DNA from: a virus
DNA: 52,078 nt
Virus record (IMG/VR): IMGVR_UViG_3300021062_000003
Location: 1-52,078 of that record
Reading direction: 5' to 3' (one strand)
Below the pieces are notes generated by a model. That model made no database searches, was not told where the DNA came from, and saw nothing but the letters and a program-made list of their open reading frames with translations. A program made the position numbers and the translations under genes. Shown here piece after piece: positions 1 to 52,078 of the stretch. How positions within the stretch are numbered: the stretch's first letter is position 1; each line of letters begins with the position of its first letter.

Positions 1-127
1 ATAGCAGACCACAAGCTACGCCGCATCTGCTCGACGCGGACCCTCGAACGTGCGGCCCGTCATCGCACGGCCGGCGCGTCGATGAATGAGATCAAGGCCG
101 CTTACTTCGTGTCGTGGTCCGAAGATG
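1..127. repeat. Terminal overlap, left copy (circular contig)
   Basis: These 127 bases are identical to 51952-52078. A single gene continues in frame across the junction, so the window is one circle of about 51,951 bp written with a 127-bp overlap. An overlap of exactly 127 is typical of a short-read assembler k-mer, so I read it as an assembly closure mark rather than a biological terminal repeat. Confidence 0.93.
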
Positions 128-162
128 AGAAGGCCAAAGCTCGGGCTGGGGGTGCGCTGTGA
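1..162 (+). CDS. CobS-like AAA+ ATPase, 3' end (continues from the right end)
   Basis: This is the last 53 codons and stop of the ATPase gene that begins at 51043. The reading frame is continuous across the circular join (codon ATA at 51952 equals ATA at 1), giving a full protein of 356 residues. The C-terminal part holds the helical lid region expected after the ATPase core. The stop codon overlaps the GTG start of the next gene (GTGA), which suggests translational coupling with the VWA-like partner. See the entry at 51043 for function. Confidence 0.88.
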   Translation: MADHKLRRICSTRTLERAARHRTAGASMNEIKAAYFVSWSEDEKAKARAGGAL

Positions 163-1001
163 CCTATCGCAGCATTGCATTTCCATCACTGGATGCGATG
201 ATCGACTATCGCAAGAATGCCCCGTTCGCCTGCGAAGCCAATCGGCTAATCTGCGAGGCATCCAACGCACACCATCACGCCAAAGGCGACAACGCCAAGG
301 GCAAGTTTTGGAACGGACACACGCCAGAATCATTGCTCCGAGACGCATTGACGCCACCAGCCGAGCTTGTGCAGCGGGTGGGGGATTTTCGCGATGAATT
401 GCTCAAAACGATCGACCTGCCTCCCATTACTAAGCGGAAGCGTGTCATGTATCAAGAGCAGGGAAGCGAGCTTGACCCTGAAATGGTGTCGAGACGCCAG
501 CCGAACCCGTGGGAGGATATTCGCCGAGTCCAGCATCGACAGGCAAGAGTTTTGAATGTGGGCGTAAATCTGGCCGTGGCATGGAACGCGCCTCCATCGG
601 CGACATTCTGGCGAGGCGCTGCGGTTGCGGCCATATGCGACATTCTCACCGATCGCCATTGCAGCGTAGGCGTAACCGCATTTGCGGCAGTTGAAAGAGC
701 GGCAAAATACGATCGGAACTCCGACCATCTTATAACCTGCACCGTCAAGCGCCCAGACATGCCCGTAGACATCGGTGCAATTTCAATGTGCCTTGCTGAA
801 ATCGCGTTCTATCGAATTGTGTTCATCATGTCCAGAGTCAAGCATATGCCCGTTCGATCTACCAGCCACACGGGAATAAGTCGATTACTGACGCCGACCG
901 AATCGACTGGATTCGATGTCATCGTTGACCATGATTGCATGACCAAAACCGCAGCAATCAAAGCTATCACCGAGTCGGTTTTATTCGCCCAAAATGTTTG
1001 A
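159..1001 (+). CDS. VWA-like phage protein, likely partner of the CobS-like ATPase
   Basis: This 280-residue protein starts at a GTG that overlaps the stop of the AAA+ ATPase gene. About residues 125-200 contain a stretch (VNLAVAWNAPPSATFWRGAA) followed by an alternating hydrophobic segment. The pattern resembles the first strand and helix of the metal-site-poor von Willebrand A-like proteins that many phages encode beside CobS/MoxR-type ATPases. From established knowledge, CobS/CobT-type and MoxR/VWA pairs work together as remodelling machines. Coupling and order fit such a pair here. The substrate is unknown and the fold assignment rests on pattern similarity only. Confidence 0.6.
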   Translation: MTYRSIAFPSLDAMIDYRKNAPFACEANRLICEASNAHHHAKGDNAKGKFWNGHTPESLLRDALTPPAELVQRVGDFRDELLKTIDLPPITKRKRVMYQEQGSELDPEMVSRRQPNPWEDIRRVQHRQARVLNVGVNLAVAWNAPPSATFWRGAAVAAICDILTDRHCSVGVTAFAAVERAAKYDRNSDHLITCTVKRPDMPVDIGAISMCLAEIAFYRIVFIMSRVKHMPVRSTSHTGISRLLTPTESTGFDVIVDHDCMTKTAAIKAITESVLFAQNV

Positions 1002-1009
1002 TCTTCCCC

Positions 1010-1037
1010 TTGCCTGATCGCCGATTGGAAGTATACT
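1010..1037 (+). promoter_or_regulatory. Candidate sigma70-type promoter
   Basis: TTGCCT at 1010-1015 and TATACT at 1032-1037 are separated by 16 bp. A good ribosome binding site (AGGAG near 1063) and the ATG at 1078 follow. This would start a transcript for the methyltransferase gene and the small genes behind it. It is read by eye only. Confidence 0.45.
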
Positions 1038-1077
1038 TTCCTCACAAGCAACCTTTTTCATCAGGAGTAGGAACCCG

Positions 1078-2379
1078 ATGGCAACCATGACGACAATGCA
1101 GGCCCAAGCCTTGCAGCGAGTGCAAGCCGGAATAAGCACAACAAACTATGAACGTATCACTGCGGGCCTCTGGGCCAAGGGGATTCCTCTTGATGACATC
1201 AAGCCGCGTGAAAACGTGTTTACGTTCCACGCATGGAAGGCGCTTGGCCGATCCGTCCGCAAGGGCGAGCATGGCGTCAAGGTTCAGACTTGGGTTGAGC
1301 GGTTCGACAAAGACAACCCGAGCAAGCTGATTGCTCGCTTCCCGAAGCACACGACCGTTTTCCACATTTCACAGACTGATATCACCGGAGAGCCGATGGA
1401 CCCAGCACCGACGACCAACGAGCCGACGCCCAGGCCATCGCGATCATCGCCGGCCGACAAGCTCCGCAGCCAATGCGAGACGATCGCGGCCAAGATCAAA
1501 GACCTTGAAGCGCCGCGACGGGAGAACACGCCCAAAAGAGCGCGTGAGGGCATGAGCCGGCGACTGGATGCCGCGAATCTGGAGCGTACACGCCGCGCCA
1601 TGATCGCACTGGCCGAAGCGTGGGACGCGGGCAAGTGCCCCGAGAACCTGCAAGACCTGAAAACCCGGTCGGCGATCGAGCCGATGGTTAGCAAGCTGGC
1701 CGACACCAGCCGCGGCTACTACGTCGTCGTGGAATCCAGCAAGTATCGAGACGACGGCCCGCAGGCCCAAGCGTTGCGGCAGTTCGTCGCCGAATGGACT
1801 GGCGACAAGCACTCCGCACAGGACGCCGAACAGGCCAAACGTGATCGCATCCGCAAGATGGAGGACGATATCAAGTTCCAAAAGATCGACGGATTTTTCC
1901 CGACACCGCTATCACTCATCATGCAGATGATCCATCGTGCGAAGATTGAATCGGGAATGAAGATTCTGGAGCCCTCGGCTGGCAAGGGTGATATCGCGGA
2001 AACCATCGGCGGCAACGTGCATTGTTTCGAGCTTCGCCCCTTCCTGGCCGACATCATCAAGGCCAAGGGCATTTCGTGCGAATGCTGCGATTTTCTGGAC
2101 ATGACGCCAGAGCCGATCTATGACCGCGTGTTGATGAATCCGCCGTTTGAGAAGCTGCAAGATATCGAACACGTCCGCGCGGCGTTTGATTGGCTCAAGC
2201 CCGGCGGCCGGTTGGTGGCGATTGTCTCGGCATCGTTCGAGTTTCACCAGCGGGCCGCATGGTTCCGTACATGGCTCGAAGAGGTTGTCGCCGAGGTTCA
2301 TTCCAACGCTCCCGACGCCTTCAAGGACGCTTTCCGCTCAACTTCGGTACAAACCCGCATGTTGGTCATCGGCCGTTGA
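1078..2379 (+). CDS. ArdC-like N-terminal domain fused to DNA adenine methyltransferase
   Basis: This 433-residue two-domain protein has an ATG preceded by AGGAG. Residues about 15-100 carry the signature of the ArdC N-terminal single-stranded-DNA-binding domain (TFHAWKALGRSVRKGEHGVK at 49-68). A charged, helical middle follows. Residues about 270-433 form a class I methyltransferase: motif I LEPSAGKGD at 297-305 and the catalytic NPPF at 354-357, typical of N6-adenine DNA methyltransferases. No zincin HExxH protease domain is present, so only the DNA-binding half of ArdC is used. It may modify phage DNA against restriction. The target sequence is unknown; the two-domain call is confident, the anti-restriction role is inference. 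Confidence 0.82.
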   Translation: MATMTTMQAQALQRVQAGISTTNYERITAGLWAKGIPLDDIKPRENVFTFHAWKALGRSVRKGEHGVKVQTWVERFDKDNPSKLIARFPKHTTVFHISQTDITGEPMDPAPTTNEPTPRPSRSSPADKLRSQCETIAAKIKDLEAPRRENTPKRAREGMSRRLDAANLERTRRAMIALAEAWDAGKCPENLQDLKTRSAIEPMVSKLADTSRGYYVVVESSKYRDDGPQAQALRQFVAEWTGDKHSAQDAEQAKRDRIRKMEDDIKFQKIDGFFPTPLSLIMQMIHRAKIESGMKILEPSAGKGDIAETIGGNVHCFELRPFLADIIKAKGISCECCDFLDMTPEPIYDRVLMNPPFEKLQDIEHVRAAFDWLKPGGRLVAIVSASFEFHQRAAWFRTWLEEVVAEVHSNAPDAFKDAFRSTSVQTRMLVIGR

Positions 2380-2422
2380 ACAGCCCAACCCCGCCACGGC
2401 CGAAAGGCTCTGGCGGCGGATT

Positions 2423-2438
2423 GTCCCCAATTGGGGAC
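2423..2438. repeat. 16-bp palindrome, copy 1 (intergenic)
   Basis: This is an exact GTCCCCAATTGGGGAC. It lies after the methyltransferase gene and 22 nt before the ATG at 2461, directly ahead of its AGGAGA ribosome site. Confidence 0.97.
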
Positions 2439-2460
2439 AATATCAGGAGAACGAAATGCC

Positions 2461-2766
2461 ATGACCACCCAAGCACAAAAGCAGTACAGGGCGGACCGCC
2501 TCAGCTTTGCCGTGTCTGATGCTGGCGAAGCGATGGCAGCCGCAAGCGGGCACGGCCTGGAGCTGCGCCGCTGCGGATCGTATCACTACCAGATCAGGCC
2601 AGTCCAAGGCCCGGAATGGATCATCAACCTCTGGCCGTCAACGGGCAAGATGCACTTTGACGACATACCCGAGGCCGGCAAGGCTGGACGGGCGCCGCGG
2701 ATTCAGCCCAAACAGAAATGGACGCTGCTTGATATTGTGCAACTTGTGATAGGAGCAAAGCAATGA
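2461..2766 (+). CDS. Small phage protein, unknown function
   Basis: This 101-residue protein uses the ATG at 2461, supported by AGGAGA 10-15 nt upstream. An in-frame TTG at 2431 lies inside the palindrome and has no ribosome site, so I rejected it. The protein is rich in Arg and Trp, with a central segment HYQIRPVQGPEWIINLWPST that looks like paired beta strands, as in small single-stranded-nucleic-acid-binding folds. I do not recognise the family. The stop overlaps a tiny open frame (2763-2813, 16 codons) that in turn overlaps the next start. Confidence 0.7.
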   Translation: MTTQAQKQYRADRLSFAVSDAGEAMAAASGHGLELRRCGSYHYQIRPVQGPEWIINLWPSTGKMHFDDIPEAGKAGRAPRIQPKQKWTLLDIVQLVIGAKQ

Positions 2767-2809
2767 GAAATCTCGCGTCCGAGCCGTTGATGGGGTGGGA
2801 GGGGGAACG

Positions 2810-3034
2810 ATGAAAACTAAAGGCATCATCGGTCAACGCATCGTCGAGATTCGACAGACGAAGCATCCGGCGGACAAGGAACACAATCGTCCCGCGTGCG
2901 TGGAAGTAACGCACATCGTCCTAGAGAACGGCACCACACTGATTCCCAACGTAATCGAACGTGAGGACTACTACGCGACGGAGTTTCTGGTCATCAAGAA
3001 GCCTCGTGGTGGAAAGGCGGCCCCCCATGCGTGA
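2810..3034 (+). CDS. Small unknown phage protein
   Basis: This 74-residue protein starts at ATG 2810 after a purine-rich GGGAGGGGG ribosome site. The sequence alternates hydrophobic and polar residues (VEVTHIVLENGTTLIPNV), suggesting a small beta-rich fold. It overlaps the next gene by 8 bp, as expected for the tightly packed early operon. The function is not recognised. Confidence 0.65.
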   Translation: MKTKGIIGQRIVEIRQTKHPADKEHNRPACVEVTHIVLENGTTLIPNVIEREDYYATEFLVIKKPRGGKAAPHA

Positions 3035-3404
3035 GAACAACGCTAGGGCGGAACATACGCCTGGACTGCTCCATATCGAAGAGCCGCACGAATCCACCTT
3101 TCAAGACACTATTGCAATCATGGGAGGCGAGACTGGAGAGGCACAGATTGCCGCCGTGTACCCAATGGGTGATGACGACGAGGTTGGTACCAAAGAGTGT
3201 CGGTATCACGCCGAATCTCTCGCCAACGCCCGCCGCCTCGTCACCTGCTGGAACTGCCACGACGATTTGGTCGCGGCGTGCCGAGAGGCGTTGAAGGTCG
3301 TTGACGAATGTTATGAAGCGACCGGCCACATCCACGTAGCCAAAACTTCTAATCAGCGGATGCTCATCGACGCCGCCCTCGCGAAAGCAGGGCGGCAGAC
3401 GTGA
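3027..3404 (+). CDS. Small conserved-type phage protein
   Basis: This 125-residue protein starts at ATG 3027 within the end of the previous gene. It has the layout of a common but unnamed phage protein group: an opening 'GLL.I' strand, a beta-rich middle (IAAVYPMGDDDEV), then the motif ANARRLVTCWNCHDDLVAACR, in which a run of Asn-Ala-Arg-Arg starts a long helix. The helix repeats (DLVAACREALKVVDECYEA) suggest a short coiled region. The function is unknown. The stop overlaps the GTG start of the next gene. Confidence 0.65.
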   Translation: MRENNARAEHTPGLLHIEEPHESTFQDTIAIMGGETGEAQIAAVYPMGDDDEVGTKECRYHAESLANARRLVTCWNCHDDLVAACREALKVVDECYEATGHIHVAKTSNQRMLIDAALAKAGRQT

Positions 3405-3829
3405 CGACGTTCGACCCGAACAAGCCGGTGCAGACGCGCAATGGACGCAAGGTCAAGGTGTTCATGACCGATGCCGGTGGCACACATCCGATCCTGGGAG
3501 CCATCAAATTGGACGCTTCCATGTGGGGGTCGGCGCGATGGGCCGAGAATGGATGCTATTGCTGCGATGGCAGAGAACACTTCTACGACCTCATCAACGT
3601 CCCCGAGCCGGTGGTGAGCTATCAGGTGGTGTGCGCCCGCGTTGGCGAAGGCTCGGTTCCCTATATTGGAATGCCGTACACGTCAATTGAAACAGCGAGG
3701 CTCGATGCAAAGGGGCTGGCTAATCGCGGCCATTATCCCGCCTTCATCCTCAAGCTCACCCGCACCGGCCCCGCCTCCGCGCCGAGCGTGAGCGTGGAGC
3801 GGGTGGAGTTGGAAGGGGGTGTCGCATGA
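3401..3829 (+). CDS. Small phage protein with FDPNKPVQTRNGR motif
   Basis: This 142-residue protein starts at GTG 3401 (GTGA overlap with the previous stop). The N-terminus, TTFDPNKPVQTRNGRKVKVF, matches a widespread phage family of unknown role that opens with 'FDp.KPVqTRdGr' and forms a small beta-barrel-like domain. A CYCCDG Cys cluster near residue 50 could bind metal. The C-terminal half (YQVVCARVGEGSVPYIGMPY) looks like a separate short domain. It is part of the packed early operon. Confidence 0.65.
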   Translation: MTTFDPNKPVQTRNGRKVKVFMTDAGGTHPILGAIKLDASMWGSARWAENGCYCCDGREHFYDLINVPEPVVSYQVVCARVGEGSVPYIGMPYTSIETARLDAKGLANRGHYPAFILKLTRTGPASAPSVSVERVELEGGVA

Positions 3830-4083
3830 ACTACGACACTTGCACGATTGATGAACTGCGCGATGAGTTGGCGCGGGTCAAGATTGAGGCATCGAATCTT
3901 CGAGCTAGCAATCGACAACTGCAAATCGACCGCGATGCCCTGCTTGCGCTTACCTCCAAGATGGAGAGGTCGGAGCGTTTGATCGCGTGGGTGGTTAATG
4001 ATCGGCAGATTGAGTTCATTCAGAGCGGCGTCGTGCGTGATCGCATCAAGCAATGTCTTGTGAAGGACCAGCCCCATGCCTAA
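3826..4083 (+). CDS. Small coiled-coil protein
   Basis: This 85-residue protein starts at an ATG that overlaps the previous stop (ATGA). Residues 8-50 form a clear heptad pattern (TIDELRDELARVKIEASNLR and following), predicting a parallel coiled coil. The rest is helical. No catalytic motif is visible. It overlaps the next gene by 8 bp. Confidence 0.62.
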   Translation: MNYDTCTIDELRDELARVKIEASNLRASNRQLQIDRDALLALTSKMERSERLIAWVVNDRQIEFIQSGVVRDRIKQCLVKDQPHA

Positions 4084-4423
4084 CCCCACGCCCGAGCAAG
4101 TCGTCGTCGCGATGGCGCAGGCGTGCGAGGACGCTTGCAACGCTGGATATTCATTGCCGCAGGATGTGGAGATTCTGGCGGGAGCCAAGCGTCGAAGCGA
4201 TGAACGTGTCGCCCGAATGTACCTCACTCTCGCCCCCGTAGCCGCGCTGATGCGTGCGGCGGAAGCGGTCAGAGACTACCACCTGATGCCAGCGAACGAG
4301 TTTGACGCCAAGTATCCCCACTGGGCGACTCTTGACGAAGGCGACGTACTGATGCTTCAACTCGACCAAGCCCTCGCCGCCCTGCACGCCATCGCGAAGG
4401 AGTCCCCCCATGCCAAACAATGA
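4076..4423 (+). CDS. Small helical phage protein, unknown
   Basis: This 115-residue, mostly alpha-helical protein has four Cys residues in its first half and an Ala-rich C-terminus (QLDQALAALHAIAKESPH). It starts 8 bp inside the previous gene and overlaps the next by 14 bp. I do not recognise a family. Confidence 0.58.
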   Translation: MPNPTPEQVVVAMAQACEDACNAGYSLPQDVEILAGAKRRSDERVARMYLTLAPVAALMRAAEAVRDYHLMPANEFDAKYPHWATLDEGDVLMLQLDQALAALHAIAKESPHAKQ

Positions 4424-5597
4424 AAACGCCGGGCCGGTCGAGTCGATTCTTACAGAGAGCGATTGGGTAAGCCTCAACTCCATCGCGAGAAGTCACGGCT
4501 TCAAGAAGCGGCTTGACGCATTTCGCGCCTCCCTCGCCCGCCAAGCCGACGAGGCGACCGTGCCGACGGATGTGGCGATGGAGACGGTAATCGAAGAGTT
4601 GGAAGCGTGGAAAGACGGCCGCAAGTCTTGGACCAACCTCGGCCATCCGCCTGATGTCATCGCCACAATGGACGCGCAGGAGGTCGTGAAACTCTCTGCA
4701 TACATTCAGGCCCGTGCCGCCCTCATCCGCCCATCCGCCCCTGCGGAACAACCGCGATACCCGCATGGCGTCGATCGGGATGGGCATTGCAAACGGTGCG
4801 GCCTCAAGGATGAACCCGACGAGGAGTCGATGGAGCCGCATGTATGTCCGCCTGGATTCTCATCCGCCCCTGCGGGCGATGTGGCGATTGGCGATGAGCA
4901 GTTGAACAAATGGCTGCAACTGGCTGACTCAGCCACGATGGGGCCGTGGTACGCATCTGCCAACCGCCCAAATCAGCCAGAAGATCATTGGGGCGAATGG
5001 TCGGTGGATTCAATGGCGGCCGATGACAAGATCATCGCGCAGAACCCTGCCAGAGACCGGCTTGAACGGGAGAACGCCGCTCAGGCCACGATTTCGGACA
5101 ACTTCTACGCCAAGGCAGACGCCGAATTCTGCGCCGCCGCTCGTAATGCAATGCCTCGCCTTATCGCCGAGGTTCGTCGTCTCGCCGCCCTCATCCGCCC
5201 CCACGTCACGGACGCGGGGTTGCGGGAGGCGTTGGAGGAATGCCATTCCGCACTTTTTGTGCTTTTCAGCGATCGTGATGGAAACTTTCCAGAGAAGGTG
5301 AACACGCCTCTTGGCGTTCCCATGAAACTTCGCGACATCGTCGAATCCGCCCGCCGCGCCCTCACCGCGACCGCGAGCGGGGGGCAGTGGCGGTCGATAT
5401 CTGAAGCGCCGAAGGATGGGACGCAGGTAATCATCGGCAGCACCAAATGCAACGCGGTGATGCTCTCCACCTACTCGCCCGGCGCTGATTGGTGGCGAGG
5501 CTGGGGACCGCAAAAAGGACCGACCCACTATCAACCGCTCCCCCTCCCGCCCGCCCCAGCCACGGCGGAGCAGGGCACGAAAGGCGGTGCCGATTGA
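4410..5597 (+). CDS. Ead/Ea22-like protein with C-terminal DUF551 domain
   Basis: This 395-residue mosaic protein is typical of phage early regions. The N-terminal third is helical. Near residue 130 lies a possible zinc site (HCKRCGL...HVC). Residues about 165-260 resemble Ead/Ea22-type phage proteins (PWYASANRP... FCAAARNAMPRLIAEVRRLA). The last ~75 residues match DUF551: WRSISEAPKDGTQVIIG, then a Trp-rich segment and THYQPLPLPP. These families are common in phages but have no proven biochemical role. Confidence is good for DUF551 and moderate for the rest. Confidence 0.72.
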   Translation: MPNNENAGPVESILTESDWVSLNSIARSHGFKKRLDAFRASLARQADEATVPTDVAMETVIEELEAWKDGRKSWTNLGHPPDVIATMDAQEVVKLSAYIQARAALIRPSAPAEQPRYPHGVDRDGHCKRCGLKDEPDEESMEPHVCPPGFSSAPAGDVAIGDEQLNKWLQLADSATMGPWYASANRPNQPEDHWGEWSVDSMAADDKIIAQNPARDRLERENAAQATISDNFYAKADAEFCAAARNAMPRLIAEVRRLAALIRPHVTDAGLREALEECHSALFVLFSDRDGNFPEKVNTPLGVPMKLRDIVESARRALTATASGGQWRSISEAPKDGTQVIIGSTKCNAVMLSTYSPGADWWRGWGPQKGPTHYQPLPLPPAPATAEQGTKGGAD

Positions 5598-5812
5598 TCC
5601 AGTTCCAGCAAAAACACGACGCGAATCTGGACGAAGCCGTTGATATCATGCTGGCCGGCGGCCTTCATTGTCCACGCTGCGGCGGCTTCACGCCCAAGCA
5701 CAAGCTCGAATGGCGAGTGGTTCACAAGTCCCTTGACCGCGACCAGCCCGACGACACAGAGCCCGTGTGTCAGCATTGCAACCGGACGTGCGACGAATCG
5801 AACATTCTGTGA
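5594..5812 (+). CDS. Small zinc-ribbon protein
   Basis: The TTG at 5594 overlaps the previous stop (TTGA) and gives 72 residues. The protein holds two CxxC pairs, CPRCGG and CQHCNRTC, about 36 residues apart, a standard zinc-ribbon arrangement. Earlier in-frame starts lie inside the previous gene. A role in nucleic-acid or protein binding is plausible but not shown. Confidence 0.6.
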   Translation: MIQFQQKHDANLDEAVDIMLAGGLHCPRCGGFTPKHKLEWRVVHKSLDRDQPDDTEPVCQHCNRTCDESNIL

Positions 5813-5831
5813 TATAGTTGCTTGACAAACA

Positions 5832-6038
5832 ATGGAACGAACACTAAAAACAAAAGACGTTGCCGCCAAGTGGCGATCGAGCCTGCATTGGGTTCGGATG
5901 CGGCGGGCAATCGTGAGCGACAAGCTCGGCCGGCAGATCGGCGAGCAACGCGAGCGTAGGGAATGGTGGTTTTCACCCGCCGAAGTGGCCCTGATGGCGA
6001 CGGATCAGCCACGCGGGCGGCCCAAGAAGCAAGAGTAG
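5832..6038 (+). CDS. Small winged-helix/excisionase-like DNA-binding protein with AT-hook-like tail
   Basis: This 68-residue protein carries TLKTKDVAAKWRSSLHWVRM, which has the shape of the helix-turn-helix in AlpA/Xis/MerR-type small DNA-binding proteins. The C-terminus ends in GRPKKQ, the core of an AT-hook. There is no ribosome site before the ATG. Instead CTTGACAAACAA runs into the start codon. A -35-like TTGACA at 5822 with TAAAAA at 5845 would place transcription start inside the gene, so expression may be unusual. It is the last gene before a strong terminator. No integrase is visible, so a directionality-factor role is unsupported. Confidence 0.62.
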   Translation: MERTLKTKDVAAKWRSSLHWVRMRRAIVSDKLGRQIGEQRERREWWFSPAEVALMATDQPRGRPKKQE

Positions 6039-6058
6039 CCGGTAAATAGCCCGGCATG

Positions 6059-6084
6059 AAACCCCGGAATCGCCACCGGGGTTT
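6059..6084. terminator. Bidirectional rho-independent terminator
   Basis: The 9-bp stem AAACCCCGG/CCGGGGTTT has an 8-nt loop. A T-run follows on the plus strand and an A-run precedes it. It sits between two converging operons, the plus-strand early genes and the minus-strand replication genes, and can serve both. Confidence 0.88.
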
Positions 6085-6963
6085 TTATTCGGCCGTGTCG
6101 AAAATGTGCCGCAGCACCGTGTTCCGGTCGGCTTTGGCCTTGACGATCCACTCCCGAACGTCCTTGAAGCCCTCTGGCGGCCAGCAGAGCCGAACCGACC
6201 GGCAACCCGGCTTCAATGCCTCGACGAGCGCCTTGGCCCCTTCCTGGCCCGCACACCGGCCGAGCTTGTCGGGCTTGTCAAAGTCGCCGATGACGACGGT
6301 TTCCCGATCCCGGCACATGCGGATACAGGGCACGACGCCGCCCCGGCAGTGTGGTCGGCCGATGGCTTGGAATCCGAGATCGAGCAAGGCCGCGCAATCG
6401 CTGGCACCCTCGACGATGACGGCGCCCCGCGTCAGATCATGGTCGTGAGCGTAAAACAAACCTTCCCGACTACCTGTGACGCTGTATTTCTTGCCATGAT
6501 CCGGCCGAAGCCTGACCCCGACGACCTGCCCCGGATTGCCGTCCACCATTTCCAGCCGCATCGGGTATGCCCAGCAGCCGCGGGCATTGCAAGGTGTGTT
6601 GATGGCCTGTAGTTCGGCTTGGGGTGCCCATCCCGTCCGCAGCCGGTGCAGGCTTGGGAACGCAACCCCAAGACGTTGAGCATGTTTCAGCAAATGTTCA
6701 GGCTCGCATTCCTGAAACCATTTCTTTGCCAAAGGCGCGAAGTTCGGTGGCGGCAACGGTGGCGGCGGCTGATATCTCGCCCGCGGAATGCTGGCGTCGA
6801 GAACGTGCATGTAGCCGCCAAACTCGCCGTGCTTGTCTTTCAGCGGCCGATCGGACGGGACGCGCATGCACTTGGCTTCACGGCCATCGTCGGTGTACGT
6901 ACACCATGTATCGTGGTCGCACACGGGGCAATGGTGTGATCGACTGACTCGCTTGTACCTCAT
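6085..6963 (-). CDS. Toprim primase with N-terminal zinc ribbon
   Basis: This 292-residue protein would make RNA primers at the phage replication fork. The N-terminus has a zinc-binding motif (HHCPVCDHDTWC and C32). A Pro-rich linker at 65-74 leads to a helical region. The C-terminal Toprim domain shows the invariant Glu in VIVEGASDC (E185) and the DxD in VVIGDFDKPD (D227/D229). No helicase domain is fused. The SF2 helicase encoded directly upstream may supply unwinding. The start overlaps the helicase stop by 4 bp, implying coupled translation. Confidence 0.83.
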   Translation of the reverse strand: MRYKRVSRSHHCPVCDHDTWCTYTDDGREAKCMRVPSDRPLKDKHGEFGGYMHVLDASIPRARYQPPPPLPPPNFAPLAKKWFQECEPEHLLKHAQRLGVAFPSLHRLRTGWAPQAELQAINTPCNARGCWAYPMRLEMVDGNPGQVVGVRLRPDHGKKYSVTGSREGLFYAHDHDLTRGAVIVEGASDCAALLDLGFQAIGRPHCRGGVVPCIRMCRDRETVVIGDFDKPDKLGRCAGQEGAKALVEALKPGCRSVRLCWPPEGFKDVREWIVKAKADRNTVLRHIFDTAE

Positions 6964-8636
6964 ACTCCAACCGGCTCTTGTTCAGGCGAAAGTTTTTTCC
7001 AGCCATTCTTCGACAGTGCGTTCATATATGCACCCGCCTTTTGGAAGCTCCAACTTGCCGCATCTTCGTACCCCTTGTTCACCAGGAAGCGGGCTTGCTT
7101 GAAGGTGCAAAGGCCATTGGCTCGGCGTTCTTTGAAGCCATCAATGAGCTTGCTCGCCTCGGAGAACGTCAGATTCGCTGGGTTGGGCACGCCAGCATTC
7201 GTCAGAACCTCGATCTGACGATCTGTGGGCTTGCGTCCCTTGTGCCACGCGGCTTCGCGGCCCGGCGTGATGTCCAGCACATCGAAGGGGTTCATGTCCT
7301 GCACGCGGAACTTGGCCTTCGCCTTGATGGCTCGCCGCTTGGCCTCGCTGATATCACGCTCGGCTTGCTCCAGGGCCGCTGCCATGTCAACTTCTTCGTT
7401 GCCCTTCTTCTTGGCGATGTCGCGGGCCTTGGCAACCACCTCATCCGACAGTTTGCCGCCCAAGATGTCTTCCGGCGCAATCAGCTTGTGCCGACCGCTG
7501 TTGCCCACAAAGTCAAGGATCAAGCATGACGGCTTGGCCGACCCCGCAATCCGATTCTTTCGCTGGGCAGGATCGGCAACGTGGTCGATGACGCCGGGCA
7601 GAATTCGCATTCCCCGGCCGGCCATCTGAGCGTACAACGCCCGGCTCTTGGTCGGACGGGCCATGACGACGACTTCAATGCCCGGCGAGTCGAAGCCTTC
7701 CGTGGCGACCCCGACGTTGCAAAGGGTCTGAAATCGGCCGGCCGCATAGTCCGCGAGCATCTGTCGCCGCTCATCCTTGGGTGTCCCGCCGTGGACGATC
7801 CGGGCCGACTGGGGATTGTGGCGGTTGAATATCTCGCTGATCCGCTCGGCTTGCTTCACCGTTCCGGCAAAGACCAATGTGCGACGGTTGCCTGCTATCT
7901 CGATTGTCGGATTGACGACGCCATGAAGATTTGATTCCTCCTCCAGCAGTTCAGCCAGATCGGCGCCGTTCAGGTCGCCCGCCGTCGTTCGCACGTTCGA
8001 GAAGTCCAAGCCATCGACAAACACCTGCCGACTCTTGACCGGGACCAAGTAACCGCCGTGGATCGCGTCGAGGATGCCATATTCGTAGGCGACCGACTGG
8101 TAAATCTGGCCCAACGCTTCTTCATCGCCCCGATCCGGCGTGGCCGTGACGCCCAGGTGCTTGCATTGCGGGTTCGAGGCACAGAAGTAATCCGTGACCT
8201 TGCGATACGTTTCGGCGGTCGAGTGATGGGCCTCATCGGTCCAGAATAGGCAGAAGTCTGACGGACGGAATCGATCCATCCGGCCGCCTCGACTCATGGA
8301 AAGCGTCTGGACCGTGGCGAACACGACGCGGGCCGGATCGGCTCCGAACATGCCCGGAGTTTCGTCTGACCACTGATCGGCCATTTCGATCGCGACATGC
8401 TCGCCCGTGATTTTCTCGATCGCCTTCGCGCCCTGAAAAATCAGTTCTTCTCTGTGGGCGATGCACATGACCCGCTTGCGTGGGTTGGCGTCAAGGTGTC
8501 GTCGGATGATTTCGGCCGCCGTGACGGTCTTGCCGCATCCAGTGGGCAGCGTAACCAGCGTCGATTGCACCGTCTGGAACTGATCCATGACGGCATCGAC
8601 GGCCTCCTGCTGGTAATCACGCAAGCTGATGGTCAA
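6960..8636 (-). CDS. SF2 DEAD/DEAH-box DNA helicase
   Basis: This 558-residue ATP-dependent helicase is of the restriction-enzyme-subunit/RecQ-like superfamily 2 type. Walker A PTGCGKT is at 31-37, the DEAH box at 134-137, motif III-like GVTATP near 162, and motif VI QMAGRGMR at 337-344. The C-terminal ~150 residues form a charged helical tail with a terminal FTFKQARF-like repeat (GLCTFKQARFLVNKG). It is the probable replication or recombination helicase in an operon with primase, RecT-like and exonuclease genes. The stop overlaps the primase start, and the start overlaps the HNH gene stop. Confidence 0.85.
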   Translation of the reverse strand: MTISLRDYQQEAVDAVMDQFQTVQSTLVTLPTGCGKTVTAAEIIRRHLDANPRKRVMCIAHREELIFQGAKAIEKITGEHVAIEMADQWSDETPGMFGADPARVVFATVQTLSMSRGGRMDRFRPSDFCLFWTDEAHHSTAETYRKVTDYFCASNPQCKHLGVTATPDRGDEEALGQIYQSVAYEYGILDAIHGGYLVPVKSRQVFVDGLDFSNVRTTAGDLNGADLAELLEEESNLHGVVNPTIEIAGNRRTLVFAGTVKQAERISEIFNRHNPQSARIVHGGTPKDERRQMLADYAAGRFQTLCNVGVATEGFDSPGIEVVVMARPTKSRALYAQMAGRGMRILPGVIDHVADPAQRKNRIAGSAKPSCLILDFVGNSGRHKLIAPEDILGGKLSDEVVAKARDIAKKKGNEEVDMAAALEQAERDISEAKRRAIKAKAKFRVQDMNPFDVLDITPGREAAWHKGRKPTDRQIEVLTNAGVPNPANLTFSEASKLIDGFKERRANGLCTFKQARFLVNKGYEDAASWSFQKAGAYMNALSKNGWKKLSPEQEPVGV

Positions 8637-9010
8637 AACGGCACTCCTGAGATATCAACGTCTTGAGCCCGCCGCGTGTTGGCCTCGGCACAGTTGCGGG
8701 AGCGGGTTTTCTTCACCAGATGCCGAGGATTGCAGCATGACGGGTAAAGGCACTGGTGGTCGATCTGCCAAAGCTCCGGTATGGTTGCCACGAACACGGC
8801 ATATGTGACCCGATGCACCCACAACGGCTTGCCCTTGATCTTGATTCGTCCATATCCCTTCGCATCCTTCGCGCCCTGCCACTCCCAGCACGGCCCCAAC
8901 TTGTGCCCCCGGTCCACCTGCCTGATCTTCGACATCATCCGCAGAAGATCAGGCAGGTCCAAGTGGAGCCGCAGCCGCTTGGCGGGTTTGATGCAGCGGG
9001 CACGGCTCAT
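8633..9010 (-). CDS. HNH endonuclease
   Basis: This 125-residue protein starts at the ATG that overlaps the stop of the upstream gene (ATGA). The HNH core is clear: CWEWQGAKDAKGYGRI at 41-56, HRVTY with H66, IDH at 83-85, and CNPRHL with N94 and H97. Cys pairs around it suggest a bound zinc. The family includes free-standing homing nucleases and phage packaging or recombination nucleases. Being embedded in the replication operon with coupled starts, it may be an operon member rather than a selfish insertion. Confidence 0.83.
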   Translation of the reverse strand: MSRARCIKPAKRLRLHLDLPDLLRMMSKIRQVDRGHKLGPCWEWQGAKDAKGYGRIKIKGKPLWVHRVTYAVFVATIPELWQIDHQCLYPSCCNPRHLVKKTRSRNCAEANTRRAQDVDISGVPF

Positions 9011-9786
9011 TTCTTCTCGGGCTGTAGTTCTGCGATCTTCTTGGGCAGATAGCCCGTGTTGCGACACTCCTTGCATCCCTCGCCCTTGCAGGCTTTGCAG
9101 ACGACGTGAGGCATGCCGAACTTCATTTCATGGATGATCTGATGGAACAAGCTGGCGACGTTCTGGACGTTGATATACGCCGCCGCCCGCTTGTTCTTCG
9201 CAAAGAACTCGGCAACCTCATCACGCAGGCCGCCGACTTGGCGCGAGAACGATAGGTATTGCGGCCGGGTGGCGAAAATCTTGCCCATGCCATCCGCCTT
9301 CACCGGGTTCTTTTCGCCGTCGAGGATGACGGGCTCGGGCTTGTCGGGATCAGGCTCATCAGCCAATACCTTGTTGGCCGCCTCTGACAGCACCGCCGCC
9401 GTCAGCAACACGTTGCCAGTGTCGGGGTCCGTCGCCATCTTGACGGCCTCGCGAAGCACTTGCCGCCGCTTGGGCTTGGGCACTGTCTGGATGACACGGG
9501 CCTGCGCCTCGTTGGCAATGCCAACGTCCCCAATTGGGGACACTTCTTCGGCCACCTTTGACGCGTCGATCAGGCGGTACGCCTGCGATCGTCCCCATCC
9601 AAAGTGGTACTTGCAGAACTCGTCGAAGCTGTCGAACTCATCCCGGTACAGCTTGGACTTTTGAAGCTCCACCAGCGCCTTTCCCGCTTCAACGAAGCTG
9701 AGATTGTTGGCGTGGACAATCGCCATCAGCTTCTCTTTTTTGTTCTGCTCGGACTTGCTCAATACGATTTCGGTTGTGGTAGTCAT
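9007..9786 (-). CDS. HTH-domain phage protein with C-terminal zinc knuckle
   Basis: This 259-residue protein has an N-terminal helical region, then SFDEFCKYHFGWGRSQAYRL, which matches a phage and plasmid family with a helix-turn-helix-like Trp-Gly-Arg-Ser segment followed by a 'PIG...NEaQAR' motif. Residues 83-87 are Ser-Pro-Ile-Gly-Asp, encoded by palindrome copy 2, and NEAQAR follows at 92-97. A long helical middle leads to a DnaJ-type zinc motif, CKACKGEGCKEC, near residue 235. DNA binding is likely; a ParB-like or replication-accessory role is possible but unproven. Confidence 0.66.
   Translation of the reverse strand: MTTTTEIVLSKSEQNKKEKLMAIVHANNLSFVEAGKALVELQKSKLYRDEFDSFDEFCKYHFGWGRSQAYRLIDASKVAEEVSPIGDVGIANEAQARVIQTVPKPKRRQVLREAVKMATDPDTGNVLLTAAVLSEAANKVLADEPDPDKPEPVILDGEKNPVKADGMGKIFATRPQYLSFSRQVGGLRDEVAEFFAKNKRAAAYINVQNVASLFHQIIHEMKFGMPHVVCKACKGEGCKECRNTGYLPKKIAELQPEKK
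9526..9541. repeat. 16-bp palindrome, copy 2 (inside gene)
   Basis: This is an exact GTCCCCAATTGGGGAC within the HTH-domain gene at 9007-9786, encoding residues SPIGD at 83-87. In this gene the pentapeptide falls on a motif the wider family also shows. Confidence 0.97.
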
Positions 9787-9795
9787 GGTTGAAGT

Positions 9796-10125
9796 CTAAT
9801 CAAAAAAAGCCACGTCGCCAGCCTCATCGGACATCTTTTCCTCAACTGGCATGTTCGTCGGCTTGAATGGCGGCGTTGGCTTCGCTACGGCGGGCTCCAG
9901 CGGCAAAGGCAACTGGTCAGGGTTGTCGTCCTTTGGCTTTTCGACCGAATGCTGGCGACCATTACGAGACTCGATCAGGGCCAGGACGCTGCCCAAAGTG
10001 GCGGCCCGCTCGGCGAAGATTCGGTATGCCTGCAACTGGCGGGGCGAGAGCTTGGCGCCGTGTTCGGCCATGTCGGCAGCGGCTTCTTTGTGAATATCGA
10101 ACAGCTTGAGGGACGTGAGGCGCAT
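9796..10125 (-). CDS. Small unknown protein of the replication operon
   Basis: This 109-residue protein has a helical N-terminal half (RQLQAYRIFAERAATLGSVL), a Pro-rich disordered linker (PDQLPLPLEPAVAKPTPPFK) and an acidic tail ending DVAFFD. Acidic aromatic tails like this are often used to dock on single-stranded-DNA-binding proteins, but I see no SSB gene here. The family is not recognised. Confidence 0.6.
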   Translation of the reverse strand: MRLTSLKLFDIHKEAAADMAEHGAKLSPRQLQAYRIFAERAATLGSVLALIESRNGRQHSVEKPKDDNPDQLPLPLEPAVAKPTPPFKPTNMPVEEKMSDEAGDVAFFD

Positions 10126-10148
10126 GATCGTCTGCCTTTCGGGAATGG

Positions 10149-10186
10149 CCTGTCGGGTCCGCTGATTGAGGACCGGACCCGACAGG
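10149..10186. promoter_or_regulatory. Long perfect hairpin between recombination genes
   Basis: CCTGTCGGGTCC and GGACCCGACAGG form a perfect 12-bp stem with a 14-nt loop. No T-run follows on either strand, so it is not a standard terminator. It sits in the 135-bp gap between the RecT-like gene and the next gene downstream, and could be an RNA-processing or stability element. Confidence 0.65.
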
Positions 10187-10260
10187 CTGGCACGGACGCC
10201 CGTGCCGATTTTGGTGGGAAACCGCCGACCGCCGACGAAGGCGGCCAGCGGGAGTAAGAA

Positions 10261-11529
10261 TCAGAACCGCGGCTCGCCCTGATCCGGCGGACTCAACACG
10301 TCATCCCATGCCTTCGTCTTGCGGATGGCCGATCGCAAGGCTTGGAACTTGGTCAGATCGGCGAAGTCGGACGGCGCGATCTCCAGCGCCTTCATCATTG
10401 CGAACACGCGATCGAAGCTGGAGTGGGCATTGGTGGTGTCGTCAGTCGCCAATGCCTGCAACTCGAACCACTTGTCGCACGCATCCTTGATCCGAGTGAA
10501 CTTGCCTTCGTCCTCAATATCCATCGGCTTGCAGCCGATCATCTTCGTCACTTCGTTCAAGGCCCATGAACGATCCTTGGGATCAACGGCCTTCATGTGC
10601 TTCGTGAAGGTGGCCTTGAGGACTTCCAAGCGAGCAACGGCCGCGTCGGAGAACTGCGGCTTGTTGCTGGCGGCGGCCTTCGGAGCTTCATCCTTCTTGT
10701 CGGCCGCAGGAGCGGGCTCATCTTTCTTGGTTGTGGTCTTTTTGCCGCCCTTAGGCTTGGTATCAACCACTTCGCCGGTTTCCGTGTCAACCTGTTCGCC
10801 CGTGGTCAACACAGTTGTCTTGTCCGGCTCGGCCCCGGCCGCCGATTCTGGAGCGAACTTCTTTCGGGCCTCGTCCGTGCGACTGACCGGCTTGTGATCG
10901 ACCGGCGTGCCCGCCGCGATGATCGGCTGTCCATCTTCTCCAAGCTGTTCGATTTGGACGCCGTAATCCTCGACTTCCTCGCGGACTTGCAGACCACGGA
11001 GAACGTCGGGGAAGGCATCGCGAAGCGCGAATGACCGGGCTCGCATCTGGAGCATCCGCGTTGGATTCGTGACCCACGGTGTCGGAGTGTTGTTGTAGCC
11101 GCGCTTCATCCAAAGCCCGGCTGTCTTGGCGTCGGCCACCGAGAACTTGCGAACCACCGGCGTTTTCTTGCCCTTGCGAGTCACAGTACAGACGGCTTCC
11201 ATCGCATCGCCTTCGCCCTCTAGCACTTCCTCAATTTCCTCCAACTCGCGGCTGGCATGACACAGCCCCAACACGGCATCGCCCCAAATAGTCGCACGGT
11301 TGTTGACGACCATCACGTTCTGGAGCGACTGCATGAAGCTCAGGCCCGCCTCCATGCCGGCCGCCGCCGCCACCAGAACCTTTTCCGGCGTATCGCAGCC
11401 ATAGGGCCGTATCTGCGACGTGCAGACCACTTGACACATGCGATACAGACCCTCGAAGTCCGTGGGCTGCAAACACCCATGAACGATCGACACCTGTGCC
11501 TTTTGAACGATTGCAGTTGAATCCGCCAT
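10261..11529 (-). CDS. RecT-like single-strand annealing protein
   Basis: This 422-residue protein starts at ATG 11529, preceded by GGAGT on the minus strand. Longer readings to 11712 run into the exonuclease gene. Residues about 40-190 carry the pattern of phage RecT-family annealing proteins: AGMEAGLSFMQSLQNVMVVN, AIWGDA, a SVADAKTAGLW motif, and NPTRMLQMRARSFALRDAFP. The C-terminal ~200 residues hold a Lys/Ala-rich linker and a helical domain. From known families, RecT anneals single strands produced by the partner exonuclease. The exonuclease gene is directly upstream in the operon, so the pair forms a complete two-gene recombination module. Confidence 0.8.
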   Translation of the reverse strand: MADSTAIVQKAQVSIVHGCLQPTDFEGLYRMCQVVCTSQIRPYGCDTPEKVLVAAAAGMEAGLSFMQSLQNVMVVNNRATIWGDAVLGLCHASRELEEIEEVLEGEGDAMEAVCTVTRKGKKTPVVRKFSVADAKTAGLWMKRGYNNTPTPWVTNPTRMLQMRARSFALRDAFPDVLRGLQVREEVEDYGVQIEQLGEDGQPIIAAGTPVDHKPVSRTDEARKKFAPESAAGAEPDKTTVLTTGEQVDTETGEVVDTKPKGGKKTTTKKDEPAPAADKKDEAPKAAASNKPQFSDAAVARLEVLKATFTKHMKAVDPKDRSWALNEVTKMIGCKPMDIEDEGKFTRIKDACDKWFELQALATDDTTNAHSSFDRVFAMMKALEIAPSDFADLTKFQALRSAIRKTKAWDDVLSPPDQGEPRF

Positions 11530-11533
11530 TGCC

Positions 11534-12427
11534 TTACTCCTTTGGTGGTTTTGCTTCCTTCGCCTTCGTGAACCGCAGTTGCCGGTACGAAGTGGGCTCC
11601 ACGACGTAACCGGCCCGGTTGATGAGCATTCGCTTGACCTTGCCGAGATTGCACAGGCCAAGCTCGGCCTCGCCCATCTGCACCATGACTTCGGCGGTGA
11701 ACAGGTCGGCAAGCTCCTCGGCCTTTTTTGCCGCCTCCTTTGCGTCTCGCCATTTTCGCACTAGGTCATCGGGCAACTGGCACTCGGCCAGCGGCGTCAC
11801 GATGACACGTCGCAAGGTGTCCACCGTCGGTCCTTGCTTTTCCTGATCCGGCACCACACCGCCCACGACATGCTTCTGCCACCATGCGAGAGCCCGTTTC
11901 TCGATCGCATCACACAGGGCTTGGTCGCGGGGAATGACATACCACTGAGGCCCACGGCGGCCAGTCAGCAGGGCAGGCACGCACACACGCTTGAGCGATG
12001 GACAGGCGATCATCTGCCCGACGCACTGGATGAGGACTCGCATGGGAACCATGTCGCTGTTGTTGTCACCCCACGCCTCCAGATCGGCGAAGGGGTTGTA
12101 GACGCCGGCCGACTTGGCCTCGATGCCATCTTCGTCATCAGTGGTCATCGCGTCCAGGGTGGCCGCCATGACGCCATTCTCGGCGACACGCCATTGATTG
12201 CGCTTGATCGGCTTGCCCAGCTTGGCCGAGGCGAACTTGACCAGCCCATCCTCGACATGATTGCCAAACTCGGCCGCCTCGCCGGCCTCATCCGGCTCCG
12301 TGGGCATGGTCTTTTCCACCCACACGTCGCCAGCCGTCTTGAACTGGTTTTCATTGAAGATCGCACTCAAATCCGAAGCCGTAAGGTACTTTTTCCGCCG
12401 CTCCAGATGCTCGGGTGTCATCGGCAT
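11534..12427 (-). CDS. YqaJ-type (lambda exonuclease-like) recombinase nuclease
   Basis: This 297-residue protein starts at ATG 12427 with GGAG about 9 nt upstream. The N-terminus, KKYLTASDLSAIF, is the usual opening of the YqaJ viral recombinase family. Catalytic residues of the PD-(D/E)xK fold are visible: E59 in FGNHVED, D92 in ATLDAM, and E103-x-K105 in GIEAKS. It would digest double-stranded DNA ends 5' to 3' and hand single strands to the RecT-like protein encoded just downstream. The last ~60 residues are helical and charged. Confidence 0.84.
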   Translation of the reverse strand: MPMTPEHLERRKKYLTASDLSAIFNENQFKTAGDVWVEKTMPTEPDEAGEAAEFGNHVEDGLVKFASAKLGKPIKRNQWRVAENGVMAATLDAMTTDDEDGIEAKSAGVYNPFADLEAWGDNNSDMVPMRVLIQCVGQMIACPSLKRVCVPALLTGRRGPQWYVIPRDQALCDAIEKRALAWWQKHVVGGVVPDQEKQGPTVDTLRRVIVTPLAECQLPDDLVRKWRDAKEAAKKAEELADLFTAEVMVQMGEAELGLCNLGKVKRMLINRAGYVVEPTSYRQLRFTKAKEAKPPKE

Positions 12428-12759
12428 GACTTTGACTCCGCTCGCGAGTGATCGACAATCGCCGCAAGACTGTTATCTTCGCCAAAGAACACTTCGACCC
12501 AATCGTTGTAATGGCCGTCTTTGTGCAACTGCCGAAGCCGCTCTTTGAGACGATGACGGCGATCGTCGCCTTGACTGGATTCGTCCCAGCCCTCTTTGCT
12601 TCCATCTGGAGGAATGAAGAAAGAGCAATACCCGTTTATCATCGCCGGCGATAGATCGCTCGCGGATGGAACGATCGCCTTGGCTTCTGCGTGAACCCGC
12701 TTCGCATCTGCCTTACAGATTACCGTGACGACAATGGCGTGATGCCTGATGTAACCCAT
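12418..12759 (-). CDS. Conserved-type small phage protein (PDGSKEGW motif)
   Basis: This 113-residue protein is the first gene of the leftward replication operon. It starts at ATG 12759 with GGAG nearby and overlaps the exonuclease gene by 10 bp. The opening MGYIRHHAIVVT and the central SFFIPPDGSKEGWDES match a recurring phage protein of unknown role. A later WVEVFFGEDN strand completes a ferredoxin-like alternating pattern. Palindrome copy 3 lies 19 nt upstream of the start, so this gene is the direct reporter of any operator function there. Confidence 0.7.
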   Translation of the reverse strand: MGYIRHHAIVVTVICKADAKRVHAEAKAIVPSASDLSPAMINGYCSFFIPPDGSKEGWDESSQGDDRRHRLKERLRQLHKDGHYNDWVEVFFGEDNSLAAIVDHSRAESKSCR

Positions 12760-12778
12760 CGGTTCTTACTCCTGATGC

Positions 12779-12794
12779 GTCCCCAATTGGGGAC
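12779..12794. repeat. 16-bp palindrome, copy 3 (divergent promoter region)
   Basis: This is an exact GTCCCCAATTGGGGAC. On the minus strand it starts about 12 nt after a TATAGT -10 element, so it covers roughly +5 to +20 of the leftward transcript and ends 19 nt before the ATG at 12759. This placement is typical for an operator. Confidence 0.97.
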
Positions 12795-12805
12795 TGGCTG
12801 CAAGC

Positions 12806-12833
12806 ACTATATCGTCAGTCTGGAGGCGTGCAA
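12806..12833 (-). promoter_or_regulatory. Leftward promoter of the replication/recombination operon
   Basis: On the minus strand TTGCAC (12833-12828) and TATAGT (12811-12806) are 16 bp apart. Transcription would start near 12799, just before palindrome copy 3. The 140-bp gap between the divergent genes at 12759 and 12900 is also locally AT-rich. Confidence 0.66.
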
Positions 12834-12864
12834 CAAGAAATCACAACTTTTTATAAAAAATCGT

Positions 12865-12891
12865 TTGCACATTCGCCGACCATCGGATACT
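12865..12891 (+). promoter_or_regulatory. Possible rightward promoter of the RHH gene
   Basis: TTGCAC (12865-12870) and GATACT (12886-12891) are 15 bp apart, a short spacer. The start point would fall near the ATG at 12900, which has no ribosome site, so the transcript could be leaderless. The -35 hexamer is identical to that of the opposing promoter. Confidence 0.4.
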
Positions 12892-12899
12892 CTCTCGGC

Positions 12900-13052
12900 A
12901 TGTCCAAGGAAGCCGAGAAGTTCAAGTCGCTGCCGGTGAAGCCTGCCACGCACAAGAAGATCAAGGCGATACACGCCAAAACTCAGCTTCCGCTGTACGC
13001 CATCGTGGATCAGGCGATCGATGCATTCATCAAACAAGGAGCCAAACCGTGA
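12900..13052 (+). CDS. Ribbon-helix-helix DNA-binding protein
   Basis: This is a 50-residue protein. LPVKPATHKKIKAIHAKTQL followed by PLYAIVDQAIDAFIKQG has the short strand, helix, turn, helix plan of Arc/CopG-type regulators. Such dimers bind palindromic operators through the beta ribbon. It is the first gene right of the divergent promoter region and lies next to palindrome copy 3, so it is a candidate regulator of its own operon and of the replication operon. No Shine-Dalgarno sequence is visible before the ATG. Its stop overlaps the GTG of the next gene. Confidence 0.7.
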   Translation: MSKEAEKFKSLPVKPATHKKIKAIHAKTQLPLYAIVDQAIDAFIKQGAKP

Positions 13053-13288
13053 TCGTTCCAACATATGTCGAGTCCAAGAAGCAAGAGCAAGAACGTACCA
13101 AGAACTTCGTGTACCACGCCCCAAAGCCGGGTCAGGCTGAGCGGTACACGCACATTCGAGACACTGCCGGCGCCTTTGCCAAGATGGTCAACGAGCAGTG
13201 CCCGCCAAGTCGCGAGCTATCCGTGGGAATTACGCTCTTGGAGCAAGCCGTGTTTTGGTTCAACGCGGCAATCGCCAGAAACGAATGA
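13049..13288 (+). CDS. Acb2/Tad1-like small protein (candidate anti-defence sponge)
   Basis: This 79-residue protein has its GTG at 13049 overlapping the previous stop, with AAGGAG seven bases upstream. The pattern FVYHAPKPGQAERYTHIRDT, then CPPSRELSVGITLLEQAVFW and NAAIARNE, fits a widespread small phage family. From memory, that family belongs to, or lies close to, the Acb2/Tad1 helical-hairpin group (DUF7681-like). Characterised members bind cyclic nucleotides or cyclic ADP-ribose signals and blunt CBASS and Thoeris defence. The helical-hairpin and sequence pattern are seen; the anti-defence role is inferred and no ligand site can be proven by eye. Confidence 0.6.
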   Translation: MIVPTYVESKKQEQERTKNFVYHAPKPGQAERYTHIRDTAGAFAKMVNEQCPPSRELSVGITLLEQAVFWFNAAIARNE

Positions 13289-13297
13289 CACGTTTTC

Positions 13298-13508
13298 GCG
13301 GCGGCTATCAAACGCACGGGTTGTTCCCGTGGCCGCCGCTTTTGCCCGCAAGGGCGCAAGTCCTCGGACACACGACTAATCTCGGCAACCCGGAGCTAGC
13401 AGGTTGGATAAATGCCGATGAACGAGGGTCCAGAGTCGTGCGTGAACGTCAACGTCATGGCGTGACAGCCCGGAGAGACGGGCGTTTTACCCCAAGGAGC
13501 CCGGAAGC
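13298..13508 (+). ncRNA. Structured non-coding leader before the GH56-like gene
   Basis: This 220-bp stretch has no convincing gene. It contains GCGGCGGC (13298-13305) with CACGGG (13315-13320), pairing with the continuous arm CCCGTGGCCGCCGC (13326-13339) and then TTTT. It also has a nested pair: CACGACT (13371-13377)/AGTCGTG (13434-13440) around TCGGCA (13382-13387)/TGCCGA (13413-13418). Two short hairpins follow (GTCAtggcgTGAC, CCCGgagagaCGGG), then the ribosome site AAGGAG. The first hairpin may end the upstream operon; the rest looks like a folded 5' leader. I match it to no known RNA family. Confidence 0.45.
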
Positions 13509-15488
13509 ATGAAACCCATCTATTACGTGCCCGAGAAATACCAGCGACCGGACGAATCGTTCGGGTCCATCCCCGACACCGAAGATCGCAAGCTGATGTC
13601 CACGCTGGACTACATCGGCGCGAAGCCGATCATTATGATCTATCAAGGGTCATTCATGGACGAGTCGAATGTGGTGATATTCGACAAGTTCAAACAGGCC
13701 GTCAATGATCAGGTGCCGATCGACTACCGCGGCCCGGTGTGCATCGACTTGGAGGAACCGTACTCGCCCAAACTCGTTTCGACCAATCGCGAGGAGCGAG
13801 AGGCGACGATTGCTGTCTACGTGAAGCTGCTCAAGATCGCCAAACAGATGCGGGCATTCTGTCAGTGGGGCTTCTACGGCCTGCCTTGGGCTTCCACCAG
13901 CGAAGGTGTGACTTACGAATGGCGAAAGAAGATCGCCCAGTACGCGGCGGTTCTGAAAGAATCCAGCATGCTTTGCCCGTCGCTGTATATGGACTTGCCG
14001 GCCGAGTCGCAGCACGGATCGGCGTTCCTCAACCAGCGGTACGCTCGTCAGATCGTCAAGGAGTCGCTGCGGCATTGTCAGACGGTGTTTCCGTTCTACA
14101 CGCCGCGATTCCGTGCCAGCAACGAGCCGTGGGACTTGGTGACAATCGGATCGCTGGAGTTTATCTCGCATGTCGCGGCGGCCGATGCGGCTGGGGCGCA
14201 TGGCGGCATCTACTGGGGCGACGACGGCTACAACTTCATGCGGATCGGATCGTACCCGGTGTTCGAGGAAGGCAATCCCAACTACGAACACCAGCGGCGA
14301 TGCAAGGCAGTCATGCTGCGGGAAATTCCATTCCTGAACAAGTTCGGCTCTCGCTCGATTTCATCTATTTACTGCCAAATGTTCGCCAGTAAAATGTCAG
14401 AAATGCACTTGGCATTCAACGGTCGGTATCTGCCGGTCGGACACGGCCACGGCGGTAGGTTCTTTGTGACGCCGGAGCCTGAGAAGGTGGAGCCGGAAGT
14501 GGACGAAACCAAGATCGAGCCGCCGATCAAGATGGAGGTCATCGAGAACGACACGCTCAAGATCGAATACCCCGGAGGGGCGCGATATCAGCCGATCACC
14601 GGCCCCTCAGATGTCCGAATCGACATTCTCCAAGCGATCATCGAAGATTGGAAGTCCGGCATCAACCCCAAGGGAACGTGCGGCATCGACGATCTTCTGT
14701 TGCTCATCAATCTGTGGAATGCTCCGATCCACCAGAGCGGCGGCGCGAGCATGGATCCGGTCGTGGACTTGCACGACGAAGATTTGAATAACGCCATCGT
14801 CTACTGCGCTGACAACAAGATTCGCAAGGGAATTCGCATCAAGGGTCAGTGCGAACTGGAAAACGTGCTGATCGTCGGCGCGTTCATGGCGATCGACATG
14901 CGGACCCAAACGGGCCTGGACATTGGCGGCAAGGTGACGGCGATCCGCTGCCAAACCTTCAACGCCGACGATCCCACCGATTCCCCGATCGGCCAACAGG
15001 GCGACCAAGGCGGTTACGGTCTGTGGGCTGAGGGCAAACAAATCACCTTCAAGCCCGGCGCTACCCTCAAGATGTCGCTTCGCAATGACACCAGCAAGCA
15101 CCGAGCCGGACAGTATTCCTGCCGCACCGACGATACCCAGTGGATCATGGACCCCACATCGTCGGCCTATTTCTATGGCGCCGATGGCAAGGACTACACC
15201 AGTCGCATGACGGGCTCTGAGGGCAATGTGCTTCACAACTGCCATTTCTTCGGCGACACCGTGAGCTTCGGCGGCACGGCCGGAGGCAACCCGTCCGAAC
15301 ACCGTCAGTTCTCCGGCGACATCTACAAACCGCACTTCCATCTGATGCCCGGCAGCAAGGTCAAGGTCCAGCCCGGCGTTGATGGCCTGCGGTTCCATGA
15401 TGTCATCGCCAGTTCCGACAACTGGCTGGAAACCGATTCACAAGCACAGAACGTCACTCACACGATGGCCACGCAAGTCGTGTCATAA
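13509..15488 (+). CDS. GH56 hyaluronidase-like protein with dockerin-like segment and beta-helix-like C-terminus
   Basis: This 659-residue protein starts at ATG 13509 with AAGGAG upstream. Residues 1-290 follow the GH56 hyaluronidase plan. VCIDLEE places Asp80 and Glu82 as the D-x-E catalytic pair. GFYGLPW is at 121-127, LKESSMLCPSLYMD at 149-162, QRYARQIVKESLRHC at 176-190, and the WDLVTIG...AAGAHGGIYWGD end strand at 208-238. Residues ~366-403 (DVRIDILQAII... GTCGIDDLLLLINLWN) resemble the dockerin-like repeat of planctomycete secreted proteins. The remainder is beta-rich, like a short beta-helix. No signal peptide is seen. It may degrade or bind a host surface glycan. Its place outside the virion operon leaves open whether it is in the particle. 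Confidence 0.62.
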   Translation: MKPIYYVPEKYQRPDESFGSIPDTEDRKLMSTLDYIGAKPIIMIYQGSFMDESNVVIFDKFKQAVNDQVPIDYRGPVCIDLEEPYSPKLVSTNREEREATIAVYVKLLKIAKQMRAFCQWGFYGLPWASTSEGVTYEWRKKIAQYAAVLKESSMLCPSLYMDLPAESQHGSAFLNQRYARQIVKESLRHCQTVFPFYTPRFRASNEPWDLVTIGSLEFISHVAAADAAGAHGGIYWGDDGYNFMRIGSYPVFEEGNPNYEHQRRCKAVMLREIPFLNKFGSRSISSIYCQMFASKMSEMHLAFNGRYLPVGHGHGGRFFVTPEPEKVEPEVDETKIEPPIKMEVIENDTLKIEYPGGARYQPITGPSDVRIDILQAIIEDWKSGINPKGTCGIDDLLLLINLWNAPIHQSGGASMDPVVDLHDEDLNNAIVYCADNKIRKGIRIKGQCELENVLIVGAFMAIDMRTQTGLDIGGKVTAIRCQTFNADDPTDSPIGQQGDQGGYGLWAEGKQITFKPGATLKMSLRNDTSKHRAGQYSCRTDDTQWIMDPTSSAYFYGADGKDYTSRMTGSEGNVLHNCHFFGDTVSFGGTAGGNPSEHRQFSGDIYKPHFHLMPGSKVKVQPGVDGLRFHDVIASSDNWLETDSQAQNVTHTMATQVVS

Positions 15489-15509
15489 TCAGGCGTCTTT
15501 CTCTAAACG

Positions 15510-15542
15510 GCCTACCGTCGCCGAAAGATTACGGTAGGCTTT
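15510..15542 (+). promoter_or_regulatory. Hairpin abutting the RusA start codon
   Basis: GCCTACCGT (15510-15518) and ACGGTAGGC (15531-15539) form a 9-bp stem followed by TTT and then the ATG at 15543. It can act as a terminator for the upstream gene. The only ribosome-site-like bases (GGTAGG) are buried in the 3' arm, so folding would also hide the RusA start. Confidence 0.65.
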
Positions 15543-15896
15543 ATGAAGATCATCCACATTCCACTCCAGCTTGTGAGCGAGGCCAATCAACGGGAAAGCC
15601 ACTGGGCCAAACATAGGCGGAAGAAGGGCCAGCAGGAAATCGCTGCGGCCTATCTGCGGCAAGAGAACATCGACGGCTTGCGGCCCACCCGTATCGGGCT
15701 TACTCGCGTCGTTCCGGCCAGCGGCAAGCACGCCGGAAAGCTAATGGACGACGACAACCTTGCCGGCTGTTTCAAGCACGTCCAAGATGCCATCGCCAAG
15801 GAGCTTGGCATGGACGATGGTGATATCAAGTGGAGCTATCACCAGATTCGGCACGGCTTGGAACACTTTGTTGATGTTGTGATGGAAATACCCTGA
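15543..15896 (+). CDS. rusA: RusA-like Holliday-junction resolvase
   Basis: This 117-residue protein has the length and metal-binding plan of RusA. DDDN is at 69-72 (KLMDDDNLAGCFKHVQDAIA), D82 lies in the following helix, and DDGDIKW is at 91-97. RusA cuts four-way DNA junctions, here probably to resolve recombination intermediates before packaging. Basic residues fill the N-terminal half. The ATG follows a hairpin directly, with no free ribosome site. Confidence 0.83.
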   Translation: MKIIHIPLQLVSEANQRESHWAKHRRKKGQQEIAAAYLRQENIDGLRPTRIGLTRVVPASGKHAGKLMDDDNLAGCFKHVQDAIAKELGMDDGDIKWSYHQIRHGLEHFVDVVMEIP

Positions 15897-15906
15897 AAGG
15901 AGTTGT

Positions 15907-16407
15907 ATGAAGTCTATTTTGCAAGATTGGGTCATGCGCCTCGGCTTGAGACACCAAGGCGTCCTTGTGTCGGCGGTTCGCGGCTGCGACGACGAGCCAA
16001 GAAACTCGCCGACCAAGATACTCACCAGATGCCTGCGCGATGCGATACTTGAGGCGCATTGCGGCGACAACGCCAAGGCCGCGACGTTCATGGAGCGGGT
16101 GAGCGATGAGGAATTGCTTCGTCGCATGGACATGGTTCGCAAGGACATGGATCACTTGCCGCATCATTTTGTGATGCACATGATTCATGCTGTCGAGATC
16201 ATCGGCTACAAGCATCCAAATCAGCACGTTGCCGGACTATGGAGGCAGTTCTACGAAAGACTTGTCCGGTGCCTCCACTTGCGGCCCGAAACCGAGGATG
16301 CTCTTGACGAACGACTGAACCGCGATGAGGCATCGTTTGCCCAAGAGGCCATGCGAACCAATGGCCTGCCATCGGGCAGTCGGGTTTCGATCGACTCAAA
16401 CGCATAA
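15907..16407 (+). CDS. Conserved-type phage protein of unknown function (HQGVLVSAVRGCD)
   Basis: This 166-residue protein starts at ATG 15907 with a strong AAGGAG site. The sequence follows a common phage family: an opening DWVMRLGLRHQGVLVSAVRG, a middle with HHFVMHMIHAVEIIGYKHP, and a terminal HLRPETEDALDERLNRDEAS. These blocks are highly patterned, with conserved His and Asp residues, but no experimentally defined activity is known to me. It lies between the RusA-like and co-chaperonin genes. Confidence 0.72.
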   Translation: MKSILQDWVMRLGLRHQGVLVSAVRGCDDEPRNSPTKILTRCLRDAILEAHCGDNAKAATFMERVSDEELLRRMDMVRKDMDHLPHHFVMHMIHAVEIIGYKHPNQHVAGLWRQFYERLVRCLHLRPETEDALDERLNRDEASFAQEAMRTNGLPSGSRVSIDSNA

Positions 16408-16408
16408 T
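16403..16408 (+). promoter_or_regulatory. Possible -10 element of the co-chaperonin promoter
   Basis: CATAAT ends two bases before palindrome copy 4, so a transcript would start inside the palindrome. No clear -35 hexamer is visible at the standard distance, so the promoter call is weak. Confidence 0.33.
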
Positions 16409-16409
16409 C

Positions 16410-16425
16410 GTCCCCAATTGGGGAC
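16410..16425. repeat. 16-bp palindrome, copy 4 (upstream of GroES-like gene)
   Basis: This is an exact GTCCCCAATTGGGGAC between the stop at 16407 and the ribosome site GGAAG. It ends 16 nt before the ATG at 16442. Confidence 0.97.
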
Positions 16426-16441
16426 ACTGTGAAAGGAAGCC

Positions 16442-16807
16442 ATGAGGCTAATACCGAAAGAAGATTGGACCGTCGTTCAGCGGGTTGACGAACACGAGAG
16501 AACCGCCGCGGGCATCTTTCTGCCGCCGCCCAGTTCGGTTCAGGCCCAACTTGCACCAGTGTACTGCCGCGTCATGTCCGTTGGACCCGGTAAGATCACC
16601 ACCAATGGAACCCGCGTTCCGCTGGAGTGGAAGGAAGGCGACATCGTTGCCGTCATGCCAAAGAACAATGGCTTCATTGTCGAAATGGACAAGATTCTCA
16701 GCGCCGTGCCCAAGCCGGACGACATCAAGATGTTCGCCGTCCAGTCGATGTACGTGATTGGCGTCGTTGAGGTCGAGGCCCACGATGAGTTGCGGCTTGC
16801 CAAATGA
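16442..16807 (+). CDS. GroES-like co-chaperonin
   Basis: This 121-residue protein is close in length to the GroES family (about 95) with an extended C-terminus. The first strand, TAAGIFLPPP, follows the Cpn10 pattern 'T.gGI.lP'. VMSVGPGKITTNG and the strand EWKEGDIVAVMPK match the Cpn10 barrel strands 'V.avGpG' and 'Gd.V'. A phage co-chaperonin would cap the host GroEL to fold capsid proteins. The mobile-loop region lies at the expected place (about residues 18-32). The gene has its own palindrome-bearing leader and a coupled HNH gene downstream. Confidence 0.74.
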   Translation: MRLIPKEDWTVVQRVDEHERTAAGIFLPPPSSVQAQLAPVYCRVMSVGPGKITTNGTRVPLEWKEGDIVAVMPKNNGFIVEMDKILSAVPKPDDIKMFAVQSMYVIGVVEVEAHDELRLAK

Positions 16808-17232
16808 GACAGACCCCGCTCAAACGTGGTACGTCAAGGCTCAAGCGGACGCGACTGCGCTCCGTGGGCAAGAAGAAGCCCACGGAGTCGCCGCTTTCGC
16901 TTGAGCATGAGGCGATACTGATGCGGTTTTGGGCCATTGCCGGATCGGGGTTCAGACTTTTGATTCTTGGCGAGCTTCAACGGATCGCTGCCTTGCCCGG
17001 TAAGAAACGCTGTGCCCGCAACCACTTCAGCCGGCTCAAGGCTGCTGGGCATTTTGGCGTCAAGGGGCGCAAGTGCGTGTGTTGTGGCACAGCGGCTCAA
17101 GTTCCGCATCACATCATCCCGCTGTGCAACGGCGGCCCGAACCACAAGCTCAACATCGCGCCCGTGTGCAATCGTCACCACGAACTGATCCATCCACACC
17201 TGAAAGAACGCCGCAATGCCCCACGAAGATGA
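16804..17232 (+). CDS. HNH endonuclease
   Basis: This 142-residue protein starts at an ATG overlapping the previous stop. The N-terminal 40 residues are strongly basic. The HNH core is CVCCGTAAQVPHHIIPLCNG (91-110), N117, CNRHHELIH (122-130), with Cys pairs for zinc. Phage HNH proteins of this type can assist terminase in cutting DNA or act in recombination. Its place beside the RusA-like gene, far from terminase, gives no decisive hint. Confidence 0.8.
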   Translation: MRQTPLKRGTSRLKRTRLRSVGKKKPTESPLSLEHEAILMRFWAIAGSGFRLLILGELQRIAALPGKKRCARNHFSRLKAAGHFGVKGRKCVCCGTAAQVPHHIIPLCNGGPNHKLNIAPVCNRHHELIHPHLKERRNAPRR

Positions 17233-17482
17233 AAAGCCCCGCACTGTCCCGCTCGACGTGGCCGTTGGCGACATCGTGATATCAGACTACAAAATCACGG
17301 CGGAAGTGATTGAGGTTTGGGATTCCAAGCATACCGCCAACGGCGTTCAGTCCGTGAACCCAATGATGAAGATTCTTTTTCGACACGGTGGCACGCACTT
17401 GGTTTCACGGCTGTCGCCACTGTGGGACGTTCACAAGAAGGTCGAGCCCAAGCCGGCCGAGAACTTTGAAGGGTGGTTTTGA
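17216..17482 (+). CDS. Small beta-rich phage protein, unknown
   Basis: This 88-residue protein overlaps the HNH gene by 17 bp. The strand pattern VAVGDIVISDYKITAEVIEV suggests a small SH3-like barrel, and the tail (KPAENFEGWF) is acidic and aromatic. No family is recognised. Confidence 0.58.
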   Translation: MPHEDEKPRTVPLDVAVGDIVISDYKITAEVIEVWDSKHTANGVQSVNPMMKILFRHGGTHLVSRLSPLWDVHKKVEPKPAENFEGWF

Positions 17483-17579
17483 TGCCGAGTGCGGCCGTGA
17501 GCTTGATCGGTCGAAAGACATCATCAAATGCGCGCCGTGCGGCATGGGATTGTCCGCAGCCGCGAAAGGATCAGGATGA
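17466..17579 (+). CDS. Possible mini zinc-binding protein
   Basis: A TTG-start frame of 37 codons reads AECGRELDRSKDIIKCAPCG, resembling a tiny zinc-ribbon half. Its stop overlaps the ATG of the next gene (ATGA), which fits coupling. It overlaps the end of the previous gene by 17 bp. It has only three Cys residues, so the call is tentative. Confidence 0.35.
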   Translation: MKGGFDAECGRELDRSKDIIKCAPCGMGLSAAAKGSG

Positions 17580-17764
17580 CCCGCACTCGCTTTGAACTGC
17601 TGGATATGATCCGGGCCATAGACGAGAGCGATGATGTCTCACTGACGCCGTGGGAAATCAACTTCATCGCGGGCATGATCGACAATCCACCGTCACGTTT
17701 CACTGAAAAACAAGCGGCCGTCATCGAGCGAATCCATGACGGCCTTGGAAGGATCACACGATGA
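17576..17764 (+). CDS. Small helical phage protein, unknown
   Basis: This 62-residue protein starts at ATG 17576 after AAAGGA. The sequence LTPWEINFIAGMIDNPPSRF then TEKQAAVIERIHDGLG follows a short two-helix pattern seen in many uncharacterised phage proteins. Its stop overlaps the ATG of the next gene. Confidence 0.62.
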   Translation: MTRTRFELLDMIRAIDESDDVSLTPWEINFIAGMIDNPPSRFTEKQAAVIERIHDGLGRITR

Positions 17765-18138
17765 AAGCTCAGTTTGACGCCGCCACTGAAACCTTGATGA
17801 TGTCAACTTCCGACATCGGAACTGCTCTGCGGATCGACGTTGACGCCTTGGCAATGGTCATCAGCGGTCGATGTATGCTTGGCGGCGGTCGGTTCTCGGG
17901 AACCTATGCCGACGCCGTTGCCTTCGCCCGCCATCTGCTCAAGTCGGCGGCGGTATGCCCGGCTCATCATCTTGGGGTCAGTCTCGGGGGTGAAGTCCAG
18001 CCGGCCGAGCCGCTGGCCGCCGCGGTCGCCGAGCTTCGTGGCGAGATCGCGGAGATTCGGGCCGATCTTGGGCTTGGCCGACCTGCCCCGGCTCCCTCGA
18101 TCCATGACGCCGTTCGGAAGGAACCGCTCCAAGAGTAG
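17761..18138 (+). CDS. Unknown protein overlapping the opposing gene
   Basis: This 125-residue protein is coupled to the previous gene by ATGA. The first half looks like a compact domain (ALRIDVDALAMVISGRCMLG, then GTYADAVAFARHLL). The second half is helical (AAVAELRGEIAEIRADLG). It overlaps the minus-strand gene at 17803-18561 for 336 bp, tail to tail. Coupled start and domain-like sequence support it, but one of the two overlapping tails may be non-functional. Confidence 0.52.
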   Translation: MKAQFDAATETLMMSTSDIGTALRIDVDALAMVISGRCMLGGGRFSGTYADAVAFARHLLKSAAVCPAHHLGVSLGGEVQPAEPLAAAVAELRGEIAEIRADLGLGRPAPAPSIHDAVRKEPLQE

Positions 18139-18561
18139 CTTCCGCTGAGCCTCCACAGCGGCCCTGGGATCATCCACCAGCCCAATCAGGTCCGGAAGGT
18201 GCCTTTCGAGCCAAGAAGCCTTCCTGGGGTCAATGCGGGCCACTGGGCGGGAAGCCTTGCAGAGCTTCTGGGCGCGTTCGGCCTGGATCATCCACAGTTC
18301 CAGAGCCTCCCGGCTGGTGACCATCAGCCGGCGAAACAGCCGAACCGGCATTTTCATCCTGATGGGGCGGGTTTTTTGCCCGAATTCCCAAAAACGGCCG
18401 ATGTAAAGGCCGCATTTCACCCACCTGCGGAGGGTTTTGGGCGGGACGACCACCTTCCAGCGGGCTGCTATCACCCGCTGGACATCGCCGCCGTCCAAGG
18501 GGCACAGCAGCTTATGCCGCTCCAGGTCGATCGCCGGGGGGTCCAAGGGCAGCCGGATCAT
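17803..18561 (-). CDS. Unknown protein, possible MerR-like N-terminal domain
   Basis: This 252-residue protein is the last gene of the virion operon. It starts at an ATG overlapping the stop of the fibronectin-type protein. Residues about 25-75 (WKVVVPPKTLRRWVKCGLYI) resemble a helix-turn-helix used in excisionase/MerR-like or terminase-small-like domains. The middle is strongly basic. The final ~60 residues look low in structure and overlap an opposing gene, so the true functional end may be shorter. No family is recognised with confidence. Confidence 0.5.
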   Translation of the reverse strand: MIRLPLDPPAIDLERHKLLCPLDGGDVQRVIAARWKVVVPPKTLRRWVKCGLYIGRFWEFGQKTRPIRMKMPVRLFRRLMVTSREALELWMIQAERAQKLCKASRPVARIDPRKASWLERHLPDLIGLVDDPRAAVEAQRKLLLERFLPNGVMDRGSRGRSAKPKIGPNLRDLATKLGDRGGQRLGRLDFTPETDPKMMSRAYRRRLEQMAGEGNGVGIGSREPTAAKHTSTADDHCQGVNVDPQSSSDVGS

Positions 18562-20690
18562 GTCCGCTGGCGGGGTTGGAGGCGGTATTGGCGATAGTAC
18601 CGGCGGAACGGGGGATTCGGCGGATCGCCGCCAGGGGGCGGGTTGGGATCGTCCTCGACGGTAAAGCACCAGATCGGGCCGGCCGTTGCCCCGAATGCGT
18701 TGATGTTGTAGACCTGCCAGTAGTACGTCTGCCCGTAAACCAACGTGACGGGCATGGCAAGGCTGTCGATGACCGCCCCAGGCCCATAGGTCGGCACGCC
18801 TTGGCCCAGCAACGCCGGGTCCGTGGAGAAGAACACCATGACTTCATCGGTGTTGGCGCCGTTCGTCCATTCCAATTCAGCCGTGTTTTGGGCGACATCA
18901 ACTTCGCAGTCGGCTTCGGCGCCAGGGCTGGGGTCAGTCGGGGCGCCCGGAACGCTTCCGCCCGCGGCAGCCGTCGTGAACGTCCATGTCGTGCTGTTGA
19001 CGAAGGTGCAGCCGTCGTATGAACGGATGAACCATCGGTATTGGCTGTTGAACTGGAGGGTGAAGGCCGTAAAGCCGGAAGTCACATTGGACAGGACGGG
19101 ATTGGCCGGCTGCGCGTCACCGACTTTCCAGATGAAGAAATCGAACTGCGGCGTGAAGGCGTTGGAGTCGAGGAAGCTGTACGTGGGATTGACCGAAACT
19201 CCGGTGGCCGCATTGGCCGGATTCGGGCTCGATGCCGCAGTCATGGCTGCACGGGTGGAGAAGCCCCAAATCGGACCTTCCGTTTCTCCGTCTTCGTTGA
19301 CAGCGACGATCTTCCAATAGTAATTCGTGCCCGACACCAGGGGCGGCGTCATCCATGCCGTAACCGTGATTCCGGTGGCGACCAATGGAGGATTGGGCGA
19401 CGTGCCGAAATAGACGTTGTAGCTGTCGGCTCCGCTGGATTCATTCCACTGGAGAGTCACGCCACACTGGTTTTGGCTGCCCGTGCCGTTGGTCGGCGAA
19501 ATGTAGGTGAAGCTGCCCGGCGGGGTGCCGGAAAACTCGACGACCAAGACTGGCCTCAGATCGGCGGCGGCTTCGGCCGAGGCGTGCTTGTATTTGCCGG
19601 TCGAGTCAACTTCATTCTGCCACTTGATGCGAAACCGGATGGTCGTTTGGCCGGCCGCCCGTGCAGCAATAATGAGATTCTTGAGGTTGACGGTTCGATA
19701 GGCGCCAAGGATCGGGTCCACCGATTCGTCCACGTCAAAGAGTCCGACCGCTTGGCCGGGAATGTCGAAGTCATTGGAACCGCCGCCCGGCGTCAACCAC
19801 GGCACGGTTCCGTCTCGCGTGTTCCAAGTCGCTTGCTGAGTCACTGACGACGGGATCAGGGCTCGGGCAATCTCCAAGGGCAAGTCGCTGTAAATGCCGA
19901 TCTGCGGACCCGGGGGCGGCTGGAAGCGAATCCAAGAGTCAGTGATGGTCCCACTGTCCGGCAGACTGGAAATGTCGGCCAGATAGATGCCACGCTGAAA
20001 CAGGATGCTGATGAACTGGAGCGGATTGGCCGCCGAATAATCAGTGTCGGGATCGTTGGCGTCGATCAGGGTGTCTTGCAGGCCGATTTCATACGTCAGA
20101 ACCGTTGCGCCCTCTTCGGCCATTGAGTATTGCACTTCGGCCTGAACATGATCGACGCGGGCGGTGACTGTCGATCCGTCGCTGAAAATGTCGCAGGCAA
20201 ACGCAAGGCCGAAGCTGGACGATCGGAAATCCGAGGCTTCCCACCCGTCCAAGTCAGAGCCGAAGAACACAATCTCATACACCGTTTCCGTGGACGGCAG
20301 CTTGCGAACCTGCGCTCGGTTGGAGGTCTGGACCACGCCATTCTTGACCAAGCGAGCGATCGCTTCGGTGGCATAGGTTCCAGCCACTACGTCGCTCAGC
20401 ACTTCGCTCATTTCGACGTAGAACACGACCACGAAGTTGTCGGTGTCATCGGGAATATCCGTCGTGTCAAACCCGAAGCTCGACGCCACCAGATAGTTTG
20501 TGGACGCACTCGCGGCTGTGGAGGCCGCCGTGGCCCGCGAGTTGTTGGAACTGACGATATTGCCCGGATTGCTCCACGCAACCGTTCCGACGCCGGTATT
20601 GTTGGCGCCAGCCCCGGCACTGTTGACGCCGGAACTTTCGGTCGGCAATTCCTCGCCGCTGTTGCTGGATAGCAGTGGCCAAAAGCTCAC
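18558..20690 (-). CDS. Virion surface protein with fibronectin type III domains
   Basis: In this 710-residue protein, residues 1-190 are Ser/Thr/Ala-rich beta structure. Residues about 195-400 resemble a DNRLRE-type beta domain (FRIKWQNEVDSTGKYKHA). Three fibronectin III-like domains follow at about 400-500, 500-595 and 605-690, each ending in the typical 'YYW.i...' then 'G..W.FtT' strands. A basic tail (FRRYYRQYRLQPRQRT) ends the protein. Such domains decorate phage tails and help attach to cell-surface carbohydrate. The third domain is closely similar to the small secreted protein at 46653-47027. Confidence 0.72.
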   Translation of the reverse strand: MSFWPLLSSNSGEELPTESSGVNSAGAGANNTGVGTVAWSNPGNIVSSNNSRATAASTAASASTNYLVASSFGFDTTDIPDDTDNFVVVFYVEMSEVLSDVVAGTYATEAIARLVKNGVVQTSNRAQVRKLPSTETVYEIVFFGSDLDGWEASDFRSSSFGLAFACDIFSDGSTVTARVDHVQAEVQYSMAEEGATVLTYEIGLQDTLIDANDPDTDYSAANPLQFISILFQRGIYLADISSLPDSGTITDSWIRFQPPPGPQIGIYSDLPLEIARALIPSSVTQQATWNTRDGTVPWLTPGGGSNDFDIPGQAVGLFDVDESVDPILGAYRTVNLKNLIIAARAAGQTTIRFRIKWQNEVDSTGKYKHASAEAAADLRPVLVVEFSGTPPGSFTYISPTNGTGSQNQCGVTLQWNESSGADSYNVYFGTSPNPPLVATGITVTAWMTPPLVSGTNYYWKIVAVNEDGETEGPIWGFSTRAAMTAASSPNPANAATGVSVNPTYSFLDSNAFTPQFDFFIWKVGDAQPANPVLSNVTSGFTAFTLQFNSQYRWFIRSYDGCTFVNSTTWTFTTAAAGGSVPGAPTDPSPGAEADCEVDVAQNTAELEWTNGANTDEVMVFFSTDPALLGQGVPTYGPGAVIDSLAMPVTLVYGQTYYWQVYNINAFGATAGPIWCFTVEDDPNPPPGGDPPNPPFRRYYRQYRLQPRQRT

Positions 20691-20702
20691 GGGCGATTTT
20701 CC

Positions 20703-21908
20703 TTACGAGGGCAGAAGCGGGAGCGTCCAAAGCTGGGTGGCCGACGATGCGAAGAATGTTGCGATCGTGTTCGCGGCCATTTCGATCGCTGCGTTGGCCG
20801 CAAGGCCATTGATGGCGACCCCAGTTTGACCGTAAACCTTCAAAACGGCGGCGGCGTTGTTCTTGACCGTGATCGAATCTCCGATCGGGATGGCACGAAG
20901 CTGGATGCCCTTGGTGGCATCAGCGGCCGTTGCCAACACGAACGAAGCATTCACGTCTGTCGCGTTGGCCTGTGCGTTTCCGGCAGCAGCGGCCGTTTCA
21001 TACGTCCGCGCTTCGTATGAAACGATCTTGGCCCCACCAGCCTCGACGCTCGCCAACGACGGATCGTAATAGCCGCCGTAAACCTCGATCGTCGAAGTGT
21101 CGTTGGCCCGGAGCGACCGGACGGAAGTGAATCCGCCTGTAACGGTGCGCACGTTGCAATTGAACAGGCGGCAGATGGAGTCCCCGCCAGTAGTGATGCC
21201 AGATGCGTCAATGTCTGGCTGGGCAGAAGGCTGAGTAAGGAATGTGCATCCATAGCATTCGGCCAGGGTGTTCGAGGTTGTGTCGCCGTCGCCGACTTCC
21301 AAGCAACTTGAGTTGAGCGCCGGGTTGCCGGGTGCGTAGTTCTCCCACTCGCACCCGAAGAACTTCATGGTGAAATAGTTGCCGTAAATGACGATCGTAT
21401 CGTTGTTCGGCGTGCCCGACGACGACTTGAACCGGCAGTTGTAGGCCCGCCACGTTCGCACGACGGTTCCGTTCACCGGGCCGTCGATGTAAAGCGAGTC
21501 CTCGCCGCACGTCAAGAACAGGTCGATGAAGGTGACATTATCGACAGTGTTTGGGTCGGTGGTCGGATGGTAATAGAACGTCGATCCCGTTGCCGTCGAT
21601 GCGAAGTTCTGGAAGGTCTGGTTTGCCCGCGGGTGGTAGCGGATGCCCGATTCGGGAGCCGTCACGACCCAGCGGGTTTCCGGGCCTGATCCAATGATCG
21701 TCGTGTTCGCCACGCCAACCACGTCGGCGGCAATCTCAAAGTCGCCCGGACCCATTTCCAACACGTCGTCGGCTACCAGATCGGCATGGGCCAATGCGAA
21801 CGCCAAGCCACGCGCGGCGTTGGAGTCCACGCTGGGAACATAGCGGGTCACGCCGCCGTTCTTGCCGCGACGAAGCACAATTCCAGGGTCGATGGCTGAT
21901 CCGCTCAT
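20703..21908 (-). CDS. Tail spike, right-handed beta-helix
   Basis: This 401-residue protein starts at ATG 21908 after GGAGT. The centre is a succession of short strands with N, G and small residues at turns (FQNFASTATG, CRFKSSSGTPNNDTIVIYG, CTFLTQ, CNVRTVTGGF), the signature of pectate-lyase-type beta-helices used by tail spikes. The C-terminus (GIQLRAIPIGDSITVKNN... LWTLP) looks like a trimerisation or capping domain. It probably recognises or cleaves a surface polysaccharide. Catalytic residues cannot be assigned by eye. Confidence 0.72.
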   Translation of the reverse strand: MSGSAIDPGIVLRRGKNGGVTRYVPSVDSNAARGLAFALAHADLVADDVLEMGPGDFEIAADVVGVANTTIIGSGPETRWVVTAPESGIRYHPRANQTFQNFASTATGSTFYYHPTTDPNTVDNVTFIDLFLTCGEDSLYIDGPVNGTVVRTWRAYNCRFKSSSGTPNNDTIVIYGNYFTMKFFGCEWENYAPGNPALNSSCLEVGDGDTTSNTLAECYGCTFLTQPSAQPDIDASGITTGGDSICRLFNCNVRTVTGGFTSVRSLRANDTSTIEVYGGYYDPSLASVEAGGAKIVSYEARTYETAAAAGNAQANATDVNASFVLATAADATKGIQLRAIPIGDSITVKNNAAAVLKVYGQTGVAINGLAANAAIEMAANTIATFFASSATQLWTLPLLPS

Positions 21909-21926
21909 TGGACACTCCGAGTTTCA

Positions 21927-21955
21927 AAAGTCCCGCCGTCGTTGGTGGACGGCGG
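21927..21955 (-). terminator. Terminator-like hairpin before the tail-spike gene
   Basis: CCGCCGTC (21933-21940) and GACGGCGG (21948-21955) form an 8-bp stem. On the minus strand it is followed by ACTTTT. The short T-run suggests partial termination between the lysis-type genes and the tail spike. Confidence 0.5.
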
Positions 21956-21987
21956 CGGGTGGCAGGACATCCCTCGTAAGGGCTCGG

Positions 21988-22587
21988 TCAGATTCTCAGC
22001 CCCCGCCGGAAGCAACCAGCCGTTGTTTGGCAAGCGCCACTTCCGCGTCCCAGGCGGCATTGCTGACGCCAAGGCTGGCTTTCACGCTTTGCAGTTCTTC
22101 GGGCGTGATTTCGTTCTTGTCGGCCAAGATTTGTGCTTGGCCGATCGCCCAATTGATTCCCTGCGTAAGCGGGACGATCAGGGCCATCAGGGATTGGAAT
22201 TTCGGGTTCAAGTTTGGACTCCTTCAATGAGGGTGGCTGTGCCGATTGCTCGGCGATTTTGTTCAGGGCGGCAAGGACGATCTGCATGTAGCTCTCGAAC
22301 GACTTGCCGCCATCCGGCAACTGCTTTTCAGCTTCCGCCAGCGCCGAACGCGCCGACTGAGCGAACAGGTCAAGTTGCACCAGCGTCTTGTCGTCAATGT
22401 TGCCGACTTTGTGCTGGTGAAGGACCATCTTTTGTGACGTGTCAAGCGTCACGGCGGCCTGAGCCCATTTCTTCGACGGGGTGGCCCCGCAGCCGGAGAA
22501 CGCGGCGAGAGTCATCAGGCACAGAATCACGATGAAGCACAGTGACAGGATGGAAAACGGTCGCGACGCTGATAGCGAGCGGTTCAT
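21988..22587 (-). CDS. Lipoprotein, candidate outer-membrane spanin
   Basis: This 199-residue frame has a basic N-terminus, a hydrophobic helix and a lipobox-like FSGC with Cys33. The periplasmic part is helical and then Pro-rich (AQPPSLKESKLEPEIPIPDG). It starts at an ATG overlapping the stop of a membrane/coiled-coil gene, the usual order of inner and outer spanin subunits that fuse the host membranes at lysis. The last ~70 residues overlap the 21996-22211 gene and look like frame shadow, so the functional protein may end near residue 125. The lipoprotein is well supported; the spanin role is inference. Confidence 0.55.
   Translation of the reverse strand: MNRSLSASRPFSILSLCFIVILCLMTLAAFSGCGATPSKKWAQAAVTLDTSQKMVLHQHKVGNIDDKTLVQLDLFAQSARSALAEAEKQLPDGGKSFESYMQIVLAALNKIAEQSAQPPSLKESKLEPEIPIPDGPDRPAYAGNQLGDRPSTNLGRQERNHARRTAKRESQPWRQQCRLGRGSGACQTTAGCFRRGLRI
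21996..22211 (-). CDS. Small helical virion-operon protein, unknown
   Basis: This 71-residue protein starts at a TTG (22209-22211) preceded by AAGGAGT at ideal spacing, so the start is well supported. It has a hydrophobic N-terminal helix (SLMALIVPLTQGINWAIGQA) and an EITPEELQSVKASLG helix pair seen in many small phage proteins. Its whole length is overlapped in another frame by the lipoprotein gene. This frame looks the more protein-like in the shared stretch. Confidence 0.62.
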   Translation of the reverse strand: MNPKFQSLMALIVPLTQGINWAIGQAQILADKNEITPEELQSVKASLGVSNAAWDAEVALAKQRLVASGGG

Positions 22588-22847
22588 ACAGAATCTCCTT
22601 GGTGGGGGGTGTGAAACTTGTCCAAGTGCCGCAGAAGATCGGCGCGTTGCTGGGCAAGCGCTTCGTTGTGCTTTGCTTCCTGTTGGGCCAGGGCGTCAGT
22701 GAACGACTTGCGGGTTTCCGGCCACATCTTTCCCAAGACGTACCAGAGCAGCCCGAGGGACATGCCGACAGAGCCGGCGCCGCCAACCGGGGCAACCCAG
22801 CCGGGCAAGTCTGACGAACTTGCAGCTTCGGCCAAAAACATCCACAT
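22584..22847 (-). CDS. Membrane protein with coiled coil, candidate inner-membrane spanin or holin
   Basis: This 87-residue protein starts at ATG 22847 because GGAGG lies five bases before it; an upstream in-frame ATG at 22859 overlaps that site. One transmembrane helix (APVGGAGSVGMSLGLLWYVL) is followed by a heptad-rich segment (DALAQQEAKHNEALAQQRAD), the layout of inner-membrane spanins. A holin is the alternative. No endolysin is recognised beside it. Confidence 0.55.
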   Translation of the reverse strand: MWMFLAEAASSSDLPGWVAPVGGAGSVGMSLGLLWYVLGKMWPETRKSFTDALAQQEAKHNEALAQQRADLLRHLDKFHTPHQGDSV

Positions 22848-22868
22848 GCAAACCTCCATCCATGAAGG

Positions 22869-25800
22869 TCACGCGGCGGGCTGCCGCTTTTCGTTCCGCT
22901 GGCGAAGGGCCGATCCGATGGCCCTTGCATAATCCGCCAGCCATTCCCTGTGCAGGGATAATACCCTGCTTTTCTCATCCGGTGCAAGTCCCTTGAGATA
23001 TGCCGGAATATCGGCCTTTTCCAGCTTGCCCAAGGGAGCCTTGTCCTGCATGGACGACTTCAAGCCCTTGATGACCTTCGCCAGTTCGGCCGGATCGTCG
23101 CCGATCGCCGCCAGGATCAGCTTGGCGGCCTCATCGGGCTGCTCGCGACTGATGGCCTTCGCCACACCGTCATGCAGCGGATTGATCTGGAAGTCCGTGC
23201 CGCTTTGGTTGTCTTTCCCCTGATCCTTGATCCACTTGCCGACGCGGGCTCGGGTCTGCTGGTAGCCCCGCAGCCGATCAGACTTCGCACGGTCGGCGTT
23301 GTCGATCAATCCCTTGACGGCCGGCGTGTTCCGCTTCTGCATGTCCGTCACGGAGTCGACCAGGTTGAACTTGCCGTATCGGCCCTTGCCTGTGACGGGT
23401 CCGGTCAAGGCATCGAACAGGTCCGCGATATACGACACCTTGGGCATCATCGCCACAGCCAGCTTTTCGGCGCTCGATCCGTTGCTCCAGTGGAAGGCGT
23501 CAACGAACCTCTGGGCCGATCCCATGACGCCAGCTTCCCACAGGGCCGACACTGCCATTTCCCAGTAGGCTTCGTCTCGCTTTTTGATTTCCTCGCCCTT
23601 GAACAGACGACGGAGTATCATCGCCGCCGCTCCGGCGCCCATCATGCCAACCAACAGCTTCGCCAGACCCTCGGCCGCATCGGCCATTCGCCTTGGGTCT
23701 TTGCTCTCGATCGCGGCTCGGGCCTCGTTGACGGCGCGGGCCGCTGACTTGGTGGTGCCCACGAAATAGCTGTTGTACGCGAAGATGAAGTTGAGGACCG
23801 GCACATTCTGGATCAAGGCGCGTCGATGCGGGTCCTCGGCCGTGTACTGAGTCACCTTGACGAGATTCTGAACGATCTTGTTCGCCGTCGCCTGAGATAT
23901 CACGCCCTTGCGAGCGTCGACAATCTCCGAACTCGTCAGGCGAAGCTCTTTGGCGATCTGTACCGACTTCATCGGCAGGCCGAACTTACGCCACTGATCG
24001 ACCATCGCACGACCCGCGTTGCCGATGGCGAGATTGTTGAACTGGTTCACCCAATGCGATCCCACGCCACGGGCGGCCACGTCGCGAGCGATCCGGGCGA
24101 TGTCCTCTGGAACATGGCCCGATCGAATCGTCCATTCCATGACGGATCGGTTGACGGCCCCCATTTCCGCGAGCGTTTGGGCTGAGGCCCGAGGATGCGA
24201 GATCGTTTCCATCAACCCCTTGGCGAGATTGACGAATCCGGTGTACCGCGGGCCTTGCACGGCGACTTGCGGAATGTTGGGGATCACGGCCGCCGATGTC
24301 TGTTGGCTGCCGATCAGGCCGTCAATGACACGGCCGGTACGCTTCCACCATGATCGCGGTTCGCCGCCGAGCCGGCCATACGGCCGCCCGTTCCATACAC
24401 GAATCACGTCATCGAAAGCGGCTTGCGATCCCTTGGCTCGGCCGTGGCGGGCTCGCAGTTCGTCCAGCAGCGTGTCGGGCTGATCCTTCGTGACTTGACC
24501 GAACTTTTCGATGAAGTAAATCCGCTGGGCCATGCGGCGGCCGGCCGACATGATCGACAGGTACGGATCGCTCTCCAGAATCGGCATCTGCGTCTTGCCG
24601 ACCGTGACGTGGCTGGCGAAATTCTTGATCTTGCGGTAATCCTCGATCGCGCCGACTTCCCGCACTGACGACGGATCGAACATTTCTTTCAGCGTGGCCT
24701 TTGCCTGCTGCGGAGTCGTGCCGTTCTCGTTGGCAACCATCGTCACAATGGCGTCATACAGCGGGCCGCTTTGAATGTGCATCGCATCCCAGGCGTCCGG
24801 CGTCAGTTCGCGGAGCATCCGGCCGCCCTTGGCCTTGGCGAACGGCGTGCCGTCGCTTCGCTTGACGCCCTTGGCGATCGCCTCATCGCCCGTCACGTCC
24901 ATCATCAGTTGGTAGGTGTCAAGCCATTTCTGGATGCGCGGGTTCGGGGCCGTCAACCGGCCGGCCGGAGTATCTTCGAGCAACCGCTGCTGATTCGAGT
25001 AGGTCGTGCCGCGTTCCACCTTGTCCAGCCATGCCCGATCGTCGGCCTTCAACCCCTTGTAGGCGTCGTGGGCCTGATTGGCGAACTTGCCGACCAGTGT
25101 TGCCGTCTTGCTGCTGGCGTCATCGAGAAAGCTGGCGACCAGTTTGCCCGCCCGCGTGTCGCGGATTCGCTCGGCCATTTCGCCGGTGAAGGCATTGGCC
25201 GCGATGTACGCTTGCTTCCCGGCCGCCTTGACGACATCGGTGATAGCACTGATGTCCACGAATCCGCCGCGGGCTCCAGGGTACAGGCCGCGTGTCCGAA
25301 GTTGACCCTCGACATCCTTGCGTGCCAACGCTTTCGTCTCTTTGGAGAGATTCGATTCCCCGGTGAACGGCAGAGCGTTTTGCTCGCCGGTGGCCGCGTC
25401 TACGGTCGGATTGCCGAACAGGTCGGGCTTTACCGCCGACGTGTCCCCAATTGGGGACAGCTTCGACGCCGAATCACTCCCTCCATCACTTGCCCCGGCG
25501 ACTCTCTCGCCTGAATCATTCTCATCGTCTGAAAGATCATCGACTTGTACTTCGCCACCTTGCGACCCTCCCGCCGCTTCTCCGCTTTGCGACTGAGGTA
25601 CTGTTGGACTGTCATCGTTGAGTTGGAATCCATCTTTGAACTTCCGCTTCTCCCCCATGACCGGCAGGCCGTAATCGTCGATGTCCTCAAGCTCTCCTTC
25701 AACCATTTTATCCGGTGCAGCCTGTCGCCGCGAGCCTTCATCCATCGGCACGGGCGGCAAGCCGTCAGTCGGGATAATCACGCCATCGGCCAGGACTTTC

Positions 25801-28100
25801 TTGCCATCCTTGCCCAGTGCAACGTCGAAGTCCTCTCCGAACATGGAGATCGTCGTGCCCAATGGCAGCTTGTCGGCGTCGATGAACTGCCGCTTGGCCT
25901 TGCGATCTTCCGGGCTGGCGGTCTGATACTTGTCATACAGGAAGGCGTTCAGCACGGTTTCCGGGTCGTGTTGATCGGGACGATCCAAGACGGCCAAGAC
26001 GAAATCGCGCCGTCGGCCGGCTCGGCCCTTCAAAGCGTCATTCAGCAGGTCGTCGGCCTTGTCGCCTGCATACGCCGACGAAGAGTTATCTTCGGTCGTT
26101 CGGATGCCCAAGCCCTTGACGCGCATCTTGCCCGACTTGCCGAGATTGCTCACGGTGTCGGGATGGAATCCGATCGTGTCTTCATCGCCGCTGGCCGCCT
26201 CTTGGGCCAGATAGTTCTCATAGGGGCTGGCCCCCATTTCCTTCGCCTTGTTGTCGAGATACCGGGCAACGCTGGACAGGGTGAGGCGGCGGGTGGTAGG
26301 CTGTTGGGGTGATATCAATTCCAGCTGACTATTTTGATTCTTACGACCAACCGATTGCGTTGAATCACCGACTTGCAATGTCGCAGCGGGAGGCTTTTCT
26401 TCGCGATTCGCTCGAATCTCTGCAACGCGAGCTTGGAGCTTCGACACCGGCGCCGCAACCCCGGCCTGTGACGGAGCCGCAAGCGACTGGCCTGTGACGG
26501 GGGTGGCGGGCCGGGCCGGATCGCGAATCTCCAGCCTTTGCCCGGACGGACCTGTGTAGCGGTAGTCATCCGGCAATGACGGATCGGCCTCGAAGGGCGG
26601 TGGGTCAATCAACGGAGGAACGGCTTCCGGGCTCGGGGCTGGAGATTCCACAGAACTGTCAATGGGGCCGAACTCAGGCAGAGCTTCGTCGCTCTCGACC
26701 ATCGCTTCGGCCTCGCGTGCAACATCGTTCGGCACGCCGCGGCCTTCGGAATCGAATGTCAAATCTTGCGAAGCTGGAAGCGCGTCGATCTGGCTCTTGT
26801 ATTTCAGGATGATCTTGCGAGCCTTCGTCTTGCTCAAGCCATATTGGTCGATGAGGTTCTGTTCAAGCTCATTCTTGAACATGCCCAGCACCCGCTCTTG
26901 ATCCAAGTCGCGGTATGCCTGCCGGTAGTTGCCATAGGTCGCCGCCGTCATGGCATGACGGGCATAATCCTCAGCTTCCATCCGGTTCGAGTCCGACTGC
27001 TGCTTTGCCGTCAGAGGGCTCGGCTCCGGACCTTGCTTGGGATAGAGCGATGATCGAGCCTGATCCTCAAAGACATTGACGGCCGGCGTGCCCGTCTCTC
27101 GCGGGGTTTGTGTCGGATTGTCGGCGGTCGGACGGGGCGGAGCGCTTCGGACGGCACCGATGGCTCCAGCCCCACCGACCAGCATTCCGCCAGCCACGCC
27201 GGCGCCGTATGCTTGTGGCACGCCTTGGCCCAGCGTGCGGCTTTCGTCGAAACCTTGAGCCATCGTGTTCTGAGCAAACTGCGTCAGGGCTTCTTCGATA
27301 CCCTCAGCCTGCCCGGCGCCAACCCAATGCCCAATGGCCGCCGCGGCTGCCTTGCGGTCGCCTGATAGCATGTATTGCCCGACCCTTGCCGCACCGCGTT
27401 CGCCGATCTTGCCCAAGACGCCAAGGCCCAGCCGCTCGGAAAGAAACTCGACGGCTCCATAGCCCAGGCCATACTCGAGCGCCTTGACCTCATCGGGCTT
27501 CATGCCCTTGGCGGCAAGGGTGTTTCGATAGTCCTCAGCACCGCCGCCCACGGCTTGCAGGGCATAGAACGCCGGAACGGCGGCCGTGCCACCTGATCCC
27601 AGCACCGCAACCGCAGTCGGGGCAATGCCGCCGACAATCTCGCCGGCCGTCCCCGTGATGCTGGAACGCTCTGCGGCCTGTCCCGTGGGCAGGTTGCCGT
27701 AAAAGGCCCTTGACTCGGCCGCACCCCTTCGGAGCGATCCAGCGGCCCCTGTGGCCCCCAGCGGCTCGATCAGGGCCGCCGCACCTTCCGCGATCTTGGC
27801 TCCGGGCTCGACCAGCCCGCCCTTGAGAATGCCACCAGCCAGGGCGGCTGGGTCCAGGTTCTCCGCGATGGCCTGCATCCGGGGCTTTTTCAGGCCAGCG
27901 TTGGCGTACCAGTCTTGCGGCTGATTGACGACCGGGCCATCGGCCGCCCGCATGCTCGGCATTTCGGGCCGGGGCTTGGGCGCGATTATGGAGTCCAGTG
28001 CCAGTTCCGCCGGGTCCATGCTGCCACCGCCCAGCAGTCGATCGAGTGCGTCGGCGGCCGGGTCGAAGGCGGGAGAGATTGTCCCGCCGGTGTAGGTCAT
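22869..28100 (-). CDS. Giant ejected virion protein (polyvalent, LPD38-like C-terminus)
   Basis: This 1743-residue protein is the largest in the genome. Residues 80-300 are Gly/Ala-rich with several amphipathic hydrophobic helices, like membrane-active parts of podovirus inner-core proteins (T7 gp16 type). A middle region (LPLGTTISMFGEDFDVALGK) looks like a small beta domain found in polyvalent proteins. Residues about 1230-1680 (SAAVIPNIPQVAVQG... FIFAYNSYFVGTTKSA) resemble the 'large polyvalent protein-associated domain 38' region of phage and mobile-element proteins thought to be injected with DNA. Residues 882-886 (SPIGD) come from palindrome copy 5, in a linker. No enzyme motif is certain. 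Confidence 0.7.
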   Translation of the reverse strand: MTYTGGTISPAFDPAADALDRLLGGGSMDPAELALDSIIAPKPRPEMPSMRAADGPVVNQPQDWYANAGLKKPRMQAIAENLDPAALAGGILKGGLVEPGAKIAEGAAALIEPLGATGAAGSLRRGAAESRAFYGNLPTGQAAERSSITGTAGEIVGGIAPTAVAVLGSGGTAAVPAFYALQAVGGGAEDYRNTLAAKGMKPDEVKALEYGLGYGAVEFLSERLGLGVLGKIGERGAARVGQYMLSGDRKAAAAAIGHWVGAGQAEGIEEALTQFAQNTMAQGFDESRTLGQGVPQAYGAGVAGGMLVGGAGAIGAVRSAPPRPTADNPTQTPRETGTPAVNVFEDQARSSLYPKQGPEPSPLTAKQQSDSNRMEAEDYARHAMTAATYGNYRQAYRDLDQERVLGMFKNELEQNLIDQYGLSKTKARKIILKYKSQIDALPASQDLTFDSEGRGVPNDVAREAEAMVESDEALPEFGPIDSSVESPAPSPEAVPPLIDPPPFEADPSLPDDYRYTGPSGQRLEIRDPARPATPVTGQSLAAPSQAGVAAPVSKLQARVAEIRANREEKPPAATLQVGDSTQSVGRKNQNSQLELISPQQPTTRRLTLSSVARYLDNKAKEMGASPYENYLAQEAASGDEDTIGFHPDTVSNLGKSGKMRVKGLGIRTTEDNSSSAYAGDKADDLLNDALKGRAGRRRDFVLAVLDRPDQHDPETVLNAFLYDKYQTASPEDRKAKRQFIDADKLPLGTTISMFGEDFDVALGKDGKKVLADGVIIPTDGLPPVPMDEGSRRQAAPDKMVEGELEDIDDYGLPVMGEKRKFKDGFQLNDDSPTVPQSQSGEAAGGSQGGEVQVDDLSDDENDSGERVAGASDGGSDSASKLSPIGDTSAVKPDLFGNPTVDAATGEQNALPFTGESNLSKETKALARKDVEGQLRTRGLYPGARGGFVDISAITDVVKAAGKQAYIAANAFTGEMAERIRDTRAGKLVASFLDDASSKTATLVGKFANQAHDAYKGLKADDRAWLDKVERGTTYSNQQRLLEDTPAGRLTAPNPRIQKWLDTYQLMMDVTGDEAIAKGVKRSDGTPFAKAKGGRMLRELTPDAWDAMHIQSGPLYDAIVTMVANENGTTPQQAKATLKEMFDPSSVREVGAIEDYRKIKNFASHVTVGKTQMPILESDPYLSIMSAGRRMAQRIYFIEKFGQVTKDQPDTLLDELRARHGRAKGSQAAFDDVIRVWNGRPYGRLGGEPRSWWKRTGRVIDGLIGSQQTSAAVIPNIPQVAVQGPRYTGFVNLAKGLMETISHPRASAQTLAEMGAVNRSVMEWTIRSGHVPEDIARIARDVAARGVGSHWVNQFNNLAIGNAGRAMVDQWRKFGLPMKSVQIAKELRLTSSEIVDARKGVISQATANKIVQNLVKVTQYTAEDPHRRALIQNVPVLNFIFAYNSYFVGTTKSAARAVNEARAAIESKDPRRMADAAEGLAKLLVGMMGAGAAAMILRRLFKGEEIKKRDEAYWEMAVSALWEAGVMGSAQRFVDAFHWSNGSSAEKLAVAMMPKVSYIADLFDALTGPVTGKGRYGKFNLVDSVTDMQKRNTPAVKGLIDNADRAKSDRLRGYQQTRARVGKWIKDQGKDNQSGTDFQINPLHDGVAKAISREQPDEAAKLILAAIGDDPAELAKVIKGLKSSMQDKAPLGKLEKADIPAYLKGLAPDEKSRVLSLHREWLADYARAIGSALRQRNEKRQPAA
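25443..25458. repeat. 16-bp palindrome, copy 5 (inside gene)
   Basis: This is an exact GTCCCCAATTGGGGAC in the giant virion protein gene, encoding SPIGD at residues 882-886 within a Ser/Asp-rich linker. Confidence 0.97.
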
Positions 28101-28591
28101 TTGCAGATGATTCGCTGGAGCGTGGCCGAATCGGCTTGGTGAGCGTTGTAGAACTTGATCGCCGTCACGGCTTCCAAGGTGCCCGCGTCCATGTTCGGGT
28201 ACGTGAAGTCGCCGTACAGCTTCATCGTGCCGTTGCCTTGCGTGGCAATGGCGTCTGCCCCCAAGAACAGCGGCACGCCGGCCCGCATCGGAATCTGGTT
28301 CACATCGCTGGAGTCGGCTTCGTCGGTCGTTTCCAAGATCAGGATGCCGTCTTGGCTGGACACGAACGCCGCGAACCCGATGGTCGTGACTTGGTGCGAA
28401 TCGTCTTTGTCAAAGACCTTCGTGGTCGTGTCGGCGAGAACGGTCTGTTTACCGCAGTCGATCTTGTCCGATCCCATCGTCAGTTCGAGCGGATCGGTTG
28501 ATGCGTTGCCCGCCAATACGCCCTGCCAAAGCTCATGGTCGCCGTCGTTGACGCTGACCGAGGCCAAGATGCTGATTACGGTGTTCGCCAT
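28097..28591 (-). CDS. Small beta-rich structural protein
   Basis: This 164-residue protein alternates hydrophobic strands and acidic loops (IGFAAFVSSQDGILILETTD) and carries no enzyme motif. It lies between the Gln-rich internal protein and the giant ejected protein, overlapping the latter by 4 bp. A virion or adaptor role fits the position. The family is not recognised. Confidence 0.6.
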   Translation of the reverse strand: MANTVISILASVSVNDGDHELWQGVLAGNASTDPLELTMGSDKIDCGKQTVLADTTTKVFDKDDSHQVTTIGFAAFVSSQDGILILETTDEADSSDVNQIPMRAGVPLFLGADAIATQGNGTMKLYGDFTYPNMDAGTLEAVTAIKFYNAHQADSATLQRIICK

Positions 28592-29805
28592 TACTGCCGC
28601 GCTCCTTGCGTCTGTTGGGCTGCCATCGCCCGGATCATTTGCAACAACCGCTGCCGTGCGGATTGGTCGCCAGCCTGTGCCGCCGCCACAAGCTGCGGAT
28701 TCATCATAGCAACGGCTTGGGCCGCTTGCAGATGGACCGGGCTTGCGGCCTGCGGAGCCGGTGGCTGAGCTTGCGGCCCATTGCCGGCCGCCGTCGCCTG
28801 AATGTACTGATCGGCGTTCACAGGAGCCGGAGCCGTGTCCCCAATTGGGGACGGCTGGCTCGCCGCAGGCGGCTGGCCTTGCTGCGGAGCCGGCGGACCC
28901 ATCGGGCCGCCTTGCTGCTGGGGCTGGTAGACGCCGATCAATCCTTGGGCCGCCTGCTGTGCCGCTTGCTCGGCCTGCATCAGTTGCGGGTTGGGCTGGG
29001 CCAACGCCTGCTCATACTCAGCCTCAACTTGTTGCAAGGCGCGTTGCATGGCGTCGGGGTCAAACTCGTAAGCGGGATTGCTCTGGATGGCCCGGACCTT
29101 CATTTCAAACCGCTTGCCGAGCATTTCCCGCCGAGTCTGATCCATCTTGATGACCCGCTCCAGGTTGGAGTCGGCCATTTCCTTGCGGACCATGCCGGCT
29201 TGCACCTGATTGGGGTCGATTTGGTATTGCTGCTGCTGGGCGAACTTCTCTTGCTGCAAGTCAAGTTGCTTCTGCATCCTGATGTCGTCGATAGCCTTGT
29301 CCACGTCGCTTCCGTGGATAAGCTGCAACCGCAGCACTTTTTCGGTGAACTGCTTTTCGCTGATGCGGCCCGCCTCAAGCTCGTTGATGGATTGCTCAAC
29401 CGACGAACGGAGCCGCGTCTGACGGGCTGATTCCTTGGCAAGATCGGCCGCCGTGATCTGTCGTTGCTCGTTGAGCAAGTCGGCCGAGTCCTGCATGCGG
29501 TTCTCTCGCCGCACGTCGAGTCCGAACTGCCGTTCATCCATCTCGAACCGTCGATCGTTGTTCTGTTGGGTTCGGTCAAACTGCCGCTGATCGAACTCGA
29601 AACGACGGTCCCGGTCGGCGCGGGTGAGGGTGTCTTGCTCACGCTGGTATGCGTCATTGTCGAGCGTTCGATTCCATTGACGCTCCTGAGCTTGCCGCTG
29701 GGCGAGCATCTGCATGATCGCCATTTGCTGCTGGATACGCGCGCGGTCTCGCTCTTCGGCCATGCCGTATCCGCCCAAATAGCCACTGAGGAAGTCTTGG
29801 GGCAT
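28591..29805 (-). CDS. Gln-rich internal virion protein
   Basis: This 404-residue protein is dominated by Gln, Arg and Ala. Residues 20-130 are a long charged helix with an internal repeat, RRFEFDQRQFDRTQQ then RRFEMDERQFGLDVR. The C-terminal half is Pro/Gln/Ala-rich and probably disordered, and carries SPIGD (319-323) from palindrome copy 6. The layout suits an inner-core or ejection protein placed next to the giant virion protein. No enzyme motif is seen. Confidence 0.62.
   Translation of the reverse strand: MPQDFLSGYLGGYGMAEERDRARIQQQMAIMQMLAQRQAQERQWNRTLDNDAYQREQDTLTRADRDRRFEFDQRQFDRTQQNNDRRFEMDERQFGLDVRRENRMQDSADLLNEQRQITAADLAKESARQTRLRSSVEQSINELEAGRISEKQFTEKVLRLQLIHGSDVDKAIDDIRMQKQLDLQQEKFAQQQQYQIDPNQVQAGMVRKEMADSNLERVIKMDQTRREMLGKRFEMKVRAIQSNPAYEFDPDAMQRALQQVEAEYEQALAQPNPQLMQAEQAAQQAAQGLIGVYQPQQQGGPMGPPAPQQGQPPAASQPSPIGDTAPAPVNADQYIQATAAGNGPQAQPPAPQAASPVHLQAAQAVAMMNPQLVAAAQAGDQSARQRLLQMIRAMAAQQTQGARQ
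28837..28852. repeat. 16-bp palindrome, copy 6 (inside gene)
   Basis: This is an exact GTCCCCAATTGGGGAC encoding SPIGD in the disordered Pro/Gln-rich half of the internal virion protein gene at 28591-29805. Confidence 0.97.
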
Positions 29806-29811
29806 CGCGAA

Positions 29812-30477
29812 TCATCCGAATCCGTGCTGGTTTCCACCGCCGTACAGGTTGCCGCCAAAGATGCCGTAGCCGCCCGTGTTGCCCTGCAACTGCTGGAGGA
29901 GCAACTGATTCAGGTAGGCTTGTGAGTTGTTGGGGCCGGGGGCTCCGTTGTTGTAGACGTACTGGCCCGCGGCGGCGCCCAGGCCCGACGAAAGCTGGCC
30001 CATCGCTCCGGTGTAGTCGATCGGAGCTTGCTGCTGATTGGCGAATGCGGGCTGGGCTCCGGCAAGCTGCCAGTTGTAAGCCCGGTCGTTGAAGGACTGG
30101 ATCATGTTATCGCGGTTCATTACCGCGGCGTGCTTCATGTCCATCACGTCGCGACCGACGCCACGCTGGGCCACGCTCCGAGCCGTGGTGTTGCCCAAGC
30201 CCGACGCGACGGCGTTGTTCGCCTCGCGTGCCATTTCGCCGCGTCCATAGCGGTCGATCTGGCCGTTGATCCACTTGCTGTCGTAATGCTTCTTGAATCG
30301 GTCGCGGTCCCGCATCAGGGCCGCGAGCAAGCCATTGTTGCCCTGGCTGCCGTACAACTGCTGATAGTAAAACCGCCGCTGATTCTTCATCGGGTCGCCC
30401 TGCGATGAAGATTGCAGGTACGAGGCGCCGAGTGTGCCCGCCGCGCCTATTCCCGCCGCTGCAATGATCGCGCCCAT
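29812..30477 (-). CDS. Internal virion/ejection protein
   Basis: This 221-residue protein starts at ATG 30477 with AGGAGG upstream. The N-terminus (MGAIIAAAGIGAAGTLGASY) is a Gly/Ala-rich hydrophobic helix, common in small podovirus ejection proteins such as T7 gp14. A charged helical middle follows, then a Gly/Asn/Gln-rich tail ending GGNLYGGGNQHGFG. It overlaps the sulfotransferase-like gene by 31 bp. Confidence 0.6.
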   Translation of the reverse strand: MGAIIAAAGIGAAGTLGASYLQSSSQGDPMKNQRRFYYQQLYGSQGNNGLLAALMRDRDRFKKHYDSKWINGQIDRYGRGEMAREANNAVASGLGNTTARSVAQRGVGRDVMDMKHAAVMNRDNMIQSFNDRAYNWQLAGAQPAFANQQQAPIDYTGAMGQLSSGLGAAAGQYVYNNGAPGPNNSQAYLNQLLLQQLQGNTGGYGIFGGNLYGGGNQHGFG

Positions 30478-31127
30478 TCTGAGCCTCCTTGCTCAATGAC
30501 GCCCGCCGCGTCCTCGATCCTCGACCAGTCCGTTAGGTCGGCACCCACCAGCTTAGCAAGTTTCACCGTCGTAGCGTATGGATTTTCCTTGAGTTTTTCC
30601 AGCGATATCACGGTTGTCGCGTCAACGGGCATGTCGCCAATCAGGCGGTTGCGGGCTTTGATATGCTCAATGCAGTTCATTCGGCCGTAAGTGTGGACGA
30701 TCGACCGGGCCTGATCTTCGGCGTCTCGCGTTGTCTTGATGAGGACAATTTGCTCGATGCCGGCCTTTTGGCTCGCCTTCAAAATCTCCGGGATGAACAG
30801 TGCGTAGACCGGGCACTTGACACCGATGGCGTGAAGCTCGTGGCCGTACATTTTCGCCAGCACAGCGCCCATGACCATTCGATGCTCAAGGTACTTTGGG
30901 AACCACTCCACAAAGTCATTGCGAGCCTCCCGGCACACTTCCTTGTCGTCCCACGGGAAGATTTCGTTCAACGCCATCGTCGCGTCAAAGCACTCCCAGT
31001 CCCATCGCTTGTCGGGATACACCGGCGGACAGACCGCCATCGCCATCGGCACGCCGAGCCGATGAAGAATCTGGCTCACGGCCGAAGTGCCGGTACGAAA
31101 CTGACCCGTGACGACGACAAGATTCAT
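30447..31127 (-). CDS. Sulfotransferase-like P-loop protein
   Basis: This 226-residue protein starts at ATG 31127, overlapping the previous stop (ATGA). The N-terminal TGQFRTGTSAVSQIL (7-21) is the PAPS 5'-phosphosulfate-binding loop of the sulfotransferase family (pattern GxxRTGTS). LIKTTRDAEDQARSIV (129-144) matches the 3'-phosphate-binding motif with R134 and S142. Members move sulfate from PAPS to sugars or proteins. The gene is coupled to the citrate-synthase-like gene and sits among tail genes, so it may modify a virion component or a host surface glycan. The substrate is unknown. Confidence 0.74.
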   Translation of the reverse strand: MNLVVVTGQFRTGTSAVSQILHRLGVPMAMAVCPPVYPDKRWDWECFDATMALNEIFPWDDKEVCREARNDFVEWFPKYLEHRMVMGAVLAKMYGHELHAIGVKCPVYALFIPEILKASQKAGIEQIVLIKTTRDAEDQARSIVHTYGRMNCIEHIKARNRLIGDMPVDATTVISLEKLKENPYATTVKLAKLVGADLTDWSRIEDAAGVIEQGGSEWARSLQRRE

Positions 31128-31672
31128 GTCAACCCCGCGAACTTGAAAGCCCACACCGGCAGGCGCGGGATGATGAACAGCAGCGGCTCAGTACCCCTGG
31201 GCATCCCGAGCAATTCGGCGGCCACCGCGGAGTATGCGGCAGCGTTGGGAAGCACTTTGTTGTCCAGCATGCCTGTTATGATTGACAATGCCTGATGGTC
31301 AAGTGGATACTTTGACTCGATCAACTCGGCGACTTCCAGCCACGCCGGGTCGCATGTGCCTTTGAAGAACGAGTTTCCCCAGCCAGGAATCTTCTGCCCG
31401 GTTTGGCAGAAATACTTTTGTTCTTCGTCGTCTCGCTCGTATATGAAATGCCGGGCGTCGGCGATAGGCCCATGCCTATTCCCCAAACTCGCCAGCGCCG
31501 CGATCACGCCGCCGACAAAATCACCGCTGCCGGACGCGGCTTGCATGAAAGCGATATTGCTGATGTTCTCATTGGTAATTGCTGCTTGGGCATGAGCCTC
31601 GAACACGCAGTCGATCAGTTGGAGCTTGTCTTGCAGCGGAAGTTTGGAATGGCAAAGTTCGGTGAGGATCAT
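31124..31672 (-). CDS. Citrate-synthase-fold protein lacking catalytic residues
   Basis: This 182-residue protein starts at an ATG overlapping the tail-fibre stop. The sequence follows the large-domain order of citrate synthase/citryl-CoA lyase. SLGNRHGPIADA keeps the first active-site His (H67). IPGWGNSFFKGTCDPA aligns with the G-F-G-H motif but has Asn100 for the second His. LPNAAAYSAV aligns with the P-N-V-D motif but has Ala145 for the Asp, followed by an LLFIIPRLPVWA strand. At 182 residues it is far shorter than citrate synthase (about 380-430). I read it as a reduced, probably non-catalytic relative with a new role. The alignment is by eye and needs structural confirmation. Confidence 0.6.
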   Translation of the reverse strand: MILTELCHSKLPLQDKLQLIDCVFEAHAQAAITNENISNIAFMQAASGSGDFVGGVIAALASLGNRHGPIADARHFIYERDDEEQKYFCQTGQKIPGWGNSFFKGTCDPAWLEVAELIESKYPLDHQALSIITGMLDNKVLPNAAAYSAVAAELLGMPRGTEPLLFIIPRLPVWAFKFAGLT

Positions 31673-32604
31673 TTGAGGATTTCCACGCTAATCCAATCAC
31701 AAGTGACAACGTCGGCGTCGGTGGCAAGATCAACGTCGATTGTGAGGTTCTGGCTTGATGTGCTATCGACGGCCGAAGTGCCTGTGACCGGGGCCGTCGC
31801 GCCACGGGATTCCTCGCCATGAGCCCGCTGTGCCGACGCGCCGCCGTCGCCAAACAACACGCCTGATATCTTCGTCGTCGCAAGCGTTGTCGCCGCAAAC
31901 GCCAAGACCGTTGTGCCGCCATACTGCACCCGAAACGTGAGATTGCCCACTCCCGTCGTGCGGCGACAACGAAGCTCGAACCGAACGCCTCCAGTCGATC
32001 CCAGTGTTCCGCCGGGGATCGACACTGTTTGGCAGTTCTGGAAGTTCGCTCCCGTAACGGTGTTGTTGACACGCTGGGCGACAATGATGCCGGGCACCGC
32101 AAGATTGGCCCTCGCCCCCGCCGCCGTGCTGGCTCCAGTTCCGCCGTCCGCCACCGCGACATCGGTTCCACCGGCCGCGTACAGGGCCGCCGTATCGGCG
32201 ATGCCATGCACGCTGGTTGTGTCAGCCTCATGAGTCGCCAACAGCGAAGCGGCGGTTCCAGCCGCATCAACACCCAAGGTCGTTCGCTGGGCCGCCGCAT
32301 TGGCGTCATCAATCAAGGCGCGGCCCGCTGCCGTGCAAGTGATTTCCTCAATGGCTCCAGTTCCGGACGTGGACCTGCCCAGCAGCTTGTCGGTGGCAAT
32401 GGATGACAGCTTGCTGAGCGCGATAGCAGCGTCTGTGGCAATGTCAGCATTGTCGATCGAGGCCGCCTTCAAGCTCACCGTGCCACCAGAGCCAATCTCC
32501 AACTTCTCCACGTCCAGCCACCGGCCGGCCGCCAAATTCAAAATGGCCTGAGCAAGATGCTCATTTTTCCAGCTTTGGAGCCTTGCCCCTTGCAGCAGGT
32601 TCAC
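31669..32604 (-). CDS. Tail fibre protein
   Basis: This 311-residue protein has a helical opening, then SIDNADIATDAAIALSKLSS and LLGRSTSGTGAIEEI, repeats typical of phage tail fibres. A later block (VADGGTGASTAAGARANLAV) is the common fibre motif 'DGGTGasTa..Ar.nL'. The C-terminal 130 residues form a beta-sandwich-like tip (VRFELRCRRTTGVGNLTFRV). It overlaps the nozzle-like gene by 4 bp and the citrate-synthase-like gene by 4 bp. Confidence 0.76.
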   Translation of the reverse strand: MNLLQGARLQSWKNEHLAQAILNLAAGRWLDVEKLEIGSGGTVSLKAASIDNADIATDAAIALSKLSSIATDKLLGRSTSGTGAIEEITCTAAGRALIDDANAAAQRTTLGVDAAGTAASLLATHEADTTSVHGIADTAALYAAGGTDVAVADGGTGASTAAGARANLAVPGIIVAQRVNNTVTGANFQNCQTVSIPGGTLGSTGGVRFELRCRRTTGVGNLTFRVQYGGTTVLAFAATTLATTKISGVLFGDGGASAQRAHGEESRGATAPVTGTSAVDSTSSQNLTIDVDLATDADVVTCDWISVEILK

Positions 32605-34958
32605 GACTTCACCGCCCGTCGAGCCGGGCCGATGTCAAAGCCCTCGACGATGACATTCTCCATCGCCCAAGATTCATCGAGCCGCGAGTTGGACAGGCGG
32701 ATGCCGAGCCGGGCTCCGGCGATGCGGCGATTGATCCGGGCCGTGTCGCCGGAGCCCCACCGTCGCAGGACATGCGGGCTCGCGTTGACCAAGCTCTTTT
32801 CGTCCTCGGCCGCAAGGATCGCGATGTCAACCGAATCGGTCGCATTATCCATTGTGCCCTCGACGGCAACGAGCATGGACCGGCCGCGCGGATTGTCGGC
32901 GAATCCGAATGGTGCGAACTCGACGTAGCTGTTGATGGCATATGGCTTCTTGGTGCCGTGGTCATGCTTGAGCGACGGATGGAACTCGCGGAGATATCCG
33001 TCACGACCGCCCAGGATCAAGGCCCGGTTCGCAGGATCATCGTCGTTGTAGTTGAGTACGGCCGTTGGGCCGGAAGCGACGGGAATCTGAATCGGATAGA
33101 ACCCATTGGTCCGGGCCGACCAAAAGTAATGTGTCGTCTCGCTCTCGCTGTCGATCGGCGTCACGAACACAATCACGCCTCGCCAGTCGTGGCTCCAGAT
33201 CAGCTTGATGTCGTTGGCGGCAATGTTGATGCTGCGAAGGGTCTTGTCGAGCCGATTGGCTGATAGCAGCCGCACGCGGTCGATGCTCAGGCCGTCCGTG
33301 GACATCTTGTAGAACCCGTCCGATCCCATGAAGTACGTCGTTCCGCTGGGGTCGATGCAGAATGCCCGCTTTCCGACAATGCCCACCTTGTCCATGAGCC
33401 GGTCCAGACTTGCCACGCCACCAGGGCCGGGGTTGCCCTTCAGCACCCAAATCTCTTTCTGGCACCCGAACACCAAAGGGCCGCGGGGATACGAGATCAG
33501 GCAGGTGATGATGTCGCCGATCTGGCCGAGCTGCGCGTTGTTGCCCGCGACGGCGGCGCCAATGTCGGTGTCGGTGTAATCGAAGTCGTTTTCGTCGCCG
33601 ACGTTTTGGAACTGCCGGCTCATAAACCAGTTGTGCGGCTCGGAGTCCACGCCGCTGTAAACCAGCCGTCCGTTCCATAGGCGGATGATCGTCGGTCGGT
33701 GGCCGGCCGAACCCGGCAGAGAGCCCGCACTGGCCGCAACGGCCGTGACAGCGTTGGTCGCGGGGTTGTAGACCCGCATGTTGGTCCCGGTGTCCACGAC
33801 GTAGAGCTTCTGGAACACGACTTCCGACTCGCACGCCAGGGCCAGGGCGTCGAAGGCGTCGGTCCCCCCGGAAGGGACCGCAAAGCCATCGGCCTTGGTT
33901 CCGGCGTACAAGTCGCCTTCGGTCACAACCACCAGCTTCGTGTCGCGGCCCGTGGTCGGCTGGAGGGCGTCGTAGACTTTCAACTGATCGAGCGTTGGCG
34001 CGGCCGTGTTGCTCGACCAAGTTCCCGAGCCCCGCTTGCGGTAATAGCACCAGCCGATTTTCCGGTGGCTTGTCGAATCGAAACCATCGGCCCCTGTGAG
34101 GGTCTGCTGATATTTCAACACGCCGTCCCAGTAGATTTCGACGTAATACTTGTTGACGCGAACTTCCAGGTCGTGCGATGACGTGTCAGCCGCGGCGGCC
34201 ACGGACGGCGTGCCAATCTGTGTGGAGCCAGAGTTTTGCTCCTTCCACATGCCAATTTCAAACGTGTTGCCGCCGCTGATCTTGTGCCATCCGCAGTTGA
34301 AGCACTCGTTGGCCGACGACTTGACGCGGATGCCGATGCCGAAGAAGTATTCGCCGCCTGAGTCGCCGATGATGGTTTCCACCCGCGTCTTGACAATGAA
34401 CTGGGCATCACGGTCATAGTCGTCCCCGGCCGCGTTCCAGAGCATCGAGCGGCCGGCATTGTCCGTGTCGGGAATGTCGGTCGTGGAGGCGACCGATCCA
34501 TCTTCGTTGTATTTGTTGGACAGGTCGATAACAACTTCATCGCCCGTCCGCAGATACCGGAAGTTGCCCGACACCGCGGCGGCATTGAACAGTCGCGGGT
34601 GGTCGCCGCCGATCGCCGGCTCATGGAACCACTCTTGCGAGTCCGAGGCGATCGGATAGGGCTGGGGTTGGTCGTTGAATGACCGGCTGTACAGTTCCTC
34701 GCCTTGAATGATCGACTGGGCATTGACGATGCGCGTGATCTGTGCAAGGTGCTGAATCGGATCGTCGGCACTGATCGGCGAATCGTAATACGTGCCGCAT
34801 CCTGATCGCTGGCCGCCGCGAGCCCGATCCTCGACCGGATCGAACGGAAGCACGTTCAATAGGCGCTGCGATACCGTTGGTGGCTGATCGCTGTAAGCGG
34901 CGTTCTCAGCCAAACCATCCTTGGGGAATCGCAGAACCAGCGGCTCGTTGCTGGGCAT
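32601..34958 (-). CDS. Tail nozzle-like protein (beta-propeller type)
   Basis: This 785-residue protein opens with a loop (RLLNVLPFDPVEDRARGGQR) common in podovirus tail tube or stopper proteins. The length is close to T7 gp12 (794). Residues about 150-330 form an inserted beta-sandwich (FGIGIRVKSSANECFNCGWH... YYVEIYWDGVLKYQQ), and the rest shows repeating propeller-like strands (KLVVVTEGDLYAGT, RLWNGRLVYSGVD, GTTYFMGSDGFYKMS). Together with the spike and fibre genes it would form the short tail. The family assignment rests on length, order and strand pattern. Confidence 0.66.
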   Translation of the reverse strand: MPSNEPLVLRFPKDGLAENAAYSDQPPTVSQRLLNVLPFDPVEDRARGGQRSGCGTYYDSPISADDPIQHLAQITRIVNAQSIIQGEELYSRSFNDQPQPYPIASDSQEWFHEPAIGGDHPRLFNAAAVSGNFRYLRTGDEVVIDLSNKYNEDGSVASTTDIPDTDNAGRSMLWNAAGDDYDRDAQFIVKTRVETIIGDSGGEYFFGIGIRVKSSANECFNCGWHKISGGNTFEIGMWKEQNSGSTQIGTPSVAAAADTSSHDLEVRVNKYYVEIYWDGVLKYQQTLTGADGFDSTSHRKIGWCYYRKRGSGTWSSNTAAPTLDQLKVYDALQPTTGRDTKLVVVTEGDLYAGTKADGFAVPSGGTDAFDALALACESEVVFQKLYVVDTGTNMRVYNPATNAVTAVAASAGSLPGSAGHRPTIIRLWNGRLVYSGVDSEPHNWFMSRQFQNVGDENDFDYTDTDIGAAVAGNNAQLGQIGDIITCLISYPRGPLVFGCQKEIWVLKGNPGPGGVASLDRLMDKVGIVGKRAFCIDPSGTTYFMGSDGFYKMSTDGLSIDRVRLLSANRLDKTLRSINIAANDIKLIWSHDWRGVIVFVTPIDSESETTHYFWSARTNGFYPIQIPVASGPTAVLNYNDDDPANRALILGGRDGYLREFHPSLKHDHGTKKPYAINSYVEFAPFGFADNPRGRSMLVAVEGTMDNATDSVDIAILAAEDEKSLVNASPHVLRRWGSGDTARINRRIAGARLGIRLSNSRLDESWAMENVIVEGFDIGPARRAVKS

Positions 34959-34979
34959 CCTTGCCCTTCTGCCTACGGC

Positions 34980-35555
34980 TTATCCAGCATCACGCTTGGC
35001 CTGATCGGCCATCGTCCAACCACTCCGATATTCGAACCACGCTCCGTACAGCAGCAGGGCGTCGGTGGTGTGGGCGCCAGGCGTGAGGTTGATCGTCACG
35101 GCGTCGTTGCTGCGGATGTCCTGTCGCGACAGGTCGCATTCAACTTCCTGCAACGGCGTTCCCGACACGGCGGCACTGGCGTCGGCGTCCAAGGCGTCGA
35201 TCGTTTCGGCGGCACGGTGCCGAACACCATCGGCCAAAATGGTCGGGGCGTCGGTTCCGCCGCCCATCGCCACCAGCAAGATGATCTTGAAGTGATCCGA
35301 CTTGTCGGGGTCGTTCCGTTTGTCGAGGTAGTCGCCGGGAACGGGGATGCTGATGTTCACCGCCGCCGAGTCCGAGGCGGCCCAGCGGATTCGGAACGCG
35401 GCCGAGGAAAGTTCGATGATCGGCGTTGTGGAGCCCGTGAGGTTCTGGCCCGTGGCATCACGGATCGTTTGCAGCGGAATGGGGATTCGCTTGACGAAGC
35501 CGGTGCTGGGCTGGGCATCTTCGATTCGGTCGGCCAATGTTCCTACGCTGGTCAT
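34980..35555 (-). CDS. Beta-rich structural protein, unknown
   Basis: This 191-residue protein starts at ATG 35555 with AGAGG at good spacing; an earlier in-frame Met has no such site. Sequence blocks (FRIRWAASDSAAVNISIPVP, TINLTPGAHTTDALLLYGAW) suggest a jelly-roll or beta-sandwich decoration or tail component. It lies between the head-tail adaptor candidate and the nozzle-like gene. Confidence 0.6.
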   Translation of the reverse strand: MTSVGTLADRIEDAQPSTGFVKRIPIPLQTIRDATGQNLTGSTTPIIELSSAAFRIRWAASDSAAVNISIPVPGDYLDKRNDPDKSDHFKIILLVAMGGGTDAPTILADGVRHRAAETIDALDADASAAVSGTPLQEVECDLSRQDIRSNDAVTINLTPGAHTTDALLLYGAWFEYRSGWTMADQAKRDAG

Positions 35556-35569
35556 CGTGAACCTCTCAT

Positions 35570-36397
35570 TCAATCGCTGGTCAATGCCACGCCGTCAATG
35601 TGCGTGACGCCTTGGAACCCATGATACAGCCGCGGATCGACATGAGCCAGTCCGCTTTCGCTGTTTGGCAACATTTGCCCAACCGTTCGCGGCCCAAACC
35701 GCTTGTCGCGTGATATCAGGGCTCGCATTGTTTCTTGCATTGAAGCCCATTGCACGCCGGCCTGATTCTCAGCGTTGCGTTCGACCACGGCCCGGACGCA
35801 TTGCTTGATAAGCTGATCGAACTCCGGGCCGGCGAAATGGCGATCGTTCAGGTTCCAGCCCGTCGCCATATAGGCGCGGATGCGGATGATGACCGTATCA
35901 TCGTTGGACGGGGCCGGCCAGAACAACGCCTCGAACTTTCCATCTTCCAAGTGCCGGAACGCGGCCATCGTGGGAAGTCCGGTGCTGCTGGAGCCAACCG
36001 ACCGCGCGGCCGTAATCTTCTCATGCGGCACGACGCGGATGCGGCCGGCTTGGGTGCCCGGACCATACAGCCAGTCACCCCGATACTCGCCGGTGAAAAA
36101 CCACGGCATGCGATACCGCCAGTTTTCGCCGTTGACTGCCAAGGGACTCTCGCCGTCCTCATTGAATGTCAACGAGAAGTCTTGCTCCATGAACCGCCAC
36201 GTATGCTTGCCATCGGCGGTCAAGATGATCTGGAAGGCTTCCTCGACAATCTCGCGGGCCTGTGCCAGATCATCAGCGTTCTCCGGCAACCCGGCCGACT
36301 TTGAGCCGTCGCCATATACCTGCATGCCCATATGCTGAGCCGCAAGTATGACGAAGCTCTCGAACGTCGCGCCGTGATTGGGTGTCCGAATCGTCAT
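35570..36397 (-). CDS. Candidate head-tail adaptor protein
   Basis: This 275-residue protein lies between the capsid genes and the tail nozzle gene, where podoviruses encode the adaptor. Helical stretches (ADDLAQAREIVEEAFQIILT; FDQLIKQCVRAVVERNAENQ) surround a beta-rich middle (MPWFFTGEYRGDWLYGPGTQ). The ATG (36397) lies two bases after the T-run of a terminator hairpin, and no ribosome site is visible. The function is inferred from position. Confidence 0.55.
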   Translation of the reverse strand: MTIRTPNHGATFESFVILAAQHMGMQVYGDGSKSAGLPENADDLAQAREIVEEAFQIILTADGKHTWRFMEQDFSLTFNEDGESPLAVNGENWRYRMPWFFTGEYRGDWLYGPGTQAGRIRVVPHEKITAARSVGSSSTGLPTMAAFRHLEDGKFEALFWPAPSNDDTVIIRIRAYMATGWNLNDRHFAGPEFDQLIKQCVRAVVERNAENQAGVQWASMQETMRALISRDKRFGPRTVGQMLPNSESGLAHVDPRLYHGFQGVTHIDGVALTSD

Positions 36398-36399
36398 TG

Positions 36400-36432
36400 A
36401 AAAAGGCCGTGGCCGCCTTGACAGCCACGGCC
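36400..36432 (-). terminator. Rho-independent terminator after the capsid decoration gene
   Basis: GGCCGTGGC/GCCACGGCC is a perfect 9-bp stem with a 10-nt loop. On the minus strand CTTTTTC follows. It would lower readthrough from highly expressed head genes into tail genes. The next start codon is only two bases downstream of the T-run. Confidence 0.86.
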
Positions 36433-36455
36433 CAATCATCAGGAGCTTGCCGATC

Positions 36456-37616
36456 TTACTTGGCCTGCCGGACGATGATCCGGTCAATGTTCATCGTCTT
36501 GGCGACGGCTTCGCCGTTCTGGACGCCGAACGTGATGGTCATTTCCTCATCGTCGCAGATGTTTGTCGTGTGCGTCAGGAGCAACGCGAGGTTCGAGAAG
36601 TTGACGTTGGCAGCCGTGGCGTTGGTGTAGCCATACGCCTTGACGGCGCCAGTGCCGTCGAAGAAGAACGCCAGGGCAAGGTACTGGCTCGCCACCGCGT
36701 CCAACGTGGTATCGGCGTCGGTCTGCGTGCCATCCTTGTCGGTGTTGAAATCAATGTTGGTGTCGCCGTCGTCCTTACGGAACGTGATGCCGTCCTGTGC
36801 GGCAAGCGGCGTCGTGTCGATGACGTTGAGGCCGGCGATCCAGTCGATCTGGTCGTCGTCGTTGACCTTGAAGCGAATGTAGAAGAACAGCGGCTTGCCC
36901 GCCGCACACTTCCACTTCTCGCCTCGATGCTGCATGAAGCAAGCGTCGTCGTCGGAAGCGGCGTTGGTAAGCAGAAGCTCGCCGCCGACCGCATCCGCGA
37001 TAACCTGCGTTGCGGCGCCGGTTTCCGTCGTGATCCACGCCTCGGCGATTTCGTTGGCATCGAACTCCATGAAGTCGTTGTCGTAGACTTGAATGCGCTG
37101 GGCGTATTCCTGCGGAGTGACGACGATGCTGCCGAACTCGCTCTTGACCGTGCCTTCGGTGCTGGAGCGGTCTTGGGTTTCGTCGGCCCGAGCCCACACC
37201 TTGCCGTCGAACACGGCGCCCTTGACAAAGGCGTAGCTTCCGGGCTGGATGCCGAGCAGATCGCCGATGGTGATTGACTCATCGCTCCAGAGCGGCACTT
37301 TGGCGGCGAAGGCCCAAAACGGGATGATCTTGATGGTCCGCGCTCCGGTCGCCTCAAGCTGAGTCTTGGCGTTGTTGGGAGCAACCACGCCGAGGAAGCG
37401 GTTGAGGTTCGCGAACGACGGCTTGGCCGCCGCGATGCCGGACTGATCCGCCGGACGTGTGACGCTGCCGCCGCCGACGCCGGTTCCCGTCACGGTGTCG
37501 TCAATCGTGTTGACATCGCGGCACAGGGCATAGCCGGCCTTGAGCGTGTCCGAGCCGGTGTAGTTCACATCGATCGTCTCGGAGATAAAAGCGCCGGGGG
37601 TGGTGTGCATTGACAT
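36456..37616 (-). CDS. Capsid decoration protein with lectin-like C-terminal domain
   Basis: This 386-residue protein starts at ATG 37616 after GGAG; longer readings lack a site and run past the intergenic palindrome. The N-terminal half has short strands and Thr/Gly loops (TGTGVGGGSVTRPADQSGIA; KIIPFWAFAAKVPLWSDESI). The C-terminal half (PLFFYIRFKVNDDDQIDWIA... YLALAFFFDGTGAVKAYGYT) resembles a concanavalin-like beta-sandwich used in phage capsid decoration. It follows the major capsid gene directly and precedes a terminator, consistent with a second abundant head protein. Confidence 0.68.
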   Translation of the reverse strand: MSMHTTPGAFISETIDVNYTGSDTLKAGYALCRDVNTIDDTVTGTGVGGGSVTRPADQSGIAAAKPSFANLNRFLGVVAPNNAKTQLEATGARTIKIIPFWAFAAKVPLWSDESITIGDLLGIQPGSYAFVKGAVFDGKVWARADETQDRSSTEGTVKSEFGSIVVTPQEYAQRIQVYDNDFMEFDANEIAEAWITTETGAATQVIADAVGGELLLTNAASDDDACFMQHRGEKWKCAAGKPLFFYIRFKVNDDDQIDWIAGLNVIDTTPLAAQDGITFRKDDGDTNIDFNTDKDGTQTDADTTLDAVASQYLALAFFFDGTGAVKAYGYTNATAANVNFSNLALLLTHTTNICDDEEMTITFGVQNGEAVAKTMNIDRIIVRQAK

Positions 37617-37663
37617 TGCCTTGCTCCATCTGAGGCCCGCGGGCCATTGCGTTCGTTCAAGTC

Positions 37664-37679
37664 GTCCCCAATTGGGGAA
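37664..37679. repeat. 16-bp palindrome, copy 7 (one mismatch)
   Basis: This copy reads GTCCCCAATTGGGGAA, with the last base changed. It lies between the major capsid gene and the decoration gene, 47 nt upstream of the ATG at 37616 on the minus strand. Confidence 0.9.
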
Positions 37680-37683
37680 ACGG

Positions 37684-38793
37684 TTACGAAATCGGCGTGT
37701 GAATGACGAATCCGAACTCGCGGGGATTCTCGCCCAGCAGGTTGAAATACTCGTCAACTTTCGTGACGACGGTGGTGTGCTGGCCGGGATCGGTCATCGG
37801 CTCGGATTCGATCAGGACACGGCCGCCCTTGCCCATCATCACGGTGGGCCGGAACTTCTTCTTGTTGATCCCGTAGATCGGGTCGTAGGTCGCCGTGTCG
37901 AGCTTCTTCACCCAGGTCATCGGGACTTGACGGAAGCGAATCTTGCCGCCTTGGGGGTCCAGGTCCGAACGGAACTCGTCATAGCGAGCCCGCATGTACC
38001 GCTCGATGGCCCGGAAGGGGGTGTTGCCCATGCACAATTCGTACTGGGCGTTGTCCTTACCGTTGAAATCCTTGGCCCCAGCGGTTCCGCCAGGAATCGT
38101 GATCGGCGCGAACGACTGGAGGCGGAAGCAATCGGCGAGGGTCTGGACGAACGCCTCGTTGATCGTGCCGTTGTACGTCGCGCACAAATTACGATACTTA
38201 TCGTAAGTTGACCCGTTTATGCCGGCTCGGGTCGTGCTGGTCGTGCCGTCGCCGTAGCGGACGGTGTAACCTTGGAAGTCCGGGTCGGCGTCATCGAATC
38301 CGACCGGACCCATGCAAATCCAGTACGGGAAGCCGAGGGGGCCGTAAGGATCGTCGGCGTAGTCGGGCGTGTCCCAACCCTTCGACTCCTTTTCGTCCAT
38401 CATTTCCTCGTAGCACTTGATGCGGCGGGCATCCAGTTCGTCGGCCATGACCTGTCCAGGGTCGGCGCCCTGCATGGTCATCGCCTCGAACACGTCCATG
38501 CCCCACGAATTGCTCAGATGCACCCAGCCGATTCGCTGGGGCTTCATCAGTTGCTTCACGTTGGTCGTGGAACGCTGGAAGGGCAGACGCCACTCGACGT
38601 TGCCGTTGCCTTCCAGAACGATCATGCGCTCGATCGATGGGCCGGAGCCCTTCTTGCGGAGCTTGCTGTTGAAGAACATATCACAGAACACATGGTTCTG
38701 GAGGTTCCGTACAACTTCAAACTCTCGCGTTGGAGAGTCGGGCCGGACAGCGTTGATGATTCCGGTCAGATCACTGATTTCGATTCCGTTCAT
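37684..38793 (-). CDS. Major capsid protein
   Basis: This 369-residue protein lies between scaffold and decoration genes, the standard place. An N-terminal arm with RNLQNHVFCDMFFNSKLRKK is followed by an E-loop-like segment (ERMIVLEGNGNVEWRLPFQR) and a long helix-rich centre (VMADELDARRIKCYEEMMDE). The C-terminus has strands RFRPTVMMGKGGRVLIESEP and EFGFVIHTPI. This is consistent with an HK97-type fold. A strong GGAG site precedes the ATG. Confidence 0.8.
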   Translation of the reverse strand: MNGIEISDLTGIINAVRPDSPTREFEVVRNLQNHVFCDMFFNSKLRKKGSGPSIERMIVLEGNGNVEWRLPFQRSTTNVKQLMKPQRIGWVHLSNSWGMDVFEAMTMQGADPGQVMADELDARRIKCYEEMMDEKESKGWDTPDYADDPYGPLGFPYWICMGPVGFDDADPDFQGYTVRYGDGTTSTTRAGINGSTYDKYRNLCATYNGTINEAFVQTLADCFRLQSFAPITIPGGTAGAKDFNGKDNAQYELCMGNTPFRAIERYMRARYDEFRSDLDPQGGKIRFRQVPMTWVKKLDTATYDPIYGINKKKFRPTVMMGKGGRVLIESEPMTDPGQHTTVVTKVDEYFNLLGENPREFGFVIHTPIS

Positions 38794-38853
38794 AGCCCCG
38801 GCTCCTTCGCATCCATGCTTGGGATTGGTTGTTGTGCTTGCCTGTCACGAACC

Positions 38854-39939
38854 TTACTGTCCGATGATTCCCTTTTTTGCGAGAATCTTGTTGATCTTCA
38901 CAGCAGCGGCCGAGTTTGGCTCTCCGCTTTCCGGCTGCGGGATTGGACCGGCTCCGCTTCCCGGCCGGTTGCTCCTGAGCTTCGCGGCGGCGGCGGCCTT
39001 TTCGGCGGCGGCCTTTTCGGATTGCTTGCTCACGAAGTCCTTGTTCTTGATTTTGTGGGCGGCCTCGATCGCCTGCTGGACCGTGATCGGCTTTCCGCTT
39101 TGTGCCGCGCCTTTCAGCATGGCATTGGCGAACGAAGCGACATTCTTGCGTGCTTCAAGCTGGCCCTTGGACAATCCATGTCGCGGGCCTTTGCCGAACA
39201 CTTCATCGGCTCCGATGCCGTCAATGATCCCATCCACCATCTGATCGGCGAGATACTGGGTGAGGCTTTGAACTTGCTCCATCGCCTGACGGTGCTGATC
39301 GGCCATCGCCTTGATCTGAGTCGCCATCTGCCGCATCGGCTTGACGACGGGCTCGGACAACTCAGGGAAGTCTTTTTCAAGCTGAGCGATCTTGGCGTTG
39401 TCGATGCCAAAGTCGCTGAGATCGGGCTGATTCGCGTTGGCAGCCTGTTGGGCCGCAGTAGCCGCTTGAGCGTCCGCCTGTGCCTTTTGTGCGGCGGCGG
39501 CTGGATCGGGAGCCCCTTCATCCTTCGCGCCAGCGGCGGCCAGTTGCTCGAGCGCCGCAAGATCGGGCTCGGTCGAGGCGGCCGACTTTGCCATCAGTTT
39601 GTCGAGAAGCGACTTGGGCAGCTTCGCAATCTCGGCCACGTCAACGCCCGTCTCTTTCGCCAGATCGGCGTACTGAGCATTGTCGTCCGGCTTGGTGGCG
39701 GCATCGACGACCGGAGCGGCTTCGTCCGCTTTGTCCCCAATTGGGGACGCGGGAGCTTCTGTTTTCTTCTTGAAGATGTCATTGATGCGTGAAGCTGATC
39801 CGGCGTTGGGATCAGCGGGGAGCGCAGAAGAACCGCCACCGACGGGGTTATCGACGGTGGCGGTGTTCGTTTCGGCGGCATTTCCACCCGTCGCCGATCC
39901 ACCCAAGCCTGTGCTTGCACCAGCCTGTAACTGCGTCAT
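38854..39939 (-). CDS. Capsid scaffolding protein
   Basis: This 361-residue protein starts at ATG 39939 after GGAAGGAG. It is Ala/Asp/Gln/Lys-rich, largely helical and probably extended. It has coiled-coil segments (LEKDFPELSEPVVKPMRQMA), a Thr/Gly-rich N-terminus and a short basic helix at the C-terminus (AAAVKINKILAKKGIIGQ) of the kind that contacts coat protein. SPIGD at 65-69 comes from palindrome copy 8 in a linker. The position between portal and capsid genes supports the role. Confidence 0.76.
   Translation of the reverse strand: MTQLQAGASTGLGGSATGGNAAETNTATVDNPVGGGSSALPADPNAGSASRINDIFKKKTEAPASPIGDKADEAAPVVDAATKPDDNAQYADLAKETGVDVAEIAKLPKSLLDKLMAKSAASTEPDLAALEQLAAAGAKDEGAPDPAAAAQKAQADAQAATAAQQAANANQPDLSDFGIDNAKIAQLEKDFPELSEPVVKPMRQMATQIKAMADQHRQAMEQVQSLTQYLADQMVDGIIDGIGADEVFGKGPRHGLSKGQLEARKNVASFANAMLKGAAQSGKPITVQQAIEAAHKIKNKDFVSKQSEKAAAEKAAAAAKLRSNRPGSGAGPIPQPESGEPNSAAAVKINKILAKKGIIGQ
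39733..39748. repeat. 16-bp palindrome, copy 8 (inside gene)
   Basis: This is an exact GTCCCCAATTGGGGAC encoding SPIGD at residues 65-69 of the scaffold, in a low-complexity linker. Confidence 0.97.
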
Positions 39940-39952
39940 CCGTGACTCCTTC

Positions 39953-39970
39953 CAACGCATCCTTGCGTTG
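39953..39970 (-). promoter_or_regulatory. Hairpin with AGGA loop upstream of the scaffold gene
   Basis: CAACGCA and TGCGTTG form a 7-bp stem. On the minus strand the 4-nt loop is AGGA, a ribosome-site sequence. A second site, GGAAGGAG, follows before the ATG at 39939. It shares a 14-bp core with the element before the portal gene. Confidence 0.55.
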
Positions 39971-40008
39971 AGCAATCGCCGCTACCCTACATCTTGTGGG
40001 TCATGCGG

Positions 40009-40320
40009 TCAAGGGGCATCCCCGAAGATTTTTTTCACCCGCTTCAATTCCGATGGACTGCCCACCAGCAGCCGATCCTTGGAATCGAACCGGAAACCAA
40101 AGTCGCGCTCTTGCTGCTTTCGCACGGCGGGGCAAGGGGCTCCATAGCTTTCCAGGGCCAGTTCGCTCTTGAAGCAACCGATGTCCAGGCCCGGTTGCGG
40201 CACACGGTTCAGGTCAGGCATTTTGCACTCGGGACAGTCCACCAGGGCGGGGTCGGTCATCCGCTGCATTTCTTCCATGCGATGTCCGCAGGAGCCACAT
40301 TCGTATTCGTAAGTCGGCAT
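40009..40320 (-). CDS. FmdB-type zinc-ribbon protein
   Basis: In this 103-residue protein the N-terminus MPTYEYECGSCGHRMEEMQ with a later CPEC is the hallmark of FmdB/CxxC_CXXC_SSSS zinc ribbons, which bind one zinc through two CxxC pairs. The C-terminal half is basic and helical (SPSELKRVKKIFGDA). Such ribbons occur as regulators or small structural proteins. Here it lies in the head gene cluster between portal and scaffold, and its role is unknown. Confidence 0.78.
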   Translation of the reverse strand: MPTYEYECGSCGHRMEEMQRMTDPALVDCPECKMPDLNRVPQPGLDIGCFKSELALESYGAPCPAVRKQQERDFGFRFDSKDRLLVGSPSELKRVKKIFGDAP

Positions 40321-40323
40321 GTT

Positions 40324-40521
40324 CTACCTCGCCAGCTTCAATATGGGTCCACAGTTTTCTTTGAGAGCAACACCGTTCAACTGAGCAACGGCCGCCGCTT
40401 TTCGGCGTGACAGTTCGATGCGAGTTCTCTCATTCTCTGCCAGGGCGTCGTCCAACTCTCGAATCTCAGACCGAAGCTGATCGACCAACTCGACATCGCT
40501 TGTTGATTCTGAGATTTTCAT
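40324..40521 (-). CDS. Small coiled-coil protein
   Basis: This 65-residue protein is almost all one heptad-patterned helix (VELVDQLRSEIRELDDALAE and following). The ATG overlaps the stop of the small Trp-rich frame upstream (ATGA). It is possibly a head-assembly accessory. Confidence 0.6.
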   Translation of the reverse strand: MKISESTSDVELVDQLRSEIRELDDALAENERTRIELSRRKAAAVAQLNGVALKENCGPILKLAR

Positions 40522-40694
40522 TCAAAGTCCTCTGGCGGCTTCTCGCCACGCTTCCACCAATCGTCGGCCTCATCTTCCTCGCAGCGATGCGGCGCGTCGG
40601 TTTCTGGTGTCCACTCTGCGGGCTCGCCGCCATTTTTCCACCAGTCGCCCCGGGGCCAGGATCGTCGCCACTTCCAAAGACGCTCATGTTCAAT
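40518..40694 (-). CDS. Small Trp-rich acidic protein, start uncertain
   Basis: This frame of about 58 codons contains two copies of a short motif, DWWKNGGEPAEW and DDWWKRGEKPPEDFE. Its stop overlaps the next ATG, which supports it. No ATG, GTG or TTG lies in frame after the portal gene. The best candidate is an ATT that overlaps the portal stop (ATTGA), so the start is unusual. The function is unknown. Confidence 0.42.
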   Translation of the reverse strand: MEHERLWKWRRSWPRGDWWKNGGEPAEWTPETDAPHRCEEDEADDWWKRGEKPPEDFE

Positions 40695-42519
40695 ACCTCT
40701 GTCGGCCAGCCTGCGATGCTCCCAACGTCGAGCCCGACATGGCCTGTGAAGAATACTTTCCGTTGGCGACCGTCGAGCTATCACGTCGCCCGCCCGCCAT
40801 CTGCGGAGCGGCGTTGGTGCTACGGTCCATCGACCGCATCGTTTGAGCCTTGCCGCCACCGCCACCAGAGAACGCTTGGGCCATTTCCTGCTGCTGTTGC
40901 TGCATCATTACCTGCCGATGCTCCATCATCCTGCGGGCGATGGTTTCTTGGTCACGGAACACGTCGGCGATTTCCGCGTCAAGCTCGATCTGCTGGGCCA
41001 TGTTGCGAATGAGCCGTTGGGCGCTGATGGCAAACTCGCTGATCTGCTCGGCCTGATAGCTAGCCGGGATGCCCTCGACCAAGAACTGCATCAGGCGGCC
41101 GAACTTCGTTTGCTCATCGGTGTATGGCTCTTGCCACGCCTTCACCTTGAACTGATAGTCGTAGAAGCTGCCTTGCCGAACTTGAGGGTTGTAATAAACC
41201 TCCATCGGCTCGCCCAACTGGTCCTCGATCGTCAGCGTTTCGTCAATGATCGGATCATGGTGCAGGTAGTATCCGCAATCCTCGGCGATCTCGGCACAGA
41301 ACTGATTGACCGCTCCACGGTGGGCGCTCAACCGTTGCTGAATGTTGCCCATGAGAATCTGAGACTGGCCGAGCGTCTTGGCGCCAGGCCCATTGCCGGC
41401 CGTCAGATCGATGTTGCCGGCCTGCTGGCTGAAAAGCTGCTGCATGAACGCCGATTCTTGGAACATGCTTTGCGAAGGGCCTTTGTACTCGATGGCCGCC
41501 ACGCTTGTCGGATTTTCCATCTTGACGATCGCGCCGTCCTTGGCGTCTTGGACAACCACCGCATCATCGTCGGCGCCCGGCTCGTACCCATACAGCGTCT
41601 TGGCCCGAGCAGTCTGCGACATGAACTTGCGGAAGTGCATGTTGATCGCTTCGTGCAAGTCGTGAATCACGCTCAATGGCGGCACGGGATACACATTGTT
41701 CGGCAGCGGGTTGAGCGAGAGGAACCGATACGGGCCATGCTTCGGGCCGCCCCAATCTTTTGTTGCGACAACCTCGAACCTGCTGGGGCTGTATCCCATT
41801 GTGACGATGACCTGATCGCGGGGAATGAAGCAATCAACCAGCGTGATGTAATCGGAGAACCGGCTTTCCTCGGAGTCAACGTCGGGATTGCCGATGCGGG
41901 TGACGTTCAATCGGTCGTCGCCCTCTCGGCCCGATGCCAGTTTGGTCAACTTGTCTTTGTCTGCCCCCTCGATCCCATAGGCATCGTCCAGGGGCATCCC
42001 ATACTTGTTGGCCGCCCAGGTCCACTTCTTCAATCCGCGAGCGTTGGGGTCGCACGCGAAGTCGTCCAGGTCGATGCGGTCGATGAAGATGCCGGCCGGC
42101 GACGGGAATCCCTGATAGTGCGGCGCGTTGTCGCTGTTGGTTGATCCGATTTTGACGATCGATAGTCCCGCTAGGGCGTCGGCCACGCACATCTTGTTGG
42201 TGTCGGGAAAGCAGTTGGCCCACCAGACCCGTTCGACTGTTCGGCCGTACACACGGGCGTCGGCGGCAAGGCCGGTGACCGTGGAAGTCATATTCAGCCG
42301 CGGCATGCCGCTCACCAGATTCGCCGAGAGCGTGTAGAACGTCGTGTTCATCAGGTTCAAGGGAATGGCGAGCCCCTTGTCATCTTTGAAGTACATCGAT
42401 CCAGCGACTTGCCGCAACAGCTTCTCGCGCATGGATCGGCGTTCATCCCAATGCTCGAAGCCGTTGTTGATGACCCGGCTCAGACGATCCTTGTTGACTT
42501 CAAGTGAGTATTTCGCCAT
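40690..42519 (-). CDS. Portal protein
   Basis: This 609-residue protein is encoded directly after the large terminase. It has the helical, acidic layout of podovirus portals: LMNTTFYTLSANLVSGMPRL near the N-terminus, PPLSVIHDLHEAINMHFRKF in the stem region, and a Gln-rich C-terminal helix (MMEHRQVMMQQQQQEMAQAF) then a Gly/Ser-rich tail. The portal forms the dodecameric DNA gate at one vertex. The ribosome site AGGA lies in a small hairpin loop seven bases before the ATG. Confidence 0.82.
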   Translation of the reverse strand: MAKYSLEVNKDRLSRVINNGFEHWDERRSMREKLLRQVAGSMYFKDDKGLAIPLNLMNTTFYTLSANLVSGMPRLNMTSTVTGLAADARVYGRTVERVWWANCFPDTNKMCVADALAGLSIVKIGSTNSDNAPHYQGFPSPAGIFIDRIDLDDFACDPNARGLKKWTWAANKYGMPLDDAYGIEGADKDKLTKLASGREGDDRLNVTRIGNPDVDSEESRFSDYITLVDCFIPRDQVIVTMGYSPSRFEVVATKDWGGPKHGPYRFLSLNPLPNNVYPVPPLSVIHDLHEAINMHFRKFMSQTARAKTLYGYEPGADDDAVVVQDAKDGAIVKMENPTSVAAIEYKGPSQSMFQESAFMQQLFSQQAGNIDLTAGNGPGAKTLGQSQILMGNIQQRLSAHRGAVNQFCAEIAEDCGYYLHHDPIIDETLTIEDQLGEPMEVYYNPQVRQGSFYDYQFKVKAWQEPYTDEQTKFGRLMQFLVEGIPASYQAEQISEFAISAQRLIRNMAQQIELDAEIADVFRDQETIARRMMEHRQVMMQQQQQEMAQAFSGGGGGKAQTMRSMDRSTNAAPQMAGGRRDSSTVANGKYSSQAMSGSTLGASQAGRQRY

Positions 42520-42522
42520 CGT

Positions 42523-42536
42523 CGCATCCTTGCGTT
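42523..42536 (-). promoter_or_regulatory. Hairpin with ribosome site in the loop before the portal gene
   Basis: CGCA-TCCT-TGCG on the plus strand reads CGCA-AGGA-TGCG on the minus strand. The loop AGGA is seven bases before the portal ATG. The same 14 bases (CGCATCCTTGCGTT) recur before the scaffold gene. Confidence 0.55.
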
Positions 42537-42553
42537 CGCGGGCATGATATCAG

Positions 42554-44458
42554 TCAGCCTGTCCAGCGGGAAAGGTTTTCTTCTTTCTCACCGGGAATCT
42601 CAACCTTGATCCGCTTGCCCTCATCGTTCAATTCGTACATTTCCTTCGGAGGCCGGTAAACCTGGGCTTTCCGCATGGCTTCCCACAGAATGCCGACCGA
42701 CACCACCCGGTCGCCGTGATTCTTGCGGGCTCGCTCGGGAATCTCGACAAGGCCGGCCGGTCCAACCGATCCATCCTCGAAGTTCATGTAATCCTCTTGC
42801 TCGCGAAGCGTGTATTCGTCGGGGATGACAAACTCATCGGCGGCCTGTGCTTGGCGAAGTTGCTCCAGCAGCGTCAAGATCGACGTGGGATTGTTCCACC
42901 ATCCGAGCTTCTTTGATTTCTGCTCTGATCGCTGATCCTTGGCGACACGCTTATAGACATACGGCCAGTGGTACTTCATCACGATGCGGCCGAACACTTC
43001 GCCGTAGCCGTTGGCCTCCCACGCCAGGAACGCCGGCTTCTCATGCCCGCCAAACCAGATCGCGGCCTTGACCATTTCGCGGGCCAAGTCTTCCGGCAGG
43101 ATGTGCGATGACACGAAGTTCGCCACCAGCCGCTTATGCTCTTGACTGCCGACTTGGATGGCGCTGTTGGCGGCGCCGACGCCCATGCCGATGTCGGCGC
43201 CCATGACGTACTGATCGTCCTGCGGCGGCCTTCGCGTGAGCGGGAACCAAAGTTGCCATTTTCCATTCTCCAGCGGGACAAATTGAATGAACTTTGGAGT
43301 GCGTTTCTTGAACGTGATCCCCGTCTTGCCACTGTCGATGACCAGTTCGCCACGGATGCACGGATCGCATTGGAACTTGGCCCGGTGCTGAGCGATCATC
43401 ACAGACGGAAAGAACAAGTCGCCGGCCGAAGAGTGATCCATGTCGTAGTTGACGGCCACATACTTCGGGTCATGCGCCCAAATCTTGCACTGTTCGTCAT
43501 ACCAAGGGCTGTGCCACTTGCCATCTTCTCCGATGAAACGTCCGATCGCTTTCTCGGGGTGCCGCGACCAGTGCAGCGGAATCAATGTGGTCGCCGGGTT
43601 GTTGCGGATTCGCGTGAAAGCGATGCCGGTTTTGTCCGGCGTCGAGACGTGGAACTGGACCACAACCGTCTCGCCCATGTTGCGGCTGATGGCCTCCAGG
43701 TTCGGAATCTTCGCCGCCTCGTCGATCAGGCACGCCGCGGCACGCTGCGACTGGCCGGAGAACTGCGACGTTGTTTCGCCGGTGAACGTGTTGTTGTTGT
43801 TGAGGTTCGCCAGCCGGTTCTCGGCCCGGTTGATTTCCGGCCTCATCCAGCTTGGCAGGAAAGATATCATGTAATCGACTTTGCCGAACAGCGAGTCAAC
43901 TACGTAGCGGGTGTCAACCAACTCCTCTTTGCGCGAGAGCAAGATGAAGTTGCGGCCCTTGATGAACCGCCATTGGTGAAGCATGTACGCCAGCACCAAC
44001 CACGATGCCCCCATTTCGCGGCTCTTGTCGATGACACAGTTGCCGCCCTTGCCCTTTTCGCCAGCCTTGTAGGGCAGGTGGATCGCCATTTCGTCGATCG
44101 CATCCATCTGGCATTGCCAGAGGATGTAAGGCACGTCGATTGCCTCTTCGTCGGCGAGGACCGTGAAGCCTGATTCATCTTGCTCTCGCTGTCTTTTCGT
44201 CCATCCGAACAAGTTGATGAACAGTTGTGGCGACTCCCGGCATGCCAACAGCAACTCACGCTGGAACCCTTCATCCTGCTCGGCGTCGGCAAGGATGCGG
44301 GCTCGCTGGATTCGGACGGGGCATTTGGACGGGTCGCGGTTATTGACGGCCGTTCGGATTGCTATTCCCGTCGCCGGGCAACGCCACGGGTCGGGGAGCA
44401 AGACCGGGGATTTCGCCCATTTGCTCCACTCGATTTCGCGTTTGTTCACTGAGGACAT
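42554..44458 (-). CDS. Terminase large subunit
   Basis: This 634-residue packaging motor starts at ATG 44458 with AAGGTGAG upstream. The ATPase half has an adapted Walker A, KSREMGASW (145-153), and Walker B CLIDEA (D246, E247). The nuclease half shows the three acidic residues: D422 in VMGADIGMG, E481 in AWEANGYG, and D583 in NHGDRVV. It pumps DNA into the procapsid and cuts it. Its first 40 codons overlap the small terminase candidate by 119 bp. Confidence 0.9.
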   Translation of the reverse strand: MSSVNKREIEWSKWAKSPVLLPDPWRCPATGIAIRTAVNNRDPSKCPVRIQRARILADAEQDEGFQRELLLACRESPQLFINLFGWTKRQREQDESGFTVLADEEAIDVPYILWQCQMDAIDEMAIHLPYKAGEKGKGGNCVIDKSREMGASWLVLAYMLHQWRFIKGRNFILLSRKEELVDTRYVVDSLFGKVDYMISFLPSWMRPEINRAENRLANLNNNNTFTGETTSQFSGQSQRAAACLIDEAAKIPNLEAISRNMGETVVVQFHVSTPDKTGIAFTRIRNNPATTLIPLHWSRHPEKAIGRFIGEDGKWHSPWYDEQCKIWAHDPKYVAVNYDMDHSSAGDLFFPSVMIAQHRAKFQCDPCIRGELVIDSGKTGITFKKRTPKFIQFVPLENGKWQLWFPLTRRPPQDDQYVMGADIGMGVGAANSAIQVGSQEHKRLVANFVSSHILPEDLAREMVKAAIWFGGHEKPAFLAWEANGYGEVFGRIVMKYHWPYVYKRVAKDQRSEQKSKKLGWWNNPTSILTLLEQLRQAQAADEFVIPDEYTLREQEDYMNFEDGSVGPAGLVEIPERARKNHGDRVVSVGILWEAMRKAQVYRPPKEMYELNDEGKRIKVEIPGEKEENLSRWTG

Positions 44459-44852
44459 CGCTCACCTTGTCTTGCGAAGCGCCGACGATGTGTTCCTGTC
44501 GCGGCTTGCCGAGGATGCGGTCCATGACGACTTGGCTGGCCTCCATGCGAATGTCGAGCGGAACAAGCTCCTCACGCATGACGGCAACCATCAGCGACAA
44601 GGCATACTCGGCATCATCGCCGTAGACAGTCTGGACCGACTTCTTGAAACGGACCACTTCACCCTTGGAGTCGCGGCGGCATTTCTTGAGCCGCTGCTGG
44701 CTGATGACGATTGAATCCTCGAACGTCTGGCAGCCGTTGAGTATCGGCGATCGGTCTTTTCCGCGAAGCGTGAACGCTTCCGGGCCGCCTTCATCTTCGT
44801 CCCCAATTGGGGACGCGAGATCGTCATTGTATCCATCATCTTCGGCGGTCAT
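44340..44852 (-). CDS. Candidate terminase small subunit
   Basis: This 170-residue protein sits directly upstream of the large terminase. An acidic N-terminus holds SPIGD at 14-18 (palindrome copy 9). The middle is helical, with LVPLDIRMEASQVVMDRILG then KPRQEHIV, a pattern shared by small-terminase or DUF5681-like proteins. The C-terminus is disordered and overlaps the large terminase gene by 119 bp. No classical N-terminal HTH is obvious, so the call depends on position and helix pattern. Confidence 0.6.
   Translation of the reverse strand: MTAEDDGYNDDLASPIGDEDEGGPEAFTLRGKDRSPILNGCQTFEDSIVISQQRLKKCRRDSKGEVVRFKKSVQTVYGDDAEYALSLMVAVMREELVPLDIRMEASQVVMDRILGKPRQEHIVGASQDKVSDVLSEQTRNRVEQMGEIPGLAPRPVALPGDGNSNPNGRQ
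44799..44814. repeat. 16-bp palindrome, copy 9 (inside gene)
   Basis: This is an exact GTCCCCAATTGGGGAC encoding SPIGD in the acidic N-terminal linker of the small terminase candidate. Confidence 0.97.
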
Positions 44853-44855
44853 GGC

Positions 44856-45518
44856 TCAGATCATCGCGTACAGGAAGTTCCAGGCGGTCAAGGTGTTCTT
44901 GGCCCCTTCGATTTCAATGTGCTGGGCGCCGCCGATGTCGAAGTAGCAGTACGCAGCGGCGTCGTCGGCCGCGGTCGGATGCTCGGTCGTTCCGAAGCCT
45001 GTGGTGTTCAGGCCGCGGTACACTTCACTGGAAAATGTGTCGCAATAACGCCAAAGCTCGCTGATCCGACCGCCGGACACTCCGGTTTTGGCGCAGGTCA
45101 CGGCTGAGAAGTGAACGATCGCGTCGGCCGTCCACTGGAGAATGTCGTTGCGATTCTTGGCGTCGGTGAAAATCTCACGCCATGCCCAAACCGCCATCGG
45201 GATGCTCACGCCATCGCCGCCCAGACCAATCGGCTTGAGCAACAGCCAGTTTGCCCCATTGACTTCCAGCACGATCCGGCCAGTGGTCGGGTCCGTAAAG
45301 TCCATCGGGCTCTTGATGGACGCGGTTGCTATCACGTCGGCCTTGTTGGCGGCAGTCGTGACGGACGATCCGGCGTTGGTCATGCCGTGGGCGGCATCGA
45401 CGGTGGCCCGGTTGGGGTATCCCAGCTGCCAGGACGGCTGAATTGTCGCCGGCCAGTGCGGAGGAAGGCTTGGAGACACGCTTTGGTGCAGCGGATAGGT
45501 TATAGTATTGCGTGGCAT
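44856..45518 (-). CDS. First gene of the virion operon, beta-rich protein of unknown function
   Basis: This 220-residue protein starts at ATG 45518 after GGAGG. A Pro-rich opening is followed by beta structure (RIVLEVNGANWLLLKPIGLG). The end (IGGAQHIEIEGAKNTLTAWN) resembles strands in capsid-associated or head-fibre-like proteins. It starts 15 bp from the divergent plus-strand gene, so promoters must lie inside the neighbouring coding regions. Confidence 0.6.
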   Translation of the reverse strand: MPRNTITYPLHQSVSPSLPPHWPATIQPSWQLGYPNRATVDAAHGMTNAGSSVTTAANKADVIATASIKSPMDFTDPTTGRIVLEVNGANWLLLKPIGLGGDGVSIPMAVWAWREIFTDAKNRNDILQWTADAIVHFSAVTCAKTGVSGGRISELWRYCDTFSSEVYRGLNTTGFGTTEHPTAADDAAAYCYFDIGGAQHIEIEGAKNTLTAWNFLYAMI

Positions 45519-45533
45519 CGAAAGGATTCCTCC

Positions 45534-46373
45534 ATGAATCACAAGCAACAGCGGCGCGAAGAGCGCCAGAAAGGCTCATCCATGAGTCAACCGAACAATA
45601 GCACGACCCAGGCACCGACGCAAGGAAAACCCGCCATCACGGTCGAACAGGCATTCGCCGACTTTGTGGCGACCATCCCGGCCGAAAAGGCCAAGTTGAT
45701 TGAACTAGAGTTTGAACGGCGACAGCAGGTTCAGGCTGCCAAGCCTGCCAAGCCCGTCGCCGGAAAGCGGTTCGTTCCTGAATCGCTCACGCCTGAAATG
45801 ACCGATCGGGCCGTGGTGGACACGATCTACCAATGCACCCGCGAAACCGATCCGGCGGCGCATGAGCGGATCAAGGCGCCCAACGCGAAGGTTGAAGTGC
45901 TGGGCTACTACGACATCAGCGACTCGGCCGATGGCGACCTTGACGTGACTTGCTCGCCTGATCCGACTCGGCTTTCTGGCTCTCGGAAGGCCGCGATGAT
46001 CGTCCGCATCATCAACCCCGACCGAAAGCCGATGTTGGTGGCTTGGCTCAGCCCGCAGATGTGCATGCTGATGAAGTCCAACGTGCCCATGAGCGCGAGC
46101 GCGGAGCTTGGCTACGCCTACCGCATGATGAAGAAGCCGCACGACACTCGCAAGCTGATCCCCGGCATCGCCTTGAACGACTCGCCCGGCCGGCACATGG
46201 TCGGAGCCGGACCCACGATCGTCAACCGCAGCCGCGAATACGACGGGGGCCATCAGCCGTTCAAGCCCGATGGAAGCTATGGCGGCGCCAAGCCTGGCGA
46301 GGCGTCGAAGGCCCGGCAGATGCGTGAGCCCGTCAGCGTTCCCGCCTCGGCGATCGAAGGCGGCAACGAATGA
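45534..46373 (+). CDS. Unknown 279-residue protein, divergent from the virion operon
   Basis: The protein starts at ATG 45534 after AAAGGA; Met17 (45582) is an alternative. A basic, Gln-rich N-terminus is followed by a long helix (EQAFADFVATIPAEKAKLIE) and a mixed domain with DLDVTCSPDPTRLSGSRKAA and MLVAWLSPQMCMLMKS. A Gly/Pro-rich tail (PFKPDGSYGGAKPGEASKAR) ends the protein. TATAGT at 45501 is a possible -10. It is the only gene in its operon and ends at a strong terminator, suggesting separate regulation. No family is recognised. Confidence 0.66.
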   Translation: MNHKQQRREERQKGSSMSQPNNSTTQAPTQGKPAITVEQAFADFVATIPAEKAKLIELEFERRQQVQAAKPAKPVAGKRFVPESLTPEMTDRAVVDTIYQCTRETDPAAHERIKAPNAKVEVLGYYDISDSADGDLDVTCSPDPTRLSGSRKAAMIVRIINPDRKPMLVAWLSPQMCMLMKSNVPMSASAELGYAYRMMKKPHDTRKLIPGIALNDSPGRHMVGAGPTIVNRSREYDGGHQPFKPDGSYGGAKPGEASKARQMREPVSVPASAIEGGNE

Positions 46374-46414
46374 TCGGTTGACTCCTTTCTCATCGTGAGA
46401 TTGGAGGAAAAGGG

Positions 46415-46455
46415 CCGGCCGCCCCCGAGAGTGGAGGCGGCCGGTTTTACTTTTT
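46415..46455 (+). terminator. Rho-independent terminator
   Basis: CCGGCCGCC (46415-46423) and GGCGGCCGG (46436-46444) form a perfect 9-bp stem, followed by TTTTACTTTTT on the plus strand. It ends the transcript of the 45534-46373 gene. The converging minus-strand gene also ends here. Confidence 0.87.
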
Positions 46456-46656
46456 GGATTGCTGGGCCAACGCGATCCGCATTTGCGAAATGGCGCATGG
46501 CCGGGTTGAGCATTGAGTTTCCAACTCGCCGCATCGACAAGTCCAAACGACGCCGATCTGTCGGATTGACGCAACATGCGTCTTGCCGCTCACGGTGATC
46601 TTGACATGCTCATCGAGACGCGGCGATCGAGTTGTGCGGCGATAGCGGAGGTTCAC
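46447..46656 (-). CDS. Small Cys-rich protein
   Basis: This 69-residue protein starts at GTG 46656, overlapping the stop of the secreted gene upstream (GTGA). It contains WTCRCGELETQC and a later Cys, a possible zinc-binding knuckle, after a basic N-terminus. Coupling supports it as real. The family is unknown. Confidence 0.58.
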   Translation of the reverse strand: MNLRYRRTTRSPRLDEHVKITVSGKTHVASIRQIGVVWTCRCGELETQCSTRPCAISQMRIALAQQSKK

Positions 46657-47027
46657 TTCGGGTCGCCGGTCGTAAAGCTCCAGATGGCGCCCTCGACGTA
46701 CTTGACTTCGCCCAAGTTATAGACGACCCAGTAGTACGTCGTGTTCGCCATCAGGTTGTCAACGTGAATGGTTTCGGTCCACGGACCAGAATGCAGCGGA
46801 ACCCCTTGCTCGATGTCCTTGGGGTCCGTCGCCATGAACACGAACACTTCCTTCGTGCCGGCCCCGTTGACCCAGCACAGGTCAATGCCGTCATCAGGCG
46901 AGATTCCAGTTGACGTGTCCTCGGGCAGCGGATTCGACGGACGATCAGGCGGTGGACCGACCAGGGCGACCATCATGCAGGCACACAACACCGACAGACA
47001 ACGAGCCTTCCACGTCAAGCGATTCAT
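46653..47027 (-). CDS. Secreted fibronectin-like protein
   Basis: This 124-residue protein starts at ATG 47027 after AAAAGGAGAG. The N-terminal basic stretch and hydrophobic helix (CLSVLCACMMVALVG) form a signal peptide. The rest is one fibronectin III-like domain with GIDLCWVNGAGTKEVFVFMA, NTTYYWVVYN and GAIWSFTTGD. It is closely similar to the last domain of the virion protein at 18558-20690 (for example WTNGANTDEVMVF and TYYWQVYN). Export into the periplasm or onto the cell surface is predicted. It may act in superinfection exclusion or as a decoy, but this is speculation. Confidence 0.7.
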   Translation of the reverse strand: MNRLTWKARCLSVLCACMMVALVGPPPDRPSNPLPEDTSTGISPDDGIDLCWVNGAGTKEVFVFMATDPKDIEQGVPLHSGPWTETIHVDNLMANTTYYWVVYNLGEVKYVEGAIWSFTTGDPK

Positions 47028-47198
47028 ACAAACTCTCCTTTTCCTGTTTCAATCCCAAACCCACCATCGACCGGCGCAATTAGTCACTGAATCAACACCG
47101 GGCACGCAAAACGTACCATCCATTTTGGAAAAAACCACCGAACGACACCCTTACAAACCGACAATTAGGGAATTGTTTTTGGGACACGCAAGGCCGCC

Positions 47199-47214
47199 GT
47201 CCCCAATTGGGGAC
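47199..47214. repeat. 16-bp palindrome, copy 10 (intergenic)
   Basis: This is an exact GTCCCCAATTGGGGAC. It abuts the T-run of a leftward terminator at 47215 and lies 171 nt upstream of the ATG at 47027. Confidence 0.97.
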
Positions 47215-47257
47215 AAAAAGATAGCTGGCCCGGTCATCTGATACATAACCGGGCCAG
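47215..47257 (-). terminator. Rho-independent terminator (leftward)
   Basis: CTGGCCCGGT/ACCGGGCCAG is a perfect 10-bp stem with a 13-nt loop. On the minus strand CTATCTTTTTG follows. It would stop transcripts from the gene at 47513-47728 before the secreted fibronectin-like gene. Confidence 0.82.
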
Positions 47258-47512
47258 CATCGCCATCCGGCTCCACGCCATTCCGAGATCATCATGACAC
47301 GCTCCAGCCCGCCAAGCAAGCCCAAAATGCCGACATTCACACAAATTCTAGGGCGACTTTCCGATGGATTTAGCCTGAATCACGTCGTAAGTTGTTGTGT
47401 CAGTTGAGTTTGCCATCCACCCGCGCTTCCCCGGAGGGGAGCCTACAAGTCCTGATGGAACCCGCGACCGCCTCCACGCCGTCGCCATAATGCAAAGACC
47501 ATCAGGATTGAA
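47258..47512. other. Non-coding stretch with inverted repeats; one possible tiny ORF
   Basis: No supported gene lies here. A 37-codon plus-strand frame (47294-47407) is too short to judge. The second half carries the hairpin TCCCC/GGGGA (47428-47440) and the pair TCCTGATGG (47450-47458)/CCATCAGGA (47499-47507), which encloses GCGAC/GTCGC. Confidence 0.5.
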
Positions 47513-47539
47513 TCAGCCCGGACTTGTTCCGGGCTTTTT
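47428..47539 (+). ncRNA. Candidate structured small RNA ending in a terminator
   Basis: In order on the plus strand: a short GC hairpin, a 9-bp long-range stem (TCCTGATGG/CCATCAGGA) with a nested 5-bp stem, then AGCCCGG-loop-CCGGGCT and TTTTT (47515-47539). Three consecutive stems and a terminator within about 110 nt look like a small RNA. No clear promoter is seen. The terminator arm also encodes the last residues of the minus-strand gene, so the stems may partly serve that transcript. Confidence 0.42.
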
Positions 47540-47728
47540 CATGAGCAGCGGCCCGCCAAGTTCGTTCTGAATTCTTGCGGCAAAGCCTCTGGACAACTCC
47601 TCTCGCTCGAACTCCGATTCAGCCGTTGTCTCAATGAGGATGGGGCACCCGCGGAATCTGATGCCGGTGTCGATGATCCGCCGATTCGAGACAACCATGT
47701 ACTCAGCGCTTGGCATGTCGAGCTCCAT
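47513..47728 (-). CDS. Small unknown protein with structured leader
   Basis: This 71-residue protein starts at ATG 47728 after GAGG. The longer open frame to 48064 crosses a terminator and a folded element and is rejected. The sequence MELDMPSAEYMVVSNRRIID then a strand (RFRGCPILIETTAE) and a helix (EFEREELSRGFAARIQNELG) looks like a compact alpha/beta domain. The function is unknown. Its leader can fold into a three-way junction, and its 3' end overlaps a rightward terminator. Confidence 0.58.
   Translation of the reverse strand: MELDMPSAEYMVVSNRRIIDTGIRFRGCPILIETTAESEFEREELSRGFAARIQNELGGPLLMKKPGTSPG
47515..47539 (+). terminator. Rho-independent terminator (rightward)
   Basis: AGCCCGG (47515-47521) and CCGGGCT (47529-47535) form a 7-bp stem, followed by TTTTT. 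The same bases encode KKPGTSPG and the stop of the minus-strand gene. Confidence 0.75.
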
Positions 47729-47741
47729 TTTCAACCTCGCT

Positions 47742-47805
47742 GGGTCCAGGGCTCCCCGTGCACGGGTTTCGGCGCCAGTTCCTAGGTTTGGCGCCATCTG
47801 GACCC
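47742..47805 (-). ncRNA. Three-way-junction element before the 47513-47728 gene
   Basis: Three perfect inverted repeats nest into a cloverleaf-like fold of 64 nt. The closing stem is GGGTCCAG (47742-47749)/CTGGACCC (47798-47805). Inside are CCCGTGCACGGG (47755-47766) and GGCGCCA (47771-47777)/TGGCGCC (47789-47795). On the minus strand it ends six bases before the GAGG ribosome site of the gene at 47728. This suggests a cis-acting RNA such as a translational switch. I match it to no known class. Confidence 0.5.
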
Positions 47806-47817
47806 TCTTTGAGGTAG

Positions 47818-47854
47818 AAAAGCCGGACGGCTCACGGAAAATGAAGCCGTCCGG
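47818..47854 (-). terminator. Rho-independent terminator (leftward)
   Basis: CCGGACGGCT/AGCCGTCCGG is a perfect 10-bp stem with a 12-nt loop, followed on the minus strand by CTTTTCT. It lies just upstream of the three-way-junction element. Confidence 0.72.
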
Positions 47855-48164
47855 GCATCGGCAAAGGTCGCCGAGGGGTAATCGAAAAACGGGTCGGGGC
47901 TCCCTGTTGGCAGGTTTCGCCAGTGCGGCTCTAGAACGACACCGGCATCCGACCCTTTCGCGTAAGGGTTCAAAGCCCGCCGAAGCCGTGTCCAGCAAGC
48001 GGCGGATTTGGCACGCGAACCTTCTGGCAAGGGACACCGGCCAGAAACAGTTGAACGTGCCCAAGCCTCAGAACAGCGCGTCCGCCGTCGCTGAGTCATG
48101 TCCCGGTATTTGCCGGGACGGCCGTTGCCAGATTCTCTCCAACGGCACAGAAGTCAATATGTTA
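47855..48164. other. Non-coding region dense in inverted repeats
   Basis: I see no supported gene in these 310 bases. They contain GGGTCGG (47891-47897)/CCGACCC (47949-47955), a short ACCCTT/AAGGGT hairpin, and GTCCCGG (48100-48106)/CCGGGAC (48113-48119). A GCCGTT/AACGGC pair follows. Long open frames through here are in shadow frames and lack starts with ribosome sites. I looked for tRNA folds and found none that complete a T arm. Confidence 0.5.
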
Positions 48165-48194
48165 CTTGACAAACAACCGGGTGTCAAGCACAAT
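48165..48194 (+). promoter_or_regulatory. Candidate promoter with an operator-like dyad
   Basis: TTGACA (48166-48171) and CACAAT (48189-48194) are 17 bp apart. The -35 lies inside an inverted repeat, CTTGACA (48165-48171)/TGTCAAG (48182-48188). The first 12 bases (CTTGACAAACAA) recur at 5821. A gene starts at 48204. Confidence 0.5.
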
Positions 48195-48203
48195 GGAACC
48201 GGA

Positions 48204-48530
48204 ATGAACACCCCACCACCCAGCCCAGTCTACCAGATCATGCCCTGGCCCGGCCTGTTCAAGCTCCTGCCCTCCAACCCCGCCCCAGTCACGCTGCACG
48301 TCAGGACCACAGGTGCGACGATATGGTACCACCTAATACGGGGCCAATGGGTGCGGTATTCGGGCTTTATTGAGCACGGTAATACGCCAAATCGGCCATT
48401 GGAGGTGGGCGGGCATGGGAGAGAGGGCATTGTTCCCCTGCCGCCGCCGCCAACTGCAAACCCCGGCTTGTCGACACCCTACCCCCGGCAGTCTCCGAGC
48501 GGTGGACCGACCCCATTCTTGACCCAATGA
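48204..48530 (+). CDS. Small Pro-rich protein, unknown
   Basis: This 108-residue protein uses ATG 48204 with a weak GGAA site. A beta-rich middle (APVTLHVRTTGATIWYHLIR; GQWVRYSGFIEHG) lies between Pro-rich ends, the C-terminus ending PSGGPTPFLTQ. It follows the promoter-like element and precedes the tandem-HTH gene. No family is recognised. Confidence 0.5.
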   Translation: MNTPPPSPVYQIMPWPGLFKLLPSNPAPVTLHVRTTGATIWYHLIRGQWVRYSGFIEHGNTPNRPLEVGGHGREGIVPLPPPPTANPGLSTPYPRQSPSGGPTPFLTQ

Positions 48531-48553
48531 ACGCGGTTTTCGCCCGTTCGAGT

Positions 48554-48569
48554 GTCCCCAATTGGGGAC
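48554..48569. repeat. 16-bp palindrome, copy 11 (upstream of tandem-HTH gene)
   Basis: This is an exact GTCCCCAATTGGGGAC, 19 nt before the ATG at 48589 and just ahead of its AAAGGTGA ribosome site. This placement could allow autoregulation if the gene product binds the palindrome. Confidence 0.97.
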
Positions 48570-48571
48570 GA

Positions 48572-48588
48572 AAGGTGATAGCAGACCA
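48572..48588. repeat. 17-bp direct repeat, copy A
   Basis: AAGGTGATAGCAGACCA forms the leader of the tandem-HTH gene and is repeated exactly at 51946-51962 inside the ATPase gene. It is long enough to be notable, but a chance match cannot be excluded. Confidence 0.9.
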
Positions 48589-48987
48589 ATGGCGCGTGGC
48601 AAGGCTGATCGTGGTGTGTTATCCCGCTTGGCGTGGGTAAAAACGCGGAATCGTGCCATTGCGGCCCGTGTGAAAGGGGGATACAGCATCACGCAAGTAG
48701 CCGCACGCTATCAACTGAGGCGTGAACAGGTCCGGGAGATCGTCCGGGCCGAGCTTGGGTATCTGCCGCCAGCCAGGAAGGGGAAAGGCTCTACTGCGGC
48801 CGTAATAGCGGGCTTGCAGGCCGGCAAATCGGTCGCAACCGTGGCGCGGGAAGGGTCGCTGGGACGGGATGCCGTCCGCCGAATCCGTGCCGAATGCATC
48901 GCCGCCGGCGTAATCCTATGCTATCACTGCACTTGCACGCCAAAGCACGTGTGCAATACAGCCGGAAACGTCAATCCATCCGCATAA
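48589..48987 (+). CDS. Tandem helix-turn-helix DNA-binding protein
   Basis: This 132-residue protein uses ATG 48589 after AAAGGTGA. Two HTH-like units are visible: IAARVKGGYSITQVAARYQL (then RREQVREIVRAE) and VIAGLQAGKSVATVAREGSL (then GRDAVRRIRAEC). Each has the helix-Gly-turn-helix pattern of resolvase/transposase-type HTHs. The C-terminus has a Cys/His cluster (CYHCTCTPKHVC) that may bind zinc. With palindrome copy 11 in its own leader, it is the best candidate regulator of the palindrome system, though binding is unproven. Confidence 0.72.
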   Translation: MARGKADRGVLSRLAWVKTRNRAIAARVKGGYSITQVAARYQLRREQVREIVRAELGYLPPARKGKGSTAAVIAGLQAGKSVATVAREGSLGRDAVRRIRAECIAAGVILCYHCTCTPKHVCNTAGNVNPSA

Positions 48988-48996
48988 ACGGATGAT

Positions 48997-49020
48997 ATCC
49001 ATTGATCCGGATGAACGGAT
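48997..49020. repeat. 24-bp imperfect palindrome downstream of the tandem-HTH gene
   Basis: The centre ATCCGGAT is flanked by ATCC and GGAT at equal four-base spacing; 20 of 24 positions are symmetric. There is no T-run, so it is not a typical terminator. It may be a second operator type. Confidence 0.7.
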
Positions 49021-49280
49021 TGAGGGCACGGGCCGGCCCTGTGGGCTGTTGAGTGGTGAGGGGGTATGTCGACCAGGGTATGAGGGCAGAGAGGGATTCT
49101 GGAGGCAATGCGGGGCTTGGATGAGGGCGAGGCGCTGCTGATGCGAAAACGCGATGGCGTGATCTGCTGCGGCTCCGATGTACCGATGTATGATACATTG
49201 GTACTTTTTGCCCACATCCGCGTTTTCGAACCCAAAAACGACAATCGGCCCGACTGGAGCCGGGGCCGATTGCAGGAGTT

Positions 49281-49296
49281 GTCGCCAATTGGGGAC
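49281..49296. repeat. 16-bp palindrome, copy 12 (one mismatch)
   Basis: GTCGCCAATTGGGGAC differs from the consensus at one base. It lies just downstream of the minus-strand secreted-protein gene (stop at 49301). Confidence 0.9.
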
Positions 49297-49300
49297 GATA

Positions 49301-49594
49301 TCAGGGATTGCCGGCCGTCGCGGCGTCCATGCAGCGTTCGTATTCGATGTCGACGAGGGTGCGGGCGGCCCAGTAGGCCAAGATGCAATCCAAGGGGTTG
49401 CCGCCGTTGGCAATGGTTTCTTGGACGCAATGCTCTTGCTCGGCCATGGCGGCCCGGATCGCCTCATTGGCGTCAAGGAGGCATTGCTCGTATGCCGTGG
49501 GCGGCGGCGGATCAGCCGCGGCGGGTTGGGGCTGGGGTGCGAGAAGGACGGCCGCGAAGATGGCGGCCCCGATGAGGGCGAGGGGTGTTTTCAT
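49301..49594 (-). CDS. Small secreted four-Cys helical protein
   Basis: This 97-residue protein has a clear signal peptide (MKTPLALIGAAIFAAVLLAP) followed by a Pro-rich junction. The mature part is helical, with four Cys at regular spacing (YEQC, EHC, LDC, ERC; gaps of about 17, 13 and 18 residues), suggesting a disulfide-pinned helical hairpin. Export to the periplasm is predicted. The function is unknown; superinfection or lysis control would be guesses. Confidence 0.66.
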   Translation of the reverse strand: MKTPLALIGAAIFAAVLLAPQPQPAAADPPPPTAYEQCLLDANEAIRAAMAEQEHCVQETIANGGNPLDCILAYWAARTLVDIEYERCMDAATAGNP

Positions 49595-49733
49595 GCCGGG
49601 ATGATAACAAGCGTTCGCCGGCCGTGGCAACCAGGAGGACGAGGAGGAGCGCCAGGGGGCTGTGCCCGACATGAAGGGCGACCACGATAGCAGCGGTGAG
49701 ACGGGGAATGCTCATAGCCAGCATCATCGGCAT
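49512..49733 (-). CDS. Possible small membrane protein overlapping the secreted protein
   Basis: This 73-codon frame has a hydrophobic helix (TAAIVVALHVGHSPLALLLV) and a basic C-terminus. It begins two bases after an arm of the 16-bp inverted repeat, with no ribosome site, and overlaps the secreted-protein gene by 83 bp in another frame. The hydrophobic half before the overlap looks real; the end may be frame shadow. Confidence 0.38.
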   Translation of the reverse strand: MPMMLAMSIPRLTAAIVVALHVGHSPLALLLVLLVATAGERLLSSRHENTPRPHRGRHLRGRPSRTPAPTRRG

Positions 49734-49735
49734 AA

Positions 49736-49819
49736 AAATGTTGCTTCTCAACAAATATTTTCAAGAATCCCCCTTGACCGGCCCGAATATCGTGATATCT
49801 TACTTGAGAAGCAACATTT
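49736..49819. promoter_or_regulatory. Operator-like 16-bp inverted repeat between divergent genes
   Basis: AAATGTTGCTTCTCAA (49736-49751) and TTGAGAAGCAACATTT (49804-49819) are perfect inverted copies, 52 bp apart. They bracket an AT-rich segment with a rightward promoter. The arms lie at or just after the expected start points of both divergent transcripts, as in looping repressor systems. Confidence 0.66.
49774..49801 (+). promoter_or_regulatory. Candidate rightward promoter
   Basis: TTGACC (49774-49779) and TATCTT (49796-49801) are 16 bp apart, three bases before the right arm of the inverted repeat. It would express the genes from 49864 through the CobS-like ATPase and into the early block across the circular join. 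Confidence 0.5.
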
Positions 49820-49863
49820 ACTCGGCAACGTGCTGGATTAGACCCCTCTTTGGAGATAGCGAC

Positions 49864-50076
49864 ATGATGAACCCAGCCTACAAAGTCGGCGAAATCGTCG
49901 AAGTGAAGCAGCATTACGGCTATCCACAGCCGGTCTGGCTTCCCGCTCTTGTGGTGCGACTGGAGCCGTATCTTGGGCAGCCCGGCTATTACGTTCACTA
50001 CACCGGCGCGACAGAGCAATGGGATTGTCACGGCGGATGGACGTTTGAAGCCCGCATGAGACGGCCGGCCGCCTGA
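49864..50076 (+). CDS. Small SH3/Tudor-like barrel protein
   Basis: This 70-residue protein starts at ATG 49864 after GGAG. The strand pattern YKVGEIVEVKQHYGYPQPVW, LPALVVRLE, YYVHYTGATEQWD matches the small barrel of Tudor-knot/chromo-barrel domains, where an aromatic cage binds a peptide or nucleic acid. It is the first gene after the looping operator-like repeat. No specific family is assigned. Confidence 0.6.
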   Translation: MMNPAYKVGEIVEVKQHYGYPQPVWLPALVVRLEPYLGQPGYYVHYTGATEQWDCHGGWTFEARMRRPAA

Positions 50077-50089
50077 CTCACCCTCACCC
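50074..50089. repeat. Gene-junction repeat A, copy 1
   Basis: TGACTCACCCTCACCC begins with the stop codon of the 49864 gene. It is repeated exactly at 50772-50787, where it again starts with a stop codon. Confidence 0.9.
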
Positions 50090-50090
50090 G

Positions 50091-50106
50091 CCTATGGCAA
50101 TAGGCA
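50091..50106. repeat. Gene-junction repeat B, copy 1
   Basis: CCTATGGCAATAGGCA contains a small hairpin (CCTAT-ggca-ATAGG) and recurs at 50466-50481. Both copies lie in gene junctions. Confidence 0.9.
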
Positions 50107-50161
50107 TCGGCCAACCGGATCACAGGTTGGAGACAGCGGCGGGAGCCGCAAGGAGTGCCAG

Positions 50162-50413
50162 ATGACGACCCAAGTAACCAAGACAATCGTGGTGCGGTGG
50201 GAAAACGAGCTCGGCGGCCGGCTGATTGCAAGATGCGAGGAGGATCACACGCTCGACAGCAACACCGTCCGTTGGGCAGACCCAATCACAGCCAAGTCCG
50301 ACTCATGGGCTATCGCACACGCCGTAACCGAAATCAACGGCGCGGAAATCAGTGGCGTCGATCACGATGGCGACACAGTGATTGTAACGGTTGACGGCTC
50401 CGTGCAAGAGTGA
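50162..50413 (+). CDS. Small unknown protein
   Basis: This 83-residue protein has AAGGAG before its ATG. The sequence alternates strands (TIVVRWENELGGRLIARCEE; DTVIVTVDGS), suggesting a small beta sandwich or ferredoxin-like fold. It lies between the two copies of junction repeat B. The family is unknown. Confidence 0.62.
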   Translation: MTTQVTKTIVVRWENELGGRLIARCEEDHTLDSNTVRWADPITAKSDSWAIAHAVTEINGAEISGVDHDGDTVIVTVDGSVQE

Positions 50414-50465
50414 TCCGCATCCTTCCCCCGGCGCGTGCGTGACCGCGCCGGGGGTGTCTTTGAAC

Positions 50466-50481
50466 CCTATGGCAATAGGCA
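50466..50481. repeat. Gene-junction repeat B, copy 2
   Basis: This is an exact second copy of CCTATGGCAATAGGCA, upstream of the gene at 50499 and followed by CTGGAGAT. Confidence 0.9.
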
Positions 50482-50498
50482 GAACTGGAGATGGCACG

Positions 50499-50774
50499 AT
50501 GAGCATCGCATTAGAACTTGACATGGCTGAGAATCTTCGCGGCAAGCTGTCGGACGCTGTGAGACGACGACTGCTTGCCTATGACGCCAGCCCAACCAGC
50601 GAACTGTGGAACGACATTTATAGCATTATCGTCGGCCCGCATGGATTTACAGTGTGGCTGGCGTGGGTTGCCACTTCTGCGAACGCGCCGCAGCACAAGG
50701 ACGACAGTGGCCACTGGCCGCGGCACCCGAGCCGTCATGAATTCCGCCGCGCGTTGGCCTACGCCACCCACTGA
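50499..50774 (+). CDS. Small unknown phage protein
   Basis: This 91-residue protein starts at ATG 50499 after CTGGAGAT. A helical first half (ENLRGKLSDAVRRRLLAYDA) leads to ELWNDIYSIIVGPHGFTVWL and the tail GHWPRHPSRHEFRRALAYA. His, Trp and Arg are concentrated at the end. The function is unknown. Its stop starts junction repeat A copy 2. Confidence 0.6.
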   Translation: MSIALELDMAENLRGKLSDAVRRRLLAYDASPTSELWNDIYSIIVGPHGFTVWLAWVATSANAPQHKDDSGHWPRHPSRHEFRRALAYATH

Positions 50775-50787
50775 CTCACCCTCACCC
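50772..50787. repeat. Gene-junction repeat A, copy 2
   Basis: This is an exact second copy of TGACTCACCCTCACCC, starting at the stop codon of the 50499 gene. Confidence 0.9.
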
Positions 50788-50821
50788 CGGTCAAGCGCTG
50801 GAGATCGCTGGAGATTCAACA

Positions 50822-51046
50822 ATGAGTACGTACACCGCATTATTTTCGATAGCCGTCAAGGCTGATAGCGAGGCCGAGGCAATGGAAAAAATAGATGCAA
50901 AACTCGATTCGTGCCAAGAGATTCGGCTTGTTGGGCTTTTCAAAGCGACTCCCGAGCAGGCGTCTGAGCGAGAAGTAATGCTAAACCACATTCGCAACGA
51001 CCTGGGGCCGACGTTGGCCGATTTGATTGGAGAGGATGAAGAATGA
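50822..51046 (+). CDS. Small unknown protein upstream of the ATPase
   Basis: This 74-residue protein has an ATG after a CTGGAGAT repeat. The pattern YTALFSIAVKADSEAEAMEK then a strand, helix and acidic tail suggests a ferredoxin-like alpha/beta fold. The stop overlaps the ATPase start by 4 bp (ATGA), so both are likely co-translated. Confidence 0.6.
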   Translation: MSTYTALFSIAVKADSEAEAMEKIDAKLDSCQEIRLVGLFKATPEQASEREVMLNHIRNDLGPTLADLIGEDEE

Positions 51047-52078
51047 CCGCACCCCTTCGCCTGTCAACTGATGACGGCTTCGACGGCCTTAGCGTAACCG
51101 AGTTGCGCACTCGCGTCCGTGCCCATATAAAGGCGCATTCGCTGCCGATCCGCGGTTCTGCCGTGGTATCGGCGCGTCGTGAGGACTTGCTATCACTCCT
51201 TCGGGGTGAAGTCTCGACGTTGGAGGATTCGACCATTGCCCAAGGCCAAAGCCTCGACGCGGTGATTCGTGCCATCGTCCGGGATGAAGTCTCGGGTATG
51301 GACCTTGAAGCCACCACGGCAAAGACCGTGTTGGAAGTGCGATTCGGCGACCGGCCAGTAGTTGAACTGGAAGGGACGCACCATGAAGCACTCAAGCCAG
51401 CCTTGACCCTGATCGGCCGTGGCGAGCAAAACCTATTCATGGTCGGCCCGGCGGGAACTGGCAAAACCACCTTGTCCCACGATATCGCGAGGGCGCTCAG
51501 TGTTGACTTTGGTTTCCTGTCTCTCTCGGCAGGCATCGGCGAGCATCATCTATTCGGCCGCGTGCTGCCACAAGCTGACGGATCATGGAAGCATGTCGCG
51601 GCCCGGTTCTGTGAAATCTACCAAAGTGGCGGCGTGTTCCTGCTGGATGAAATCGACGCAGCAGACCCGAACTTGATGGTTGCGATCAATGCGGCCCTCG
51701 CGAATGGGAAGATGTCCAACCCCGTTTCCGGCCAGGTCATTGAGCGGCATAGAGAGTGTATCATCGTCGGAGCGGCCAACACCTTCGGGCATGGCGCCGA
51801 TCGGCAGTACGTGGGACGCAACCAGCTTGACGCCGCAACCCTTGACCGCTTCACAATGGCGACGATCTTCGTTGACTATTCGCCGGCCATCGAATCGGCC
51901 ATCTGTGACAACGAGCAAATCATCGAATGGGTTGCGGCCGTCCGCAAGGTGATAGCAGACCACAAGCTACGCCGCATCTGCTCGACGCGGACCCTCGAAC
52001 GTGCGGCCCGTCATCGCACGGCCGGCGCGTCGATGAATGAGATCAAGGCCGCTTACTTCGTGTCGTGGTCCGAAGATG
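51043..52078 (+). CDS. CobS-like AAA+ ATPase (continues at the left end)
   Basis: This is the first part of a 356-residue protein completed at bases 1-162 of the circle. An N-terminal helical region (~1-110) leads to the AAA+ core: Walker A GPAGTGKT (135-142), Walker B FLLDEID (199-205), and a sensor-1-like AANTFGHG. The set is typical of the CobS/MoxR branch (AAA_5), which remodels protein partners and is often paired with a VWA protein. Such a partner follows immediately at 159. The exact role in phage infection is unknown. Confidence 0.85.
   Translation, partial: MTAPLRLSTDDGFDGLSVTELRTRVRAHIKAHSLPIRGSAVVSARREDLLSLLRGEVSTLEDSTIAQGQSLDAVIRAIVRDEVSGMDLEATTAKTVLEVRFGDRPVVELEGTHHEALKPALTLIGRGEQNLFMVGPAGTGKTTLSHDIARALSVDFGFLSLSAGIGEHHLFGRVLPQADGSWKHVAARFCEIYQSGGVFLLDEIDAADPNLMVAINAALANGKMSNPVSGQVIERHRECIIVGAANTFGHGADRQYVGRNQLDAATLDRFTMATIFVDYSPAIESAICDNEQIIEWVAAVRKVIADHKLRRICSTRTLERAARHRTAGASMNEIKAAYFVSWSED
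51946..51962. repeat. 17-bp direct repeat, copy B
   Basis: This is an exact copy of 48572-48588, within the CobS-like ATPase coding sequence and across the point where the circle was opened. Confidence 0.9.
51952..52078. repeat. Terminal overlap, right copy (circular contig)
   Basis: This is the second copy of bases 1-127. Counting both copies would count the same DNA twice. It lies inside the coding sequence of the CobS-like ATPase gene. Confidence 0.93.

Follow-up and report, generated by a model that had tools for sequence, protein, structure and literature searches.

A dispersed array of twelve parS-type palindromes predicted to serve a CTP-independent ParT-like clamp in a 52-kb phage genome

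ParT of the Streptomyces coelicolor plasmid SCP2 is a CTP-independent ParB-like clamp (PNAS 2025, PMC12260392). ChIP-seq and BLI showed that it binds an 18-bp inverted repeat situated within the parT coding sequence; the protein diffuses on duplex DNA without NTP. With parS inside parT, the system includes a ParA partner, and a single site is reported to be enough for ParT to work. ParT homologues with a ParA partner were found there almost only in Actinomycetota, and homologues without parA are also reported (PMC12260392). KorB of plasmid RK2 is a ParB-like sliding clamp with a CTPase, and its 16-bp OB operators act as proximal or distal silencers (PMC11790492). In phages, the gene for BstA overlaps aba, a short DNA element specific to the gene's own protein, and cognate pairs differ between phages; aba is a 63-bp stretch containing direct repeats, with no palindromic character described, and it confers self-immunity to the defence protein (PMC8585504).

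The window, by which we mean the whole stretch of 52,078 nucleotides of phage DNA analyzed here, contains a gene for a ParT-like protein and twelve copies of a 16-bp palindrome (Table 1). The protein is homologous to SCP2 ParT and, like it, has a ParB-type DNA-binding domain and lacks a CTPase domain. As in SCP2, a palindrome of ~18 bp lies inside the parT-like gene at homologous codons: SCP2 parT holds TGTCTCCAATTGGAGACA where the window has YGTCCCCAATTGGGGACR, a difference of one base pair per half-site. An earlier note on this DNA had likened the layout to repressor stoperators or to parS-like 16-bp sites; this comparison bears out the second likeness, but not the note's remark that the sequence matches neither. 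Unlike SCP2 with its ParA partner, the phage has twelve dispersed sites and no detectable ParA. We consider it very probable, judging from the sequences, that the copies of the 16-mer are parS-type loading sites of the phage's own ParT-like protein.

The window holds twelve copies of GTCCCCAATTGGGGAC, ten of them exact and two with a single mismatch, each found where the earlier note had placed it. The array is far above chance, as had also been proposed: with as many as three mismatches allowed, dinucleotide shuffles averaged 0.22 matches, and 0 of 100 shuffles reached 12. Beyond the twelve copies, no sequence in the window lies within three mismatches of GTCCCCAATTGGGGAC, and the palindromes scoring at least 8 in the 52 kb are the ten exact copies and no others. 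Intervals between copies range from 0.7 to 9 kb all round the circular genome, and the spacing shows no significant regularity. Seven of the twelve copies are wholly intergenic, compared with 7% of 16-mers (binomial P = 5e-6); the five intragenic copies all share one reading frame and are translated as SPIGD. Four copies (2423, 12779, 16410 and 48554) lie 16–22 nt ahead of start codons, as previously noted. The one at 12779 precedes a minus-strand ATG at 12759 by 19 nt and lies within the 68-bp gap to a divergent plus-strand gene. At site 37664, an ATG 16 nt away is out of frame and the in-frame start lies ~47 nt away. Positions right before start codons may simply be where a site is harmless.

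Table 1. Predicted parS-type sites and associated genes in the window
Feature	Coordinates	Strand	Context
parS-type site, exact	2423..2438		intergenic, 22 nt before ATG 2461 (+); 22-bp perfect palindrome here
parS-type site, exact	9526..9541		within ParT-like gene, codons homologous to SCP2 parS; SPIGD
parS-type site, exact	12779..12794		68-bp divergent gap heading operon with ParT-like gene
parS-type site, exact	16410..16425		intergenic, 16 nt before GroES-like gene
parS-type site, exact	25443..25458		in 1743-aa structural-region gene; linker, SPIGD
parS-type site, exact	28837..28852		in gene 28591-29805; Pro/Ala-rich linker, SPIGD
parS-type site, one mismatch (C16A)	37664..37679		gap after gene 37684-38793
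parS-type site, exact	39733..39748		in gene 38854-39975; linker, SPIGD
parS-type site, exact	44799..44814		38 nt into 44852-44340, first gene of packaging/structural operon
parS-type site, exact	47199..47214		intergenic, 171 bp before gene 47027-46653 (-)
parS-type site, exact	48554..48569		19 nt before tandem-HTH gene
parS-type site, one mismatch (C4G)	49281..49296		intergenic, just beyond stop codon of minus ORF 49301-49672
ParT-like gene, 259 aa	9007..9786	-	ParB-type HTH domain, without CTPase domain; proposed binder of the 12 sites
SF2 (ResIII/DEAD) helicase	6960..8636	-	downstream of ParT-like gene; order recurs in other parT phages

On 23 of 24 half-flanks, read outward, the first base beyond the palindrome is a purine, and the conserved site is therefore really ~18 bp long. 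Past these 18 bp the window copies share no flank, and no target duplication accompanies them. Both observations speak against a REP- or MITE-like element, a mobile or repetitive palindrome that spread without a binder. So do the intragenic copies, which keep frame, and the copy in parT, an ancient component of that gene shared across phyla. Such an origin would have a parallel in Moranbacteria and similar bins, where the 16-mer is the core of a different, longer palindrome, AGGGACTAA..TTAGTCCCT, repeated in multiple copies, but for the window we regard it as extremely unlikely.

The product of the gene at 9007-9786 is a better candidate for the binder than the tandem-HTH (48589) and RHH (12900) proteins named in the earlier note, which found no support. 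In tblastn, 9007-9786 matches SCP2.04c with 33% identity over the DNA-binding region (E = 1e-7), and a family profile and alignment also show its DNA-binding domain to be homologous to that of ParT; the protein's identity to its relatives is only 27–44%. The AlphaFold model has pLDDT >90 over most of residues 11-145, and Foldseek matches it to the DNA-binding domains of ParB, Noc and SopB with probabilities up to 1.0, at E-values of only 0.05–0.3. No CTPase domain is seen in the model or by Foldseek, and Pfam finds no match to the N-terminal ParB/CTPase domain of the canonical ParB/KorB CTP clamps. Neither Pfam nor PHROGs yields a useful family name, a PDB sequence search returned chance matches only, and the NCBIfam entry borfam_49, a Borrelia plasmid partition family, matches weakly, below the cut-off.

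The in-gene site recurs across the family. Among 97 loci fetched solely for holding the exact 16-mer, 21 have the copy inside a homologue of 9007-9786, at the same codons; these come from bacteria of several phyla and from phages, including genomes of ~70% G+C. A xanthine-dehydrogenase-like FAD domain, which also has the SPIGD motif, accounts for only two of the 97 loci (L052, L084). In 13 genomes with the 16-mer outside the family no ParT relative was found, and these 16-mers therefore look like chance occurrences. A second sample was blind to the palindrome, its 34 non-redundant members being picked by HTH domain alone. A strong palindrome lies just after the HTH in 13 of the 34. The figure is 4 of 223 for control windows within these genes (Fisher 6e-10) and 2% once the codons are recoded synonymously. 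Many members have a perfect palindrome of 16–24 bp at that position. In 21 distinct sites, 179 of 189 pairs are complementary, with four pair types at some positions, and the encoded peptides vary (SPIGD, STRVD, ATTVA, LTIVS, TTIVV, SNWTQ). Compensated pair changes combined with a freely changing peptide indicate that the DNA itself is under selection. Of 23 viral parT genes, 18 have complementary bases at the free pair of GTCNCCAATTGGNGAC (P = 1.3e-7). Several subfamilies and some viral members (L100, L099) lack a palindrome.

The same sites bear on an action of the palindrome as RNA, be it a terminator or the hairpin close to ribosome sites that the earlier note had raised. A GTCCCC/GGGGAC stem is possible and several copies immediately precede start codons, but no T-run follows the palindrome and five copies are intragenic. 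An RNA hairpin is disfavoured because the two central pairs, which could not form in an RNA loop, are complementary in 20 of the 21 distinct sites, and because SCP2 ParT binds its related site as duplex DNA (PMC12260392). We give this reading hardly any credence.

Arrays of short sites are known from other mobile genomes. In mycobacteriophage L5 (cluster A), stoperators are repressor sites present in many copies over the genome, at gene starts and inside operons, and the window likewise has many short-site copies across a phage genome. Unlike the window site, however, stoperators are asymmetric and bound by a small HTH repressor; since the window site is symmetric, stoperator polarity relative to transcription does not apply to it. 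A copy inside the binder's own gene is a family trait of ParT and is not known as one for L5 stoperators, and no link of the window site to a phage immunity repressor was found. The sites might be read as operators or stoperators of a conventional repressor, as in cluster A mycobacteriophages, with the tandem-HTH (48589) or RHH (12828-13052) protein as binder: the tandem-HTH gene begins 19 nt past one site, another is in the divergent gap beside the RHH gene, and 7 of 12 are intergenic. We find this very unlikely, as the HTH and RHH genes have no cross-species link to the site, whereas the exact 16-mer occurs at one position in 21 homologues of 9007-9786, and ParT alone accounts for the in-gene copy. 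With KorB the phage would share a ParB-like sliding clamp, and like the OB operators, of which RK2 carries about 12, its 16-bp sites are scattered across a mobile genome, both where genes begin and in other places. KorB differs in its CTPase, its operator and its partner KorA; the window protein lacks a CTPase domain. As with BstA and aba, the ParT-like gene carries its own protein's predicted DNA element in its coding sequence, although aba is a 63-bp direct-repeat stretch for self-immunity.

Most ParT relatives have one site per genome, which makes twelve unusual. Scans with the site pattern, and hence a set selected by site, identified four other viral records with extra copies (G1416, G1421, G1426 and G1427), three of them matching their own parT version; the chance expectation over all viral records is 0.002. 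G1416 has the parT-internal copy and three identical distant ones, two of which lie 16–17 nt before start codons. The other three have two copies each, those of G1426 differing at one base. One further record, G1438, is discordant, with TTTGTCCACCATGGTGGACAAA in its parT gene yet TGTCTCCAATTGGAGACA elsewhere. The phage of the window has the largest array among these viral records. Megablast of bases 1-24000 and searches with the terminase, structural proteins and ParT returned no close phage relatives, and two helicase relatives (L098, L099) lack this kind of palindrome.

The ParT-like gene lies in a replication and recombination block (primase-like, SF2 helicase, RecT, RecE). In three other phages an SF2 helicase directly follows parT, and in Mu- or IstB-like elements the parT-like gene precedes transposition genes. 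These arrangements, and sites over the whole circle, would suit a role in replication or copy protection, in which the clamp coats the genome and assists in loading the helicase encoded next to it, or protects or compacts DNA during replication. Gene order speaks to such a role indirectly, and we rate it as possible though somewhat doubtful. The array could instead be the multi-site centromere of a plasmid-like prophage relying on a ParA supplied by the host or by a plasmid. ParT relatives do adjoin ParA in SCP2, Actinomadura, Spirosoma and the Streptomyces phage Gilgamesh, and the similarity to borfam_49, though weak, points the same way. No ParA-type Walker motif occurs in the six frames of the window, however, and no ParA gene adjoins the ParT-like gene, whose neighbours are helicase and recombination genes. 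Twelve spread sites would moreover be unneeded, as SCP2 ParT is reported to work from one (PMC12260392). As ParA is not detectable, classical ParA-driven segregation is not the likeliest role, and we think it improbable here. A sigma-70-like promoter search of the divergent gap at 12779 gave no match, so that a regulatory role is argued from position. Regulation could well be the main role of the array, a view that we hold tentatively.

Our reading of the array as parS-type sites for the phage's own CTP-independent ParT-like clamp, used for KorB-like control or genome coating, is on the whole probable. A ParT-like dimer would recognize the 16–18 bp palindrome with one subunit per half-site, and the clamp would then close and slide onto adjoining DNA without nucleotide, by analogy with SCP2 ParT; binding by the window protein, sliding and the downstream role are what we infer. 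The founding site would be the one that parT holds in its coding sequence, a location also seen in SCP2 and in many relatives, and the 11 further copies may have arisen by placement or by selection at the beginnings of genes and in protein linkers that tolerate them. Dispersed in this way, they would let clamps load at intervals round the whole genome. The role that we favour is KorB-like genome-wide transcriptional control, which would include the phage's own parT operon via site 12779, or else coating of the replicating genome. The copy inside the ParT-like gene, as in SCP2, suggests that a tool of segregation has been redeployed by the virus for coating or controlling the entire genome. It is conceivable, though we advance this with more reserve, that phages made a genome-wide system independent of ParA out of the nucleotide-free ParT clamp and its loading site, which would co-evolve within the clamp's gene. 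Through dispersed loading sites the clamp would cover the genome and control transcription or replication, and this CTP-free counterpart of KorB would have arisen separately in phages that are unrelated.

The description of CTP-independent clamps dates from 2025 and concerns a single plasmid (PMC12260392). The ParT-like protein with its in-gene site now extends to phages, Mu-like transposable elements, plasmids and chromosomes in several phyla. The palindrome just after the HTH codons is a simple DNA signature from which each member's binding site can be predicted with no experiment, and because the site differs between members and co-varies, protein–DNA specificity can be read from sequence. 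With its twelve-site array, the phage also provides a setting for studying the function of a nucleotide-free clamp where ParA is lacking.

The twelve copies of the 16-bp palindrome reported in the earlier note, ten exact and two with one mismatch, were recovered at the same positions; shuffled sequence gives a mean of 0.22 matches, even with three mismatches allowed. No other palindrome in the genome is as strong as the ten exact copies. Seven of the twelve copies are wholly intergenic, compared to 7% expected (P = 5e-6). The five in-gene copies are all read as SPIGD and lie mostly within acidic, Pro/Ala-rich or otherwise linker-like stretches. A purine, read outward, flanks the half-site in 23 of 24 cases, and the site is therefore about 18 bp long.

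Features of the window and their coordinates
Feature	Position	Strand	Description
Palindrome, exact	2423, 9526, 12779, 16410, 25443, 28837, 39733, 44799, 47199, 48554		start positions
Palindrome, one mismatch	37664, 49281		start positions
ParT-like gene	9007-9786	-	259 aa; contains copy 9526
ArdC-type gene	1078-2379	+	ArdC-type N-terminal domain and DNA methyltransferase-like part; likely an anti-restriction protein
Acb2/Tad1-like gene	13049-13288	+	hairpin-domain protein (Pfam E = 4e-18) of the operon beginning beside site 12779; predicted to act as an anti-CBASS/anti-Thoeris sponge
Inverted repeat	47220-47257		11-bp perfect repeat GCTGGCCCGGT..ACCGGGCCAGC, just past site 47199, in a large gap without a clear gene
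Terminal repeat	1-127 and 51952-52078		127 bp, exact
MoxR-like AAA ATPase gene	near 51445		position of Walker A; gene apparently spans the circle junction

A scan for the exact 16-mer returned 18 viral and 79 genome loci. At 21 of these the site lies inside relatives of the window's ParT-like gene, at the same codons just after the helix-turn-helix (HTH), even in genomes of ~70% G+C, where CCA and ATT codons are expected to be rare. A xanthine-dehydrogenase-like FAD domain, another family with the SPIGD motif, gave only two matches. This suggests that the conserved entity is the DNA and not the peptide, and the family was therefore sampled blind, using a profile restricted to the HTH region, which leaves out the site. 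Locus L053 (genome G005) encodes a fusion in which a ParT-like domain follows a phage Gp37/Gp68 (DUF5131)-like protein, with the same in-gene site.

Perfect palindromes of differing sequence are common after the HTH in members from Desulfobacterota, Actinomycetota, Planctomycetota and viral contigs, and include GTCAACACGTGTTGAC, TTGACAACAATTGTTGTCAA, TTTGCTGACAATTGTCAGCAAA, TTGTCCCCCATGGGGGACAA, TTTGACGCCAATTGGCGTCAAA, TGTCAACCATGGTTGACA and CCGTTTCCACAATTGTGGAAACGG, among others. A strict palindrome score was passed by 13 of 34 non-redundant members versus 4 of 223 control windows of the same genes, and by 2% after synonymous recoding. Paired bases co-vary: 179 of 189 pairs over 21 distinct sites are complementary, and since these sites were picked as palindromic, what is informative is how varied the pair types are rather than the percentage. 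In a second, independent test with the pattern GTCNCCAATTGGNGAC, 18 of 23 free pairs inside viral parT genes are complementary. Some subfamilies have no palindrome at the post-HTH position. A longer palindrome, AGGGACTAAGTCCCCAATTGGGGACTTAGTCCCT, occurs many times in Moranbacteria and several freshwater bins (loci L019, L024, L025, L028, L036, L050, L066, L085 and others), with some copies in genes, such as an ATP-synthase-like ORF.

Dispersed copies recur in other phages. The 44.7-kb record G1416, which shares only ParT with the window, has GTCTCCAATTGGAGAC inside parT and the identical sequence at three other places. For two of these, start codons follow 16 and 17 nt downstream, one of them belonging to a gene that resembles a small terminase subunit. 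Records G1421 and G1427 each hold one extra copy identical to that in parT, and G1426 one that differs by one base; chance would account for about 0.002 extra copies over all these records. In a further record, G1438, the concordance between the parT copy and the distant copy is broken. The multi-copy records were retrieved with the site pattern and thus demonstrate the recurrence of arrays, not their frequency.

Among annotated plasmid proteins, SCP2.04c of Streptomyces coelicolor SCP2 belongs to the family. ParT was shown in 2025 to be a ParB-like clamp that lacks a CTPase domain, loads at an inverted repeat of 18 bp in its own gene and diffuses along DNA without nucleotide (PMC12260392). 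We read SCP2.04c as this ParT because it adjoins parA and contains an in-gene repeat. Its only 18-bp perfect palindrome, TGTCTCCAATTGGAGACA, at the SPIGD codons, would be the published SCP2 parS, with which its position, length and symmetry agree. In the AlphaFold model of the window protein, the confident N-terminal part resembles the DNA-binding domains of ParB, Noc and SopB (Foldseek E-values weak, 0.05-0.3; probabilities high), and no CTPase domain was found. The window system thus resembles SCP2 ParT–parS in protein homology, domain layout and in-gene site, but lacks a ParA gene adjacent to parT. We class it as a ParT–parS relative with putative clamp activity. In Streptomyces phage Gilgamesh (gp103-gp104, locus L202), a ParA gene stands before one for a distant, unannotated ParT relative, in which no strong palindrome is found at the post-HTH position.

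By analogy with SCP2 ParT, a dimer would load at the two half-sites, and the clamp would then close and diffuse without NTP. The eleven further copies may act as extra loading points, giving the clamp reach over the whole genome. Since no ParA is detectable in the window, segregation driven by ParA is unlikely, unless the phage relies on a ParA of its host. The site positions fit two roles. One, by analogy, would be transcriptional control of the KorB type, whose sites act proximally or across more than 1 kb (PMC11790492): the parT operon is headed by a divergent gap that holds one site, another lies where the packaging operon begins, and others precede GroES-like and HTH genes. However, the bases before a ribosome site and disordered linkers are also where an added site would do least harm in a compact genome, so location alone is no proof of regulation. 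The other role, replication or coating of the genome, fits the place of the ParT-like gene within the replication block, the position of parT directly before an SF2 helicase, the type also encoded in the window, in three other phages, and its position upstream of transposition genes in Mu-like elements.

The window takes in an entire virus record. Both ends carry the same 127-bp repeat, whose length matches that of an assembly k-mer, and the genome is thus probably circular, with 51,951 bp.

ParT-like genes also lie directly upstream of transposition genes (loci L137-L139 in genome G187, L154/L318 and L325), in settings that include a 4.46-kb element, present in one genome as three near-identical copies, as well as Mu-like or IstB-like elements. 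One possible use of a sliding clamp in a transposable element would be target immunity. New here are the array of twelve sites in a phage without ParA, the compensated in-gene palindrome across the family, and the spread of the family over phages, transposable elements and further phyla than PMC12260392 names.
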